Shown here one piece after another: positions 1 to 59,389 of a stretch of 59,389 bases of DNA. Under the pieces are notes generated by a model, which was given only the letters and a program-made list of their open reading frames with translations, searched no databases and was not told the DNA's origin. The position numbers and the translations under genes were made by a program. Origin of the DNA: Arcicella aurantiaca (GTDB lineage Bacteria > Bacteroidota > Bacteroidia > Cytophagales > Spirosomataceae); NCBI RefSeq assembly GCF_003148625.1, contig NZ_QGGO01000034.1, positions 1-59,389 of the forward strand, given 5' to 3'. How positions within the stretch are numbered: position 1 is the stretch's first letter; each line of letters opens with the position of its first letter.

Positions 1-3000
1 AAATACTGATACGCTGGTGAACCTGTTGGTGCTACGCAACCTGCATCTCCAGAACCATTCGTATAATTATAAGGTTGTGTTCCACCGATAGGGTTCAACT
101 CTGTTCCAGCATTTCCACTATCATTACCGCCCGCACTTGGTATTCTTGGAGACGGTGTACTGACACATAAACTTATTGTTACCATTACTGAATCTGCTCC
201 ACCTGTGCCGAAACATCCACTTACTTTATCTCTATACAAAGCATAATATTTGCCCGCCCCTACATTCAGATTACTTAAAGTATCTGTTGGAGAGTTTGGT
301 GTTTTTCTTGTGCTCCAAACTAAATTTGTGCCTGCTGGTTTTGTACCTGTGTTGGTCATTGTAGCAAGATTCACAGTTATAGCTGGGCATGTATTTGTTG
401 CAGTTGTCTGTGTAATTACTGGTACGGCTGTACCTGCTGTACAAGGCGGGCAAGGTGCCAGTGTAATTTCGTTGGTTTTTTGTGAGGCCTCTTCTGCACA
501 ATCAGAGTTAGGGTCTGCCGAAATAGTCGATTTCATTACAAATGTACTGTCTGATGTATTTGTACGTACCTGATAAGCAAACGTTGATGTACCCGTTGGA
601 ATAGACATACCCGTAATTTCTAAAAACTCTAATCCGTCATAGCTTGATTGACCGTCTGGCAATGCTATTGTACCACCTAAAGTTGTACTTACGCTACTAC
701 CTACCATCGTAAATTTACCTTCTAAGGCTGTCTTAAACTCGACACCTGTAATTGCAGCACCTGTTGTATTATTTACTGTAACCGTAAAGGTCAATACCTC
801 GTTTTGTTTGTAGCATGTTTTATCTACTGTATGCGAGATAGTTGGTACTGGGGCTGGTTGAGCCGAAGTACTTGACCATGTGTTATTATTACCACAGTTA
901 CTTTGAATAGCTCCTACGGTACCACCATTTACAGTAATTGATGCTTTATTAGCATAACCTGCACTTCCTGTATTCGTAAATTTGGCACTTGCAAATACAC
1001 TTATTTCCATTCCTGGTGGAATTGTAATGCTTGTTACCGATAAATTGGTTGTTCCTGCATACGCATTTGTTGTACCACCATAAGTACCTGCTTCATAGCC
1101 ATCAGTTATCCAAGCCATGCCTGCTGGCAATACATCGGTTAGATTAACTACTTTGGCTACGACGCAACTTAGATTTTTAAGTTTATACTCAAAACGAAGA
1201 TTTTCACACGTTTTCTTTGCTGTTACGCCATCTGCTATCAGTCTTTTGAATATAACATCGTCATCGTTCATTGCACAAACGTCGTCTACTTCAGGGCAAA
1301 TAAATTGAACATTACCTATGCCTATTCTTTGGAAACGATTGCCGGTTCCGCCTTTGGTTGATTTCCAAATGATTTCTATTTTATTTACGGCTCTGTCAAA
1401 ATAAACGTTTAGTTTGCCTCGCTTATCGAAATAGCCAGACCACTTGCTGTTACCTGTTGCCACATTACCCGAAATAGTAAATGTTTTGTGTGCCTCATCA
1501 ACAGCTGTAAGAATTGGCATAATGAGCGTAGTGCCGCAATACCCTTTAATCTCTACTATATCTTTACAGTCAACCGCCCAGCGGTCTATGGCATTAATAT
1601 CGAACTTCACCTTTGATGCTTTATCCATCGTAAATACCCCGGTATATGCTCCACCATTGGGTGTACCTGTTGGTGTAAGATTATCCCACCTATCTAACAA
1701 AAGCGTTTTTCCATATCTTATCGGGCGAACACCTTTTGCAAACTCAACTCCTTGTGGGTCATTGAAAATCATGCTTAGGTTTTGACCTGTTCCGAGTGTT
1801 CTCGTTACAGCTGTATTCGATGCCGTTGGAATTGGCCAAAATGGTGCTTTGTCCCATTCTAATGTAGTAGAACTATACGCACATTTAGGACAAACACCTG
1901 CACCTCTCACACCACCAAACGTAAAATACTCTCCGTTCTTTAATTTAACTGTAAATGTAGCGGTAGTACCGTCATCATTCATAGTACCATCAATCTTACG
2001 GTATGTGCCTGCTCCGAAAGTTGGCGAACTACCAATTATAATATATGGCTGGTCGTTGATACCAGAAGCTGCGAAATCCATTTTTAGAATTACACCACCT
2101 ACTGAATTGATATTGGCTACTTTCCATACGGTGCTTAATTTTACTGAGTTGGCAATGCTTCCGCATGATAAAGCAAAGGTTGTGTATAAAGACAAGGGTT
2201 GCCCGTTATCACCTACCATCAATGATTGCCCATCTACCAATGATACTGTACGAGAAGCATCTTGATTGCTGGATACAAAATCATTTTGTAAAGCCATTTT
2301 CAATACGCCACCTGCATCTGTGCTTTGGCTTACCTTTTGGTTTAAGGCTGACGCATCGTCTCTGGCAATACCAAAAACATTGCTACCATAATCTTGTGTG
2401 GCTGGCCACATAATTGACCCCGAACTATTGAGATAGTTCGTTGCTTTATCCATCGTTATACCATATTTAAGAGCAATATAAGACTGTGCTTTCTGTAACT
2501 CTACATTGGTTAGCACTCTGTTATATACAATTACTTCAGGTATATCTCCTACAAAAGGCTCCGCAATGCCATCGGGTTTTTGAGCACCGACTGAAAAATT
2601 CCCCGTAAACCCTCCTGCAGGAAAAGTTCCATCGGTGATAGGTGGTAGGTACATATTTTGCAAGCCATTAAAACCAATCTGACGCACACCAGCAGTACCT
2701 GCCAGATTAGCATGTGTACTATACCCAACTGTAAATTTCCCCTCTAATAAAGTAGGGTGATAAGTTGCAACATGAGATGTTGCTTCAACATACGACAGGT
2801 ATTTATCCCCATTAATGTGGTCACTGGGATAATCCGCTCCCCCTCCAAACGAAACAAGTGTGTGATATAACGCAGTTGTTCTTGTACATTGGAACGCATT
2901 GATGAGCGTCATTGGGTTTGTTGTTGCAGGTATAATTAAGTTTGCCTTCGTATTACCAATAGATTCTGAACCAGTAAACCTAACAACTGGGTTAAAGTTC

Positions 3001-3275
3001 CTTGCATTTTCATGATAGAAAGGTTGCCAATTAGCATTGGTTTGAACTACATGAAAGCCGAGACCACTTTTGTCTTGCCAACTTGATATTGACCCACCTT
3101 GGGTTGTGGTATTAGTACCATCATTGGCTTTCAACCAAAGCCTCAGCCCTGTTGTAACCCCACCGGGGGCTTGGGCATTTGCTTGTTGTCCTACTACTAT
3201 CATAGCCACCAGTATAAACACGGTTTGCAACCAACGTGCTATTAGACTTGTTTGTTTTTGAAAATGTGTTTTCAT
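1..3275 (-). CDS. Large secreted LamG-like/DUF11-type surface protein, 3' end outside window
   Basis: The reading frame is open from an ATG at 3275 down to base 1 (about 1091 codons) with no stop, so only the N-terminal part is present. It opens with a signal peptide (hydrophobic FILVAMIVVG, then an Ala-rich cleavage region near residue 35). A concanavalin/LamG-like domain follows (residues about 40-260; motifs LRLWLKAND near its start and IYNR/ALKYGIT-like segments near its end), typical of Bacteroidota surface proteins. Residues about 620-900 hold Cys-rich DUF11-like segments with the phrase LTDVLPAGMAW. The C-terminal part seen here has Gly/Thr-rich strands. The role is probably adhesin or outer-surface structure, exported by Sec and perhaps T9SS. 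The sorting tail, if any, lies outside the window. The gene at the other end of the window may be its continuation. Confidence 0.85.
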   Translation of the reverse strand, partial: MKTHFQKQTSLIARWLQTVFILVAMIVVGQQANAQAPGGVTTGLRLWLKANDGTNTTTQGGSISSWQDKSGLGFHVVQTNANWQPFYHENARNFNPVVRFTGSESIGNTKANLIIPATTNPMTLINAFQCTRTTALYHTLVSFGGGADYPSDHINGDKYLSYVEATSHVATYHPTLLEGKFTVGYSTHANLAGTAGVRQIGFNGLQNMYLPPITDGTFPAGGFTGNFSVGAQKPDGIAEPFVGDIPEVIVYNRVLTNVELQKAQSYIALKYGITMDKATNYLNSSGSIMWPATQDYGSNVFGIARDDASALNQKVSQSTDAGGVLKMALQNDFVSSNQDASRTVSLVDGQSLMVGDNGQPLSLYTTFALSCGSIANSVKLSTVWKVANINSVGGVILKMDFAASGINDQPYIIIGSSPTFGAGTYRKIDGTMNDDGTTATFTVKLKNGEYFTFGGVRGAGVCPKCAYSSTTLEWDKAPFWPIPTASNTAVTRTLGTGQNLSMIFNDPQGVEFAKGVRPIRYGKTLLLDRWDNLTPTGTPNGGAYTGVFTMDKASKVKFDINAIDRWAVDCKDIVEIKGYCGTTLIMPILTAVDEAHKTFTISGNVATGNSKWSGYFDKRGKLNVYFDRAVNKIEIIWKSTKGGTGNRFQRIGIGNVQFICPEVDDVCAMNDDDVIFKRLIADGVTAKKTCENLRFEYKLKNLSCVVAKVVNLTDVLPAGMAWITDGYEAGTYGGTTNAYAGTTNLSVTSITIPPGMEISVFASAKFTNTGSAGYANKASITVNGGTVGAIQSNCGNNNTWSSTSAQPAPVPTISHTVDKTCYKQNEVLTFTVTVNNTTGAAITGVEFKTALEGKFTMVGSSVSTTLGGTIALPDGQSSYDGLEFLEITGMSIPTGTSTFAYQVRTNTSDSTFVMKSTISADPNSDCAEEASQKTNEITLAPCPPCTAGTAVPVITQTTATNTCPAITVNLATMTNTGTKPAGTNLVWSTRKTPNSPTDTLSNLNVGAGKYYALYRDKVSGCFGTGGADSVMVTISLCVSTPSPRIPSAGGNDSGNAGTELNPIGGTQPYNYTNGSGDAGCVAPTGSPAYQY

Positions 3276-4141
3276 TTATTGTTTATTTATTATTGGTCAA
3301 TTTCTTTGTAATACCTTGTCAAAAATCTTTTTAAAAAATAATTATTAATTACACTGTTTATTAATCAATACCTTAATTACTTTTCAAAGTGGATTATATA
3401 AGTGGGAATTACCTCTATCGACCTAATACTTAAATCCAAACTGAACGACGGTCTTCTCTACTTATTGGTAATAAAATAGCAAGTTTCAATCCTCTATATT
3501 TTATAAAAAGGTGCAGTACTTATCATTTTAGTTTTATTTGGGTTAATTGACTTATTATGGGCTGGTATGCCAAAGAAAAACAGGTTGTTTTGGCACAAAA
3601 TCAAGCCATTTTGGACACTGAATTTGAACGCTCGCTCTGATTGCATTTATAATGCCATTTTGTTTTTCCAAAAGGTTTTTCCCTTATCAATTTGGTCTTA
3701 CTGAAGATTGATTATTTTATTTTTTTCTAAAACCCCATAGCAGTATAATCAGCTATCATTAACCCTTTGCATTGCTAATTTTAAGACATGGTATAAAGAG
3801 AAAAGTCTTTGTACAAAATGGTCTTTCACTTACCATTTTAGTTTAAGTAGGGACGACCGTAGTTCGGTCTGGGCTTTAGATAGGATTTAGGATTATCATG
3901 AGCGAATTATCAATGGCTTATGATATGTAGTTTAAGGGGTTGGGGTTAGCTGAATAGGTTAGCTGAGTGTATCCATAATTACGATTAAAGACCAATTCGT
4001 CAAGGTTACGCACCCATCTAAATCAATCGTAATAATCTTGAAGAATAACTTAATGCTATTAGGGGTTAGTATCATCATGAGTCATTGATAATCAAGCTCA
4101 TGATAATACTAACCCCTAAATCTCAACACCTACTTATGAGG
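3276..4141. other. Long intergenic stretch without a recognisable gene
   Basis: These 866 bases are AT-rich and I find no credible coding sequence. They lie between the 5' end of the LamG-type gene and the 3' end of the histidine kinase gene. The right half carries two copies of a palindromic intergenic repeat (around 3880-3930 and 4061-4117). The upstream region of the LamG gene should contain its promoter, but I could not find a perfect TAnnTTTG element; the closest, near 3330, has one mismatch. Confidence 0.5.
4061..4117. repeat. 21-bp inverted repeat, member of a palindromic intergenic repeat family
   Basis: Arms 4061-4081 and 4097-4117 are complementary with one mismatch and enclose a 15-base loop that is itself nearly palindromic. 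The outer part reads AGGGGTTAGTAT and its complement. Similar sequences with the core ATCATGAG/CATTGAT/AAGCTCATG occur near 3890, 8345-8385, 9225-9260 and 13740-13770. The element sits 25 bases after the kinase stop codon. It could fold in RNA as a 3' stem-loop, but no T-run follows on the minus strand, so a repeat family is a better description than a terminator. Confidence 0.7.
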
Positions 4142-6265
4142 TCATTTACGATAAGGATTAATTAAAAGATTAAAAATAGTTCCTTGCGTGTTGTCGCTTG
4201 TTACGAAAAGAGAAGAGTTATTTTTTTTTGCGAATTGGCTCATCAAAATTATGCCTAAACCTAATCCGTTTACCCCTACTTCTGGTTTTTGTTTTTCATC
4301 AAATACTTCTTGAATAAAATTAACCTTTTGAGCAGGAATGAGGTCTCCAGAGTTGGTTACACGTATCACAACTTGATTATTGACTTGTAGTTTTTTTACT
4401 TCAATACCAATTTTACCATTTGCAGGAGTATTTGTTTTGGCATTGTCTATCATATTTCTAATGATAATAATTATAGACTTTGAACTGGTATATAATTGAA
4501 CATCATCTTGAATCTCTATTGATATAGTAATATTTTTGGTTTCAATAGCAGCCTTGTACAATAAAATTAATTCATTTACTAATAACGAAATATCCACTTG
4601 TTGTGGGGCTAAGTCCATTTCAAATGAATTTGACGTTCCCCAATCAATGGTGTTGTCTAATAAAATAGCGGTATGACAACTAATCCACTCAATCTGATTG
4701 GCAACTTTATTTAAGTCGTTCAATCTATTATTCTTTATCAAATACCCAAGCACTTTTCCTATATCATTGAGCGAGTTGATAGAGCCACGAAGGTCATGAG
4801 TTAAAATTGTGTAAAATTGATTTCGGAAAGAGTTTCTTCTTTTTTCATTGATAAATTGTCGTCTCAATATAAATAATAATATAAAGGTCAATGCCAATAA
4901 AAGCGTACCGAATACGATATACAAAGTCAGTGTTTTGTTTTGCTCAAACATCGCTTCAGACTTTGCCGTGGCAATTCGTTTCTCATTATTTAATTTACTT
5001 ACCTTGAGTTTATCTTGACTTAACTTTAAATCATTTTTATATTTCAACACTTCAATATCTCGCTCTTTAATTTTTAGGTCGTGTTGGAGTTCTCTTTGAT
5101 TAAGCGTTGCTAATTTCTTCTCATTGGCAAGGTTTTGAGCTTCAATCTCAAATTTTTCATAATTATATCTATACTGTATTTGCAATAAAGCCTTTCTGCT
5201 TGATTCTTCTGCATCAAGACGTTGATAATAAAAAATACTATCTACTAAAGTATTACCCATTTTGGTATCATTTAGGCGTAATGCTAATTGCCGTTGACAA
5301 TTTAGAATTTCAATTAAACGGAAATACTTTGTTTCTGTAAAAGCAGGAAAATAAAAATTATCTGGAATTTTTCTAAAAGCCACTTTGGCGAGGTTAAATT
5401 CTTTGTTGGCTAAATCAAACTGATTCATATTCAAGTAATTGAAACCTAACTGAAAATGAATTTTTGAAAGCATGAAATAATTGTTCTCTGGTGTTTTGCG
5501 TAATATTTTGTTATTTATCTCAACCGATTTTTTATGGTTGTTTATCGTCGTAAAAAACCTACCTTCCATAAACTTAACCCAATTAAAGGCATAAGATAAT
5601 TCTGGATTGCTATTAAAGGTTTTCAAGATGTCTGACACTAATTTATAAAGATAGACAGAGTTGCCCTTCGTTTGTAAAGCGATTTGTTCATTACTCAGAG
5701 TAGTCACTAAATACAATATATTATCGTGTGGGTCTTGAGTTTTTGCGATAAGTTTTTGAGCTTTAGACAGATAATACTTTGCCAATTCTTTTTTCTCAAT
5801 AACGGAGAAGTTTAAAGAAATTAAACTTTGATAACAAAGAATACTCACCTGAGCAGATAAATCATTCAAGATTTCACTTTCTCTGAATGCTTCCGATAAA
5901 TACGTGAGAGCTTCATCATTTTTTGAGAGGGAGTTCAGATATAAACCTCTTTGAAATTTACCAAAAGTTATTCCTAAACGATGGTTTAATTTTTTACTTA
6001 CAAATTCTATTTCTTGTAAATGTCTAAAACTTTCATTGCTTGCTTTCCATAGATATGACATTTCAGCTTTGACCAGATTTTTAAGCCTTACCTCGTTGAT
6101 TGTTGGATTAACAACCAACCATTTTTCTAAACTATCTACGTTGTCTTCTGCGTGCATATCTTTAAAGGTGTATTTCTGTGCATACCCTTGACAAGAAATA
6201 AGTAGAAGAAAAAGAGCTAATATATTTTGATTAATAGCTCTATTTTTGGCGGTAAAATAGCTCAT
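4142..6265 (-). CDS. TPR-containing sensor histidine kinase
   Basis: The 707-residue protein has an N-terminal signal peptide (LALFLLLISCQGYAQ). A helical, TPR-like sensor region fills residues about 35-330, a charged coiled coil about 345-440, and one transmembrane segment about 445-468. The cytoplasmic kinase follows: H490 in THDLRGS is the phosphoacceptor, N608 lies in the N-box (MIDNAKTNTP), and GLGLG is near 668. The G1 box is degenerate (TNSGDLIP rather than DxGxG). The architecture, with a periplasmic TPR sensor, one membrane segment and a kinase core, is common in Bacteroidota. The LytTR response regulator at 8419-9141 is the nearest possible partner, though an AraC gene lies between them. 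The signal is unknown. Confidence 0.88.
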   Translation of the reverse strand: MSYFTAKNRAINQNILALFLLLISCQGYAQKYTFKDMHAEDNVDSLEKWLVVNPTINEVRLKNLVKAEMSYLWKASNESFRHLQEIEFVSKKLNHRLGITFGKFQRGLYLNSLSKNDEALTYLSEAFRESEILNDLSAQVSILCYQSLISLNFSVIEKKELAKYYLSKAQKLIAKTQDPHDNILYLVTTLSNEQIALQTKGNSVYLYKLVSDILKTFNSNPELSYAFNWVKFMEGRFFTTINNHKKSVEINNKILRKTPENNYFMLSKIHFQLGFNYLNMNQFDLANKEFNLAKVAFRKIPDNFYFPAFTETKYFRLIEILNCQRQLALRLNDTKMGNTLVDSIFYYQRLDAEESSRKALLQIQYRYNYEKFEIEAQNLANEKKLATLNQRELQHDLKIKERDIEVLKYKNDLKLSQDKLKVSKLNNEKRIATAKSEAMFEQNKTLTLYIVFGTLLLALTFILLFILRRQFINEKRRNSFRNQFYTILTHDLRGSINSLNDIGKVLGYLIKNNRLNDLNKVANQIEWISCHTAILLDNTIDWGTSNSFEMDLAPQQVDISLLVNELILLYKAAIETKNITISIEIQDDVQLYTSSKSIIIIIRNMIDNAKTNTPANGKIGIEVKKLQVNNQVVIRVTNSGDLIPAQKVNFIQEVFDEKQKPEVGVNGLGLGIILMSQFAKKNNSSLFVTSDNTQGTIFNLLINPYRK

Positions 6266-6306
6266 TAATATTAAAGTAAATTTCTGAATTAGTTTATGTT
6301 ATACGA

Positions 6307-6458
6307 TGAAGCTGTTTAAACTTTCGCTACCAATTGCCTATTATTTAAAGATGTCTTCATTATTTTTCAACGTAGCTCTGCTATATGTCAAAAATTCGCT
6401 TCGACCTCTTTAAAAATAAACAAATTTTCAAAAGATACCGAAAGTTTAAACAGCTTCA
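6307..6458. mobile_element. MITE-like element with perfect 20-bp terminal inverted repeats
   Basis: The 152-base element is bounded by 6307-6326 (TGAAGCTGTTTAAACTTTCG) and its exact complement at 6439-6458. It has no coding capacity. Its right 87 bases (6372-6458) recur at 10963-11049 with about three differences. I see no clear target-site duplication. The size, perfect termini and second partial copy suggest a non-autonomous mobile element, but no matching transposase is in the window. Confidence 0.6.
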
Positions 6459-6480
6459 AAATATAATACTCCTGATTCCA

Positions 6481-6506
6481 TAAAACACTTTCGCAGGAAG
6501 TCTAAT
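6481..6506 (-). repeat. 26-bp repeat ATTAGACTTCCTGCGAAAGTG..., copy 1 (inverted)
   Basis: This is the exact reverse complement of 10887-10912, and 25 of its bases also match 9306-9330. It lies just right of the MITE-like element. The three copies share the core GACTTCCTGCGAAAGTGTTTT. A diverged relative forms both arms of the inverted repeat at 20787-20841. Confidence 0.75.
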
Positions 6507-6861
6507 AATCAGATAGGGGTTTGTGTAAAAAATTAAGTCAGCCCAATTATTACACAAACCCACTAAATGATTACCTACAATGTTTGATTATGCTGATTAT
6601 TAAAAGCAACATAATGCTTTCGCTTGCGGAACATTATAGAAGAAATAAAAATGGTTAGGTAAAGCAATCGTATAAATTTAAACAAGTTTACTATTTTATT
6701 TTTTTACAATCAATTGAAAATTAGATATATATAATACAAAACCATAAACAAGAAACCTTTTTTAAGTTAATGATTTTGAATAAATAATGTTCTATTTTTA
6801 GACGTTTTGCATAGGATATTTTACTTCTTCATTCCTTGGGGTAGCCACTGCTTTAAGTATT

Positions 6862-7719
6862 CTAATTTTTAGAGAAAAATTCACTTGGAGGATATTGAAA
6901 TTTATGTTTAAATAATCTGGTAAATCCAGAAGGATGATTAAATCCAATTTTATAAGATACCTGAGATATTGAAAGTTCTCCTGCTTGTAGCAATTCTCTG
7001 GCAAGAATTAATTTTCTTCCTAAAATATATTGATGAGGGCTTTCATTAAATTCTTTTTGAAATAATAGCTTGAATTTACTTACACTCATACCTGTCATAA
7101 TTGCCATTGATTGCACTGTTGGGCAAGTTTTATAAAGTTCAGCTTCTACTTTTCGCATTACATTTTTTATTTTTCTTATTTCTAATGATTGCGATTTGAA
7201 AGTATCGTTTTCACCCAAAATAACGCCAAAATATTTTAACAAATCATAGATAAATAAGGTATAATACGACTGTAAAAATTGTTGCTTAAAAGTTGAATTT
7301 GAATATTCTCGTTCAAATGATAAAAACTTAGATGAAAATGTTCCGAAGTCAGCAGAGAATTCATTTCTCATTTTCTTGAGTAATTCTTCTATATTCTTAT
7401 CGTCAAATTCTTGTAATAATGGAATACATGATTTTAAATAACTGATACTTATTACGACACATATACAGATGGAGTTGTTGGTATAAAGTTCTACAAACAA
7501 ATAACTACCATGTATATAATTTAAAATATAGTTACTTAGTAATTTGAGTTGTGATAAATCCTCTGACAAAATACAAAAATGAGAGGCATTACTCCCAAAA
7601 TCATAAATTCTGGAGTCTGCATGGATAATAAGATTAATGTCAATAGAGTCTTTACTTGCATTACCCTGCAATACTTGACATCTATAATTAACGGGTACTA
7701 TTTTAAGATTACTTGTCAT
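6862..7719 (-). CDS. AraC-family transcriptional regulator
   Basis: The 285-residue protein has a non-conserved N-terminal half (residues 1-180) and a C-terminal AraC/XylS DNA-binding domain (about 190-283). The domain shows two helix-turn-helix units: MAIMTGMSVSKFKLLFQ, and ISQVSYKIGFNHPSGFTRLF followed by PSEFF. The N-terminal part matches none of the sensory domains I know, so the ligand is unknown. The gene stands alone with about 600-700 non-coding bases on each side. Several regulators and intergenic repeats surround it, and the target is not evident. The ATG at 7719 fits the family's usual length. Confidence 0.88.
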   Translation of the reverse strand: MTSNLKIVPVNYRCQVLQGNASKDSIDINLIIHADSRIYDFGSNASHFCILSEDLSQLKLLSNYILNYIHGSYLFVELYTNNSICICVVISISYLKSCIPLLQEFDDKNIEELLKKMRNEFSADFGTFSSKFLSFEREYSNSTFKQQFLQSYYTLFIYDLLKYFGVILGENDTFKSQSLEIRKIKNVMRKVEAELYKTCPTVQSMAIMTGMSVSKFKLLFQKEFNESPHQYILGRKLILARELLQAGELSISQVSYKIGFNHPSGFTRLFKHKFQYPPSEFFSKN

Positions 7720-8418
7720 ATTTTAATAATTAGCTCTATTGATAAGCTTAATAACTGAGAGCAAATATTTAAAATATTTAAGTTTTCTTCTTTGCACAAA
7801 AGCCATATTGGTACATATCAGTCTTATTTTGGGTGATAAAGAAGTGTTTTTAGTTTTTTTTGAAGGTTAATCAACTTTGCAAATGAGCTAATTTGTTAAA
7901 AATTAGTTTGTATTTGAATAGCTTACGTCAGCTTGATTAATAGCGAGTTTCAACTCATTTCTACAACTATTTACATAGAAAAAGCCACCCTGCTAAGTCA
8001 TGACATTAGAAGGGTGGCTAAAATATTTAGAACTTAAAATTCAAGCCGCCTGCATTGAAAATTAAATTATAAACATAATTTCTAAATAGGAGAAAAAAAC
8101 TATTTTTTTTGTTTCTAAAATAATAGTCCAAAGCTACAATAGCTGCTTAAAATTATATTTTGATTTTATCATTAACGTACATAAACTACTCATAAAGGGG
8201 GGTAACTGGCTTAAAATTCAATTTTACCACAAAATCAATAAATAGAGGTTGGGATTTGGAGATTAGGATTTAGTAATACGACAAATTTGACTATCAATGG
8301 TTTTAAGGCAGCACTTTATCTTGCCTTATTACTTAATCGTGTAACATTTAGGTTTACCATAAGCCATTGATATTCAAGCTCATGTAAATCCTAAATCCCA
8401 ACCCCTACCAAATAGGTA
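7720..8418. other. Intergenic stretch between AraC and LytTR genes
   Basis: These 699 bases contain no gene that I can support. They carry a GC-rich hairpin (7983-8019), a partial copy of the palindromic repeat near 7930-7955 (AGCTTGATTAATAGCGAG), and another copy at about 8345-8385 just downstream of the LytTR gene. Nothing else stands out. Confidence 0.5.
7978..8019 (-). terminator. Stem-loop followed by T5 on the minus strand
   Basis: AGCCACCCT (7983-7991) pairs with AGGGTGGCT (8011-8019) around a 19-base loop. On the minus strand the stem is followed by TTTTT (7978-7982), as in an intrinsic terminator. It lies about 400 bases beyond the LytTR stop and about 260 bases before the AraC start. 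It could end read-through from the LytTR gene. Confidence 0.5.
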
Positions 8419-9141
8419 TTAGGTAATTATTGTTGTTAAATTTTTCTTGAAACTTTTGCCAATAGGTAATGTAATTCCCCTGTTGAGCATCAAAAAAGTA
8501 GAAGAAAGCGACTCAATATATTTTATGTTTATCGCAAATTTATGATGTATCCTCACGAAAGAATCGTCATTAATATCTTCTAAAATTTTGGTCATTGATT
8601 TTTTTTGAATGTACTTTCGGTTAATTGAATGAATAAAACAATAATTACCATCAGCTTCTAAATACATTATTTCATCAAAAGCTAATTTTTCAATACTATT
8701 GGTATTACCTTTTAGAAATAAGTGCTTTTTGTTGAGTAGCAAACTTGCCTGTTCTTTACTAAAATCATTAATGACATTTTCTATGGTAGATTGTAGTGTC
8801 AATTTGTGAAAAGGCTTAATTAGATAATGAACATCTCCGTGCATTTTAGCTTGTTGATATACCTCAGAGTCAGGCGATTGTGTAATCAATATCACAGGAA
8901 TATTACTATTGCCTAATTTTTTCAGCAATTCAATACCAACGGCAGTTTTATTATTGAAAATATCTGATATAATTAAATCTATCGTATTCTTTTGGACAAA
9001 CTCCAATAGCAAATCTAATTCTTCAAACATTCCAATGAGTTTAAAATTATATTTATTGGAAGAAAACTCTGATATCATAATCTCTATTTTGATACGATCA
9101 ATAGGATCATCTTCTAATATCACAATATTTATTTCATTCAT
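8419..9141 (-). CDS. LytTR-family response regulator
   Basis: The 240-residue protein has an N-terminal receiver domain (residues 1-125) with acidic residues EDD at 10-12, phosphoacceptor D60 in LIISDIF and K109 in YLIKPF. A C-terminal LytTR DNA-binding domain (about 140-238) contains FLKGNTNSIEKL, EADGNYCFIHS and the HHKFAINIKYIESL segment. Such regulators are often paired with 7TM or TPR histidine kinases in Bacteroidota, and the kinase at 4142-6265 is the only candidate in the window. The intergenic DNA downstream is rich in repeats. No target sites were identified. Confidence 0.9.
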   Translation of the reverse strand: MNEINIVILEDDPIDRIKIEIMISEFSSNKYNFKLIGMFEELDLLLEFVQKNTIDLIISDIFNNKTAVGIELLKKLGNSNIPVILITQSPDSEVYQQAKMHGDVHYLIKPFHKLTLQSTIENVINDFSKEQASLLLNKKHLFLKGNTNSIEKLAFDEIMYLEADGNYCFIHSINRKYIQKKSMTKILEDINDDSFVRIHHKFAINIKYIESLSSTFLMLNRGITLPIGKSFKKNLTTIIT

Positions 9142-9306
9142 AACTAAGTAAAACAGTGACGATTTAAGAATTACGATTTAAGAACGCTTCGCCGTAGCGA
9201 TTACAATTTACGATTACCATATATTTGATTACCAATCATTGATAATCATGTTTATGGTGGTACTAAATTACAATCCTACTTATAATACAGCAAAACTGTT
9301 TAACAA

Positions 9307-9332
9307 TAGACTTCCTGCGAAAGTGTTTTAAG
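9307..9332 (+). repeat. 26-bp repeat, copy 2 (left flank of ATPase gene)
   Basis: TAGACTTCCTGCGAAAGTGT followed by TTTAAG is identical to 10889-10914 and in the same orientation. The two copies bracket the DUF4143 ATPase gene 9700-10881, which is compatible with a gene cassette inserted or excised between short direct repeats. Confidence 0.75.
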
Positions 9333-9657
9333 CAGTCCATTAAAAACACAAATTAAGCTATAATTATTGAATTCTACTTTGACACATTAAATAAGAAGCG
9401 GTTTAAACTTTTGGAAAGTTCCTAAAAGGGAAACCCAAAATGGAATTGTTTGGGGACGTTAGACGGTAAATATCCAAAGCCCATCTTTATTTTTCGGAAT
9501 TATGTAGAATTGGGCGGAATAGTCCTCAACTACCCCCTGACAGCGGATGTCCGTCAAATAGTGTATCGTTCCAAATAGAATTAAGCAGTTCTTAGCGGTA
9601 ATTTATTGGCGATAATAAGTATATTTTATTAGATTGACGAAGAAAAAAAATACAATT

Positions 9658-9698
9658 ATTCAAGTATATTTGAATTAAAATTTAACATTTACTTGAAT
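9658..9698 (+). promoter_or_regulatory. Promoter with -7 element inside an inverted repeat
   Basis: TATATTTG (9665-9672) fits the Bacteroidota -7 consensus TAnnTTTG exactly and lies 27 bases before the ATG at 9700. It overlaps an inverted repeat whose arms are ATTCAAGTA (9658-9666) and TACTTGAAT (9690-9698), suggesting an operator over the promoter and start codon. I see no good -33 TTTG at the usual distance. Confidence 0.45.
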
Positions 9699-9699
9699 A

Positions 9700-10881
9700 A
9701 TGATACAAAGAGCGTTGATTTCTGAAATTCCAAGACTATTATCATACTTTCCTGCATTGGGTTTAGTTGGGCCAAGACAAGTGGGGAAAACCACTTTGGT
9801 AAAGTCGCTTTCTGAGCAATTCACGAAGCCCATTTTGTATTTAGATTTGGAAAATCTAAATGATTATACGCTTTTGGAAAATGACCCGCAATGGTTTTTG
9901 GAACAACATTCTGATAAAATTGTGGTAATTGATGAAGTACAAAGAATGCTATCATTATTTCCATTGTTGAGGTCTTTGATTGACCAAAATCCAGAGGGAG
10001 GAAGATTTATTTTATTAGGTTCGGCTTCACCTGCTTTGCTTGCTCAAAGTTCGGAGACGTTGGCAGGGCGAATTGTGTATAGAGAACTCACTCCCATTAG
10101 AAGAGACGAAGCCCAAACGGCACAGATTGGCTTAGAATCTCATTGGTTTCGAGGTGGATTTCCTAAAGCATTATTAGCCCCAGACGAAACACTTTGGTAC
10201 GACTGGCAAGAGGCTTTTATGAAAACGTATGTAGAAAGTGATTTACGATTGTTGGGTTTGAAGGCTTCTCCGATTGTTTTACAAAAATTATTGAGAATGC
10301 TTACCACAGTACAAGGTTCGACTCTGAATTATGCTAATTTGGGTAATTCAATGGGGATTTCTGGTAATACATTACAAGGTTATATTGATTATTTGGAACA
10401 TTCTTTTGTAGTAAGACGACTTGCTCCTTATTTCGTAAACGTGGGAAAAAGGTTAGTTAAAAGCCCAAAACTCTATTTTAGAGATTCGGGAATGTTACAT
10501 TATTTAGTTAATCTAAGCGATTATGATTCGCTCATTTCAAATGTCATTGCGGGGCATTCTTGGGAGGGCTATGTGATAGAGCAAATTATTGGACGTTTAT
10601 CGGGTAATATTCAACCCTATTATTACCGTACTCAAAATGGAGCAGAAATAGATTTGTGCCTTTTAAGAGGAAATGAAATGATTGCTTCTTTTGAGATTAA
10701 ATTATCCAATAATCCATCGTCAAGTAAAGGTAATACAGAGGCTATTCAGGATTTGAAGACGGAGCATAATTTTATTGTAACGCCTTCATCCAAAAGTTAT
10801 AAAGCCAATCTACATTGGCAAGTATGTAGTTTAGACGCTTTGTGGGAATATTTAAGACCGTTGAAAGTTTTAAAAGAATGA
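9700..10881 (+). CDS. ATP-binding protein of the AAA_14/DUF4143 family
   Basis: The 393-residue protein begins with an AAA_14 ATPase domain: Walker A GPRQVGKT (residues 24-31), Walker B-like KIVVIDEVQ near 80-88, and sensor-like FILLGSASP. A helical/winged middle region and a C-terminal DUF4143 domain follow, the latter with a nuclease-like segment (GAEIDLCLL, FEIKLS). These proteins are abundant in Bacteroidota and often lie in accessory DNA. Their role is unresolved; defence or toxin-like functions have been suggested for relatives. It is a single-gene unit flanked by direct 26-bp repeats, consistent with mobility. Length is normal for the family. Confidence 0.92.
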   Translation: MIQRALISEIPRLLSYFPALGLVGPRQVGKTTLVKSLSEQFTKPILYLDLENLNDYTLLENDPQWFLEQHSDKIVVIDEVQRMLSLFPLLRSLIDQNPEGGRFILLGSASPALLAQSSETLAGRIVYRELTPIRRDEAQTAQIGLESHWFRGGFPKALLAPDETLWYDWQEAFMKTYVESDLRLLGLKASPIVLQKLLRMLTTVQGSTLNYANLGNSMGISGNTLQGYIDYLEHSFVVRRLAPYFVNVGKRLVKSPKLYFRDSGMLHYLVNLSDYDSLISNVIAGHSWEGYVIEQIIGRLSGNIQPYYYRTQNGAEIDLCLLRGNEMIASFEIKLSNNPSSSKGNTEAIQDLKTEHNFIVTPSSKSYKANLHWQVCSLDALWEYLRPLKVLKE

Positions 10882-10888
10882 AAACCAT

Positions 10889-10914
10889 TAGACTTCCTGC
10901 GAAAGTGTTTTAAG
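10889..10914 (+). repeat. 26-bp repeat, copy 3 (right flank of ATPase gene)
   Basis: This copy begins seven bases after the ATPase stop codon and is identical to 9307-9332. Together with the flanking bases 10887-10888 it is also the exact complement of 6481-6506. It is followed within 50 bases by the partial MITE copy. Confidence 0.75.
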
Positions 10915-10962
10915 TCGTAAAACAACAGCTTTTCGGCTACAAATAGCGAAAATTTTTCAACC

Positions 10963-11049
10963 GTAGCTCTGCTATATGTCAAACATTCGCTTCGACCTCT
11001 TTAAAAATAAACAAATTTTCAAAAGATACCCTAAGTTTAAACAGCTTCA
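10963..11049 (+). repeat. Second copy of the MITE-like right half
   Basis: These 87 bases match 6372-6458 with about three differences and end in the same TTTAAACAGCTTCA terminus. The left terminal repeat is not present here; instead the 26-bp repeat copy lies on the left. It may be a truncated or recombined element. The rest of the gap up to the MFS gene (11050-11428) holds no gene. It has another loose inverted pair (GCTGTCTAAAA near 11250 and TTTTTGGACAGC near 11380) that may be a relative. Confidence 0.65.
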
Positions 11050-11428
11050 GTATATAATTATCTAAATTAGAGATTGATTATTTATACTTTGATTAGCAAA
11101 CAACAGTATTATACTTTTAATCCTTTTATTTTATTTATTTTACCAAATCTCAAAACCACTTTGGGTGTCCAATTAAACGTGCGTTTGATTGGACTGAGGA
11201 ATTTATAAGTACTATCTGAAAATTAGCTTTTTCTCGGTTTTGGTATTGAAGCTGTCTAAAAGTATTTTTCATCAAATAAAATTTTGCTTTAACTGAGCGT
11301 CAGACGCTTCCATCTTCACTTCTATCTGTTGAGCAACCCCTCTCGGCATGAAATGAAATAGCTTTATGATGATTTTAAACTTTTTGGACAGCCTCATTAA
11401 CTCAGAAGCTGTTTAACTATCTCAATGC

Positions 11429-12793
11429 CTAATTGACATTTTTTGATTTTAAACTAAAAACACATAAACCTGTCACCAAAAGAGGAATTGAAAATAAACT
11501 AAATAATGTAGCGGTACTAATGCCGACATCTGATAGAATTCCAAATAAAGTTGGTCCTAATATTGCCCCAAAACGCCCAACGCCAACCGAAAAGCCAACA
11601 CCCGTTGTTCTTATTTCAGTATCATAAACTCTCGACATTGTTGGATACATTCCATTGAAACCTCCCTGTACAAAGATGCCGATAAAGAAAATCATTATAA
11701 AAATTAAGGTAGTTGTTAACGAAATATTGCCGTAAATAAGCATTACCACAAATGCACACAACATAAAACCCAATACTGTTTTTTTCAAACCCAATTTATT
11801 AGCTACCAAACCTAATGAAGCCGTACCAATGGCAGCTCCTGCATTAAGAGCTATACCCACGTAGGTTGCCATTTCAAAAGGTAATCCTGCATCTTTTGCA
11901 ATATTTGGCACCCAACTCATAAGGGTATAAAGTGTAAGAAAACCGAAGAAAATAGCAATCCAAAGTTTAAAAGTAGAGTCTTTGTATGCAGGCGAAAAAA
12001 GAACAGACACGGGGGTATTACTAACCGATACAGGCTTTGGAGGCAGCGAGTTAATACCTGTTTGTCCCATTTTATCCAATAATATATTAATATCATTTTG
12101 GGCATTTTCAGGTTGTTGCTTTGCCAAAAACGCTAAAGAATCTGTCATATAAATAATTACTCCAACAAGCATTAAAAAAGAAACTCCTCCTGCAAAAAGG
12201 AAGGCAAATCTCCATCCAAAAGCTGGAATTGCATAGGCACAGAAAAAACCTGTGAAGATAGCCCCAACAGGCCAACCTGCTTGCACTAACCCTACATTAA
12301 AATCTCTATTTTTATTATTTGAAAACTCCGAGGCTGTTGCTGCCATTGTTGGTAAAATTCCCCCAATTCCTAAACCCGTAAGTAATCTTAATAAAAGTAA
12401 TAAGCCATAACTATGGCAAAAAAACACCAATAGCATTCCAGAGGTGATAAGGGTGAGAGCTATAATAAAAACTTTTCGTCTTCCGATTTTATCGCCTAAC
12501 GGAGCTAAAAAGAAAGCTCCTAAAGTCATGCCTATTAAACCTGCACTAAAAATATAGCCTAATTCTGTTTTTGAAAGCCCCCATTCCTTTGAAATTTCTG
12601 TTCCAGAAAACGATACCACCAAAACATCTATGCCATCATTCATATTTAGAATAAAACATATTGCTACAATGATTATCTGAAAGGTACTCATTGGGCTATT
12701 GTCAATGAGATTTTTAAATTGTACTTGTAAAGATTCGTATGTCATGCTTTTAAAGTTTTTCAGACACAAGCCTGTTTTAAACAAAATGCTCAT
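11429..12793 (-). CDS. MFS transporter, aromatic acid:H+ symporter (AAHS) type
   Basis: The 454-residue protein has about 12 hydrophobic segments. Near the first helix it has NMNDGIDVLVVSF, which resembles the D-x-x-D motif of AAHS carriers, and it carries the MFS signature GDKIGRRK between helices 2 and 3. The AAHS family imports 4-hydroxybenzoate, protocatechuate, gallate, quinate or shikimate in other bacteria. The start ATG overlaps the stop of the upstream AraC gene (TAATG), so the two are probably cotranslated; an internal ATG at 12745 is an alternative start. The context, with a PobR-like regulator, a TonB receptor and a dehydroshikimate dehydratase nearby, supports uptake of an aromatic or hydroaromatic acid. 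The exact substrate is inferred only. Confidence 0.85.
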   Translation of the reverse strand: MSILFKTGLCLKNFKSMTYESLQVQFKNLIDNSPMSTFQIIIVAICFILNMNDGIDVLVVSFSGTEISKEWGLSKTELGYIFSAGLIGMTLGAFFLAPLGDKIGRRKVFIIALTLITSGMLLVFFCHSYGLLLLLRLLTGLGIGGILPTMAATASEFSNNKNRDFNVGLVQAGWPVGAIFTGFFCAYAIPAFGWRFAFLFAGGVSFLMLVGVIIYMTDSLAFLAKQQPENAQNDINILLDKMGQTGINSLPPKPVSVSNTPVSVLFSPAYKDSTFKLWIAIFFGFLTLYTLMSWVPNIAKDAGLPFEMATYVGIALNAGAAIGTASLGLVANKLGLKKTVLGFMLCAFVVMLIYGNISLTTTLIFIMIFFIGIFVQGGFNGMYPTMSRVYDTEIRTTGVGFSVGVGRFGAILGPTLFGILSDVGISTATLFSLFSIPLLVTGLCVFSLKSKNVN

Positions 12794-13704
12794 TAATAAT
12801 TAAGAGCAACCAAGTGTTGAGGTTGTTCTAAAAGGTAATTTTTTTCTCTAAATTTTGTAGGAGAAATACCAGTTTGTTTTTTATAAAATCGGCAAAAATA
12901 GCTTACATCTTTAAATTCTAATTGATAAGCAATTTCAGAAATGGTCATATCTGTATGCGTCATCAGTATCATTGCTTCATTAATTAAATAGTTACAGATG
13001 ACCTGTTTCGTTGACTCTCCTGCAATGGTTTGACAAACTCTATTGAGATGTGTTTTACTGATACCTAAATCTTTTGTAAAGTCATCAATATTTTTGTTGG
13101 TAGGCACAGTCTTTTTAATCATTTTCATGAAATCCTTGTAATACGCCAGTTCACGAGTAGAAGCAATATATTCTTTTTCGGACTCGATGGTCATTCTGAA
13201 AATTTTAATTAAAAGTAATAATAAAAGAGTATCCAAAAACAAGGCTTCTTTTTCGGCTTGTAAGGATAGTTCTTTATTCATTCTTCTGATAGAATCCATG
13301 GCGTCGTTAAATTCTTCAAAATTATTGTTCATATTAAGTAACCGAACTCGATTAATTTCAAAGAGCAATTCTTTGTCCTGACCCGTAATTTTATCAATAA
13401 TGGCAGAAGAAACCGAAAGCGTAAAGCCCTTAATATCATCACTGAATTGGAATCCGTGAAGATTATTTTCGGGCATAATTATCAGATTTTGTCCTGAAAA
13501 CTTCTTTGATTTTTCATTAATAATTAAAGTTCCTGAGCCTGATTCTATAAAGAAAAACTGATAAAGATTACTATGGAAATGAGGTTTTATTTCCCAATTA
13601 TATTTTCTACAACTGTAATCTATTGCCACTAAATTAAGGAAATCAGCAGAAACTGTTGATTGTTCTCTGCCATATAATCCAAAGTTTTTGATTTCAAATT
13701 TCAT
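12793..13704 (-). CDS. AraC-family regulator resembling PobR-type aromatic-acid sensors
   Basis: I place the start at the ATG at 13704 (303 residues), because upstream codons run into an intergenic repeat and encode nothing family-like. The N-terminal half is a cupin-like AraC ligand-binding domain (PHFHSNLYQFFFIESGSG, then PENNLHGFQF). The C-terminal half has two HTH units (IDDFTKDLGISKTHLNRVCQ, and ISEIAYQLEFKDVSYFCRFY with SPTKFR). This layout is shared with AraC regulators of 4-hydroxybenzoate genes. It probably controls the transporter gene it overlaps and perhaps the TonB receptor and the divergent dehydrogenase/dehydratase operon. The inducer is inferred. Confidence 0.85.
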   Translation of the reverse strand: MKFEIKNFGLYGREQSTVSADFLNLVAIDYSCRKYNWEIKPHFHSNLYQFFFIESGSGTLIINEKSKKFSGQNLIIMPENNLHGFQFSDDIKGFTLSVSSAIIDKITGQDKELLFEINRVRLLNMNNNFEEFNDAMDSIRRMNKELSLQAEKEALFLDTLLLLLLIKIFRMTIESEKEYIASTRELAYYKDFMKMIKKTVPTNKNIDDFTKDLGISKTHLNRVCQTIAGESTKQVICNYLINEAMILMTHTDMTISEIAYQLEFKDVSYFCRFYKKQTGISPTKFREKNYLLEQPQHLVALNY

Positions 13705-13881
13705 TCTATCTAAGTAGGGATTAAGATTTAAGGTTAAAGGCTTAGTATTATCATGAGCTTGATTAATAGCGAGAGCCAGCACTAACCCGAAGCATCTGTC
13801 TGCCCAACAACTAAATCCTAAACCTCTCATTATACAAATTCTTAGTTTATGTAATGAGTAAAATCAGAGCGTTTTTTAGGT

Positions 13882-13913
13882 AAAAAATTGGGCAGTTCAT
13901 TGAACTACCCAAT
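13882..13913 (-). terminator. Intrinsic terminator after the Oar-like TonB receptor gene
   Basis: On the minus strand a stem (13887-13899 with 13901-13913, one C/A mismatch) is followed directly by six T residues (13882-13887). It lies about 200 bases beyond the receptor stop codon and before the AraC start, so it separates the two transcripts. Confidence 0.7.
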
Positions 13914-14111
13914 AATAACCATCTATTCAAGTTGTACTAATTTTATTACTTAATGACTCAAAGAATGAAATATACGGAGTATGTCTTTCCTCGAATTGCT
14001 TTGTATGAAACTGTTTAAAACACTAATGTGGCTGATTTAAAGAATGCGAAAATTAAATCAGCCATTCTCCGATGGATTAAGTCGGAGTGTACATTAGGTT
14101 TTAGCAAGAAA

Positions 14112-17100
14112 TTAGAAATCAAGTTTTAAACCCAATTGGATACTGTATGGAGACCCCCCACGGATATATCCACCTTGTGTTTTATCTACATTATATTTGC
14201 TATTGGCTGCGTCCCAAGAAAACAAGTTGATAAAACGTCCTGCTGAATAATCATCTCCAGACGAGTTAATGTTTTGATAATATCCTGCTGTGTAGCTAAA
14301 CATATTTAGGATATTGAACATATCAGCTCTTACAGTAAGACCATATTTTCCAACATTGATTCTTTTCGATAAACTTGCACTTGTTTGGTACATCCAAGGA
14401 TAAACTCCTTGATAAACACCAGATATTTGTCCCTGACTTTGATTGATTACGTCTCTTACTTCTTGAGCAACGTTAGCCAATGCTGTTTGATATTCTTGTG
14501 TTTGAGTAGGAATATAAGCCAAGTCTCTGTCAGTAGCATTGTTTGGATTTCCAGTTGCTACGATGTTAAATCTTCTTTGATGAGCTGCTGTAAAGTTGAA
14601 ACCTAAGCTAAAACCTTTAATTTGTGGAGAAGCCACTACTAACACAATTTTATCCCCTACCCCATTTTGGTATGAATTGTTATAAGAACCTTTATAACGG
14701 TCATAATAATTAGCACCAACATATTCAGCATCGTCAAATGTACCCCCAGCGTGATAGGTAGTTGCACCACTTCCACGAGCAGTAGTATATGAGAAATTAA
14801 TTAAACCATCTTTTCCAATTTTAGCAGCAAGGTCTAATTGCAAAGCTGCATAAGAAGAATTCCAGTCTGCATTCGTATGCACAATTACATCAGCTAAAGC
14901 AGTATTGGCTACTCCCATTACTTCTCTACCATCAACAGGATTAGTACCCGTAATTTTCTTATTAGCATTTACCCAATAAGTATCGTTGAAACCAACATTA
15001 TAAAAACCTGTAATAGTTGCCTTGAAACGGTCGCCGAAGAAACGAGTATAACTTGTGTTAAATCTTAAAGCAGTTGGCATTTTAAAATTAGGGTCAAGCA
15101 TAATAATATTCGCAGCAGAGTTTGGTACTTTCTCTCCTGTTGGATTTATACGTGCTGAAAGCCAAGTTTTAGGGTCAGCAAAATTGCCCGCACCAACATT
15201 AGCCATAATATCAGCATTATTAGTATAATCTACACGCTTAGTAGTTACGCCATCGTTATAATATGTTTGGGTAACGGGCTGAGTAGAAATTGGAGAAGCA
15301 AACAAGCCACCACCTATTTTAAAGATATTCGTTTTATCTCCTGTGATGTCCCATGTCAAGTTAAAACGTGGTTGAATTACACTTGAATTTAACCCTGCTG
15401 TATTATCTAATTTGTTTCCGTGCCATAACAAGCCCGAATTCAACAAAGTTGTATTTTGAGTTGGAGTACCACCAAATTGTTTCCATAAATCCCAACGTAA
15501 ACCAGCTTCAACTTTTACATTTTCACCAATATTAAAAGCTGCTTCTGCATAAACGCCTAATTCTGCTAAATTCCAGCTTTGTAATTCTTTCAAATTAAGA
15601 GAGTTAGACACCAACTGACGATAAAACGATGGTTTGTCATTATTCAAATCAGCAATATTATTATAAACTACTACTGGAGCTGTCCAGTGTGCCAAACGCT
15701 CTTGTTGGAAATAGATTTGATTATTAGTACCAAAAGTCCAAGTAACACCATTATCTGCATTATAAGTTACATCATCAATAATTTGGAAGTTATTAGTACG
15801 CATCAATTCTGGAACCCATGTCAATTGCCCAAATGCGATAGTTCCCCCCGTTAAGCCATTAGCACCAGGAATACCCACATACACACGTGGTTCTTGCGTA
15901 ACGCCTTTTGGATTATTGGCACGGTCGGAGGTAATATATTGAACAATTAATTTATTTAATACACTATTACTTACCGTAGTACGTAAATCAGCGGTAATTC
16001 TATGTTCCAAATTCAAGAAAGAATAGTTGCCTGAGTTTGTTCCCCATACTCTATTTGAAGGTAAAACTGGCGTACTCAAACTAAGAGCATTACCCGAGTT
16101 TCCTTCATTTGTTAAATCGTATCTCAAATAATTATAACGAATAGCGAATGTATTTTTACTGTTAATATTCCAATCCAATCTTCCAAAAAAGTTCGTTGTT
16201 GTAGCATCTTTTACTAAGTTGCCAACGCCATCTCCTACATTATATCCTTTTGCTTTAGCTGCACTAATCACAGCTTTGGCGTCTGCTTCATTATAACCAT
16301 AAAATGTATTAGCTTCAGAAGTACCACCTGCAAATGTACTATTGTTATAGTCAAGGAATAATTGAGAACGTGGGTCTGTTAAAGGAGACGTTTTGTACTG
16401 GTCAAATACCCCAAAGAAAAACAATTTATCTTTAATGATTGGTCCACTCAAACTAATTCCATATTGTCCTTGAGTTGGTACTGAAGAAAGCGGAGCTCCA
16501 ACGGCACTTTTATCTTGAGATAATGCACCACCTCCAGCATAATACCAAGCACCACCATGCAGCACATTTGTACCAGACTTCGTTACTGCCTTTACTACGC
16601 CACCGCTATTTCTACCATTTTTAACACTGTAATCGTTGGTTTCAACTTCAAATTCACGGATTGCCTCCTGCGAAATAGTAAAAGCAGCTCCATCGAGCGT
16701 AGAACCAAACATCATTCTACGTGTGTTTGCACCATCAACTGTAAACCCTCCAGTTCCACCTTTTCCACCCGCTAAGGTAAATCCTCCTAAATTTCGTTGA
16801 CCAACTTCTGGCGTGTAAGATTGCCCCGATAAGAAAGCTAATTGCTCGAAATTTCGAGTCGGCGTTGGAATAACCGAAATTGTTTTACCTGTAATAGCTA
16901 AAGCACTTCCCAACCTATCTGTTCTTGCTTTCATGCTATTGGCTAAAATAACAACCTCTGCTAATTCCTTTCCTTCTTTAAGCTTAAAATCAAGCGTGAT
17001 ATGGTCACTTAAATTAAGGTTAATACCCTCTTGTTGTTGCCCTTGATAACCTATGAAAGTTACCGTTATCTTATAAGGTCCTCCTAAAGGCAGTTCCCTA

Positions 17101-17306
17101 AAATCGTAAGTTCCATTTTCACTGGCAGCAACCCCAGTTTTAAAACCCGTTGAAGTATTAATAAGCATGATGTTTGCCCCAGCTAAAGGGCCATCGCTAC
17201 CTAAGATTTTTCCAGAAATTCTGGCATTTGTTCCTTGTCCAAAAATACTATTGGTTGCCAATAATATTAATCCAAGAAACCACAATTGAGAAGTAAATTT
17301 TTTCAT
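14112..17306 (-). CDS. Oar-like TonB-dependent outer-membrane receptor
   Basis: The 1064-residue protein has a signal peptide (LWFLGLILLATNSIFGQ). A carboxypeptidase-regulatory-like domain follows (residues about 27-110, with ISGKILGSDGPLAGANIMLI), then a plug (about 130-250, with GGKGGTGGFTVDGANTRRM) and a long beta-barrel with a terminal aromatic (LGLKLDF). The plug lacks the classic SusC signature and resembles Oar-type receptors. It probably imports a ligand too large or scarce for porins, or senses it. The location between an AAHS transporter/AraC pair and the divergent quinate/shikimate-like genes suggests an aromatic or plant-derived ligand. A terminator-like hairpin follows. Confidence 0.9.
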   Translation of the reverse strand: MKKFTSQLWFLGLILLATNSIFGQGTNARISGKILGSDGPLAGANIMLINTSTGFKTGVAASENGTYDFRELPLGGPYKITVTFIGYQGQQQEGINLNLSDHITLDFKLKEGKELAEVVILANSMKARTDRLGSALAITGKTISVIPTPTRNFEQLAFLSGQSYTPEVGQRNLGGFTLAGGKGGTGGFTVDGANTRRMMFGSTLDGAAFTISQEAIREFEVETNDYSVKNGRNSGGVVKAVTKSGTNVLHGGAWYYAGGGALSQDKSAVGAPLSSVPTQGQYGISLSGPIIKDKLFFFGVFDQYKTSPLTDPRSQLFLDYNNSTFAGGTSEANTFYGYNEADAKAVISAAKAKGYNVGDGVGNLVKDATTTNFFGRLDWNINSKNTFAIRYNYLRYDLTNEGNSGNALSLSTPVLPSNRVWGTNSGNYSFLNLEHRITADLRTTVSNSVLNKLIVQYITSDRANNPKGVTQEPRVYVGIPGANGLTGGTIAFGQLTWVPELMRTNNFQIIDDVTYNADNGVTWTFGTNNQIYFQQERLAHWTAPVVVYNNIADLNNDKPSFYRQLVSNSLNLKELQSWNLAELGVYAEAAFNIGENVKVEAGLRWDLWKQFGGTPTQNTTLLNSGLLWHGNKLDNTAGLNSSVIQPRFNLTWDITGDKTNIFKIGGGLFASPISTQPVTQTYYNDGVTTKRVDYTNNADIMANVGAGNFADPKTWLSARINPTGEKVPNSAANIIMLDPNFKMPTALRFNTSYTRFFGDRFKATITGFYNVGFNDTYWVNANKKITGTNPVDGREVMGVANTALADVIVHTNADWNSSYAALQLDLAAKIGKDGLINFSYTTARGSGATTYHAGGTFDDAEYVGANYYDRYKGSYNNSYQNGVGDKIVLVVASPQIKGFSLGFNFTAAHQRRFNIVATGNPNNATDRDLAYIPTQTQEYQTALANVAQEVRDVINQSQGQISGVYQGVYPWMYQTSASLSKRINVGKYGLTVRADMFNILNMFSYTAGYYQNINSSGDDYSAGRFINLFSWDAANSKYNVDKTQGGYIRGGSPYSIQLGLKLDF

Positions 17307-17804
17307 TCTTTCTTGACAGATTAATTTTTAGAAATGGTTATTACAGTTAAAAAAAGGGATTTACATTTAGTGATTTGGTAATTTTTACTTTAGTCTGTGT
17401 TTGAAATGATAGTGTTTAATCAAGGTGATAAATTATTGCCATCTTTATATCGTACAATTTTTTATTTATTTTTTTCAATACAAATTTAAAATAAGTAAAT
17501 CCTAATGAAAGTCATATTGGCTGTATTGTACCATACTTTTCACCAAAAGTACCATGCCGTACCGCCTTTACACTTTGAAGTATTAATGCTCTATTATTTT
17601 GAAAAAAAAATCTCAAAATTTTAATTTATTTATCCATGTGTAAAAAATCACTTTTTGAATTTTCAAAAAAAATCAGCAAATAACATTATGGTATTTTCAA
17701 GAAATTATGTGGTACTTTTTAACCATTATTATGCTAACTAATGGTTTTTAGACCCATCTTTGTCAAAAATATATATTGGTAAAAAACCATTAAATAATAG
17801 GATT
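17307..17804. other. Divergent promoter region between TonB receptor and dehydrogenase genes
   Basis: The stretch is AT-rich and non-coding and should contain promoters in both directions. CAAATTTA at 17481-17488 is a perfect -7 element (TAAATTTG) for the minus strand, leaving a leader of about 170 bases before the receptor ATG. For the plus strand, CATCTTTG (17755-17762) matches the -7 consensus except at its first base and lies 42 bases before the ATG chosen for the dehydrogenase. It is a likely binding region for the neighbouring AraC protein, but I found no convincing operator. Confidence 0.4.
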
Positions 17805-18818
17805 ATGTTAGGAGCTTTTTTAGAAAAACCAAATAAAATATCATTGAAAGAGGTAAATATTCCTGAGCCAGCTTATGGAGAAGTTAGAATTAGGCTTTCA
17901 AAAATTGGTATTTGTGGCTCGGATGTACATCTTTACTTAGGACATAGAACTTTAGACAAACCAACCATTATAGGGCATGAAGGGTTAGGGTATATTGACA
18001 AAATAGGTGAAGGCGTAACCAACCGAGAAATAGGTGAACGCATTGTTATTGAACCTAATATTCCATGTAGAAAATGTCATTACTGTATGAGTGGGCATGG
18101 TAATATTTGTACAAATAAGCGGGTTATTGGCTTAAATGAGAACGGTGCTTTTGCAGAATATATGATAATTCCTGCTGATTTTGCGTGGAAAGTACCAAGT
18201 GCTATCTCCGACGATGATGCTGTTTGTATTGAACCTACTGCCGTGGCAGTTCATGCTTTATTCTCGGCAAAAGTTAAACCGGGAGACTCCATCGCTGTAA
18301 TAGGTTTAGGAGCAATCGGATTATTAGTAACCCAATTGGCGTTGGCATTGGGTTATAAAGTTTTTGTAACTGAAATTAACGAAAGTAAGATTAAAATGGC
18401 TACCCAATTGGGAGCAATTGCCTTAACCCCAACAGGAGATTTAGAGGCTCAGATAGAAATTTTGTCAAATACATGGGAAAGTAATACAGTAATGGCAATT
18501 TTTGAATGTGCTGGAGCTGCTCATACGGCATCTTTGGCAACTGCGGCGGCTCCAAGAGGTTCTGAAATTGTGTTGGTTGGTCTTTCATCAAATTTGGCTA
18601 CATTCAAACCCTTAAAAATTGCCAGAGAAGGAATCACCATCGTTCCAAGTATTATTTATGACCACCCGTTCGACTTTAAAAGAACTTTGCAACTAATTGA
18701 TTCAAAAGTCATTAAACCAAGTTTTATCATTTCGAGTTATTCTAAATTAGACAATTTGCAAAATGCTTTAGATTTAGCCGCAAAAGGTGATGAAAGTAAA
18801 ATAATTGTAGAAATATGA
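17805..18818 (+). CDS. Zinc-dependent MDR-family dehydrogenase (candidate quinate/shikimate or polyol dehydrogenase)
   Basis: The protein has 337 residues when started at the ATG at 17805. A longer frame would need a TTG at 17760, but family members begin at the sequence seen here (MLGAFLEKPNKISLKEV). Catalytic-zinc residues are in GICGSDVH and GHEGLG. The four-Cys structural zinc lobe is CRKCHYCMSGHGNIC, and the Rossmann motif is GLGAIG. It overlaps the next gene by four bases (ATGA). Because the partner makes protocatechuate from 3-dehydroshikimate, a dehydrogenase converting quinate or shikimate into that pathway is a reasonable guess. Sorbitol/threonine-type substrates remain possible. 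Confidence 0.85.
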   Translation: MLGAFLEKPNKISLKEVNIPEPAYGEVRIRLSKIGICGSDVHLYLGHRTLDKPTIIGHEGLGYIDKIGEGVTNREIGERIVIEPNIPCRKCHYCMSGHGNICTNKRVIGLNENGAFAEYMIIPADFAWKVPSAISDDDAVCIEPTAVAVHALFSAKVKPGDSIAVIGLGAIGLLVTQLALALGYKVFVTEINESKIKMATQLGAIALTPTGDLEAQIEILSNTWESNTVMAIFECAGAAHTASLATAAAPRGSEIVLVGLSSNLATFKPLKIAREGITIVPSIIYDHPFDFKRTLQLIDSKVIKPSFIISSYSKLDNLQNALDLAAKGDESKIIVEI

Positions 18819-20626
18819 AACACTCTATCGCTTCTGTTTCGCTCTCTGGAACTCTCATCGAAAAAATAAAGGCTGTCGCAAAGGCGGGTTATGATGGAAT
18901 AGAGTTATTTGAAAATGACCTCTTAGTTGCGAATATTAGCCCCCTTGAAGTCAATAAAATTACGACTGACTTGGGACTTGAAATAGTTGGTTTACAGCCT
19001 TTTAGGGACTATGAAGCGATGCCAGAACCTTACAAATCACGAAGTTTGGAGCGAGCAAAACATAAATTTGATTTAATGCACGCTTTGGGTACTAAAAAAC
19101 TGTTTATTTGTAGTAATACCTCTATTCATACTATCAACAGTCTTGATAAAGCCGCTGAAGACCTTTTTGATATTGCCGAGATTGCCAAACAACATGATTT
19201 TGAGATTGGTTATGAAGCACTTTCATGGGGGCGTTTCGTGAATACCTATCACCAATCTGTTGAGATTGTCAAAAGAGCAAATCACGCTAATCTGGGAAAT
19301 ATTTTAGATAATTTTCATATATCTGCACTCAAATCTACTTTCGAGGATATTTATACTATTCCAAAAGACAAATTTACGATTGTACAAGTGGCAGATGCCC
19401 CAAATTTTGATATGGGAGCCATGCACTTAGGGCGGCATTATCGTTCTTTTCCGGGGCAAGGCTCATTTCCAGTTGTAGAATTTATCAAAGCTGTTCAGGC
19501 TACTGGTTATGATGGATATTTATCTCACGAGATTTTTAGTGACGAATTCCGTTCTTCACAAATTGACCCTGTGGCACTTGATGGAAAACGCTCTTTGATT
19601 TGGTTAGAGTCTATCAGTAAGCATAAAAAAGAAAGTCAAATTAATCTAAAATCCATTGAATTTCTTGAATTTGCAACCAATGATTTTTGTCAAAATGATT
19701 TGGTGAAAATGTTAGTTAATTTAGGTTTTGTAGAAACGTTTCGCCACAAAATTAAAAATGTAAGCATATATCAATTGGGAGGCGTCAATATTGTACTTAA
19801 TCGGCAAAGTGAAGTACAAAATGTACAGCAAAATACAGTTTGTGCGGTTGGATTTGCTACCGAAAATAAACAAAAAATAGAAAATTGGACTCATAAATTA
19901 GGCTATTGCTGGGAAAAAAGCAAAGCCAGTATCTATGAATTGGATATTCCTGCTGCAAAAGGAATTGGCAATATTTTATATTATTTTATTGATGAAAAAG
20001 ACCTCGAAAAAGAATTTTATCGCATAGAGTTTAATAATATAGCCACTACTAAAATTGATAATGGTATTACCGTTTTTGACCATATCGGGCATTCTGTTAG
20101 TGCCGACTTTTATTTATCAAATACCTTATTTTATCGGGCATTATTGGGGCTTGATATTGAGGAATCTCTTGAAATATTAGACCCAAGAGGAATTGTTTAT
20201 AGTAGAGTGGCAAAAAATACAAATGAAAATATTAGAATTTCGTTGAGTTCTACCCGAAGCCAAGGCACTTCCATTGATAAATTTGTGGCACAAACAGGTG
20301 CAGGAATCCAACAAATAGCTTTACAAACACAAGATATTTTTTTGACTGCCCAAAGTATTAAAAACCATGATTTAATACTTTCAATTCCTTCAAATTATTA
20401 TGACGATTTAAGAGCTAAAACGCAACTTTCAGAAGAAATAATTCAAAAAATGAAACAATTTAATATACTCTATGACCGTCAGGAATCAGGAGAGTTTTTT
20501 CATTTTTATTGTACCGAAATAAATGGTTTATTTATAGAAATTGTTCAAAGAAAGGGATTATACAACCGTTACGGAGAAGTAAATTCGCAAGTACGCCTTG
20601 CAGCTCAAGAACGTGAAAGACAATAA
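18815..20626 (+). CDS. quiC: 3-dehydroshikimate dehydratase fused to an HPPD-like domain
   Basis: The 603-residue protein matches the fused dehydratase known from pseudomonad quinate catabolism. Residues 1-270 are a sugar-phosphate-isomerase-type TIM barrel with the family landmarks IASVSLSGTL, LFENDL, QPFRDYE, GYEALSWGR and FPGQG. The expected metal ligands are E134, D165, Q191 and E239. It should convert 3-dehydroshikimate to protocatechuate. Residues about 280-603 are a two-module VOC domain like 4-hydroxyphenylpyruvate dioxygenase. Of the usual iron triad, H423 and E575 are present but the second His position reads Gln (GIQQIA, Q500), so dioxygenase activity is doubtful. The gene is translationally coupled to the dehydrogenase. 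Confidence 0.92.
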   Translation: MKHSIASVSLSGTLIEKIKAVAKAGYDGIELFENDLLVANISPLEVNKITTDLGLEIVGLQPFRDYEAMPEPYKSRSLERAKHKFDLMHALGTKKLFICSNTSIHTINSLDKAAEDLFDIAEIAKQHDFEIGYEALSWGRFVNTYHQSVEIVKRANHANLGNILDNFHISALKSTFEDIYTIPKDKFTIVQVADAPNFDMGAMHLGRHYRSFPGQGSFPVVEFIKAVQATGYDGYLSHEIFSDEFRSSQIDPVALDGKRSLIWLESISKHKKESQINLKSIEFLEFATNDFCQNDLVKMLVNLGFVETFRHKIKNVSIYQLGGVNIVLNRQSEVQNVQQNTVCAVGFATENKQKIENWTHKLGYCWEKSKASIYELDIPAAKGIGNILYYFIDEKDLEKEFYRIEFNNIATTKIDNGITVFDHIGHSVSADFYLSNTLFYRALLGLDIEESLEILDPRGIVYSRVAKNTNENIRISLSSTRSQGTSIDKFVAQTGAGIQQIALQTQDIFLTAQSIKNHDLILSIPSNYYDDLRAKTQLSEEIIQKMKQFNILYDRQESGEFFHFYCTEINGLFIEIVQRKGLYNRYGEVNSQVRLAAQERERQ

Positions 20627-20786
20627 TTTTGAGTATTAAATGATAGGTTTTATTTAACGGGTTTATATCAAGACCATCGCTTGACAATGATTCAAGGGAA
20701 TTTCACCACTTACATAAACTACTATTAATCAAAACATTACAACACAACCAAGCATTAGTAAAGCACTGATTCTTTACAGATACATT

Positions 20787-20841
20787 TTATATTTCCTACG
20801 CAAGTGTTTGAAGTCATAAAACACTTGCGTAGGAAATATAA
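20787..20841. repeat. Perfect 23-bp inverted repeat between convergent genes
   Basis: Arms 20787-20809 and 20819-20841 are exactly complementary around a nine-base loop (GAAGTCATA). The arm core CCTACGCAAGTGTTTGAAG is related to the CCTGCGAAAGTGTTTTAAG repeat at 9307 and 10889. The position, between the dehydratase gene (plus) and parB (minus), would suit a bidirectional terminator. The arms are not followed by a strong T-run, so a mobile repeat or recombination site is also possible. The rest of 20627-20943 shows nothing else. Confidence 0.7.
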
Positions 20842-20943
20842 TAAAAGCCTACATCGTAATTTCAGAGTCCTGTGTATTTAAGTAAGTATGGCTTGGTATT
20901 TACTTCCCTTGTATCTATTCTAAGATACATTCCATGAGTCAAA

Positions 20944-21864
20944 TTAGGAAATGTACGTAGCCATTTTAGCTATAATAGCTTGTAGTTCATCTAAATACAC
21001 TCTATCTTTAAATTTATAGAGTTTTTTTGCGGTTTGCATGAGCATTGTTGCATCACTTTCAAAAGATTCTACCTTTGGTTCAACAGACCTAATTATCGAT
21101 TCGGGTAATGAATCTTCTACCATTGATAACAATTCTTCGATACTCTCAATGGGTTTCTCTATCGTCTCTTTTTTAGCAATTGTTTGTATTAAACTTTTAG
21201 GCACTTTTTGTTTCCCTGTAAGAACTTCATCTCTAAAAGTCTTCTCAAATTTTGATATTCCTTTGGCATATTCTGCATCTCGTTTGATGGTAGAACGACC
21301 TACATTATATTCTCCTGCCAACTTTTCAGCAGTATCAATTCCTGAGTTTTGACCATAAGGTTCACTTTGGACCTTATGGTTTTCTCGGTCATATTTTCCT
21401 TTTTCGTTCTTTTCATTCAAGAATCTTAAACCCCTAAAATAGGAGATTTGTTCTGGTCTAAGATTCCTCCTACCAAGCTGTAAATCAATCATATAGTCCT
21501 TTACTTCTTGTAGCCCCGAAAAGTTTAAAAGCTGTACATTAAAGGAAATATTATTTTTTTTACATATATCAAAACGATTATGTCCATCAATTAAAACGTA
21601 AATAGGTTCATCTGGACTTTCACTATTTTCTGTGATACTCCCTTTAGATGTTTCCCAAAGTGATAAAGCGTCACGACAACCATTTTTCAAAATATTAGTC
21701 TCCAATTGACCATATTCGTCTTGGCCCAAGGGCGGAATTAAATCCCGTAATTCGTCAATAACAACAATATTATTTTTTACATTTTCATTGCTAATGAGTT
21801 TATTACCTGCAAAGGTTTCTTTGGTTTTGCTGGCAATCATCGCCCCAATGTTCATTTTAGCCAT
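20944..21864 (-). CDS. parB: ParB-family partition protein
   Basis: The 306-residue protein has a ParB/Spo0J N-terminal domain (residues about 30-130). It shows IPPLGQDEYGQLETNI, then the box LIDGHNRFDICKKN, which corresponds to the GERR-type CTPase box of ParB proteins in degenerate form. A central HTH follows (LAGEYNVGRSTIKRDAEYAK). The C-terminal part is acidic and helical. It begins 11 bases after the parA stop, so the genes form a parAB operon in the usual order for plasmids. It should bind a centromere site; the inverted repeat upstream of parA is a candidate operator or parS. Function as partition protein is well supported, sequence specificity is not. Confidence 0.85.
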   Translation of the reverse strand: MAKMNIGAMIASKTKETFAGNKLISNENVKNNIVVIDELRDLIPPLGQDEYGQLETNILKNGCRDALSLWETSKGSITENSESPDEPIYVLIDGHNRFDICKKNNISFNVQLLNFSGLQEVKDYMIDLQLGRRNLRPEQISYFRGLRFLNEKNEKGKYDRENHKVQSEPYGQNSGIDTAEKLAGEYNVGRSTIKRDAEYAKGISKFEKTFRDEVLTGKQKVPKSLIQTIAKKETIEKPIESIEELLSMVEDSLPESIIRSVEPKVESFESDATMLMQTAKKLYKFKDRVYLDELQAIIAKMATYIS

Positions 21865-21875
21865 CTTGTTATATT

Positions 21876-22850
21876 TTACTTTAAAAATTGGAGATAATCA
21901 ATGTATTCTGCACAAAAAGCACTGTATAGCCCAGCGGCTTCAGAAGAATTAGAAAATTTAGAAATCGTATTTCCTGCTACTTGAGCTTTCTGAAAATCTA
22001 CTAAATGTTTTATTTCAGTGTCGAAAATGCGTAAAGGTAGATTTTGTCGAATTGCCTCTTTGATTCCTTCATGAACACTATTCTTTTTTACCATCGTAAA
22101 CACCAACCCATCAATCGTCAGCATTGGGTTTAAGTTCTTTTTAATGTCATGGATTTTCTCTAATAAAGAATTTACCCCTTTCATTGCAGCCATTTCGGGT
22201 TGCATTGTAATCAAACACGAGTCTGAGGCATAAAGTGCTGAAACAGTCAATTTTCCCAAGGATGGGGGGCAATCTATCAATACGTAATCATATCTACTCA
22301 ATAAGGGTACAATTCTATTTTTTAAACGTAAATCTCCACCAGGCATCAAAATCAATTGATACTCAGCATTTCCCAAATCTATATCGCTTGGCGATATATC
22401 CAAATTTGAGTCGAGTGATATTACAGGAAATTCAATATCCCCAATCAAAGCATCTGCTACTTGAATCTCAGGCTGTTCAATACCTAATATTTGACTTAAA
22501 TTCCCTTGTGGGTCAAGGTCCACCATCAATACTTTAAAGCCTTTATTAGCTAAGGCTTCTCCAAGTGAACAAACCGTTGTTGTTTTACCAACACCACCTT
22601 TATGATTTATCACAGACACCACTCTCGCTTTTTGATACAACTCATCAGAGTAACCATAGTCTCGTAAAATTTTGTCAAGTGCCACTAAATGTTTTTCTGC
22701 TAATTGCCGACCCTGAGAAAGTGCCTGTTGTAATGTCCCTGCGGGAATTGAAGCTTGTTTTTCTACTGCCGAAACTGATATAGCAGGTCGGTGTCTTAAA
22801 AATTTTAACGCATTTGTTTGTGTAATCATAAATCTTGTAATAATATTCAT
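21876..22850 (-). CDS. parA: ParA-family partition ATPase
   Basis: The 324-residue protein has the deviant Walker A KGGVGKT (residues 84-90), the DLDPQGNLSQILG segment and Walker B LIDCPPSLG. An N-terminal extension of about 75 residues contains a putative HTH (AVEKQASIPAGTLQQALSQG), as in type Ia plasmid ParA proteins that also repress their own operon. A second in-frame ATG at 22829 is an alternative start. The first start lies inside a TTGTAATAA repeat shared with the upstream palindrome, which favours the later start or autoregulation by occlusion. It acts with the adjacent parB in plasmid segregation. Confidence 0.93.
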   Translation of the reverse strand: MNIITRFMITQTNALKFLRHRPAISVSAVEKQASIPAGTLQQALSQGRQLAEKHLVALDKILRDYGYSDELYQKARVVSVINHKGGVGKTTTVCSLGEALANKGFKVLMVDLDPQGNLSQILGIEQPEIQVADALIGDIEFPVISLDSNLDISPSDIDLGNAEYQLILMPGGDLRLKNRIVPLLSRYDYVLIDCPPSLGKLTVSALYASDSCLITMQPEMAAMKGVNSLLEKIHDIKKNLNPMLTIDGLVFTMVKKNSVHEGIKEAIRQNLPLRIFDTEIKHLVDFQKAQVAGNTISKFSNSSEAAGLYSAFCAEYIDYLQFLK

Positions 22851-22864
22851 ACAAATCTAATTAT

Positions 22865-22888
22865 ATTTGTAATAACATTATTACAAAT
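22865..22888. promoter_or_regulatory. Palindromic operator or partition site upstream of parAB
   Basis: ATTTGTAATAA (22865-22875) and TTATTACAAAT (22878-22888) form a perfect 11-bp inverted repeat with a 2-base spacer. A third half-site, TTGTAATAA, is at 22835-22843. The arrangement directly ahead of parA fits an autoregulatory ParA/ParB operator or parS-like site. Confidence 0.65.
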
Positions 22889-22926
22889 TAGTTACTTTTT
22901 AAATAAAAAATGCTTCATTTTACGAT

Positions 22927-23383
22927 AAGGGGAGTTTTTGGACACTTCGGAAAAGTATCATTCAAATTATAAAAATGTCACTAAAAACGTGTTTTTAAAG
23001 GCTTTTGAGTATCTTTTTATGTCATTTTTTAATCACATAAACTCAATAAGGGGAGTTTTTAGACACTTCGGAAAGATTATTTTATCTTTTATTTTAATCA
23101 AAAGTGTTTTTAGGGGAGTTTTTAGACTGAAAGAATAAAAATGCCTTTATTTAAAGCTAAATTTTAGCAAAAAGAGAGGCAAATACTTTTATTTTTAGTA
23201 ATTTTTTCTTGATTTATATATTTATCATATATTATTTGATTGATTTAGGGCTTTGTAACGTATTGATTATCAATGAGATACAAGCGATAAGGGGAGTTTT
23301 TAGACGCTTTAAGGGGAGTTTTTAGACACTCAAAAAGCATTTAAGGGGAGTTTTTAGACACCGTAAGGGGAGTTTTTAGACAC
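22927..23383 (+). repeat. Seven iterons, consensus AAGGGGAGTTTTTAGACAC
   Basis: Direct copies begin at 22927, 23048, 23111, 23289, 23311, 23343 and 23365. The copy at 22927 has TTGG instead of TTAG, that at 23111 starts TA and ends ACT, and that at 23289 ends ACGC; the other four are identical. The last four are spaced 22, 32 and 22 bases start to start, close to two, three and two helical turns, which puts them on one DNA face. They are the expected binding sites for the Rep_3 initiator encoded just downstream. Confidence 0.93.
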
Positions 23384-23408
23384 TCAAAATATTGCTAATA
23401 TCAACGAT

Positions 23409-23417
23409 TGTGGATAA
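23409..23417 (-). promoter_or_regulatory. DnaA box
   Basis: TGTGGATAA is the exact complement of the consensus TTATCCACA. It lies 26 bases after the last iteron and 52 bases before the rep start. Confidence 0.75.
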
Positions 23418-23469
23418 CTTTAACATCAGTTAACCTAAGCTTTAAAAAAATACGAATCTACTACAAAAC

Positions 23470-24501
23470 ATGGAAAATGAACAAGGAATATCTCAAGTAC
23501 AAGAGTACAACTTTGAAGAACAAGCTTTCATTGAGAAAAGGGCAAACAATTACTTACCTAATAATTTAGTTGTAAGTCACGCAAAGTATGGACGAATAGA
23601 ACAAAAGATATTCGAGTTCTTTATTAACCAAATAGATTTTGAAAAATCCAGAGATATTTCATCAACAACGGGGCTCATCATCAAAATCCCACTTAAATAT
23701 ATCTCGAAACATATCAAATATGCTGATTTAAAGACCCATTCCGCCACGCTGGGAGCCAAACCCATCACAATCGAGGAAATATCCGTCGAAACAAAAAAAG
23801 AGAAATTTACGCACATTTTCCCTTTCATTAAAATTGAATACAATCCAGACAAAGGATTTTTAGAATTTTATACCAATCCACAAATTTCACCGTATCTATT
23901 TTTCCTTGAAAAACAGTACGCCAAATATAAATTTGAGAATGTTTTAAGTTTTAAATCAATCTACACAACTCCTATGTATCGTTTATTACGAATGCACATA
24001 GGGCAAAACCGCAATATGTTTGTTTATAGCATTGAAGAAATCCGAAAGATTTTGGGCGTAGATGCAGATAAATATACAAACTTAAAGGACTTCAAAAAAT
24101 ACGTCATTGAGCCAGCTAAAAAAGAATTAGCAGACAGCCCATACGAGTGTATAAATTTTGAATATGAAAGTACAGGAAAAAAAATCAGAAATGTTACCCA
24201 TCTGACATTCACCATTTTAGATGCCGTAACCATCAGCCATAGAGAAAAAGAAGAATTAACAGATGCCTTAAAAAAAATTGCCGACCCAGATTATTTATCA
24301 AGAGCTGCTTCTGTAATTCTGGCAAGAGATTATAATATGACCAATCATTTAATGAGTAAAATACTTTTGGATGGTGAACTTTTAACAAAATTCGTAACAT
24401 TAGACATAGAACTAAACAATGGTGTTCATCCAAAAGTAAAAAATAGAACTGCTTGGATTTTGACTTGTTTAAACTTGGTGAAGAAAAAGAGTAAAATTTA
24501 A
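23470..24501 (+). CDS. Rep_3-family replication initiator
   Basis: The 343-residue protein shows the tandem winged-helix layout of plasmid initiator proteins. The first domain has NLVVSHAKYGRIEQKIFEFF. The second has FKSIYTTPMYRLLRMH, SIEEIRKILGV and KDFKKYVIEPAKKEL, the RepB/Rep_3 signature. A C-terminal extension of about 90 residues is less conserved. It should bind the iterons upstream, open the origin with DnaA and limit copy number by handcuffing. The start follows the iterons and DnaA box directly. Confidence 0.93.
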   Translation: MENEQGISQVQEYNFEEQAFIEKRANNYLPNNLVVSHAKYGRIEQKIFEFFINQIDFEKSRDISSTTGLIIKIPLKYISKHIKYADLKTHSATLGAKPITIEEISVETKKEKFTHIFPFIKIEYNPDKGFLEFYTNPQISPYLFFLEKQYAKYKFENVLSFKSIYTTPMYRLLRMHIGQNRNMFVYSIEEIRKILGVDADKYTNLKDFKKYVIEPAKKELADSPYECINFEYESTGKKIRNVTHLTFTILDAVTISHREKEELTDALKKIADPDYLSRAASVILARDYNMTNHLMSKILLDGELLTKFVTLDIELNNGVHPKVKNRTAWILTCLNLVKKKSKI

Positions 24502-24646
24502 GGGGTAATTGGCAAATTCAAAGATTAGTCAAAATCGGAACAAAAGGGTTATTTAGTAAAAGGTAGTTTATGTAAGAATAAAAAGATATTTATTTGCAGA
24601 ATAATTGAAATTGATTTAGGTCAATGGAGCTATTTGGGTTTAGAGA

Positions 24647-24654
24647 TACTTTTG
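24647..24654 (+). promoter_or_regulatory. Candidate -7 element of the second TonB receptor gene
   Basis: TACTTTTG fits the TAnnTTTG consensus and ends 24 bases before the chosen ATG at 24679. No clear -33 TTTG lies at the expected spacing. Confidence 0.4.
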
Positions 24655-24678
24655 CAGGGCAAAATAAAAATTAAACTC

Positions 24679-27039
24679 ATGAAAACGCTTACCTTATTAA
24701 CGCTCCAATTGTTGTTACTATTTTTTGGAGTTACTGCACAAAATTCTCAAACCATTAGAGGGAGAATTGAAGACGATGTTACGCACACAGCCATTATAGG
24801 GGCAAATATTATTATTGAAGGAACTAATAAAGGCAGTAGCTCGGATATTGATGGAAATTTTAAAATTACCGATGTTCCCATAGGTCGGCATAACATCAAA
24901 ATTTCGTCTGTGGGTTTTTTACCAAGACAATTAAATCAATTAGTGGTGACGGCTGGTAAAGAAGTTATTTTAAATATTAGTTTGATTGAACAAGTAAGAG
25001 AACTAAATGAAGTAAATGTAAAATTTGATAGACAGAAAGAAAAAAGCACCACACGTAACGAAATGGCTTTGATTTCGGCGAGGTCTTTTAACATTGATGA
25101 CACCAAAAAATATGCAGGTGCTTTAGGCGACCCTTCGAGAATGGTAGCCAATTTTGCGGGTGTTGTAGGAGCAAACGATTCAAGAAATGATATTGTAGTG
25201 CGTGGAAATTCGCCTTTAGGTAGTCTTTGGATGCTGGAAGGTTTAAATATTGCCAACCCCAACCATTTTGGAGCATTAGTGAGTACAGGAGGACCAGTAA
25301 GTATGTTAAACAATAACCTTTTGGATAAGTCAGATTTCTTGACAGGAGCATTTCCTGCCGAATATGGCAATGCCACTTCGAGTGTTTTTGATTTACGACT
25401 CAGAAATGGAAATGATGAAAAACGAGAATTTTTAGCTCAAATGGGTTTCAATGGTTTTGAATTTGGGTTGGAAGGTCCTTTGAGTAAAAAAGTTTCGTAT
25501 TTGGTCAATTATCGTTATTCAACTCTTGGGGTTTTCAAACAATTAGGATTAAATATTGGAACAGGCTCAAGTACACCCATTTTTCAAGATTTGAATTTTA
25601 AAATAAATGCCATTTTATCAAAAAAATCTACGCTAACTTTCTTTGGAGTTGGTGGCTCAAGCAGTATTGATTTATTAGGAAATGATATTGATACCACTAA
25701 GCAAGATTTATACGGAAATGAAAATGTAAATACACGTGTGAAATATCAAACTTTGATAGGAGGATTAAGTTATCATTACAAGATTTCAACGAAGGTTTTT
25801 ACTAAATTAACTTTTGGCATTAGTAAAACTTATCAAACCTATCAAGGAGATTCCATTAGTATGGATACACGTCAGGCATTCCCCAATGGAGAGTCATTAT
25901 TTGAAACACAAAAGTATTCTTTAAATTGGAGAACAGATTATAAAATCAATGCTCAAAATACTTTAGCATTAGGCTTAACGTCTGATTTTATAAATTTTAA
26001 CCTTTTCAACAAACGTATTTATCATGGAAATCAGGATAAAGTGTATGTCAACACAAACGATAATACCAATCTGATTCAGGGATTTACGCAATTTAAACAT
26101 CGATTTACCAATGCTTTTTCTGTGGTTGGAGGTTTACATTTTCAAAAATTATTGTTGAATAATAAAAATGCCATTGAACCACGTTTGGCGATAAATTATC
26201 AATTTTTGCCAAACCATGCCTTGTCCTTAGGATACGGATTACACAGCCAAATGCAAAATATTTATGCTTATTTTGTGCAAACACCAACTTCGTCGGGCGT
26301 TAAATACACCAATAAGGATTTAGATTTTACAAAAAGTCATCACATTGTTTTGGGCTATGAATACAATATCTCTGAACATTTGAGGTTGAAGATAGAAACT
26401 TACTACCAAAAAATCATGAATGTTCCCGTTGAAATGAGAGCATCTTCATACTCAGCATTAAACTCAGGGGCAAGTTTTGCTCCGACTGATAATGATAGTT
26501 TGGTAAATAATGGCGTCGGAAGAAATTACGGTTTAGAATTTACCCTTGAACGTTTCTTTGATAAAAACTACTATTTTTTATTCACCACTTCACTTTATGA
26601 TGCTAAGTACAAAGGGAGTGATGGTATTGAACGAAACACAGCATTTAATACACATTATGTCGTGAATGCTTTAGCTGGAAAAGAGTTTTTGTTAGGACGT
26701 AAAAAAACGAACGCTCTCAATTTGAATATAAAATTTACAACTTCAGGAGGAAAATATCTTACACCACTTGATTTGAATACTTCAAAAATTAAACATGAAG
26801 CTGTTTTTGATGAGACAAAAGCATTTTCTGAACAACAGGGTGGTTATTTTAGAATAGACCTTAAAGCGTCTTATCGGAAAGAATATCATAAAAGTTCTTT
26901 AGAATTTTCTTTAGATTTACAGAATCTCACCAATCATAAAAATATTTTTCAGCAAAGTTTTAATAGAAGAACCAATAGTATTACCAATGAATACCAACAG
27001 TTTTTCTTCCCTGTACCAATGATTCGTTATACTTTTTAA
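24679..27039 (+). CDS. TonB-dependent receptor with carboxypeptidase-regulatory domain
   Basis: I start at the ATG at 24679 (786 residues), which begins the signal peptide (MKTLTLLTLQLLLLFFGVTAQ); an ATG 45 bases upstream would put charged residues ahead of it. A CarboxypepD_reg-like domain covers residues about 22-105 (IIGANIIIEGTNKGSSSDIDGNF). A plug domain follows, with FAGVVGANDSRNDIVVRG and SLWMLEGLNIANPNHFG. The remaining 530 residues form the beta-barrel, ending in MIRYTF. The ligand is unknown. Located between rep and an XRE regulator gene, it has no obvious partner lipoprotein. Confidence 0.9.
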   Translation: MKTLTLLTLQLLLLFFGVTAQNSQTIRGRIEDDVTHTAIIGANIIIEGTNKGSSSDIDGNFKITDVPIGRHNIKISSVGFLPRQLNQLVVTAGKEVILNISLIEQVRELNEVNVKFDRQKEKSTTRNEMALISARSFNIDDTKKYAGALGDPSRMVANFAGVVGANDSRNDIVVRGNSPLGSLWMLEGLNIANPNHFGALVSTGGPVSMLNNNLLDKSDFLTGAFPAEYGNATSSVFDLRLRNGNDEKREFLAQMGFNGFEFGLEGPLSKKVSYLVNYRYSTLGVFKQLGLNIGTGSSTPIFQDLNFKINAILSKKSTLTFFGVGGSSSIDLLGNDIDTTKQDLYGNENVNTRVKYQTLIGGLSYHYKISTKVFTKLTFGISKTYQTYQGDSISMDTRQAFPNGESLFETQKYSLNWRTDYKINAQNTLALGLTSDFINFNLFNKRIYHGNQDKVYVNTNDNTNLIQGFTQFKHRFTNAFSVVGGLHFQKLLLNNKNAIEPRLAINYQFLPNHALSLGYGLHSQMQNIYAYFVQTPTSSGVKYTNKDLDFTKSHHIVLGYEYNISEHLRLKIETYYQKIMNVPVEMRASSYSALNSGASFAPTDNDSLVNNGVGRNYGLEFTLERFFDKNYYFLFTTSLYDAKYKGSDGIERNTAFNTHYVVNALAGKEFLLGRKKTNALNLNIKFTTSGGKYLTPLDLNTSKIKHEAVFDETKAFSEQQGGYFRIDLKASYRKEYHKSSLEFSLDLQNLTNHKNIFQQSFNRRTNSITNEYQQFFFPVPMIRYTF

Positions 27040-27225
27040 TTTTCTTTTTTATTCCCTTTAAAACGCCATTACAGATTGGCTCTGAATGGTTCTACTTCAT
27101 GTAAAGGTTTTGTAATTCTATGCCAGAAACAATTTTAAGAGTTTTGCTATCGGCATCAAAAAATTACCTTCATCAGTAAATTATTTTAAATAGACATTAT
27201 TTACTGAACCTTTAATACAATTAGC

Positions 27226-27633
27226 ATGAAAAATCATTCAAAACTTACTTTTGGTGAACGTTTGAAACAAATTAGAAAAGAACAAAATTTAAAACAAGAG
27301 TACATGGCGGCAAAATTGGAAATGAAACAGCCTAATTATTCTCATATAGAAAATAATAAGGTAAAACCTAACCTTCAACAGCTAAAAAAGATTGCAGAAA
27401 TATTTAGTATTTCTATGGAAAATTTAGTGGGAGATTCTGCCATTAATATCGAGAATTTTACCAATAATATCTCTTCTAATAATATGAGCGGAATTGACTT
27501 TGTAATCCATCAGCAAATCTTGGACAGTAAAAATTTAATTATACAAGTTCAAGAAAATAAAATTAAGGAGTTGATACGGGAAAAAGAATATTTACTAACA
27601 ATGTACAAAAATCAACAAAACCCTAAGTGTTAG
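27226..27633 (+). CDS. XRE-family HTH transcriptional regulator
   Basis: The 135-residue protein has a Cro/CI-type HTH at residues about 9-65 (FGERLKQIRKEQNLKQEYMA, then MKQPNYSHIEN). The C-terminal part is a coiled-coil-like helix (IQVQENKIKELIREKEYLL) suited to dimerisation. This layout is common in Bacteroidota accessory genomes. The target is unknown. A terminator hairpin follows within 45 bases. Confidence 0.88.
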   Translation: MKNHSKLTFGERLKQIRKEQNLKQEYMAAKLEMKQPNYSHIENNKVKPNLQQLKKIAEIFSISMENLVGDSAINIENFTNNISSNNMSGIDFVIHQQILDSKNLIIQVQENKIKELIREKEYLLTMYKNQQNPKC

Positions 27634-27673
27634 TAAGTGGGGGGCGGTTGTCTCTACTTACTAACTTTTTTTG

Positions 27674-27704
27674 CTCAGTCGAGGTGTTTTCTTGACTGAG
27701 TTTT
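27674..27704 (+). terminator. Intrinsic terminator after the XRE gene
   Basis: CTCAGTC (27674-27680) pairs with GACTGAG (27694-27700) across a 13-base loop and is followed by TTTT. It sits between the XRE stop and the TetR start I chose, which supports the later TetR start codon. Confidence 0.65.
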
Positions 27705-27718
27705 CAATTTTAAAACGA

Positions 27719-28360
27719 ATGTATATTTCAAAACAACGACAAATCAAGAAAGATATGAAGCTCTTGATTGTCAATACTATTTTAGATGTTTTTAAAGATG
27801 AAAATATTAAAGATATTTCGGTAAGGACTCTCGCAAATAAAATAAATTATAGCCCTGCAACCATTTATCTATATTTCAAAAATAAAAACGAGATATTATC
27901 TGCCGTAAGTCAACGAGGATTTTGGATGCTACTATTGAAGACAAAATCCAGAATAAATACAGCAAAAAATACCTTAGAGAAACTATACTTACAGGGCAAT
28001 GAATATGTTGATTTTGCCTTAGAGAATCCTCAAATCTATGAATTAATGTTTCTTGAAGAGGTTTATAACGAGCAAATTGATTTTTTAAGTGGGAAAAATT
28101 ATAAACAAGAATACAATGATTTGTTATATCAGTTATTAGAAGAATCTGTGCAACAGAAAATCATTGAGCATAGCCAAATAGAAATAATTATATCGAATTG
28201 GCACGCCTTTTTACATGGTTATTCGTGCCTTAGAATAAAAAATAGAATGTGTGAGCCTGAAAATATTATTCAGTTTGAAAACACGGACAAAAAAATAATT
28301 GCTTCCTTTTTTGAGCTTTTAAATCAAAGATACTTTCAAAAAAACTTTCATAATAATTAA
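27719..28360 (+). CDS. TetR/AcrR-family transcriptional regulator
   Basis: Starting at the ATG at 27719 gives 213 residues; an upstream ATG at 27671 would lie before and inside the terminator hairpin. The N-terminal HTH reads IKDISVRTLANKINYSPATI then YLYFKNKNEIL, a clear TetR signature. The C-terminal ligand-binding part is helical (a WHG-like segment contains WHAFLHGYSCLR). It is convergent with the Crp-type gene, 14 bases apart. It lies about 1 kb before the biosynthetic cluster and is a candidate regulator of it or of its export genes. The ligand is unknown. Confidence 0.85.
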   Translation: MYISKQRQIKKDMKLLIVNTILDVFKDENIKDISVRTLANKINYSPATIYLYFKNKNEILSAVSQRGFWMLLLKTKSRINTAKNTLEKLYLQGNEYVDFALENPQIYELMFLEEVYNEQIDFLSGKNYKQEYNDLLYQLLEESVQQKIIEHSQIEIIISNWHAFLHGYSCLRIKNRMCEPENIIQFENTDKKIIASFFELLNQRYFQKNFHNN

Positions 28361-28374
28361 ATCTCAACACCTAC

Positions 28375-28968
28375 TTAAATTCCTTTCTCTTGCATTTTTT
28401 TCCTGATTCTGCTTAATGTTTCGGGTTTGATATTTAAGTAGGAGGCAATCATATATTGAGGAACAAAATTATGAAGTTCAGGCATTTTTTTTAATAAACT
28501 TATGTATCGTTCTTCAGCAGATTCAAAGAGTAAAGACTCTGTACGTTGAATAAGGGCAATGTAAATGCCTTCCGTAATTTTGCGTCCTAATCGTTCGAAA
28601 GTTTTTGAGTTCTCATAAATCGCCTGTAAATCTTGATAATTAATCAAAACGGCTTCCACTTCTGTGAGGGCATCAATATTTAATAATGCAGGACTTTGGG
28701 TAAGAAAACTTTTATAGTCTGAGGCAAAATCATTATTAAAGAAAAAATTACCAATTCGTTCTTCACCATCGACTAAATAAAAATATCGGATAATTCCTTT
28801 GTTTACAAAAATAATATTCTGACAAGGTTGCCCATTTTTTAATAAAAAATCTCCTTTTTGAAAAGTTTTGAAAGTCAACGTTTTTTTTAAAATCTGACAT
28901 TCTTCATTATCCATTTTCACAACATAATTTAGAATGTTCACTAATTTTTCGAAGGCTAATTCTTTCAT
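28375..28968 (-). CDS. Crp/Fnr-family regulator
   Basis: The 197-residue protein has a cyclic-nucleotide-binding-like beta-barrel (residues about 20-120: FQKGDFLLKNGQPCQNIIFVNKG). A shortened C-terminal HTH follows (VPQYMIASYLNIKPETLSRIRKK), typical of Bacteroidota Crp-like proteins with few known targets. There is no iron-sulfur Cys set like Fnr. It is transcribed divergently from the biosynthetic cluster across a 387-base region with two perfect palindromes next to its own start, so it may regulate both directions. Confidence 0.88.
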   Translation of the reverse strand: MKELAFEKLVNILNYVVKMDNEECQILKKTLTFKTFQKGDFLLKNGQPCQNIIFVNKGIIRYFYLVDGEERIGNFFFNNDFASDYKSFLTQSPALLNIDALTEVEAVLINYQDLQAIYENSKTFERLGRKITEGIYIALIQRTESLLFESAEERYISLLKKMPELHNFVPQYMIASYLNIKPETLSRIRKKMQEKGI

Positions 28969-29003
28969 TTTTAAGTTTTTGAGGTAAAAAAATTGATATT
29001 ACT

Positions 29004-29030
29004 AATAATATTATTTTTAATAATATTATT
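29004..29030. promoter_or_regulatory. Tandem perfect 12-bp palindromes (candidate operator)
   Basis: AATAATATTATT occurs at 29004-29015 and 29019-29030, separated by three bases. Each is its own reverse complement. They lie 36 bases upstream of the Crp/Fnr-type start and about 330 bases before the aryl-CoA ligase. The rest of the 28969-29355 gap shows nothing else that I can name. The AT-only composition makes chance more likely than for a mixed palindrome. Confidence 0.45.
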
Positions 29031-29355
29031 CTCCAAAATAATATAGGTTCTGAAATTTTAGAGCTTTATTTTTGTGTCAAAGATAAAGGAACAACTTTTA
29101 GTATATAATAAAAAGTTGAAACTTACCTCGAATAAATTTTAAGACCTGTTTATAATATTTTCCCAGTAGTTTCTCCTAATTGTAAATCAAGAATCGAATT
29201 ACTTTCACTTACGAACCACAGACTGTTATTAATAATTTTAAACTTTAAGTGTGAATAATATTGATGAATGTTATCATGTTATTTTCATACTTCGTAAAGT
29301 TTTTTGCTCTCCCCAAAAGGAGAAATACCTTCTAAATCATATTAATAATAAAGCT

Positions 29356-30927
29356 ATGTTAAAAAGTGCAACGCTAAATTTAGCGGAGATTTTACTTCGT
29401 AAATCAGATAGAATGTCTGATGATTCGCCCTCAGTAATTTTTGAAGAAGATATTTATACTCGAAGGCAAATTAGAAATGCAACCGAAAAGTTAGGGGCTT
29501 ATTTAGAAAGTAAGTACATTACGCCCGATGACAGAGTTATTCTGTTGTTGAATGACACGCCCTTTTTTGTTGTTGCTTTTTTAGCTGTAATTAGTGTGGG
29601 GGCAATTCCAGTACCAATTAACCCAAAAATCTCAGTTGAATCTTTAGACGCCATTTTGCAAGACTCACGACCAAGAGGAATTTTTGTTGAAGAATGCGAA
29701 TTGAAACGTTTAATTCAAGTTTCTAATTTGGAAATTTTTAAGGAAAATATCTTTGTTCAAGATAAATTTTCGAGCCAAAAAATAGAACATTCTTACAATT
29801 CTCTATTACCACATTGGGAAACTAAAAACCTTTCTGATAAATTTAACTATTATCACAAGAAACCCGAAAGTGTAGCATTTTGGCAATATACTTCTGGCAC
29901 AACGGGTTTTCCTAAAGCAGTCATGCACACACAAGAAGTGATGTTGCACAATACGGAACAGTTCGCTAAAAACACACTTCATATCAATTCTAAAGACATT
30001 ATTTTGTCTGTCCCAAAAATGTTCTTTGGATACGGTTTAGGCAATAGTTTGTTTTTCCCACTTTTAACGGGTAGTACAGTTATCTTAGAAGCAGGTTGGT
30101 TTGATGTTGAAGAATTGATTGAAAACATTGATTTCCATGCACCAACCGTACTTTTTGCAGTTCCGAAGGTTTATAGTTTGATTCTAAAAAAGGCAGATAC
30201 ACTTCGTAAAGGAGTGTTTGATTCTGTAAGATTATTTTATTCGGCGGGTTCTCATTTACCCAAAAGTTTGAATGAGCGTTGGGAAAAACATTTTGGAAAG
30301 CCCATCTTAGACGGCATTGGCTCTACCGAAATAGGTCATGTTTTTATCTCGAATAACATTGAAAATCCTTTGAAAGGAAAAACTGGTTTTCCTGTAAATG
30401 GTTATGAAGTAAAAATCTGTGATGAAAATTGTAATATCGTTAATAATCAAGAAGTTGGCGAATTATGGGTAAAACCAAATTATAAACTTTTAGGATATTG
30501 GGAAAACAATTCGGCAACTTTACAAAAATACTGCAATGGCTGGTACAAGAGTGGCGACTTATTTATGAAAAATATTGATAATTCTTTTTCTTATGTTGGT
30601 AGGGCAGACGATTTATTTAAAGTCAATGGACGATGGATTGCTCCCTTAGAAATTGAACAAGCAATCTTGACAAACTTTGAGATAATAGAAGACGCCGCTT
30701 TGATTGGTGTACAAGATGAAGATGAAAATGAAATACCAGTGATGTATTTGCAAACGGCTTTTGACGATGATACCCTCAACTCAAAAATTAATCAATATCT
30801 CGTAAATCATTTTGAAAGATATAAAATTCCTTATACGTATATACAAAAGCGTGAGTTTCCAAGAAATGAAAATGGGAAGCTTTTACGGAAAAAATTAGCC
30901 CTCAGTTACCAACAAAAAACAGCTTAA
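29356..30927 (+). CDS. Benzoate-CoA-ligase-like aryl acid activating enzyme
   Basis: I chose the ATG at 29356 (523 residues), where family similarity begins; an upstream ATG at 29251 adds 35 unlike residues. Motifs of the adenylate-forming superfamily are present: P-loop YTSGTTGFPK (178-187), GIGSTE (320-325), YKSGDLF, GRADDLFKVNGRWIAP and the C-terminal lysine in NENGKLLRK. The segment KMFFGYGLGNSLFFP is characteristic of benzoate-CoA ligases rather than fatty acyl or 4-coumarate ligases. It should activate an aromatic acid such as benzoate, hydroxybenzoate or aminobenzoate, and load CoA or the cluster ACP to prime chain synthesis. It is the first gene of the cluster. The substrate is not fixed by sequence. 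Confidence 0.88.
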   Translation: MLKSATLNLAEILLRKSDRMSDDSPSVIFEEDIYTRRQIRNATEKLGAYLESKYITPDDRVILLLNDTPFFVVAFLAVISVGAIPVPINPKISVESLDAILQDSRPRGIFVEECELKRLIQVSNLEIFKENIFVQDKFSSQKIEHSYNSLLPHWETKNLSDKFNYYHKKPESVAFWQYTSGTTGFPKAVMHTQEVMLHNTEQFAKNTLHINSKDIILSVPKMFFGYGLGNSLFFPLLTGSTVILEAGWFDVEELIENIDFHAPTVLFAVPKVYSLILKKADTLRKGVFDSVRLFYSAGSHLPKSLNERWEKHFGKPILDGIGSTEIGHVFISNNIENPLKGKTGFPVNGYEVKICDENCNIVNNQEVGELWVKPNYKLLGYWENNSATLQKYCNGWYKSGDLFMKNIDNSFSYVGRADDLFKVNGRWIAPLEIEQAILTNFEIIEDAALIGVQDEDENEIPVMYLQTAFDDDTLNSKINQYLVNHFERYKIPYTYIQKREFPRNENGKLLRKKLALSYQQKTA

Positions 30928-30947
30928 AATTTAATATCTCTAAGTCT

Positions 30948-31916
30948 ATGAAAATTATTGCCGCAGGAACTTATTTTCCAAGTTTGGAAATAAATGCCTA
31001 TGCACATTTAAGAGACAAACCATATTATTGTGAACGCCCAAAAGCTTCGGATGATGATTTGATGGTTGAAATTGCTCTGCCAGTATGTGAGCGAGTTCTG
31101 GAAGAAGGGAACACCCTTCCGAATGAATTGGACATGATACTCAGTATCTCCATTAGTCCAGACCATTTATTTAAAACAAAAGACATGGCTGCCCCTCGTT
31201 TGTGTCACCCACTTCAACGAGAATTAGGAGCAAACAATGCCTTTGTTTTTGATATTATTGATGCAGATTGGACTTCTGCTTTGGAAATTGCCGAAGGTTT
31301 TTTAGCACAATTAGATTATCAAAAGATATTGATTGTCAGAACTGAAGTAACGGCATTATCAGTATTACCAGACCCAGAATCAGGTTTTGATTTTGTAGAT
31401 GGGGTAGGAGTGCTTTTAATCGAAAAATCTTCCCATAAAATCAATACTGAATATTTGCCTTTAGCCTATGAAAATATGGGTCATGCAACTTTTACAATGC
31501 TTACGCCAGAAGAAATGTCGAGAGGAAAATTGAAAGGCTCATTTCATTTGAATTATAATCCAAATTTAGTTCAAATGTTAAATCTGCGAGCGGTTCAGTT
31601 AATAGATAAATTTATGCTTACTGAAAAAGAAGATTTTGAGCTCATCGTTGAGTCATGGTTGCCCAAACATGGCGAAAGTCTTAATCGTTGGAAACACCTT
31701 TATCAAAATTTAGGAGCATTTACATTGCCCGCTTTTATCGAAGAAAAACTCAGACAGAGCCGAAGTTTAGGAATTAGTGACGTATCAGAAGAATTAATAT
31801 TATCGGTAACGCTCAACCCCTTCACGATGCGATATGGAGGACAAATACTCCGAATAGCTCCCGTTTTGGCAACTTCGGAATTAGTAACCATGTCTCCAGA
31901 ATCTATTTTTTGTTAA
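30948..31916 (+). CDS. KAS III-like protein lacking the catalytic Cys and His
   Basis: The 322-residue protein has the thiolase-fold layout of KAS III, with DMILSISISPDH and FVFDIIDADWTSALEIAEGFL. At the position of the active-site Cys (normally A-C-S/T-G) it has D107 (DADWTS). The C-terminal half lacks the HQP and GN-S motifs that carry His and Asn. It therefore cannot act as a normal condensing enzyme. It lies four bases before a second KAS III-like gene, so a non-catalytic partner of a heterodimer or an acyltransferase-like role is plausible. Family assignment comes from the N-terminal pattern and context. Confidence 0.75.
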   Translation: MKIIAAGTYFPSLEINAYAHLRDKPYYCERPKASDDDLMVEIALPVCERVLEEGNTLPNELDMILSISISPDHLFKTKDMAAPRLCHPLQRELGANNAFVFDIIDADWTSALEIAEGFLAQLDYQKILIVRTEVTALSVLPDPESGFDFVDGVGVLLIEKSSHKINTEYLPLAYENMGHATFTMLTPEEMSRGKLKGSFHLNYNPNLVQMLNLRAVQLIDKFMLTEKEDFELIVESWLPKHGESLNRWKHLYQNLGAFTLPAFIEEKLRQSRSLGISDVSEELILSVTLNPFTMRYGGQILRIAPVLATSELVTMSPESIFC

Positions 31917-31920
31917 AAAT

Positions 31921-32958
31921 ATGCAACACATTTCAATCAAGAGTTTATCAACTGCCATGCCTCAAAATCATGTCAGTAATGAAGTTCCCCCGTATAGTTT
32001 ACTACCCAATTTACCCCCCAATTGGTGGCGTTTTTGGGGAATCAAAGGGCGTTATTTAATCAACCGAGATGCAGGAGAAACCGCAGAATCTTTGGCAGTC
32101 AGAGCCTGTCATAGTGCTATCAAAAATAGTGGATTAGCTCCCGAAGAAATAGATTTAATCATTTGTAATAGCACCTGTTTTGTAGGTTGGGGTGAAGAAA
32201 GAAACAAAGCTTTTCCACGCTTGGCAGATAGAATGAGTAAAGTTTTGGGTTGTACAAAAGCACTCACAATGGACATTGAACAGGAATGTATTACGTTTTT
32301 GATTGCGATGCAAATTGCCAGTAATTATATCAGTACGGGAAAATATAAAAACGTTTTGGTATGCTCGGCTGAATATATCTCTGGCGTATTGGACTTCTCG
32401 GATAAATCGTGTAGTACATTTGGCGACGGAGCAGCGGCGGCAATTTTGAGTCATGAACAAGATAATGGGACGCTTCTTGCATCTGCTTATAGTAGCAATG
32501 CTGATTTTTATGAGTTGGCAACCGTAAAATGGCAATTCCCAGAAAATAAGGCTAATCCAGAACCGAAAGACTATTGGTCATACTTTACACTCGACAGTAA
32601 TGCACCTGCTGAAATGCAAAAATTCGTTCCAACAGGCGTACCAACCATTGTAAATAAAGCCTTAAAGAAAACCCATTTGAATGTTGCAGATATAGATTTT
32701 TTCGTATTTCATCAACCTTCAAAAATATTAGTAAATCTTTGGGCAAATGGTTTAGACATCGACGAAGACAAATTTTTGCTTACCCTTGAAGATTACGGTT
32801 GTATGGTGTCGGTATCAATGCCTGTGACATTGGCAGAATCCATCAAGCAAAATAAAATAAAATCAGGAGATAAAATAGTTATCGCAGGAGCAGCCACAGG
32901 TTGGGGGTTTGGCGCTCAAGTGTGGCAAATCGGCAATGTTTGTGTGGCAGAAGCCTAA
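31921..32958 (+). CDS. KAS III-like synthase or acyltransferase with altered triad
   Basis: The 345-residue protein keeps C123 (MDIEQECITFLIAM) and H264 (FFVFHQPSK). At the catalytic Asn position (normally GN-x-S) it reads YGCMVSVSMP, giving C294. The GDGAAAAIL and GAATGWGFGAQVW motifs are typical of KAS III. It may form a pair with the preceding Cys-less homologue. It could condense an aryl- or acyl-CoA with malonyl-ACP, or act as an acyltransferase making a C-O or C-C bond, as some altered-triad KAS III enzymes do. It resembles but is not clearly DarB, the dialkylresorcinol synthase. Confidence 0.8.
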   Translation: MQHISIKSLSTAMPQNHVSNEVPPYSLLPNLPPNWWRFWGIKGRYLINRDAGETAESLAVRACHSAIKNSGLAPEEIDLIICNSTCFVGWGEERNKAFPRLADRMSKVLGCTKALTMDIEQECITFLIAMQIASNYISTGKYKNVLVCSAEYISGVLDFSDKSCSTFGDGAAAAILSHEQDNGTLLASAYSSNADFYELATVKWQFPENKANPEPKDYWSYFTLDSNAPAEMQKFVPTGVPTIVNKALKKTHLNVADIDFFVFHQPSKILVNLWANGLDIDEDKFLLTLEDYGCMVSVSMPVTLAESIKQNKIKSGDKIVIAGAATGWGFGAQVWQIGNVCVAEA

Positions 32959-33093
32959 AATAAGTACAGTGACGATTTAAGAACGGTTTGCCGTAGTGGA
33001 AAACCATAAAAATGAATTGGTTGGTTATTTATACCCACTTATCAGAACCCTTAGAAGGGTTAAGTAAAGTATGACATATCTTTTTGGAGTTGG

Positions 33094-33138
33094 AACTTCC
33101 CGAAATAACTCCGTTAGGGGTTAAACTTTCGGGAAGTT
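33094..33138. repeat. Hairpin A: AACTTCCCGAAA / TTTCGGGAAGTT
   Basis: Perfect 12-bp arms at 33094-33105 and 33127-33138 enclose 21 bases. The same arms recur, lengthened, in hairpin B 90 bases downstream. Confidence 0.7.
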
Positions 33139-33226
33139 GAGCCAAATTATTAAATTTTACTTCTAATAAGTACAGTGTTTAATAAATTTTCTAAATAATT
33201 TTTATCCTAAAATCTTTGATTGTGGG

Positions 33227-33259
33227 AACTTCCCGAAAGTTTTAAACTTTCGGGAAGTT
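33227..33259. repeat. Hairpin B: 16-bp perfect palindrome upstream of the ACP gene
   Basis: AACTTCCCGAAAGTTT (33227-33242) and its exact complement (33244-33259) are separated by one base. It lies 90 bases before the ACP ATG. It could be an operator for a dimeric regulator or an mRNA stem; the repeat with hairpin A suggests paired binding sites or a small repeat family. Confidence 0.7.
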
Positions 33260-33348
33260 GAAATAACTTATTAAACAGTGTATTTAAACTCCTAAAACTG
33301 TTCAAAAATCATATAAATAAATTCAATAATAATCTAAACAAAATTAAC

Positions 33349-33615
33349 ATGGAAACGTCAGAAAAATTTGACCTTATTTTCTCAGAAGTAGCAGAAATGC
33401 TTTCAGAAGTGGCAGAATGCCCTGTAAGTGATGTAAAAATAGACAGCGACTTGCCAAACGAATTGGGCATTAACTCGTTGATGGGCTTAGAAATTTTAGT
33501 AATGATTGAACGCAAGTACAAGGTAAAATTGAAAGAGGAAGATTTAGTAAAAATGACTACTCCACGCATCATGGTCGAGATGTTATTACCTCATGTACAA
33601 GTAGCCGTTGCATAA
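33349..33615 (+). CDS. Acyl carrier protein of the biosynthetic cluster
   Basis: The 88-residue protein has the four-helix ACP pattern. The attachment serine is S43 in ELGINSLMGLEI, where the usual DSL motif reads NSL. The chain is acidic with the conserved LGINS-LEI spacing. It should carry the growing chain after modification by the phosphopantetheinyl transferase at the end of the operon. It is the only carrier protein in the cluster that I can see. The Asp-to-Asn change next to the serine may tune partner choice. Confidence 0.92.
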   Translation: METSEKFDLIFSEVAEMLSEVAECPVSDVKIDSDLPNELGINSLMGLEILVMIERKYKVKLKEEDLVKMTTPRIMVEMLLPHVQVAVA

Positions 33616-33845
33616 TGAAACGTAATAAAACTATCGCAACTATTATGTTTGTGGTGGCAATGATTTTCTTTCATTATCATTCAACAGGACATTATTTGTG
33701 GGCTTTATTGGGTATCAAAACGCCTTATCCATTAGACCCCGTAGAAGGTTGGTGGGCTTTTTTGAAAGGCGTTTTGCCAGTAGTAGCCTTATGGATTATC
33801 TTTTTTGCAGGGGTTATTTCCAAAAACAAAAAAACGATACTTTAA
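33615..33845 (+). CDS. Small membrane protein, two transmembrane segments
   Basis: The 76-residue protein starts one base inside the ACP stop (TAATG), indicating translational coupling. It has a hydrophobic helix at residues about 8-28 and another at about 48-68, with PYPLDPVEGWWAF between them and a basic C-terminus. I recognise no family. Its position between ACP and the oxidoreductases suggests a membrane-anchoring or assembly role for the synthase. Confidence 0.65.
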   Translation: MKRNKTIATIMFVVAMIFFHYHSTGHYLWALLGIKTPYPLDPVEGWWAFLKGVLPVVALWIIFFAGVISKNKKTIL

Positions 33846-33846
33846 T

Positions 33847-34257
33847 ATGACTTTTCCCCCAAGTTTTCAAGTTTTCATCTGGGTAATGATGGGAGCTTTA
33901 GGAGTAAGTTGTTCGGTGATTTTTTCTTTTATTTCTTGGAATTGGTTACAGTCAGGACAAACAAAAACAGGCTCAGAACCACGTTCAAACTTTACATTTT
34001 TGGGCTATGCCTTCCTTTTTGCCAGTGGTCTGATGTGCTGTGGTATTGCTGGCCCTCCGGGTTATGCCCTCAGCGACGACCCAAATTTGGTGAATAAAGT
34101 TTGGATATTGCGTGCTTCGGGACTTTCATTGGTATTGTCATTAATTGCTTGGATTTGTATCCTGATTGGTCAGCGAATTTCAATGAAAAGAAATAATCAA
34201 AATGCCCAAAGAATTGAACAATTAGAAAAAAGTATTCAAGAACTTCAAAACGTATGA
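33847..34257 (+). CDS. Small membrane protein with C-terminal coiled coil
   Basis: I start at the ATG at 33847, just after the previous stop; an ATG at 33805 inside that gene is less likely. The 136-residue protein has hydrophobic segments near residues 6-30, 53-72 and 88-112. A charged helix follows (RNNQNAQRIEQLEKSIQELQ) likely to form a coiled coil. No family recognised. It probably works with the preceding small protein at the inner membrane. Confidence 0.65.
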   Translation: MTFPPSFQVFIWVMMGALGVSCSVIFSFISWNWLQSGQTKTGSEPRSNFTFLGYAFLFASGLMCCGIAGPPGYALSDDPNLVNKVWILRASGLSLVLSLIAWICILIGQRISMKRNNQNAQRIEQLEKSIQELQNV

Positions 34258-34261
34258 TTCA

Positions 34262-35755
34262 ATGAAAATAGTTGAAGTTGATGAGTTAATAATAGGGGCG
34301 GGCTTGGCTGGACTAACATTTGGTAATACTTCAATTTCTGATGATTATTCTGTGGCAATTGCTGAAATGCACTTTAAAGCAGGAGGTTATGCTACCAATT
34401 TTAGAAGAATCAAAAACACCGTAGCCTTTGATTGTAGCCAACACAAAATTACGGGTTTGGGCGAAAACGGAAATCTCAGAAATGCCTTACAAAGAGCTGG
34501 ATTGTGGGATAAACTACAATTTAGATATTTTGACGAATTGACGACGGTTTGCATAAAAGGTCAGAAAATTGATTTACCAGCAGATTCAGCAGGAATCAAA
34601 GCAACACTTTTGAGGTATTTTCCAAGTCAAAAAGAAGGTATTGAAAAGCTTTTTGAGGATATTCAAACACATGGTTATCAAAATTATATGTTTGCCAGAA
34701 TGTTATTAGGTGAGTACGAAATAAATCGCTACTTATTGACCGATGGCAGAAAATTATCGAACATAACTACTCGTGAGTATTTCAATCGTTTGTTCAATGA
34801 CCCAATCATTATTGAGGTCATGAGTTCGATAGCCATTTATTTAGGAGCAGTTGCTCACGAAGCCAACGCATTTTATTTTTTGCATTATCTCTATGCGGCT
34901 TTTGAAACTAAAGCTGGATATGTTGAAGGTACTTCACAGGTATTGGCGGATACTTTAGCAAATGCCTTTAAAGAAAGAGGCGGGCAGATATTTTACAGAA
35001 ATCCCATTTTGAGTATTGATGTAAAAGGCGATAGAATTATGGCGGTTAATGCACAAAAATGTACATTTTTAACGCATAAAATTGTGGCTACTTGTTCGCC
35101 CCATATCCTAATGAAAATGTTACCCCAAGACTGTATTCCTGATTCTTTTCAAGAAAGCTTAGATAATCTAAAAATTGGTTGGGGACATATCAGTGTGTAT
35201 TTGATTTTAGACCAAGCTCCTGAACTATTGGGTCTTGATAAATCAGAATATCTTTTGGTTAATCATTTGGGCGATAACCTCAATGAAAAACAATTGAATG
35301 ATGATACTCGCTATCAGCAATTTACGTTGAGTGTCACCAATTATCACTTATTAGATGCTCAAAGCGGTTTTGCGGTTCAATTAACCATTCTTGACCATAA
35401 AGGTCAATGGTTTGACCTCGACAAAGATGCTTATTTGATTGAAAAAAAACGCATAGAAAACCTTTTGATTGAAAGAGCTTTAAACACATTTCCTGACATG
35501 GAAGGGCATATTGTTTTCAAAGAAACGTCAACGCCCCGAACCAATTTTAGATACACAAATTCGCCTGAAGGTTCAGCTTTTGGATACAAGGTTTTACCTC
35601 GTGAAAATACCCGTTTCTTATATAATCCGCCCATTCAAGGATTAAAATTTGTGGGCGGTTGGAGTACAGGCCCGGGTTACGAAACCAGTATGTGCTTAGG
35701 CTTTACGCACGCCATGTTGGAAAAACGAAAGCGTGTAGAAGAGCTTGTTGTATAA
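34262..35755 (+). CDS. CrtI/CrtISO-like FAD-dependent oxidoreductase
   Basis: The 497-residue protein has an N-terminal dinucleotide-binding motif (LIIGAGLAGLTFG) and the GGYATNFRR segment of phytoene desaturase/retinol saturase relatives. The C-terminal FAD-binding motif is KFVGGWSTGPGYETSMCLGF. There is no carotenoid pathway in the window. In this setting it could desaturate or isomerise a polyene chain, or introduce double bonds into the acyl product. CrtI-like enzymes also occur in ladderane-type lipid clusters, so a lipid product is an alternative to a pigment. Confidence 0.82.
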   Translation: MKIVEVDELIIGAGLAGLTFGNTSISDDYSVAIAEMHFKAGGYATNFRRIKNTVAFDCSQHKITGLGENGNLRNALQRAGLWDKLQFRYFDELTTVCIKGQKIDLPADSAGIKATLLRYFPSQKEGIEKLFEDIQTHGYQNYMFARMLLGEYEINRYLLTDGRKLSNITTREYFNRLFNDPIIIEVMSSIAIYLGAVAHEANAFYFLHYLYAAFETKAGYVEGTSQVLADTLANAFKERGGQIFYRNPILSIDVKGDRIMAVNAQKCTFLTHKIVATCSPHILMKMLPQDCIPDSFQESLDNLKIGWGHISVYLILDQAPELLGLDKSEYLLVNHLGDNLNEKQLNDDTRYQQFTLSVTNYHLLDAQSGFAVQLTILDHKGQWFDLDKDAYLIEKKRIENLLIERALNTFPDMEGHIVFKETSTPRTNFRYTNSPEGSAFGYKVLPRENTRFLYNPPIQGLKFVGGWSTGPGYETSMCLGFTHAMLEKRKRVEELVV

Positions 35756-35809
35756 TAAATTGACATTTCAAAGACTTACATTTTACCGTTAAACTATTCT
35801 AAATCAATT

Positions 35810-36817
35810 ATGATACAGGAAAAAGAACTTAGTGAAAAATTCACTAAACTTTTACAAAAACTAAACGATGCTTCAGACAAAAAACAAATGTCTATGCTAC
35901 TCGACCATCCTTGGCATTCTCCAAATGAAGGTATTTGGTTGAAAAAAAGAGAAAACTTATCTATCTACGGAACAGAGTTTTACGACTATGCAACTGAAGA
36001 AGAACGCCAACGTTTATCCATTATGGAGACTGCTACTTGGTGGCATACCTTTGTGGTATTTGAAAACTTGGTGACAGAATATTATCTAAAAATTATCAAT
36101 CATGAAAGTTTAAAGGCATTTCCAGAGGTAGTTAGATATATGCACCACTTTTGTAGAGAAGAAGTTACGCATGCTTTGGTGTTCAGAAAAGCGATGAAGC
36201 ATTTTAATATTCCTCCATTTCCTGTACCCGACAATCTCAAGGATTTCTATAAAGACAATGCTTCAATTATTGAGTTTCCATTAAAAGCTATTTTCTTAAC
36301 TATTTTGATGGAATGGTTTGCTGAAAACAATGCCATGCTCGACTGCAACAATGATTTTGTGTCGCCTTTGTCTCGTGCTATTGCCGTAGAACATCATAAA
36401 GAAGAGGCTCGCCATATTGAATGGGGCAAATTAATGATGCGAGAATTTATTGAAGTAGTACCAGACTTTTTAGATGATGCTCGTGAATATACCGCTCCAT
36501 TTATGCGTAATTTATTGGATATGGCAACCTGTAATCCTGAAACTTATGACAGAGTTGGTTTTACTCACCCTGCCTTTCAAGATTATGAAAGATTATTTGA
36601 AACTGTTTTATTCTCTGAAAATAGAAAGCAAATCAACCGTAAAATCATGGAACCACTGATTCGCTTTTTCATTGAAATAGAGGTTTATACACCTGATTAT
36701 CATGAGATTTGGGAGGCAGCCAGATTCGGAGAAGATATTGAATTTGTGCTTGAAAAAGAAAGAAGAAAAATTGTAGAAAACGATAACCTTTTAGAAATTC
36801 CAATTAGTCATGTCTGA
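35810..36817 (+). CDS. AurF-family diiron oxygenase (candidate arylamine N-oxygenase)
   Basis: The 335-residue helical protein shows the metal-ligand pattern of AurF-type enzymes. A Glu lies in the first helix (FENLVTE, E85 or E90), E118-x2-H121 in REEVTHAL, a Glu in MEWFAE (E168 or E172), and H195-x3-E199-x2-H202 in EHHKEEARHIEW. AurF converts p-aminobenzoate to p-nitrobenzoate, and the related CmlI acts on an arylamine. With an aryl-CoA ligase in the same cluster, N-oxygenation of an aminoaryl starter is the simplest proposal. Other C-H or N oxidations are possible. It overlaps the next gene by eight bases. Confidence 0.85.
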   Translation: MIQEKELSEKFTKLLQKLNDASDKKQMSMLLDHPWHSPNEGIWLKKRENLSIYGTEFYDYATEEERQRLSIMETATWWHTFVVFENLVTEYYLKIINHESLKAFPEVVRYMHHFCREEVTHALVFRKAMKHFNIPPFPVPDNLKDFYKDNASIIEFPLKAIFLTILMEWFAENNAMLDCNNDFVSPLSRAIAVEHHKEEARHIEWGKLMMREFIEVVPDFLDDAREYTAPFMRNLLDMATCNPETYDRVGFTHPAFQDYERLFETVLFSENRKQINRKIMEPLIRFFIEIEVYTPDYHEIWEAARFGEDIEFVLEKERRKIVENDNLLEIPISHV

Positions 36818-37163
36818 AATCACAGAAATTGAAAAACCTTCGGAAATACTCAAAACCGTTGATGAAGTGATTGCTTCAATGCAGTACCGTTTCCACCCTG
36901 AAAATTGCACAAATCTAAAAGCAATTTATCAGTGGCAATTAAAAAATCCTGACCGTAATTTTTATATTTCCATAGATTGTGGAACGTTCCAGATTACAGA
37001 AGGGGAACATCCTTCTCCGAATGTAACCGTAGAAACAGATACAGAAGTTTATTTAAAATTAGTGAATGGGCAAATGAAAGATGTCATTGCGGTAGTTACT
37101 GGAAAATTAAGAGTGAGAGGAAGTATTAGCACTGCTCAAAAACTAAATAGAATTTTTATCTAA
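36810..37163 (+). CDS. SCP2 sterol-binding-domain protein
   Basis: The 117-residue protein is essentially one SCP2 domain (FHPENCTNLKAIYQWQLK, PNVTVETDTEVYLKLVNGQM, GKLRVRGSISTAQKL). These domains bind hydrophobic ligands such as acyl-CoA or lipids. It overlaps the AurF-like gene by eight bases and abuts the following KAS III gene. It may shuttle a hydrophobic intermediate between the soluble and membrane steps. A stand-alone SCP2 is unusual in aryl polyene clusters. Confidence 0.88.
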   Translation: MSEITEIEKPSEILKTVDEVIASMQYRFHPENCTNLKAIYQWQLKNPDRNFYISIDCGTFQITEGEHPSPNVTVETDTEVYLKLVNGQMKDVIAVVTGKLRVRGSISTAQKLNRIFI

Positions 37164-38159
37164 ATGACAAATATCAAAACCGTCATTACAGGAGTTGGAC
37201 ATTACTTACCAGAGCAAGTTATTGATAATGAGCAAATTGTAAAAATGATAAATACCAATGTACAATTTATTACCGAACGTACAGGGGTTCTTACTCGCCG
37301 ACACGCACTCAAAAATCAAGCACTCAGTGATTTAATTATTCCTGCGGTAACAAATGCTCTGGCAAATGCACAATTAGCAGCAAAAGACATTGATTTATTG
37401 ATTGTAAATACCCTCAGTCCAGACTTTCATGACCCTTCTGAAGCTTGTTTGGTACAGTCAAAACTTGGATTTCGGAATATTCCAAGTTTTGACATTAGGG
37501 CTCAATGTTCGGGTTTGATTTATGGAATGCACATCGCCCAACAATTTATCCAAAATCAAACGTATCAGCATATTTTGGTTGTTTGTGGAGAAATGCTTTC
37601 AAAACGAATGGATACTTCGGACGCTGGCAGAAACTTGTCAATTTTACTCGGAGATGGAGCAGGAGCTGTCATTTTATCAGGACAAAAAAGTACATCAAAG
37701 GGAATCGTTGATATTATCACGAAAGCTGATGGTAATTATTTTCAATTGCTTTGGACACAGTCGCCAGGGACGTCAAATGAACATTTTTTTGGGGGAGATA
37801 CAAACTCAAATCCACATTTTAGAATGAACGGGCGACCAATGTTTGAACACGCTTCGCAGTCTTTAATTGCCATTGCTCAAGAAATACTCAGGAAACATCA
37901 TTTAACCCTTGATGATATTGACGTCATCATTCCGCATCAACCCAATATGAGAATCCTTGATGCGGTGATTGGCGGTTTAAATATTCCTATTGAAAAGGTC
38001 GCTTTAAATGTTGAATGGCTTGGGAATATGGCTTCGGCATCGTTGCCCGTAACCCTTAGTTTGGCGACAGAATCAGGTTTAGTACAATCGGGCAAATTGG
38101 GGCTTTTCTTGGGGTATGGCTCAGGGGCAACTTGGGGAGCTTGCTTGTATCAATTTTAA
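37164..38159 (+). CDS. KAS III (FabH-like) with intact catalytic triad
   Basis: The 331-residue protein has C115 (IRAQCSGLIYG), H258 (IIPHQPNMRI) and N288 (WLGNMASASLP), plus the closing GYGSGATWGA. It should perform a first condensation between an activated starter and malonyl-ACP. Of the three KAS III relatives in the cluster it is the only one with a normal active site. It starts one base after the SCP2 stop. Confidence 0.92.
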   Translation: MTNIKTVITGVGHYLPEQVIDNEQIVKMINTNVQFITERTGVLTRRHALKNQALSDLIIPAVTNALANAQLAAKDIDLLIVNTLSPDFHDPSEACLVQSKLGFRNIPSFDIRAQCSGLIYGMHIAQQFIQNQTYQHILVVCGEMLSKRMDTSDAGRNLSILLGDGAGAVILSGQKSTSKGIVDIITKADGNYFQLLWTQSPGTSNEHFFGGDTNSNPHFRMNGRPMFEHASQSLIAIAQEILRKHHLTLDDIDVIIPHQPNMRILDAVIGGLNIPIEKVALNVEWLGNMASASLPVTLSLATESGLVQSGKLGLFLGYGSGATWGACLYQF

Positions 38160-38182
38160 GTAAAACCTCTAAACTATTTAAC

Positions 38183-39064
38183 ATGATTATTCAAGAAGGT
38201 GGTCATATTGGGCAAGGCATTTACTTGCTCGGAACTACCGAAAATCCCATTTATTTGATGGGAGCAAACCATGAATGGACTTTGATAGAAGGTGGTTTAA
38301 TTTCTACAACTGATATTGTTTTGGAACAACTTAAAAACCTAAATATCAGCCTTTCAGACATAAAACATTGGATAATTACGCATTGTCATTTTGACCATTG
38401 TGGACTTTTAGAAACCATTTATCCAAAACTTCCTTCAGTAAAAGTATATGCTTCTGCTGAAGCAATTGAGGCATTTCAGAATCCAAAATATTTACGACAA
38501 ATCAGAAAATATAATGAATTTGTAGTTCCAAATTTGGCTTTGATTTCACAAATAAATCTTACTGAAATACCTTTTGTAACTATTGAAAATGGGCAATATG
38601 TAAGCCTTGGCGAAGAAGTTTTAGAAGTCATTAAAACGGCAGGACATAGCCCTTGTTCTTTATCATTCTGGAATCAAAAAAAGGGTGTATTATTTGTGTC
38701 TGACGCACTCGGAGAATTACGAAATAATTATGAGTTTTTTCCATTGGCATTTCAAAGTCTTGAGATTTTTAGGCAGTCCATTAAACGATTGGCTCAATAT
38801 GATGCTCAAATTGTTGCTTTGGGACATAACGGCGTATTAACCCAGAATTTTGCAAAAAATGCGTGTACACAAGCCTTAGATGGATTAGAAGCATTTTATA
38901 ATCAGGCTGAAAATCTACACAAACAAGGATTAAGTCTCGAACAAGCCGCTCAGCATTTATCTGGAATTTTGTATCCACACAGTGCCAATTTTGTTCCAAA
39001 AGAACTCCATTATTTTAGTATGGTACGACTGCTAAACAATCTAACTTATGAAGCAATTTATTGA
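38183..39064 (+). CDS. Metallo-beta-lactamase-fold hydrolase, probable thioesterase
   Basis: I start at the ATG at 38183 (293 residues), where the domain begins; an ATG at 38132 lies inside the KAS III gene. The zinc motif reads THCHFDHCG, followed by the later ligands TAGHSP and VSDALG and a C-terminal HNG. In type II polyketide systems MBL-fold enzymes release or edit ACP-bound chains. Here it probably hydrolyses the ACP or CoA thioester of an intermediate or product. It overlaps the next gene by 17 bases. Confidence 0.8.
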   Translation: MIIQEGGHIGQGIYLLGTTENPIYLMGANHEWTLIEGGLISTTDIVLEQLKNLNISLSDIKHWIITHCHFDHCGLLETIYPKLPSVKVYASAEAIEAFQNPKYLRQIRKYNEFVVPNLALISQINLTEIPFVTIENGQYVSLGEEVLEVIKTAGHSPCSLSFWNQKKGVLFVSDALGELRNNYEFFPLAFQSLEIFRQSIKRLAQYDAQIVALGHNGVLTQNFAKNACTQALDGLEAFYNQAENLHKQGLSLEQAAQHLSGILYPHSANFVPKELHYFSMVRLLNNLTYEAIY

Positions 39065-40211
39065 AAAAAAGCAAGATGTCGTCATTTGTGGGGGAGGAAT
39101 TGCGGGTTTGGTTTTGGCTTTGGCTTTAGGAAAAACAGGCAAAAAAATTCTAATCTGTGAAAAAGGAAAGTACCTTAATCCAAACGGAGCAGATGTACTA
39201 AAACCTTCTGGAATCAGCATTTTGTCGGAATTAGGACTTTTGCCCAATTTATTAAAAGCAGAAGCCCAAAAAAGACATGAAGTTTCATTTTTTCATAATG
39301 GACTGCCTACTCTTCACATAGATTATCGTTTGCAACAATCAACAGACCATTTTTTCTTGATTCCCTATCAAGAAGTTTTAGCGATTGTGTTGGAAGCCAT
39401 CAAAAAAACACCTTCCATAAATATTCTTATGGAAACAGAATTGACTGAAATTGAACAAGATAATGATGGAAATGTTGTAACGGTTGTTTTGAATGAAAAA
39501 GAATACGTATATCCAGACATTGTAATTGGAGCAGATGGCATTAACTCCAAATTAAGAAACCTCTTGGGTATCAATGCCGAAATGTATTTTTATCCAAGAG
39601 CAATGTATTTCAATAAATTTCCAATCGTTAATTCTGTGAGGGAACGGAATAGACTTTACGTAGATGATAAAAATGCACTTGCTTATTTTTATCCCATCAA
39701 TCACAAAGAATTCAGAACGGTTTTAAGTTTTGAGAAGGACGAAGCCAACTATCTTTTTCAAGAAAATCAAGTCAGTGAATTAAAGAAACGGCTCCGAAAA
39801 TTTGTTTCATGCAGTGATGATGCCATCGAAGCAATTACACAGAGTAATGGTTTTACCACTTTTCCATTGTGTAGAATGAATTTGCCAAAATACAATTTCA
39901 ACAACGTTGTTTTTATTGGAAATGCGGCTCATAGTGTGCATCCTATTTCGGGGCAAGGAATGAATTTGGCAATTGAAGATGCTTGGGAATTATTCTGCCA
40001 AATTAGTAACTATTATAAACGAGCATTGGCACTTTCTGAAGCACTCAATCAGTTTCATAATACCCGTCATCCCATTAGTCAAGCCATTGCAAACTATGCC
40101 GACCAACTGGCAAATAGTTTTGGTTCAAAAGATGGTTTTTATTTGAGTTTAAACCCAAAAATACAGACCAGTGGTCGTCAAATCAATGATTTGAATGCTA
40201 TTGGACTTTGA
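39048..40211 (+). CDS. Group A flavin-dependent monooxygenase
   Basis: The 387-residue protein has an N-terminal FAD motif (VVICGGGIAGLVLALALG), the DG motif (GADGINSKLRNLLG) and the C-terminal ribityl-binding motif in the form GNAAHSVHPISGQGMNLA, where the usual Asp is Asn. Such enzymes hydroxylate aromatic rings (p-hydroxybenzoate hydroxylase type) or polyketide carbons. It may hydroxylate the aryl head group or the chain. It is translationally coupled to the MBL-fold gene. Confidence 0.87.
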   Translation: MKQFIEKKQDVVICGGGIAGLVLALALGKTGKKILICEKGKYLNPNGADVLKPSGISILSELGLLPNLLKAEAQKRHEVSFFHNGLPTLHIDYRLQQSTDHFFLIPYQEVLAIVLEAIKKTPSINILMETELTEIEQDNDGNVVTVVLNEKEYVYPDIVIGADGINSKLRNLLGINAEMYFYPRAMYFNKFPIVNSVRERNRLYVDDKNALAYFYPINHKEFRTVLSFEKDEANYLFQENQVSELKKRLRKFVSCSDDAIEAITQSNGFTTFPLCRMNLPKYNFNNVVFIGNAAHSVHPISGQGMNLAIEDAWELFCQISNYYKRALALSEALNQFHNTRHPISQAIANYADQLANSFGSKDGFYLSLNPKIQTSGRQINDLNAIGL

Positions 40212-40218
40212 AAATACG

Positions 40219-40959
40219 ATGAATATTGATTTAACAAATAAGAAATATTTAGTAACAGGTGGTAGTAGAGGAATCGGGAAAGCCATTGTGGAAAGACTCG
40301 CAAATGCAGGTGCAACGGTTGCGTTTACTTACAAAAGTAGCGATGCCGAAGCTCAAAAAATCGTGGAGCAATTCAATCACAAAGTGTTTGCATTTAAAGC
40401 AGACATCAGCGATGAAAATACGTCTATTTCTTTAATTGAAAATATTGAAAACCAAATTGGAGAACTGGACGGACTTATCAATAATGCAGGAATCACGATG
40501 GACAAACCTTTTTTTAAAATGGAAACGGAGGCGTGGCAGTCTGTAATTAATACCAATTTGAACGGTACGTTTTATCTATCCAAAGCAGTTATCAATAAAT
40601 TTATTAGAAAAGATAATTCAAAAATTATCAATATGGCATCTGTTTCGGGGCTTCGGGGAAGTGCTGGGCAAGCCAATTATTCGGCTTCAAAAGCTGCCAT
40701 GATTGCCTTCACCAAGACTTTGGCAGTAGAATTTGCCCGTTTTAATGTCCAAGTAAATGCCATTGCTCCGGGATTTATAGAAACCGAAATGACCGAACAA
40801 ATGGACGAAAATATCAAGAAGAATATTCGCCAAATGGTACCTGCACGCAGAATGGGCAGAGCGTCGGAAGTGGCAGATGCGGTACTTTTTTTATTGTCGC
40901 CCTCTGCCAATTATATCACGGGGCATACCTTAGTTATTGATGGTGGACTAATGGCTTAG
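40219..40959 (+). CDS. FabG-type 3-ketoacyl-ACP reductase
   Basis: I start at the ATG at 40219 (246 residues); an ATG at 40195 would overlap the previous gene and add eight unlike residues. The SDR motifs are canonical: GGSRGIG, NNAG, S141 in INMASVSG, and Y154/K158 in YSASKAA, with the GFIETEMT region. It should reduce the beta-keto group made in each elongation round, using NADPH. It is part of the core KR-KS-CLF-DH block. Confidence 0.93.
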   Translation: MNIDLTNKKYLVTGGSRGIGKAIVERLANAGATVAFTYKSSDAEAQKIVEQFNHKVFAFKADISDENTSISLIENIENQIGELDGLINNAGITMDKPFFKMETEAWQSVINTNLNGTFYLSKAVINKFIRKDNSKIINMASVSGLRGSAGQANYSASKAAMIAFTKTLAVEFARFNVQVNAIAPGFIETEMTEQMDENIKKNIRQMVPARRMGRASEVADAVLFLLSPSANYITGHTLVIDGGLMA

Positions 40960-40985
40960 CATAAGAATAAACTAATAAATCTATT

Positions 40986-42230
40986 ATGAAAAAGAAAAGA
41001 GTTGTTATTACAGGAATGGGCGTAGTGAGTCCATTAGGGTCTGATTTACAAGAATTTTGGACAGCTATTAAAAATGGTCAAATCGGTATTCAAGGACTTA
41101 CCAAACTCAGCACTGAACATTATAAGGGCAATCCCATTGCGGCAGAAGTAAAAGGTACAGAAACTTTAGCTTTTGAAGGTCTTGACCAACTGTCTGAATA
41201 TAGCCAAGCCGTATATTATGCAACGGCAGCCACAAAACTGAGTTTAGTTGATGCGGGTTTGACAGAAAACATCGAAGAAGATAATAATTACGGGTTAATT
41301 ATTGGTACAACCAGTGGCAATCAAGATATGGTTGAACGTACTATTAATAACTTTGAAATTGAATCGAGAGATGATGAATTAAACCCAAATGCTGCCGAAA
41401 TGTTAGCCCATTTTCGCCCGATTGAATTAAGTGCAAAAGTAGCTTCTTTATGTAATTTTGGCGGAACAAACATGGTTATTCCAACAGCTTGTGCCGCAGG
41501 AAATTATGCTTTTGGTACGGCATATTCAATGATTCAACAAGGAAGAACGCCCGTAATTGTAGCAGGTGGAGCAGACCCTTTCACACGTTCTTGTTATACG
41601 ATTTTCTATCGTTTAGGAGCAATGACACAAACCAATATTCAACCTTTTGACGAAAACCGTACAGGTATGGTAGTAGGCGAAGGGGCAGCCATGTTGGTTT
41701 TGGAGGAATTAGACCACGCCTTAGCTCGAAATGCCAACATTTATGCAGAAGTAAAAGGGTATGGTTTAGCTTGTGATGCTTATCACCCAACAACTCCCGA
41801 CCCAGACGGCTCAGGGGCAATTTTAGCCATGAATAAAGCCTTAGATATGAGTCAGTTATCGGTTGAAGAAATCGATTATATCTCGGCACATGGTACAGGC
41901 ACAAAAGCCAATGACGCTCATGAAGCCAAAGCAATGAACAAGGTTTTTGGTACTCAATTACAAAATATGCCTGTAAGCGGAATAAAGTCAATGTTGGGGC
42001 ATTGTATGGGGGCTGCCAGTGCTTTGGAAGGGGTGGCTTCGGTCATGTCTATTCAAGACCAAATTATTCCTCCAACAATGAATACTGCTTCACTTGACCC
42101 AACTTTTTCGCAAGCTTTTGTAGTTACCTCAAAAGCCATTGAAGATAGACCAGTGGAAAATGTCATTAGTAATGCCTTTGCTTTTGGTGGAAATATTTGT
42201 AGCGTAATTTTTGGAAAATATAACAACTAA
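40986..42230 (+). CDS. FabF-type ketosynthase (KS alpha) of the cluster
   Basis: The 414-residue protein has all catalytic residues: C169 (IPTACAAGNYAFG), H302 (SAHGTGTKAND), K334 and H339 (IKSMLGHCMGAAS). It should catalyse repeated malonyl-ACP condensations. The following gene encodes a related protein with a damaged active site, so the two probably form a KS/chain-length-factor heterodimer as in aryl polyene and aromatic type II synthases. Confidence 0.94.
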   Translation: MKKKRVVITGMGVVSPLGSDLQEFWTAIKNGQIGIQGLTKLSTEHYKGNPIAAEVKGTETLAFEGLDQLSEYSQAVYYATAATKLSLVDAGLTENIEEDNNYGLIIGTTSGNQDMVERTINNFEIESRDDELNPNAAEMLAHFRPIELSAKVASLCNFGGTNMVIPTACAAGNYAFGTAYSMIQQGRTPVIVAGGADPFTRSCYTIFYRLGAMTQTNIQPFDENRTGMVVGEGAAMLVLEELDHALARNANIYAEVKGYGLACDAYHPTTPDPDGSGAILAMNKALDMSQLSVEEIDYISAHGTGTKANDAHEAKAMNKVFGTQLQNMPVSGIKSMLGHCMGAASALEGVASVMSIQDQIIPPTMNTASLDPTFSQAFVVTSKAIEDRPVENVISNAFAFGGNICSVIFGKYNN

Positions 42231-42234
42231 AATC

Positions 42235-43323
42235 ATGATTAATAATTTCAAAGGGGCAATTACTTCTATTGGCTTTAATTCGGTTTGTGGTACAGGGCAA
42301 AATGCCTATTACGAACTCGTACATACTTTACCGTCAGAAAAAAAAATATCAACCTACGACCCCGAAGGCTTTTTGGGAACAAAAGGTATTAGATTTTTGA
42401 ATAATGCAACCTTAATGTACTGCAACTTAGCTTTTCAGTGTATTAGTAATAGAAATTTAGGTGCTAAAATAATAGCAGAAGCAGATAAAATTGGGCTTTA
42501 TGATGGTTCAGATTTATCCAATATTGAAGATGGTTTTATCTTTGATTTAACGGCTAAAATGGATGGGCCAGCTCTGGTGAGTCCTATGTCTGCCCCTAAT
42601 ACGATTGCCAATGCGTCGTCGAGTATGATGGCAATAAAATCAACTATTAAAGGACCAAACTTTACGGTTTGTGGTGGAGCTTGCGGGAGTTTACAAGCCT
42701 TAGACATTGCACTTTTACATTTGTCTGAAAACATGATTGATTGTGCAATCGTGGGTTCTACCGAAATAACTTCTCGTTATCATCAGGCAGTTCGTCAAGG
42801 GGAACTTCGTGGAGAAGCCCAAGAGCAAGATGCTCCAGAAATGGGAATAGCCTTTTCGATAGAATCCTTAGAAAATGCTCAAAAACAAGGAACGGAGATT
42901 TTAGGAACAATTTTAGGAGTACATTCTGGACAAAAACTTAGAAAAGAAACCTCAGAAGGGCTTTTAATCAGACTTTGTTCTCAACTTCTTAAACAGACAG
43001 ATTTATCAAGTGAACAACTCGATGGACTTATTTTATCTGCGGGTAGTCATTGTATTGATGAAGTTATTTTCAAAAAACAAGTCAATGAAAAAATCAATCC
43101 TGATTTAGCTATTATTTATCCAGAATCAGTACATGGGTATGGCGATAATGCAGGAGGTTTTGCGGGAATGTTGTTTGGTATTGGACTTTTCAATCAAAAA
43201 ATTAAAAACAACTTACCTTCATTACGCATTGACGGAACTCCGAAGGAAAGCTATAAACATTTAATTATTGCTACCATCGACCGCACAGGTTATGGTATCG
43301 TTACTCTTCTAAAAAAAGCATGA
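42235..43323 (+). CDS. Chain-length-factor-like ketosynthase homologue
   Basis: I start at the ATG at 42235 (362 residues), just after the KS stop. The thiolase fold is recognisable (GPNFTVCGGACGSLQALDIAL) and retains a Cys (C150). The HGTGT motif is missing (SAGSH instead), and the KSxxGH motif reads ESVHGYGDNAGG, replacing both Lys and the second His. It thus cannot decarboxylate or condense normally and fits a chain-length factor that shapes product length. It overlaps the dehydratase gene by four bases. Confidence 0.82.
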   Translation: MINNFKGAITSIGFNSVCGTGQNAYYELVHTLPSEKKISTYDPEGFLGTKGIRFLNNATLMYCNLAFQCISNRNLGAKIIAEADKIGLYDGSDLSNIEDGFIFDLTAKMDGPALVSPMSAPNTIANASSSMMAIKSTIKGPNFTVCGGACGSLQALDIALLHLSENMIDCAIVGSTEITSRYHQAVRQGELRGEAQEQDAPEMGIAFSIESLENAQKQGTEILGTILGVHSGQKLRKETSEGLLIRLCSQLLKQTDLSSEQLDGLILSAGSHCIDEVIFKKQVNEKINPDLAIIYPESVHGYGDNAGGFAGMLFGIGLFNQKIKNNLPSLRIDGTPKESYKHLIIATIDRTGYGIVTLLKKA

Positions 43324-43811
43324 ATCCATTATTAAATAATTATCAAATCCAACAATTATTACCTCATCGTTATCCGATTCAATTGGTTGACCAAGTGATT
43401 GAATTTGAGGAAAATAAAGAAATAATTGCCTTAAAAGCAATCGGTATTGGTGAACCTGCTTTAAGAGGACATTTCCCTAATTTCCCTATCATGCCGGGGG
43501 TTTTATTGGTTGAAGCATTAGGACAAACTTGTGCTTTATTATTAGAACTAACTCGCCGACAATGGAAGGTTGGCGATGATTTTAATGTTTCTGATGAGCA
43601 ATCTTTAGGCGTATTAGGTGGCGTAAAAGTTAAGATGTTAAAACCCGTTCTTCCGGGTACTCTTGTAAAACTAAAAGCAACGCTTGACTGGAGTAAAGGG
43701 CCAGCATCATCGCTAAATGTAGTTGCTTATGATGCTATCAACGAAAAAAAAATATTCGTAAGAGGGTCAATTTTAGTAGCAATGGCTCCAAAATCAAGTT
43801 TGTCAAGTTAA
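43320..43811 (+). CDS. FabZ-type 3-hydroxyacyl-ACP dehydratase
   Basis: The 163-residue hot-dog protein has LPHRYPIQLVD and the catalytic residues H51 (RGHFPNFPIMPG) and E65 (LVEALGQT). With the ketoreductase and no enoyl reductase in the cluster, each cycle would leave a trans double bond, giving a conjugated polyene. This absence of an enoyl reductase is seen directly and is important for product prediction. Confidence 0.92.
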   Translation: MNPLLNNYQIQQLLPHRYPIQLVDQVIEFEENKEIIALKAIGIGEPALRGHFPNFPIMPGVLLVEALGQTCALLLELTRRQWKVGDDFNVSDEQSLGVLGGVKVKMLKPVLPGTLVKLKATLDWSKGPASSLNVVAYDAINEKKIFVRGSILVAMAPKSSLSS

Positions 43812-43894
43812 AAACATACTTGTAAAAGACTGTGAAACCTCTTTCATCTGAAAATTAAGACAATCTCTAAATTAACTTCCAATATCATTTAAAA

Positions 43895-46249
43895 ATGAAA
43901 ATTAATTTTGACGAATTTTACTCCCGTTATGCCGAATGGGTTATAAAATGGCGTAAATCAATTGTTTATGGATTTTTAGCACTAACGTTAGTCATGGCGG
44001 CAGGGGCAAGATTTATGACAATTGATGGCGATATGCTTCTGTATTTTAGCAAAAATATGCCGCAGCGTTTGGCATTAGATAAAATCCATGATGATTATGA
44101 ACGTACCGACAATGTGGTAGTGGCAATTGCCCCGACTAATAAAAATGTTTTTACGTCGCAAACGCTTTCTGTACTTGAAAAAATGACCAACGAACTTTGG
44201 AAAACGCCTTTTGTTTCCAGAGTTGACGGCATTACCAATTTTCAACATACGCAGGTTCATCATGATGATTTGACGGTGAAAAACTTGGTTGAAGATGCCA
44301 AAACCAAAACGCCAAATGAAATCAAAAAGATTAGGAATATTGCCTTGACTGACCCCGATTTGGTAAATCGACTCATTTCGCCTTCGGGGCATACTACGGG
44401 TATTTATTTGACCATTAAATTTCCTAAAAAAGACTTCATCAGCGAAGGACCAAAAGTTGTCAAGTTTTTGAGAGATTTAAAGAAAAAATACGAAAGTCCA
44501 GACTTGAAAATATACTTAACAGGTACTGTTTTCGTGGATAATGCCTTTGCAGAAGCAGGACAAAAAGACATGACCACCCTTATTCCAATCATGTATGGTA
44601 TAATGGTACTGATGTTAGCTTTTTTCTTTCGTTCAACCGTTGGTATAATTGCTTCTGTATTTATTACACTCATTTCTGTGGGTGTTTCTTTGGGTGTTTT
44701 TGGGTATTTTGGTATTCCGATGAACCCCGTTACTACGGCTGCCCCAACCATGATAATTACCGTCGTGATTGCAGACGGCATTCACTTTTTTATCACGGTG
44801 GCACAATTAATCAGCGAAGGGCTAAGCAAACAGGAGGCAATAAAACGAAGTATTCAGATGAATTTCAAGCCTTTTTTATTAACGGGCGTTACTAATATTT
44901 TAGGGTATTTGAGTTTAAATTTTTCAGACTCTCCGCCTTTTAGTGAATTAGGAAATTTAGTAGCTATCGGAATGTTTACGGGTTGGATGCTATCAATTAT
45001 TTGGTTGCCCGCACTCATTGCCATGATGCCCATCAAAATCAAAAACTTCAAAATGGAACGTGAGTATAATTTTGAAGGATTCGGAAAATTTGTCGTTAAA
45101 CATTTCAAAGCAGTCATTGTAGTTTTTATTGTGGCTACGCTTGGTTTAGCTCCTTTTATCTACAAAAATATCATCAATGATATGTTCTTAAATTTCTTTG
45201 ATGAAGACTTAGAAATCAGAAAAGACACCGAATTTGTCGTGGATAATCTTACAGGGCTGTATTCCATTGAATATTCTTTGGGTGCAAACGGAGCCGATAA
45301 TATCGCTGACCCTGTGTATTTAAAGAAAATGGAAGAGTTTGAGCGTTGGTTTCAAAAACAAGACAAAGTGGTTCATGTGAGTTCATTTACTTCTGTTATG
45401 AGACGACTCAATAAAATCATGCACAACAATGATGACAATTATAATAAAATACCTGAAGATAAAGCTCTGGCGTCTCAATATTTACTGATGTACGAAATGT
45501 CATTGCCTTATGGACGTGACTTGAATAATCAGATTAATATCGACAAATCTGCCACACGTTTTAGGGTTGTCTTTAAAAATTTGTACACCGCCGACCTCAA
45601 ACGTATAGAGGAAGCCGCAAACAATTGGCTGAAGAAAAATGCCCCCGTTTCTATGTATTCCAATGGTACAAGTACCTCCATTATGTTTAGATATTTATCC
45701 GAAAAAAATATTGATAATATGCTTTATGGATATGGGTCGGCTTTGGCAATTATTGCGATTGTGATGATTTTAGCCATTAAATCAATCAAATTTGGCTTAA
45801 TCAGTCTTATTCCTAATATTTTACCAACGGTTTTTGCCTTTGGACTTTGGGGAATTTTTGTTGGCGAAGTTGGACTGGCTGTTGCTTTTGTAACGTCTTT
45901 TTCTTCTGGAATTGTCGTTGATGATTCTGTTCATTTTTTTGTCAAATACTTACGAGCAAGGCGGACTTTAGGCTATTCGCCAGCACAGTCTATTATTTAT
46001 ACTTTCAAAACGGTAGGTTCGTCGATGTTGGTATCAACGTTAATTTTGGCGGTTGGTTTTTCGGTATTAATATTTTCGCCGTTTCAGTCAAACGCCAGCA
46101 TGGGCATTTTGTGTTCATTGACTATATTCATCGCCCTAATTTCCGATTTTTTCTTAACGCCAGCTCTATTAATGGCATTTGACAGAGGTTCTTTTAAAAA
46201 GATAGAAGCTGAAGAAAATGACATAGCGTACAGTCCAAACTTGGTATAA
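43895..46249 (+). CDS. MMPL/RND-family exporter
   Basis: The 784-residue protein has the RND layout: one N-terminal helix, a large periplasmic loop (residues about 45-210), five or six helices (about 215-400), a second loop and a second set of helices (about 610-770). The MMPL/RND patterns PTMIITVVIADGIHFF and GIVVDDSVHFFVKYLRA mark the equivalent helices in the two halves. Relatives export pigments and lipids in aryl polyene and flexirubin clusters. It probably moves the finished lipid-like product from the inner membrane. Confidence 0.9.
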   Translation: MKINFDEFYSRYAEWVIKWRKSIVYGFLALTLVMAAGARFMTIDGDMLLYFSKNMPQRLALDKIHDDYERTDNVVVAIAPTNKNVFTSQTLSVLEKMTNELWKTPFVSRVDGITNFQHTQVHHDDLTVKNLVEDAKTKTPNEIKKIRNIALTDPDLVNRLISPSGHTTGIYLTIKFPKKDFISEGPKVVKFLRDLKKKYESPDLKIYLTGTVFVDNAFAEAGQKDMTTLIPIMYGIMVLMLAFFFRSTVGIIASVFITLISVGVSLGVFGYFGIPMNPVTTAAPTMIITVVIADGIHFFITVAQLISEGLSKQEAIKRSIQMNFKPFLLTGVTNILGYLSLNFSDSPPFSELGNLVAIGMFTGWMLSIIWLPALIAMMPIKIKNFKMEREYNFEGFGKFVVKHFKAVIVVFIVATLGLAPFIYKNIINDMFLNFFDEDLEIRKDTEFVVDNLTGLYSIEYSLGANGADNIADPVYLKKMEEFERWFQKQDKVVHVSSFTSVMRRLNKIMHNNDDNYNKIPEDKALASQYLLMYEMSLPYGRDLNNQINIDKSATRFRVVFKNLYTADLKRIEEAANNWLKKNAPVSMYSNGTSTSIMFRYLSEKNIDNMLYGYGSALAIIAIVMILAIKSIKFGLISLIPNILPTVFAFGLWGIFVGEVGLAVAFVTSFSSGIVVDDSVHFFVKYLRARRTLGYSPAQSIIYTFKTVGSSMLVSTLILAVGFSVLIFSPFQSNASMGILCSLTIFIALISDFFLTPALLMAFDRGSFKKIEAEENDIAYSPNLV

Positions 46250-46271
46250 TACCTTATTACTAAAACTAAAA

Positions 46272-47051
46272 ATGATGAAAAATATAATTTACATAAGCCT
46301 TTTCTGCCTGATTTCTATGGGTATTTACGCACAAAATGATGCACAGAAAGGATATGAAATAGCCAAAAAAACGCAAGAAAATATGAGTGGCTATAAAAAA
46401 TATTATGCAGAAATGGATATGGTTTTGACCAAAGAAAACGGTAAATCGTTTCAGCGAAAAGTAAAAACGTACCATTTGGAGCAACCAAATTTTAGTGAAA
46501 AAACGATAAATATTTTTGATGAACCCGCAGACGTGAAGGGTACAAAAATGTTTTCGCAACCCGATGAAAAAAATACGGTTGATGACCAATGGCTTTTTTT
46601 GCCCGCCCTCAGCAAAACCAAAAGAATAGCCAATGAAAACAAATCAGGGCCTTTTATGGGAAGTGAATTAGCATTTGAAGATTTGGGAAGCAATAAGTTA
46701 ACAAAATTTACTTACCAATTTGGAGGCACAAAAATAAGAAACGGACGTGAATGCTTAATTCTACTCATGTTTCCCGTAAGTAAATACAGTGGCTATCATC
46801 ATGTAGAATCTTGGATTGATAAAGAAAGAATGCTTCCGATATATTCAAGGTATTTTGATAAAAGAAATGAACTGGTTAAGGTTTTAGAAGAAGAACTTAG
46901 AGATTTTGGAAAATTTAGTTTGCCTTCAAAAATGAAAGTTCATAATGAAAAAACAGGTAGAGAAACCGTTATCGTTTGGAAAAATTTTAATTTCAACGTC
47001 AATATCGATGAAAAATTTTTCAATGCAAATGTCTTTGAAACCATGAATTGA
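46272..47051 (+). CDS. LolA-like outer-membrane lipoprotein-sorting-type protein
   Basis: The 259-residue protein has a signal peptide (IIYISLFCLISMGIYAQ) and a LolA-like fold: DEPADVKGTKMFSQP, QWLFLPALSKTKRIA, FMGSELAFEDL and ESWIDKERMLPIY. Proteins of this type accompany MMPL exporters in aryl polyene clusters and are thought to carry lipid products across the periplasm. It starts 23 bases after the exporter stop. Confidence 0.88.
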   Translation: MMKNIIYISLFCLISMGIYAQNDAQKGYEIAKKTQENMSGYKKYYAEMDMVLTKENGKSFQRKVKTYHLEQPNFSEKTINIFDEPADVKGTKMFSQPDEKNTVDDQWLFLPALSKTKRIANENKSGPFMGSELAFEDLGSNKLTKFTYQFGGTKIRNGRECLILLMFPVSKYSGYHHVESWIDKERMLPIYSRYFDKRNELVKVLEEELRDFGKFSLPSKMKVHNEKTGRETVIVWKNFNFNVNIDEKFFNANVFETMN

Positions 47052-47096
47052 CAAGCTGTTGATTACTTATTTGACTTCAACCTTAAAAATGAAAAA

Positions 47097-48341
47097 ATGA
47101 AATTCAAAATTGTTTTGTTATTTGTCGGAATTACCCTTCATTTTTTAGCAAAAGCACAGACTGATACATTACAAGTTGATACAACCGAAGCAAAATCTCC
47201 TAAATTGCTGCATCATTTACAAGGAAATATCGGACTTGAAGCAACGTATTTTTATGATTCTCCTTTTCTCCCTTCGCAAGAATCGGGACAGGTTTCTTTA
47301 TTGGTAAATTTGAATTATCAAGCTTGGACAAAAAATCAAAGATTAAAACTTATTATTAAACCTTATTTACGGATTACAGCCTTTGATAAAAGTCGTTCGC
47401 ATATTGATTTACGAGAAGGGTATTTGTTATATTCTGCCAAAAGTTGGGACGCAAAAATGGGCTTTCAGAACATTTCATCTGGTTTTGCACAAGGTTTTTC
47501 GGTAATGAATGTTATCAATCAAACCGATGATTTAGAAGTCCCTTGGTCGCCTGTTGCATTAGGGCAACCCATGATTAATCTTGGTTATCTAAAGAAAAAC
47601 TTTGCTTTCAGAGCAATGGCAATGCCTTTTTTTAGGGTCAAAAAATTGCCTGATTTTGATAGCAGACTCAATATTTACCCATTGCCCATTAATACTCAAA
47701 ATGCTAAAATTGAATCTAATAATGTGAGTTGGGCGATAAAATTATCCGATAAATTTTTAGCTGATAAATTAGAAACCGAAGTAATATATTTTGAGGGTTT
47801 ATCCAATACGCCATATATTATTCCAACGCCAGATTTTAGCTCTCTCAATCTCAATTATTTGAGAATGAATTATTTAGGATTATCTTCTCAATATGTTTGG
47901 AAGAGTTTGGTAGTAAAAGGAGAATACGCATATCGCCGACAAAATAACCAAGAATATTGGGGTGGAATGGTTGGTTTTGAGTATCCTTTTGCCAATATTG
48001 GAGGTTCGGCAATAGAAATGAATCTATTTGCAGAATATTTTTATGATGCTTGGCGAGATAAAAATCATTTTCCGTTTTCAAAAATAGCCCTTTTGGGAAA
48101 TCGGGTAGATTTTGGAGATATTCAAAGCACCACTTTGTATATGAAAATGTTACTTTTACCTACCGAAAATACTTTTAATCGTCTTTTTGTCAATTTAGAA
48201 ATTTCTCGTCGAATGATGAATCATTGGGAAACTAAGATTTCGTGGGTTTCTTATATCGGGCAGGCTATTCCCAAAACCGAGCCGCTAACCGTAATGCAAC
48301 ACGTTAATAATGTAACTATTTCGCTTAACCGTTTTTTTTAA
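47097..48341 (+). CDS. Outer-membrane beta-barrel protein of the export unit
   Basis: The 414-residue protein has a signal peptide (MKFKIVLLFVGITLHFLAKAQ), alternating strands throughout and a terminal Phe (ISLNRFF), as in barrels inserted by the BAM complex. I do not recognise a named family with certainty; DUF1302-type barrels occur next to MMPL and LolA-like genes in other phyla. It probably forms the outer-membrane exit or docking site for the exported product. Confidence 0.7.
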   Translation: MKFKIVLLFVGITLHFLAKAQTDTLQVDTTEAKSPKLLHHLQGNIGLEATYFYDSPFLPSQESGQVSLLVNLNYQAWTKNQRLKLIIKPYLRITAFDKSRSHIDLREGYLLYSAKSWDAKMGFQNISSGFAQGFSVMNVINQTDDLEVPWSPVALGQPMINLGYLKKNFAFRAMAMPFFRVKKLPDFDSRLNIYPLPINTQNAKIESNNVSWAIKLSDKFLADKLETEVIYFEGLSNTPYIIPTPDFSSLNLNYLRMNYLGLSSQYVWKSLVVKGEYAYRRQNNQEYWGGMVGFEYPFANIGGSAIEMNLFAEYFYDAWRDKNHFPFSKIALLGNRVDFGDIQSTTLYMKMLLLPTENTFNRLFVNLEISRRMMNHWETKISWVSYIGQAIPKTEPLTVMQHVNNVTISLNRFF

Positions 48342-48865
48342 TGAAAATTTCATCCTGTTCCATTCCTAACAAATCATTACTTTTAAAGGTATTTCCCAAA
48401 ATTGATTATGCTGATTCTTACAGCGTGAACTTACCTGATTCTTTAAAAATTAATGCTCGTGATGCTACCCGAACTTTCTTTGAATGTTCGCCCGACTGGG
48501 TAATATATTTAATGAAGCTAAGGGATAAATTAGTGGGAATAGTGGGTTTAAAAACGCATAAAAACCCGACTGAAAAACCAGATTTCAAGAAAGTGCAATT
48601 TGAAGTGGGAGAAAAATATGGACTTTTTGAAATTACCAATCATGTTGATGGCGAAATAATAATGGGGGCAGATGATAAACATCTCAATTTCAGAGTATCA
48701 ATAATGATTAATGAAAATTCCAATTTGTCACAGCAATTAATTGTGTCAACTGCCGTAGTGATTCATAATAAATTTGGAACAGGCTATTTTAAAATTATTG
48801 CTCCATTTCATCAAATTGTTGTAAAAAGTTTTATTAAAAAAATGGCAATTCTTCTCATAAAATGA
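48341..48865 (+). CDS. DUF2867-family protein
   Basis: The 174-residue protein matches DUF2867 in its features: DYADSYSVNLPDSL near the start, PDWVIYLMKLRDKLVGIVGLK in the middle and MGADDKHLNFRVSIMI near the end. The function is unknown; the family recurs in lipid and flexirubin-like neighbourhoods. Its start overlaps the previous stop by one base (TAATG) and its end overlaps the phosphopantetheinyl transferase by four bases. Confidence 0.78.
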   Translation: MKISSCSIPNKSLLLKVFPKIDYADSYSVNLPDSLKINARDATRTFFECSPDWVIYLMKLRDKLVGIVGLKTHKNPTEKPDFKKVQFEVGEKYGLFEITNHVDGEIIMGADDKHLNFRVSIMINENSNLSQQLIVSTAVVIHNKFGTGYFKIIAPFHQIVVKSFIKKMAILLIK

Positions 48866-49497
48866 TTTGGATAAAATTTCTTCATTTTTCAGCTATTGAT
48901 GACATTATTTTAGGGCATTTTTTAGAAATACTACCTCCGAAAATACAAAAACATATTTTACAAAAAAAACGCCCAGATGACCAAAAAAGGAGTCTTCTGG
49001 GTATATTTTTGGTAAAAAACTTTTTAGCAGAACACTGTTTGCCCTTTTCTCTTTTGTTTGAAATTCAGTTTGAAAATTTTGTAAAACCTGCTTTTCAAAC
49101 GATTCAATTAGATTTTAACATAAGTCATACCAACGAATATGTTGTTGCGGCATTCTCATTTCAACATAAAATTGGTATTGATATTGAGCAAGTTCGTACA
49201 GTTAAAGGTTGGGACGATTGTACATATTTGAATGATAATGACCTTAAAAAACTACAAATAGCGATTTCTCCTTCTTCAACTTTTTTAGAAATATGGTGTC
49301 AGAAAGAAGCCGTTTTAAAAGCTTGTGGTTGTGGGTTTGCAGTGCCGATTAGTGAGGTTGAAATAATGAATGATTTTGCGATGCTGAATGGACAAAAATG
49401 GTACTTACACGTTTTTCATCTAAAAGACAATTTAAGCGTTATTGCCTCCAACAAGCCAAATGCTATCATACAAATAGAAGAATACAAAATACCGTAA
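48862..49497 (+). CDS. 4'-phosphopantetheinyl transferase (Sfp type)
   Basis: The 211-residue protein has the family motifs FNISHTNEYV, the magnesium-binding GIDIE (D107, E109) and WCQKEAVLKACGCGF (E149, K153). It should convert the cluster's apo-ACP to the holo form by transferring phosphopantetheine from CoA to S43. It is the last gene of the operon. A dedicated transferase supports a self-contained, transferable pathway. Confidence 0.92.
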   Translation: MIWIKFLHFSAIDDIILGHFLEILPPKIQKHILQKKRPDDQKRSLLGIFLVKNFLAEHCLPFSLLFEIQFENFVKPAFQTIQLDFNISHTNEYVVAAFSFQHKIGIDIEQVRTVKGWDDCTYLNDNDLKKLQIAISPSSTFLEIWCQKEAVLKACGCGFAVPISEVEIMNDFAMLNGQKWYLHVFHLKDNLSVIASNKPNAIIQIEEYKIP

Positions 49498-49619
49498 TTC
49501 AATGATATAAAAAACAAAAAATCCTAAATCCTAACTGAACTGGGTTATTAAGTTATTCCTCAAAATTATTGATAAATAGGGTCTTTAATCGTAATGATGT
49601 GTCCAAATAACTAATCTTT

Positions 49620-50606
49620 TCACTCATTACTTATTTGTGGACATCTTATTTTTTTGTTTGGAATTAAAAATTGTATTTTAAGAGAAGTTGTAATATAAGC
49701 ATCATTTCCATTTTTACTTCCTCTATTAGTTCCTATCGCTCCAAAGGCTACGTGTGAGGAATTGAAGGGGTTTGTATTGGGTAAATTGTTATCATTGAGA
49801 TATTTAATAACGTTTGTATTTCTGTCAATTCCTGTATTTGCGGCTATTGGTTCACGGCTTCTATTTGACAAAGCCACCCCAATTTGATTAGAAAATAAAC
49901 CTGTATTGGGATAAATACTTGATACATCATCAAGATAGTCTGTAAAGATGGAATGATATGTAACTTCAAAAGAGCAATCAATTACTTTATTATATCGGTA
50001 TCTCAATCCAATTCCCGATGGAATGGTAATTCCTGATAATTTATATGGTTCTGGATAAATAATATTAACCCCTTGTCCTTCTGTATGGTAAGGTTCGAGG
50101 TTTATCCATTGTTGATTTCCAAAACTAACAGGCAGTTTTGCTTGAGGATTATGAATATAATAGCCAATACCTACTAATAGATAAGGCGATAGATTGAGCC
50201 TTTTACGAAAATCAGTAGTATAATCTAAAGGGTGATATTCAAGGAAAGTTGAAATTTGTTTGAGGTCATTTCTGAAATGTAAATTTCGGATAAAGTCAAG
50301 GTCATTATTAGCGTAAAAATCATCTCCAGACAAACGTATATATGAAGCCGCTATACCAAGATGTATTGCAGGATTGAGGGTGTAGGTATATGAACAATTA
50401 ATATTCCATCTGATTGCCTCGATATTGTTTAAAGCCCCTATATCTCCAGAAAAATGAGATGACCCTATACCCAAACTTAAAGTCGAGTATTTTATAAGCG
50501 TCTTTGAGGAATATTTCTTTTGGGACAGACCTTCAAAACTCCTCAAGAAAAATAGTATCAAAACAAGGATACTGATTATAGAATTTCTCTTATTTATTGG
50601 TATCAT
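49620..50606 (-). CDS. Outer-membrane beta-barrel protein, DUF6089-like
   Basis: The 328-residue protein has a signal peptide (ISILVLILFFLRSFEGLSQ) and an N-terminal strand region with LGIGSSHFSGDIGAL, like DUF6089 outer-membrane proteins. Alternating strands and GIGLRYRYN-type segments follow. The C-terminus is polar rather than aromatic. It heads a minus-strand surface-protein locus and follows a thioredoxin-like gene after about 120 bases that include a weak hairpin (50643-50659). The function is unknown. Confidence 0.72.
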   Translation of the reverse strand: MIPINKRNSIISILVLILFFLRSFEGLSQKKYSSKTLIKYSTLSLGIGSSHFSGDIGALNNIEAIRWNINCSYTYTLNPAIHLGIAASYIRLSGDDFYANNDLDFIRNLHFRNDLKQISTFLEYHPLDYTTDFRKRLNLSPYLLVGIGYYIHNPQAKLPVSFGNQQWINLEPYHTEGQGVNIIYPEPYKLSGITIPSGIGLRYRYNKVIDCSFEVTYHSIFTDYLDDVSSIYPNTGLFSNQIGVALSNRSREPIAANTGIDRNTNVIKYLNDNNLPNTNPFNSSHVAFGAIGTNRGSKNGNDAYITTSLKIQFLIPNKKIRCPQISNE

Positions 50607-50730
50607 AGAGCGAAAAACATTTGGCTAATCTCAAAATAACCCACACCTCAAAAAGGTGTAGGTATCCAAATAACCCATAAAATTGTAAACTTTTTATACC
50701 TGAAGTAAAATGATTAAAATAAATCCATTC

Positions 50731-51285
50731 TTACTTTATCTGTCCTTGAAATGTTTTTGAAAACTCATTCCAATTTTGTGTTTTATAGTGATTTCCGCCA
50801 AAATAATTTATGGCAAGGTCAATGTTTTTAGCAGAATTGTAGCCTTTAATGAAATTAAGAATTGTCAATTTTTCATCAAAAAATAAAAGCGTTGGAAAAC
50901 TCAAAGGGCTTTGTCCTTTTTGAAATATTGTGGTTATTGGATGAAAACCATTAGTTGATACTAATTCCTTATCATTGAATCGAATTGAGTTTTTATCAAA
51001 TGCGTCGGCTTTTATACTGTAATAATTTTGATTGATATAATCTATAATCATTTGATTATTGAAGACTTCCTTTTCAAATTTTTGGCACCATTCGCAATCT
51101 TTAGCATATACTTCAACGATTACTTTTTTGGGAGTTTTAGCTTGTACTACTTTCAACTGTTCAAATGTTATCCATTCGATAGTATTTTTTTGAGCCAAAG
51201 AAATGTGATGATTGCCAAGACAAATCCAGAGCAATAGCGAGATAAACTTGGCACTATATTTTATTGGTACATTTAATAAACACAT
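50731..51285 (-). CDS. Secreted thioredoxin-like protein
   Basis: The 184-residue protein has an N-terminal hydrophobic segment (FISLLLWICLGNHHISLAQ) and a thioredoxin fold (KKVIVEVYAKDCEWCQKFEKE, then SFPTLLFFDEK with the expected cis-Pro). The redox motif is CEWC. It is probably exported to the periplasm, where it could help disulfide handling in the Cys-containing DUF11 proteins encoded next to it. That link is inference from proximity. Confidence 0.83.
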   Translation of the reverse strand: MCLLNVPIKYSAKFISLLLWICLGNHHISLAQKNTIEWITFEQLKVVQAKTPKKVIVEVYAKDCEWCQKFEKEVFNNQMIIDYINQNYYSIKADAFDKNSIRFNDKELVSTNGFHPITTIFQKGQSPLSFPTLLFFDEKLTILNFIKGYNSAKNIDLAINYFGGNHYKTQNWNEFSKTFQGQIK

Positions 51286-51343
51286 TTTTAGAAAAGGTTA
51301 ATCTGTTCAGTATTTTTGAATAGTGTCATCAAGGAAAAAATAA

Positions 51344-51367
51344 TACAAAAGCGTGAATATTTCACGC
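51344..51367 (-). terminator. Intrinsic terminator after the 380-residue DUF11 protein gene
   Basis: GCGTGAA (51351-51357) and TTCACGC (51361-51367) form a perfect stem around TAT. On the minus strand it is followed by TTTTGTATTATTTTTT. It lies about 90 bases past the stop codon at 51459. Confidence 0.75.
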
Positions 51368-51458
51368 CCTGTATGTATCACCGCCCTATTTTGGCATTCC
51401 TTCCTCTGCCTTAATATTTATTCAGAATGAGTAGGTACGATGGTCGCCCTTACTTATT

Positions 51459-52601
51459 TCAAAAAGATTTTTTCGTTTTTTTTATTACCGTAAATGGCAC
51501 ACAAATTTCTTTACAATCAGTTTTGTCTTTTACAACGGTCTGAACCTTATTTGAAGAACTGTACCCTATACTTCCGCCTCCATTTGCAAATGCTTGATTG
51601 ATAAAAAGACCTGTTTTTTGAGCCACTACACTAAAAATTATAGTTTGACTATCATTAGGTATTATCACATTTGAGGATTGACAAGTGACGAGTGTCCTTG
51701 TTGAATTATTAACAATCACAATATTTGATTGACAATTCCAGCTATCAGATGACACTGTTTTCTGAAAAGTTAGTCCTTGTTGCAAAGTGTCTGTTACTGT
51801 TATTATATCTTGGGTAGCTGTATTACCAATATTTTTTATAGTTAAAGTATAGTTAAAAGCATTTTCCACGACTGCTGCATTGGGTGCATTTTTCGTGATG
51901 TCAAGTATCGGCTTTTGAGGTAAACACGCTACAAAACCTGTGGCTTTCTCTATCGTCATATTAATACCTGTTATGAGGCTAATATCCTTCCCAATTTCAA
52001 AATTGAGAGGATATGTACCCTCTTGATAGGTTATTGGAATAATGTTATAGACGCCATCTGGATTTCCTTCAAAAGTAGGGTTCATTTTTATTAATAATAT
52101 TTTCCCTTTGCCGTCAGTCAAGGCATAACTTACTGTCTTTCCTATTGCAATGTTTATTGCCAAAGAAGTAAAATTCCCTGTTGAATTGTTACAATCACAT
52201 ATATTAGTTGGCACTACCACTGTTTTATAACAAGCTGAAACTAAATTTATATTTTTCCCAACATCCAAATTAGGAACATAAAGGGCATTCTCGTAAGTTA
52301 TTCCATAAGCTAAATAATTACCTGCTAACACATTTTGAAAGGTTGTACTATTTACAGGTGTTACATACTTAATTGTACCATTGTTATCGGTCAATACCAA
52401 ACGACTGCTAAACCCTATACCCGTAGTATGCCCTGTGAGTGTCATATTAAAAGTTCCTGCTTTATAGTTGCATTCTAAGCGATTTTGGCTAAAAGTTGGG
52501 GAACTAATCGTTAAAACAAACCCCATCATGATAGACCAAAATAGGTAACCAATGTCATGCTTTATCCTCGATGGTTTTATTTTTTCTGTGATGGTTTTCA
52601 T
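51459..52601 (-). CDS. Secreted protein with duplicated CDCNN-type domain and one DUF11 domain
   Basis: The 380-residue protein has a long-n-region signal peptide (FWSIMMGFVLTISSPTFSQ). Residues about 42-215 carry two related segments (YLAYGITYEN with CYKT and ICDCNN, then DGVYNIIPITYQ and FVACLP) that match the start of the 837-residue neighbour. Residues about 220-350 are one DUF11 domain (FNYTLTIKNIGNTATQDIIT, VTDTLQQGLTF). The C-terminus is basic (VIKKTKKSF) with no T9SS tail that I recognise. It is probably surface exposed. Confidence 0.82.
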   Translation of the reverse strand: MKTITEKIKPSRIKHDIGYLFWSIMMGFVLTISSPTFSQNRLECNYKAGTFNMTLTGHTTGIGFSSRLVLTDNNGTIKYVTPVNSTTFQNVLAGNYLAYGITYENALYVPNLDVGKNINLVSACYKTVVVPTNICDCNNSTGNFTSLAINIAIGKTVSYALTDGKGKILLIKMNPTFEGNPDGVYNIIPITYQEGTYPLNFEIGKDISLITGINMTIEKATGFVACLPQKPILDITKNAPNAAVVENAFNYTLTIKNIGNTATQDIITVTDTLQQGLTFQKTVSSDSWNCQSNIVIVNNSTRTLVTCQSSNVIIPNDSQTIIFSVVAQKTGLFINQAFANGGGSIGYSSSNKVQTVVKDKTDCKEICVPFTVIKKTKKSF

Positions 52602-52656
52602 TGTATTTTATGGGGCTTTATTTGTCATGAAGCATCGTATTTAAACACTATCTGAA

Positions 52657-52693
52657 TTTTATAGCCTAACAAATTGAGTGTTAGGCTATAAAA
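52657..52693. terminator. Perfect 15-bp stem terminator after the large DUF11 protein gene
   Basis: Arms 52657-52671 and 52679-52693 (TTTTATAGCCTAACA and complement) enclose seven bases. It begins eight bases beyond the minus-strand stop codon at 52701 and ends in T4, so it can act as a bidirectional terminator. Confidence 0.85.
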
Positions 52694-52700
52694 TAAATGT

Positions 52701-55214
52701 TTAATATTTTAAGACTCCCGGATTGATATTGGTTGGGCAACCTACATTGGTATTGACGGTATTTGAGTTTGTATTACCTGTTGTACCACCACCATTTACA
52801 GAAGCTGTATTATTGTAATTTCCTGATAATACAGGATTTACGACCAACGTTATCACACTATTTGCACCTACTGCAATGGCATTGTTCGTAATACAAGTTA
52901 CGGTTTGTCCAACTGCTGAACATGACCAACCACTACCATTACCAGACACAAAATTCAAACCTGTTGGTAGCACGTCAGATACCACAATTTGCCCATTTGT
53001 ATTACTTGTTCCAGTATTTGATACTGTCAATGTATAATTATAATTTACACCTACTGTTGCTGTTGTTGGCCCTGCCTTTACCATTGCTAAATTGGGCGTT
53101 GGGGCTGGATTAATTTGTGTAGTCACACTGTTTGAAGTTGAAGAAGTTTTATCTCCACCACCTGTAACTGACGCCACATTGACATAAGTACCTGTTTGGG
53201 TAGGTGTTACTATCAAATTAATGGTTGATGTTCCATTGACAATAATCGCAGTTGTACTTGTACAAGTAACGGTTTGACCTACTCCAGAACATGACCAGCC
53301 TGTTCCTGAGCCACTCACAAAAGTTAATCCAGCAGGGAGAGCATCAGTTACAGTAATAGTTCCTGTGGTTGCTACTGTTCCTGTATTATTTATGGTTAAG
53401 GTATAGTTGTAATTTGTGCCAACTGTTCCTGTTACTGGACCCGATTTTGAAATCACCAAATTGGGTGTTGGTGCTTCATTAATAGTAGTATTTACATCAT
53501 TGGAAATTGACGGGGTCGAATCGCCACCACCTACTACTGAAGCATTATTTACCACAGCTCCTGAACTCAAAGGATTGACCGTTAATACAATAGAACTACT
53601 ACCATTTACCAAAATGGGATTATTGGTAGTACAAGTCATATTTTGACCAACTGCTGAACATACCCAGCCCGAACCTGTTGCACTTACAAAAGAAAGCCCC
53701 GCTGGAATAGCATCTGTTACACTTACAAGCCCATTAGTGGGGGCTGTTCCTGTGTTATTAACCGTTAATGTATAGGTAAAATTTGTTCCTACGGTTGCGG
53801 TACTTGGTCCAGTTTTTATCAAGGTTAAATTGGGCATTGGAGCCGCATTGATGACTGTTGTCACTAAGTTAGATGTGGATGAGGTATTATCTCCACCCCC
53901 TACAACGTTAGCAGTATTATTAACTGTTCCAGTTGCTGTTGGATTGACGGTTAAGGTAATATTACTTCCTCCATTGACAGAAATCACATTATTGGTAATA
54001 CAAGTAACTGTTTGTCCTGATGCCGAACAAGTCCAGCCTGTTCCTGTACCAGACACAAATGTTAATCCTGTTGGGATAATATCAGTAACAGTAACTAAAC
54101 CTCCATTAGTCGCTGCTGTTCCTGTGTTATTAACGATGAGTGAATAGTCAAAATTTACGCCAACCGTTCCAGTCGCTGGACCCGACTTTGAAATTACTAA
54201 ATTAGGAGTAGCTGGATTACTGACCACTGTATTTACCGAGTTTGATGTACTTGGAGTATTATCTCCACCTCCTGAAACTGAAGCTGTATTATTGAAGCTA
54301 CCTGTTTGAGTTGGGGTAACTGTCAAATTGATTATTGATGCCGAACTTGCTGGTAATATTGAACTACTGGTGGTACAAGTTACGGTTTGACCATTAGCCG
54401 CACAAGACCAGCCATTGCCAGAGCCTGAAACAAATGTAAGTCCAGAAGGAAGTACATCTGTTACCGTGACAACTCCAGAGGTTGGAGCAACCCCGTTGTT
54501 ACTTACACTTAAAGTATAGTTATAATTTGACCCGACTGTACCAGTAGTTGGTCCAGCTTTTGATACTACTAATGCTGGCAAACACACGATATAACCCGTA
54601 CCTGTCGTTACACTCACACATGAACCACTTACGCCACTAATATTATTGTTGACAGCCAATCCATTCACAGTTCCATTTCCGTCATAACTTACTCCGTAAA
54701 TATTATAAACGCCATTGCCATAACCTGTAAATGTTGGAACGTTATCAATAGCTAAAATTTGCCCTTTACCATCTGTTAGTACATATTTATTTACTTGACC
54801 AGCTATTGAAGTTTGACCACTCACCGAAGCCGACAGTATTCCACTTGCATTATTACAATCACATACATTTAGAGGAATAGATGTTGTTTTGTAACAAAAT
54901 CCAACAGAATTTACATTTCCTCCAACTGCCAAATTGGGATTTGTAGAAGCATCATAAGTGATTCCATAAGCCAAATAACTACCAGCAGTTACATTGTTTA
55001 AAGTTGTATTATTGGCTGCTGAGACATATTGAATTACTCCCGTAGCATTAGTCAATACTAATTGACTGGTAATATTAGAGCCTGTTGACTGTCCAGAAAG
55101 AACTAAAGTAACATTGCCTGCTTTAAAATTACAAGTACCCGTTTGTGCATTTAAAGATTTGGTAGGGATGAAAAACAAAACCATTACCAAAAATAAGATG
55201 AGTGATTTAGCCAT
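52701..55214 (-). CDS. Surface protein with five tandem DUF11 repeats
   Basis: I use the ATG at 55214 (837 residues), which starts the signal peptide (LILFLVMVLFFIPTKSLNAQ); an ATG at 55262 adds an unlikely leader. Residues about 25-210 hold two CDCNN-type segments shared with the neighbouring 380-residue protein. Five DUF11 Ig-like repeats follow, each about 122 residues. Each repeat has GPxTxTVGxNxNYTLxVxN, VTDxLPxGLxFVSG, W(S/V/T)CSAxGQ and a GGGD box. The two Cys per repeat could form a disulfide. The end is short (GCPTNINPGVLKY), a pattern also seen in the 317-residue protein. It is probably an extended stalk or adhesin. Confidence 0.88.
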   Translation of the reverse strand: MAKSLILFLVMVLFFIPTKSLNAQTGTCNFKAGNVTLVLSGQSTGSNITSQLVLTNATGVIQYVSAANNTTLNNVTAGSYLAYGITYDASTNPNLAVGGNVNSVGFCYKTTSIPLNVCDCNNASGILSASVSGQTSIAGQVNKYVLTDGKGQILAIDNVPTFTGYGNGVYNIYGVSYDGNGTVNGLAVNNNISGVSGSCVSVTTGTGYIVCLPALVVSKAGPTTGTVGSNYNYTLSVSNNGVAPTSGVVTVTDVLPSGLTFVSGSGNGWSCAANGQTVTCTTSSSILPASSASIINLTVTPTQTGSFNNTASVSGGGDNTPSTSNSVNTVVSNPATPNLVISKSGPATGTVGVNFDYSLIVNNTGTAATNGGLVTVTDIIPTGLTFVSGTGTGWTCSASGQTVTCITNNVISVNGGSNITLTVNPTATGTVNNTANVVGGGDNTSSTSNLVTTVINAAPMPNLTLIKTGPSTATVGTNFTYTLTVNNTGTAPTNGLVSVTDAIPAGLSFVSATGSGWVCSAVGQNMTCTTNNPILVNGSSSIVLTVNPLSSGAVVNNASVVGGGDSTPSISNDVNTTINEAPTPNLVISKSGPVTGTVGTNYNYTLTINNTGTVATTGTITVTDALPAGLTFVSGSGTGWSCSGVGQTVTCTSTTAIIVNGTSTINLIVTPTQTGTYVNVASVTGGGDKTSSTSNSVTTQINPAPTPNLAMVKAGPTTATVGVNYNYTLTVSNTGTSNTNGQIVVSDVLPTGLNFVSGNGSGWSCSAVGQTVTCITNNAIAVGANSVITLVVNPVLSGNYNNTASVNGGGTTGNTNSNTVNTNVGCPTNINPGVLKY
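52740..54570 (-). repeat. Five tandem coding repeats of about 367-372 bases
   Basis: The repeats encode the DUF11 domains. Boundaries (the AAATTGGG-like codons for the N-L start) fall near 53090, 53458, 53826, 54198 and 54568. DNA similarity between units is high but not perfect, suggesting duplication followed by drift. Such tracts can recombine and change stalk length. Confidence 0.75.
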
Positions 55215-55289
55215 ACGTGGAACAATATCTTGCCCGTATGCTAAGGTATATATATGATTCATATCTTTTTTATTTATGACATTAAATAA

Positions 55290-56243
55290 TTACAAACGGG
55301 TTAAAGAACCTGCATTAATTGTACATCCAGTAGTTGTACTCACGGTATTGGAGTTCATTGAGGTAGTATCGCCACCACCAACAATACTTCCAAGGGTATT
55401 GAATGTACCATTAACGGTTGGGGTTACGGTAAAAGTCACCGTATTTGAAGCTGATGGAGCTATTACATTTGAACTTGTACACGTCACATTTTGTCCAGTA
55501 GCACTACAAACCCAACCCGTTCCTGTGCCGCTTACAAAACTAAGCCCTGCTGGAAGAGTGCTTGTTAGTGTAATGGGTGTACCAGTTGTACTTATTGCTC
55601 CGTCGTTCGATACTGTATATACGTAATTAAAATTAGTGCCAACTACGGCAGTTGATGGTGCTGAAAGAGCAATGGTTATATCTGGATTACCAACAGCACA
55701 TGGAGCAGAAGTTCCATAATTAGTAGTATATTGGTTACCGGGGCCAGCTCCAACGATGGAGATATTATTGCCTGCGTTTAGACCGACAGGAGTGGGTGTC
55801 GTTCCGTTGACAAATAAGTCTAAATTACCCAAACATGAACCAGCTATTTCAAAAGTAAATAAATCAATTTCTGTATTGACTGCAATATCGAATTGGGGAG
55901 TATTATTCAATTTAAAAAAGATATAGTCTTTTGATGAATTAACAGAGGGGGCATTGGTACGATTAAACCCAAATGAAGGAGCAGTAGTAACACCGCTTCC
56001 CCCAGAAAGAATCATATTGGTTAAGTTTTGAATTGTACCAGACCCCGTTGGAATTAATACGGTAAACTGAAAAGAGTTAGATATTTGAGCCGCAGAACCT
56101 GAATAGGCTGTTGCTGATTTCATTGAGGCTTTATAAGAGCCATTGGTTAATTTTTGAATTCGGTAGGTTACTTGAGCAAAACTTCCTTGACTTAAAAGAA
56201 GTAATGCACAGAATAATCCAAAAATGATTGGTAGCTTTTTCAT
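55290..56243 (-). CDS. Secreted protein with cohesin-like N-domain and one DUF11 domain
   Basis: The 317-residue protein has a signal peptide (PIIFGLFCALLLLSQGSFAQ). Residues about 25-190 form a beta-rich domain with DYIFFKLNN, NTEIDLFTFEIAG and the closing GAGPGNQYTTNYG. The same layout is found in the next protein, and its features recall cohesin-type modules. Residues about 200-305 are a DUF11 domain (FNYVYTVSNDG, LPAGLSFVSG, GGGD). The C-terminus is GCTINAGSLTRL. It is probably a surface component. The cohesin comparison is by general pattern only. Confidence 0.8.
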   Translation of the reverse strand: MKKLPIIFGLFCALLLLSQGSFAQVTYRIQKLTNGSYKASMKSATAYSGSAAQISNSFQFTVLIPTGSGTIQNLTNMILSGGSGVTTAPSFGFNRTNAPSVNSSKDYIFFKLNNTPQFDIAVNTEIDLFTFEIAGSCLGNLDLFVNGTTPTPVGLNAGNNISIVGAGPGNQYTTNYGTSAPCAVGNPDITIALSAPSTAVVGTNFNYVYTVSNDGAISTTGTPITLTSTLPAGLSFVSGTGTGWVCSATGQNVTCTSSNVIAPSASNTVTFTVTPTVNGTFNTLGSIVGGGDTTSMNSNTVSTTTGCTINAGSLTRL

Positions 56244-56283
56244 TGGGAATGCTTTTAAAATGTTAATATACTTTGGGTTTTGA

Positions 56284-57123
56284 CTATTGAATTATCATTA
56301 GTTTCTGTGTATTTGTCCCATACTTATCATCTCGCTGCAACTTAAAGAAATAAGCCCCCGATTTTAAAGATGATACTTCTATCTCCTGAGATTGTTCTCC
56401 ATAACTGGAATTAACAGACTTTCGTATTTTTTCTAAACCTGTATTGTCAAAAATAAGAATGTCTAATTTTTTGATTGCTTCGGCATCATCCAATTGATTA
56501 TTCCAAGTAATTATGACTTTATTAGAAGCAGGATTTGGATATAAGTTCTTTATTTGAAGATAAGTCTTTACTGCATTTTCAGATGACATTGGTAGTGGTT
56601 CAACATTACTTAAATAGGCATTTCCGGGGCCATGCCCTAAAATACTTATGTAATTTTTAAGATTGTATTGAGTTTTATTAGTGGATAAAGCCATAATGTC
56701 TTGGTCATTATTTATCAAACTGACCTTAGCTTTTACATCGCCAATATTCTTGAAAGAAAATAGGCTTATTTCTTCTCCCTTTTTATATTTGAATTGGCTG
56801 TGTGCCATTGTCTGCATACCAAATGAAATATAAGTATAATCTGGAGCTAAAGCGGGTTTTGTAAGATTGGCATTATTAACCCAATTGGTTTCTGGTTGAA
56901 GTGACATTATTTCTCGGATAAGAAAATTTGTTGCTCCTTCTACTTTTAGGGTTACTTGAGCAGTACCTGTTATATTTTGATTTCCTTCATAAGTTTCTTC
57001 TGAAACCATGCTTACGATATATGTTTGACGGTCTTCTTGGCGAGTGAGTTTGAATTTCACTTGTGCATAAGTTAAAACAGTACATAAACAGAAAACAATG
57101 AAAGCTGAAAATGTTTTTTTCAT
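56284..57123 (-). CDS. Secreted protein with cohesin-like domain and T9SS sorting tail
   Basis: I start at the ATG at 57123 (279 residues), where the signal peptide begins (MKKTFSAFIVFCLCTVLTYAQ); an ATG at 57222 adds 33 unlike residues. The N-terminal domain (about 22-180) parallels that of the 317-residue neighbour (YTYISFGMQT, KGEEISLFSFKNI, GHGPGNAYLSN). The last 80 residues are a type A T9SS C-terminal domain: NLYPNPASNKVIITW, KLDILIFDNTG, LKSGAYFFKLQRD and the final KLMIIQ. It should be exported by Sec, then by T9SS to the cell surface. Confidence 0.87.
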   Translation of the reverse strand: MKKTFSAFIVFCLCTVLTYAQVKFKLTRQEDRQTYIVSMVSEETYEGNQNITGTAQVTLKVEGATNFLIREIMSLQPETNWVNNANLTKPALAPDYTYISFGMQTMAHSQFKYKKGEEISLFSFKNIGDVKAKVSLINNDQDIMALSTNKTQYNLKNYISILGHGPGNAYLSNVEPLPMSSENAVKTYLQIKNLYPNPASNKVIITWNNQLDDAEAIKKLDILIFDNTGLEKIRKSVNSSYGEQSQEIEVSSLKSGAYFFKLQRDDKYGTNTQKLMIIQ

Positions 57124-57193
57124 GGGACTTACTTGTTTGGTATTAAGTTTTAGGAACACTTCGTCCTGATTTAGGAAGAAGTGTTCGCATAAT

Positions 57194-58885
57194 TTATGGG
57201 ATTTGCTGGGTAATAATTGCATTGGGAAGTTGTACGGAATTTCCTAAGAAATAGTACAAAACATTAAAAAACACAAGGTCGGTATCACTATCAGGGCCTT
57301 GATAGATGGTATTTCCATCCATGTTGAAGTCCGTTTTTAGATAATTGATACGTATAAAATTGGCATCTCCTGCGGTATTACCAGAGGCAAAGTAGATATT
57401 ACTAAACACATAGTCAATATCACTACCCGGCCCTTGAAAAATAACATTACCATCACCCGAAGCATTGCCAGCCCACATTGTTTTTATGCCTGTACTTGCT
57501 CCACTTGTGAAAGTATATTGAGCATAAGGGCTTGATACATTGTAATTTGTGGTTGAATTAGTCGTAAAATTTACCACGATTGGGGTACTGTTAATGGTAA
57601 CGGGTGTACCTGTCATAACTCCTAAGTGATTACGATGACGAACTGCTACATAATAATTACCTCCCGCCAAACCGCTAAATGTTACTGCTGAAAGACCATC
57701 AGTATCTACAATATCTCCATCTCGTTGAATCAATGCTGCTCTACGTGCCAATACTGTTGATGGATTTGAAGAGCTATGCAGTTCTAACATTATCCAATCT
57801 ACAATGGCATTATTCCCTGTAATATTCAATACTGATGCTGAAATACTTTCTGTACCAGCATAAGTAAAGTCTGATAAACTGCTATAAGGTTGTGTGAACG
57901 GAATCAGAGATTGTACTCTTAGAGCATCATTCATTAATCCCGTATTCGGGTTAAATGGACCTTGTAAAAATACTTTTGCCGATACCAAGCCTACTGAACC
58001 ACCCACAATTGTATTTACTGTATTAGAGTTTTTAGCAGTTGTACTTGGGTCGCCACCACCTGTTACCGTTGCGGTATTACTATATGTACCTGATAATGTT
58101 GGCGTTACAGTTAAAGTAATACTTGAATTACCTCCTGCAACAATTGGTGTTGTATTGGTACAAGTAACCAATTGAGCAATAGCACTACAAGACCAACCCG
58201 TGCCACTACCTGTCAAGAATGATATACCCGTTGGTAAGTTATCTTGAACAATGATACCACCTGTTGTTGCTAAATCTCCAATATTATTCACTGTTAAAGT
58301 GTAAGCAAAATTAGTATTGACAGTTACCGTTGTAGGAGCAGACTTACTGATGGTCAAATTGACACTCGGTTTATTACAGGCTGAAAGTGTAACTACAATT
58401 ACACTTTCACTGCTAAAACACATGGTGGTAGTGTCGTAATATGCTACAAAGAATGTTCCCGCACCAGATGCTGTAACGGCATTGCCATTTATTCTATTAG
58501 ATGCTGATACAGGTGATGCTGAGTGATAACTAACGACCATTCCTGAGGGTTTTGCCGTAGAATCTACTAAAGTTCTCAAATCAACATTTGCGACAGGGCA
58601 AGTATTTGTTGCTACTCGTATTAATGAAGCATCACTATAACAAGAACCAAATTTATATACACCATAGTATAATCCTGAAGTTACAGCATTGGGAGTTGTA
58701 ACAACATTTTGAGGCGTTATTGGTAAACCACTATGCCACTCAAATAATGCCCCAACAGGTATTGATTCTGTGGGTTGATGAGTAGTGAGGTCGGTGGTGG
58801 GTGTTTGGGCTTGAGCATATATTATGCCCAAACACCACACAACCAAGCCAATTACCCAACTTATTTTATTTCTATTGTAATTCAT
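57194..58885 (-). CDS. Surface protein with DUF11 domain and dockerin-like C-terminus
   Basis: The 563-residue protein has a signal peptide (VIGLVVWCLGIIYAQAQ). Residues about 30-170 are an Ig-like region, 175-295 one DUF11 domain, and 300-563 a C-terminal module found widely in Bacteroidota surface proteins (FLQGPFNPNTGLMNDALR, LIQRDGDIVDTDGL, VRHRNHLGVMT). That module ends with two related acidic segments (NASGDGNVIFQGPGSD and DFNMDGNTIYQGPDSD) that look like calcium-binding DxNxDG loops of a dockerin-type duplication. No classical T9SS tail follows. It may bind partners or polysaccharide at the surface. Confidence 0.82.
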   Translation of the reverse strand: MNYNRNKISWVIGLVVWCLGIIYAQAQTPTTDLTTHQPTESIPVGALFEWHSGLPITPQNVVTTPNAVTSGLYYGVYKFGSCYSDASLIRVATNTCPVANVDLRTLVDSTAKPSGMVVSYHSASPVSASNRINGNAVTASGAGTFFVAYYDTTTMCFSSESVIVVTLSACNKPSVNLTISKSAPTTVTVNTNFAYTLTVNNIGDLATTGGIIVQDNLPTGISFLTGSGTGWSCSAIAQLVTCTNTTPIVAGGNSSITLTVTPTLSGTYSNTATVTGGGDPSTTAKNSNTVNTIVGGSVGLVSAKVFLQGPFNPNTGLMNDALRVQSLIPFTQPYSSLSDFTYAGTESISASVLNITGNNAIVDWIMLELHSSSNPSTVLARRAALIQRDGDIVDTDGLSAVTFSGLAGGNYYVAVRHRNHLGVMTGTPVTINSTPIVVNFTTNSTTNYNVSSPYAQYTFTSGASTGIKTMWAGNASGDGNVIFQGPGSDIDYVFSNIYFASGNTAGDANFIRINYLKTDFNMDGNTIYQGPDSDTDLVFFNVLYYFLGNSVQLPNAIITQQIP

Positions 58886-58912
58886 ATTGATAGAATTTTA
58901 ATGTTGAGTAAT

Positions 58913-59389
58913 TTATTTCAATTTAGGACCAACTTGTGTAGATGAACAATTATCTAAAGTCCATACATCTGTTATTACTTTCTTCTTTGCAATGATAGAA
59001 GATAAGTCGGCCGAACAAGTGGCTGTTGTACCTATCGTGAAATTCATTATACCTAAAGCCGTTCCATTGTACTTTATGGGAATGTACAAGGTTTGAATTC
59101 CTGTTGTTTCTGTTGATACAGACGTGATTCCATTTGCTAAACTCATACCCGAACCGTTTATCGTAATCGGAGTGAATGTGCCTGTTGTGGTTACATTAAC
59201 AGTTACTGCCAATATATTTTGGCTTGGCAATCCTGCTATTGGTGCTGGGATAATTTGAGTTTTATTACAATCTATCGTTCCTGCTGCTGCTGCTGATACA
59301 TTCACTTTATAGACCGCTACATTACACTTTGCAGGCGTACTACTATCACATACTTTCATACAGAAATAATAATTACCCGGAATTGTTGG
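58913..59389 (-). CDS. C-terminal end of a large surface protein, 5' end outside window
   Basis: The frame is open from base 59389 to the stop at 58913 (158 codons), beginning PTIPGNYYFCMKVCDS, a phrase typical of the end of an Ig-like repeat in Bacteroidota adhesins. An internal ATG at 59359 exists but the open frame before it shows that this is not the true start. The rest is beta-rich (VTVNVTTTGTFTPI) and ends CSSTQVGPKLK, with no T9SS tail. If the replicon is circular it could be the 3' end of the gene that starts at 3275. It is followed 27 bases later by the dockerin-like protein gene. Confidence 0.78.
   Translation of the reverse strand, partial: PTIPGNYYFCMKVCDSSTPAKCNVAVYKVNVSAAAAGTIDCNKTQIIPAPIAGLPSQNILAVTVNVTTTGTFTPITINGSGMSLANGITSVSTETTGIQTLYIPIKYNGTALGIMNFTIGTTATCSADLSSIIAKKKVITDVWTLDNCSSTQVGPKLK

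Follow-up and report, generated by a model that had tools for sequence, protein, structure and literature searches.

A pqs-type gene cluster interleaved with a polyene-type polyketide synthase in Arcicella aurantiaca suggests quinolones with polyene tails

Background

As far as the cited part of PMC12012761 goes, pqs-type clusters are on record for Pseudomonas, Pseudoalteromonas, Burkholderia and Chitinivorax, all four of them proteobacterial genera; since Burkholderia and Chitinivorax lack phnAB, an anthranilate source within the cluster is not required. Alkylquinolones as compounds are also known from Alteromonas and Arthrobacter (reviewed in PMC7731028), and the aurachins, which carry isoprenyl tails, arise by a distinct route (PMC12012761). 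In the literature searched we found no description of a hybrid cluster combining pqs-type genes with a polyene polyketide synthase (PKS).

The window considered here is a whole stretch of 59,389 nucleotides from Arcicella aurantiaca (NZ_QGGO01000034.1). From its gene content we consider that the locus at 29356-49497 is quite probably a pqs-type 2-alkyl-4(1H)-quinolone cluster, the acyl donor of which would be built by its own type II PKS.

Gene Content and Organization

A preliminary description had proposed a coherent, apparently uncharacterised cluster of 21 collinear genes. All 21 ORFs are present on the + strand, the start at 29356 being an in-frame ATG within a listed ORF (29251-30927). 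Pfam matches bore out the named domains: AMP-binding, two of the three KAS III proteins, PP-binding, NAD_binding_8 (CrtI-type), AurF, SCP2, metallo-beta-lactamase fold, FAD_binding_3, short-chain reductase, ketosynthase (KS), degenerate KS/chain-length factor (CLF), FabA-like dehydratase (DH), MMPL, LolA-like, DUF2867 and phosphopantetheinyl transferase (PPTase). The aromatic-acid activation, the iterative type II PKS reducing through ketoreductase (KR) and DH only, the AurF-family diiron protein with its CrtI-like and SCP2 companions, and the lipid-export and PPTase genes were thus all recovered.

Neighbouring genes overlap or are separated by fewer than 60 bases with two exceptions, 83 bases before the MMPL gene and 390 bases between the PqsC-like and acyl carrier protein (ACP) genes, the latter gap containing copies of a palindromic repeat (33094-33259, no strand assigned). 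The pqs-type genes are ordered A-B-C...D-E-L, with ACP-CrtD-AurF-SCP2 inserted between C and D.

Three other genomes have hybrid clusters of pqs-type and PKS genes: Hymenobacter rubripertinctus, a Polyangiaceae MAG and Photobacterium sp. GJ3. With gene orders entered by hand from the locus comparisons, 15/15, 12/15 and 12/12 pairs of adjacent genes from shared families are conserved in three other loci, far beyond the shuffle means of 0.92-0.94; the cluster is therefore not a chance assembly, and its proposed coherence stands. Two small genes presumably specifying membrane proteins (33615-33845, no NCBIfam match; 33805-34257, no Pfam or NCBIfam match) have 49% and 47% matches, respectively, in the Hymenobacter locus. 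That locus also contains the DUF2867 gene (48341-48865; PF11066, 110 bits), which in the Polyangiaceae locus adjoins anthranilate synthase. The Pfam scan revealed no anthranilate synthase among the window cluster ORFs; the Arcicella genome has three chorismate-binding enzymes, all outside the cluster.

One might suppose that the locus makes two independent products, the pqs genes directing synthesis of an ordinary short-chain alkylquinolone and the PKS that of a separate polyene. The P. aeruginosa pqs operon does function without a PKS, its PqsBC joining acyl-ACP to 2-ABA or 2-HABA (PMC12012761). We regard this as highly improbable, however, because the two gene sets are interleaved, the ACP-CrtD-AurF-SCP2 block lying between C and D in identical order in the window, Hymenobacter and Photobacterium, and because the window gaps, except for that of 390 bases, are small.

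The pqs-Type Genes

The first gene (29356-30927) specifies a putative anthranilate-CoA ligase with 35% identity to P. aeruginosa PqsA. With a domain-matched query its best PDB match was PqsA (5oe3, 224.6 bits versus 202.3 for benzoate-CoA ligase), while a full-length query ranked benzoate-CoA ligase first (251 versus 224 bits), possibly owing to truncation of the PqsA chain. It possesses the pocket motifs PKMFFGYG.GNSLFFP, SAGS and GHVF as in PqsA, from which its substrate is predicted; the Polyangiaceae ligase, a copy from a MAG, lacks them.

The adjacent genes for a PqsB-like (30948-31916; PqsB 5dwz_B 97.8 bits, next 35.1) and a PqsC-like KAS III (31921-32958; PqsC 298 bits, next 113 in the PDB) are as expected of a pqs/hmq pair: alignments place no cysteine at the KAS III position of the former, and Cys129 and His269 of the latter are conserved in 5/5 sequences. 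The PqsB-like protein has no Pfam match, although PqsB was matched in the PDB search. The PqsD-like KAS III (37164-38159; PqsD 367 bits, next 217 in the PDB) belongs to a family with Cys, His and Asn conserved in 5/5 sequences. PqsD sequences form a single group with the window protein (support 100/100), separate from nine other KAS III paralogues, and those of PqsC likewise form one group apart from KAS III paralogues. In plasmid records, the best 12 of 407 PqsD matches were headed by pqsD of P. aeruginosa (55.5%), the Photobacterium cluster (53.5%) and Burkholderia stagnalis (49.1%), the next being at 38.7%; for PqsC (best 15 of 188) the same three sources gave 40.3, 39.8 and 39.4%, followed by 30.1%.

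The predicted 2-aminobenzoylacetyl-CoA thioesterase (38183-39064, listed ORF from 38132; PqsE 125 bits, next 41) shows a low 28-29% identity to P. aeruginosa PqsE, and all seven ligand positions examined are conserved in 5/5 sequences. The PqsL-like FAD monooxygenase (39048-40211) matched 2x3n/6fho, 6sw1 and 6sw2 with 245-248 bits (next 65); no chain named PqsH was among its PDB matches, so that PqsL and PqsH are indistinguishable by that search. Compared with annotated P. aeruginosa PqsA-E, each window protein best matches its namesake (35, 28, 40, 56 and 29% identity).

What had been described as a generic set of benzoate-CoA ligase, three KAS III relatives, hydrolase and monooxygenase is, judged by these best PDB matches (for PqsA with the domain-matched query), the alkylquinolone set pqsA, B, C, D, E, L of Pseudomonas and Burkholderia. 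This makes anthranilate the most likely aromatic acid.

Polyketide Synthase and Export Genes

The PKS genes specify an ACP (33349-33615; PF00550, 46 bits), a KR (40195-40959; NF009466 3-oxoacyl-ACP reductase FabG, 251 bits, cutoff 222; PF13561, PF00106), a KS (40986-42230; PF00109/PF02801; best PDB matches 9s5h_B, 349 bits, then 6kxd "Ketosynthase", 272), a CLF-like degenerate KS (42211-43323; PF00109, 26 bits) and a FabZ-like DH (43320-43811; PF07977, 61.5 bits) which scores 110.2 and 105.3 bits with FabZ models, under the respective cutoffs of 155 and 113. The Pfam entry for enoyl-ACP reductase is matched by the KR as well; as the NCBIfam models that fit this protein best are those of 3-oxoacyl-ACP reductases, one above cutoff, no separate enoyl reductase was counted, and Pfam and NCBIfam gave no other among the cluster proteins. 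KS, CLF, KR, DH and ACP without enoyl reductase make up an aryl-polyene-type core. The length and conjugation of the polyene are deduced from this missing activity, which might, however, be supplied in trans by a housekeeping enoyl reductase.

Downstream lie genes for an MMPL/HAE3 exporter (43895-46249; PF03176, 124 bits), a LolA-like carrier (46272-47051; PF17131, 162 bits), a probable outer-membrane protein (47097-48341; no Pfam or NCBIfam match, 30% match after LolA in Hymenobacter) and a 4'-phosphopantetheinyl transferase (48862-49497; PF01648, 41 bits).

The CrtD-like, AurF-like and SCP2 Proteins

The CrtD/CrtI-like flavoprotein (34262-35755) scores 94 bits with NCBIfam CrtD, far under the cutoff of 549.7, and is 42-62% identical to its counterparts in the three other loci. 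It is followed by the AurF-family diiron protein (35810-36817; PF11583, 75.5 bits, cutoff 29.6), whose gene overlaps by 8 bases that of an SCP2 lipid-binding protein (36810-37163; PF02036, 52 bits). Both EX28-37[DE]EXXH motifs of the AurF-like protein occur in 4/4 loci, as do the candidate metal ligands E85, E118, H121, E168, H195, E199 and H202, assigned by motif spacing. Its predicted model is poor (pLDDT 57; best Foldseek E 0.21), and its profile found no PDB sequence match at E <= 0.001.

These ligands take in the seventh one, a His, that is described as typical for diiron N-oxygenases (PMC13061610), and two further readings draw on this ligand set. In one, a sub-version of the polyenyl-quinolone explanation rather than an exclusive rival, the AurF-like protein is the N-oxygenase (giving a hydroxylamine, N-oxide or nitroso group) and the PqsL-like enzyme a PqsH-type carbon hydroxylase, as might be suggested by the occurrence of the AurF-like protein in 4/4 loci and the PqsL-like one in 3/4, and by the failure of the PDB search to separate PqsL from PqsH. 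We hold it rather unlikely, since the flavoenzyme matches PqsL well above the other monooxygenases listed (248 versus 65 bits) and a PDB sequence search could not pick up the weak likeness of the AurF-like protein to characterised AurF/CmlI.

The other reading has aminobenzoyl-CoA serve as the starter for KS/CLF/KR/DH, yielding an aminophenyl or nitrophenyl polyene acid whose amine is oxidised by AurF as in azoxymycin, a pathway which employs the AurF relative AzoC (PMC6783550); the cluster KR and DH could reduce a 2-aminobenzoylacetyl thioester. It has no need of PqsB, PqsC or PqsE, all of which occur in 4/4 loci and, for PqsC and PqsE, show conservation of the residues examined, and the PqsB/C/D/E set offers the aryl acid another fate; moreover, the Polyangiaceae copy possesses a homolog of the quinolone methyltransferase HmqG. 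We therefore consider an aryl-primed polyene improbable, and less likely than a 2-polyenyl-4(1H)-quinolone or its N-oxide. The cluster contents hold as first described, but the starter role then given to the aromatic acid is less likely: it most likely becomes the quinolone head, joined to the polyene via PqsBC. The N-oxidised ring also suggested earlier is plausible in view of the PqsL-like and AurF-like proteins.

Related Loci and the Origin of pqs and hmq

In Photobacterium sp. GJ3 the genes are contiguous (A-B-C-ACP-CrtD-AurF-SCP2-D-E-KR-KS-CLF-DH) and the Pqs proteins share 37-60% identity with their P. aeruginosa counterparts; the CLF match spans just 147 residues, and the 41 kb examined showed no PqsL-like gene and no MMPL or LolA match. 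The Polyangiaceae copy includes an anthranilate synthase (1068 bits, cutoff 739), a flavin reductase, PqsL being an enzyme that requires reduced flavin (PMC7248105), and the HmqG homolog (39% over 701 aa), HmqG methylation occurring at the 2-ABA/2-HABA stage (PMC12012761).

The hybrid with which pqs of P. aeruginosa groups is not the one with which hmq of Burkholderia groups (against separation, AU test p = 0.00013), and the classical operons may therefore be reduced descendants. We tentatively raise the possibility that a polyenyl-quinolone pathway, distributed over Bacteroidota, Myxococcota and Gammaproteobacteria, came first, and that pqs and hmq were separately reduced from it, losing the polyene synthase and drawing their chains from fatty acid metabolism, with the help of HmqF in Burkholderia. 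The origin of both operons thus becomes a testable question.

Proposed Pathway

Homology, conserved residues and synteny in four genomes are the basis of the following scheme, and reactions, step order, product and the role of the trio are deduced from them. The PqsA-like ligase would form anthraniloyl-CoA, to which the PqsD-like enzyme would add malonyl, and the PqsE-like enzyme would release 2-aminobenzoylacetate, which the PqsL-like enzyme might N-hydroxylate. The ACP, presumably loaded by the PPTase, would together with KS/CLF/KR/DH yield a conjugated polyenoyl-ACP, and the PqsB/PqsC pair would join the polyenoyl group to 2-(hydroxyl)aminobenzoylacetate. The outcome would be a 2-polyenyl-4(1H)-quinolone or the corresponding N-oxide. 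Oxidation of the lipophilic product or of a precursor may fall to the CrtD-like/AurF-like/SCP2 trio, SCP2 presenting the substrate to the diiron enzyme. Transport to the outer membrane would be provided by MMPL and LolA together with the probable outer-membrane protein.

The interleaving of a Pseudomonas quinolone gene set with a polyene PKS and three further conserved genes points to polyene-tailed quinolones as an undescribed family in distantly related bacteria. The pqs-type gene set is now extended to Bacteroidota, Myxococcota and Photobacterium, and two pathway types usually kept apart are joined, that of quinolone signals and antibiotics and that of outer-membrane polyene pigments. The prediction is a compound class that is new, and for an AurF-type diiron enzyme a new context.

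Comparison with Known Systems

Aryl polyene and flexirubin clusters presumably share KS, CLF-like, KR, DH, ACP, PPTase, MMPL and LolA with the window cluster. The preliminary description had rightly noted that the latter differs from flexirubin loci: Pfam and NCBIfam scans of the cluster proteins gave no FlxA tyrosine ammonia-lyase and no DarA/DarB dialkylresorcinol pair, DarB models scoring 30.8 and 46.9 bits against a cutoff of 550. A separate flexirubin-type cluster, with FlxA (822 bits, cutoff 700) and FlxB over cutoff, is located elsewhere in this genome, on contig C16.

The aurachin pathway of Stigmatella has an anthranilate-CoA ligase and a quinolone product, as proposed here. Its ligase AuaEII, which we take to be 4wv3 (listed as anthranilate-CoA ligase), is a weaker match to the window ligase than PqsA (153.8 versus 224.6 bits). 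Azoxymycin (AzoC) and aureothin (AurF) combine an aromatic-amine-derived product with an AurF-family diiron enzyme, again as proposed for the window; the cited part of PMC6783550 mentions no Pqs set for azoxymycin, and identity to aureothin AurF is below detection in the PDB sequence search.

Burkholderia hmqABCDEFG and the Chitinivorax cluster have the A-E set in common with the window, HmqG having its homolog in the Polyangiaceae copy. A PqsL gene inside the cluster is, in the cited part of PMC12012761, reported for Chitinivorax only. In Burkholderia the unsaturated acyl chain is tailored by HmqF (AMP-binding, acyl-CoA dehydrogenase, PP-binding), whereas the window has discrete KS/CLF/KR/DH/ACP genes.

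P. aeruginosa pqsABCDE-phnAB, with pqsL, has in common with the window cluster the A-B-C-D-E order, the families and the PqsL-like enzyme. The counterpart of phnAB, absent from the window cluster, is the anthranilate synthase adjoining the Polyangiaceae copy. To the P. aeruginosa set the window cluster adds a type II PKS, the CrtD-like/AurF-like/SCP2 trio and the MMPL/LolA export genes.

Organization of the cluster

The 21 genes between 29356 and 49497 lie on one strand, overlapping or separated by small gaps except for two of 390 and 83 bases. The GC content of the cluster (35.8%) is similar to that of its flanks (33.4% and 35.9%). Contig C34, which carries it, is one of 70 in a genome of 5.93 Mb, whose flexirubin-type FlxA and FlxB genes and close match to Hymenobacter point to the Bacteroidota. 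A Pfam-level scan of the cluster proteins bore out the gene list of the preliminary description. The families it had named, among them an aromatic-acid ligase, three KAS III relatives, a hydrolase and a monooxygenase, were correct, while the identity of these proteins had been missed: their PDB matches are PqsA, PqsB, PqsC, PqsD, PqsE and PqsL. The cluster interleaves a pqs-type quinolone set with a type II polyketide synthase, and we propose a 2-polyenyl-4(1H)-quinolone or its N-oxide as its product.

The 390-base gap separates the pqsC-like and ACP genes. It contains a palindrome with perfect 16-base arms (33227–33259) and a partial copy of it (33094–33138), and further copies lie near the flexirubin-type genes on contig C16 (C16:74687 and C16:78893). 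Allowing up to three mismatches, the pattern has 36 matches per strand genome-wide, mostly at the same places, and the reversed control none; it resembles the repeats of the REP or MITE type.

Homologs of the Pqs proteins

Searched against PDB sequences, the metallo-beta-lactamase (MBL)-fold protein matched PqsE (125 bits, next 41), the KAS III relative without a Pfam match PqsB (97.8 bits, next 35), the second PqsC (298 bits, next 113) and the third PqsD (367 bits, next 217). The flavoprotein matched chains of PqsL (248 bits, next 65) whose entries bear the title "probable FAD-dependent monooxygenase"; 6SW1 and 6SW2 are PqsL, and 2X3N was the search model used for both [PMC7248105]. At full length the ligase scored higher with benzoate-CoA ligase (251 bits) than with PqsA (224 bits). 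When trimmed to roughly the region that the PqsA chain covers, it matched PqsA best (224.6 bits), followed by benzoate-CoA ligase (202.3 bits) and the anthranilate ligase 4wv3 (153.8 bits), and its pocket motifs are of the PqsA and not the benzoate-CoA ligase type. Against the annotated P. aeruginosa proteins each of A to E found its namesake best, at 35, 28, 40, 56 and 29% identity.

Residues which we take to be catalytic or metal-binding are unchanged in all five proteins compared (P. aeruginosa, Photobacterium, Arcicella, Hymenobacter and Polyangiaceae). They are Cys129 and His269 of PqsC, Cys113, His258 and Asn288 of PqsD in the numbering of this analysis, and positions 69, 71, 73, 74, 159, 178 and 221 of PqsE. 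By our reading of the alignments, Cys is absent from the PqsB-like protein at the position of the KAS III active site.

Several other assignments were rejected. A housekeeping B3 beta-lactamase model gave the MBL-fold protein only 60 bits against a cutoff of 240, where PqsE gives 125, and every match to the cispentacin-type proteins AmcF, AmcE and AmcB fell below its cutoff. Ordinary fatty acid synthesis, which the preliminary description had named as a possible refutation, was also rejected: the PqsC and PqsD rows lie apart from nine KAS III paralogues of the same or related genomes, in a tree that used nine of ten such paralogues (the split gene L052/L055 was left out) and carried a long-branch warning for two of them and for the PqsC group.

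The CrtD-like, AurF-like and SCP2 genes

These three genes adjoin one another in all four loci. The AurF and SCP2 genes overlap, which suggests that SCP2 may hand a lipophilic substrate to the AurF-like protein; UbiJ of ubiquinone synthesis offers a parallel. Seven candidate ligands are retained in the AurF-like protein. One of them is a His that stands four residues before the Glu of the second motif, a feature described as characteristic of N-oxygenases of the AurF fold [PMC13061610]. An AurF profile found nothing at 0.001 among PDB sequences. A fold search with the predicted structure, a low-confidence model (pLDDT 57), had AurF itself as top match (2jcd, E = 0.21) and none at E ≤ 0.001; the KS model reached pLDDT 34. 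Fourteen short loci of distant AurF relatives (L010 and L025–L037) were scanned with the Arcicella proteins: an AurF match was present in 13, all but L010, and no other protein matched apart from a weak ligase hit in L037.

Among 72,556 plasmid records the best AurF-like match was in the Photobacterium cluster (39.9%, next 25.6%, four records in total), and SCP2 matched that record only. The CrtD-like protein matched 23 records; among the best 12 the Photobacterium cluster stood at 42.6% and the next at 27.5%, and the others include one further Photobacterium record.

Related loci and their rarity

The genome scan yielded at least two further loci, from Hymenobacter rubripertinctus and a Polyangiaceae MAG. 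This is a lower bound, since the scan was seeded with exact peptide patterns of one protein and so reaches close relatives only. The Photobacterium sp. GJ3 locus came from the plasmid collection instead; its replicon of 1.69 Mb is recorded as a plasmid.

In H. rubripertinctus the order of the 16 compared families is identical to that in Arcicella. Both small membrane-protein genes and the DUF2867 gene are sited elsewhere within its cluster, and the 16 families are followed by an outer-membrane gene and, on the other strand, a PPTase-like gene (26%). The Polyangiaceae order is A, ACP, CrtD, AurF, SCP2, D, E, L, KR, KS, CLF, DH, HmqG homolog, B, C, MMPL, LolA. Photobacterium has a single run, A-B-C-ACP-CrtD-AurF-SCP2-D-E-KR-KS-CLF-DH, preceded by a flavodoxin gene. 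Its PqsA to PqsE are 45, 37, 57, 60 and 40% identical to those of P. aeruginosa; its flavin monooxygenase is not PqsL-like, scoring 64 bits with PRK07045, the top model of the Arcicella enzyme, versus 243 with PRK06753. Neighbor pairs shared with the Arcicella cluster number 15/15, 12/15 and 12/12 in the three relatives, where shuffling gave means of 0.92–0.94.

Ahead of the Hymenobacter cluster (L011:2755–4349) are genes for a Crp-type regulator that binds cNMP and for a type II thioesterase (PF00975); neither was found in the Arcicella cluster, and the Arcicella Crp-type gene has no match in that locus at 1e-3. The neighboring Crp, TetR and HTH genes of Arcicella have none in L011 or in the Polyangiaceae locus L012. 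On the 3′ side of the Photobacterium hybrid (L041, 33823–37776, opposite strand) are ATP-grasp and FAD-NAD(P)-binding genes. Between them is a third gene that on visual inspection resembles a transporter, and the group may be a further small operon for biosynthesis.

AurF-like genes at E ≤ 0.001 occur in one of 198 genomes of the class, Arcicella itself, and in two of 291 of the order, where the second, from genome G212, is a fragment that scores weakly (19 bits) and contains two stops. A four-row AurF profile at E ≤ 1e-40 found only the seed among 120 genomes of the genus of the Hymenobacter genome. With the first five to seven candidates scored per genome where more were seen, it found at least one, the seed itself, in both the phylum of the Polyangiaceae genome (329 genomes) and that of Arcicella (395), and PqsE-like proteins at 1e-25 were found in at least one of the 291 genomes of the order. 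AurF-like matches at 1e-10 occur in 12 of the 144 genomes of the order to which the Polyangiaceae genome belongs, the seed with 612 bits and the others with 44–69.

Flexirubin and other polyketide genes

The preliminary description had seen no TAL and no clear dialkylresorcinol (Dar) pair in the cluster, and this holds: a flexirubin-type set is located on C16 (63307–72100), with FlxA (822 bits, cutoff 700), FlxB (378 bits, cutoff 340), KS genes and a PPTase-like gene. Because FlxA and FlxB are there, and the ketosynthases of that set share only 28 and 30% identity with the KS of the cluster, the latter is not the flexirubin set of this genome. Some 18 kb from the flexirubin genes, C16 carries an open frame of 1861 aa with a ketosynthase domain (89866 to about 95427), which probably encodes either a type I PKS or a synthase of the PUFA type.

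Evidence for the proposed quinolone product

The divergent gene beside the Polyangiaceae ligase specifies an anthranilate synthase, with 1068 bits to TIGR01815 (cutoff 739), and adjoins a DUF2867 gene, a family also present in the Arcicella cluster. Since that genome has five chorismate-binding proteins, this synthase is not its only one. The Arcicella cluster has no anthranilate supply gene; three chorismate-binding enzymes are encoded elsewhere in its genome. A flavin reductase gene follows the Polyangiaceae ligase, fitting the requirement of PqsL for reduced flavin [PMC7248105]. The Polyangiaceae ligase itself (L012:5887–7464) is without the PqsA pocket motifs and of those compared is nearest to HmqA (35%); ligases may therefore have been exchanged in this or other clusters.

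The Polyangiaceae protein encoded after DH (717 residues) shares 39% identity across 701 residues with the protein in the HmqG position of Burkholderia stagnalis, "hypothetical" in its record, and has the same methyltransferase domain. The record holds no Hmq names; HmqA–G are given here by gene order and domains. PMC12838280 assigns HmqF and HmqG in reverse to PMC12012761 and PMC5476693, and the B. stagnalis domains agree with the latter two. An aryl polyene, the product suggested earlier, would need neither PqsBC, PqsE nor HmqG.

Comparison with known pqs and hmq operons

Six sequences per protein were compared, from the four hybrids, P. aeruginosa and B. stagnalis. The PqsD proteins of the hybrids group with that of P. 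aeruginosa (100/100), separate from the nine KAS III paralogues. A tree of B+C+D+E (1225 columns) separates P. aeruginosa and Photobacterium from Burkholderia with Polyangiaceae and Arcicella with Hymenobacter; the main split is supported at 100/100 and Burkholderia with Polyangiaceae at 96.8/96. The single-gene trees of B, C and D have this shape, that of PqsC with low support for Burkholderia–Polyangiaceae (12.8/54), and the PqsE tree places the Arcicella protein beside Burkholderia with weak support (27.6/60). In the rooted PqsD tree P. aeruginosa pairs with Photobacterium (92/92) and Polyangiaceae with Burkholderia (89/90); the latter pair does not resolve in a joint PqsC+PqsD tree. A topology constrained to keep the four hybrids separate from both classical operons was rejected (AU p = 0.00013, LG+F+G4). 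With six sequences the simpler reading would be an old hybrid gene content and two separate losses of it; less simply, a block of polyketide, CrtD-like, AurF-like and SCP2 genes could have been passed from one pqs operon to another and inserted at matching positions.

In the open-licence literature we found no description of a polyene quinolone or of a pqs cluster that includes a type II polyketide synthase, nor of a pqs operon with a polyene synthase dedicated to it. Mass spectrometry has detected quinolones in P. aeruginosa whose side chains are polyunsaturated [PMC7731028], and unsaturation as such is therefore not new.
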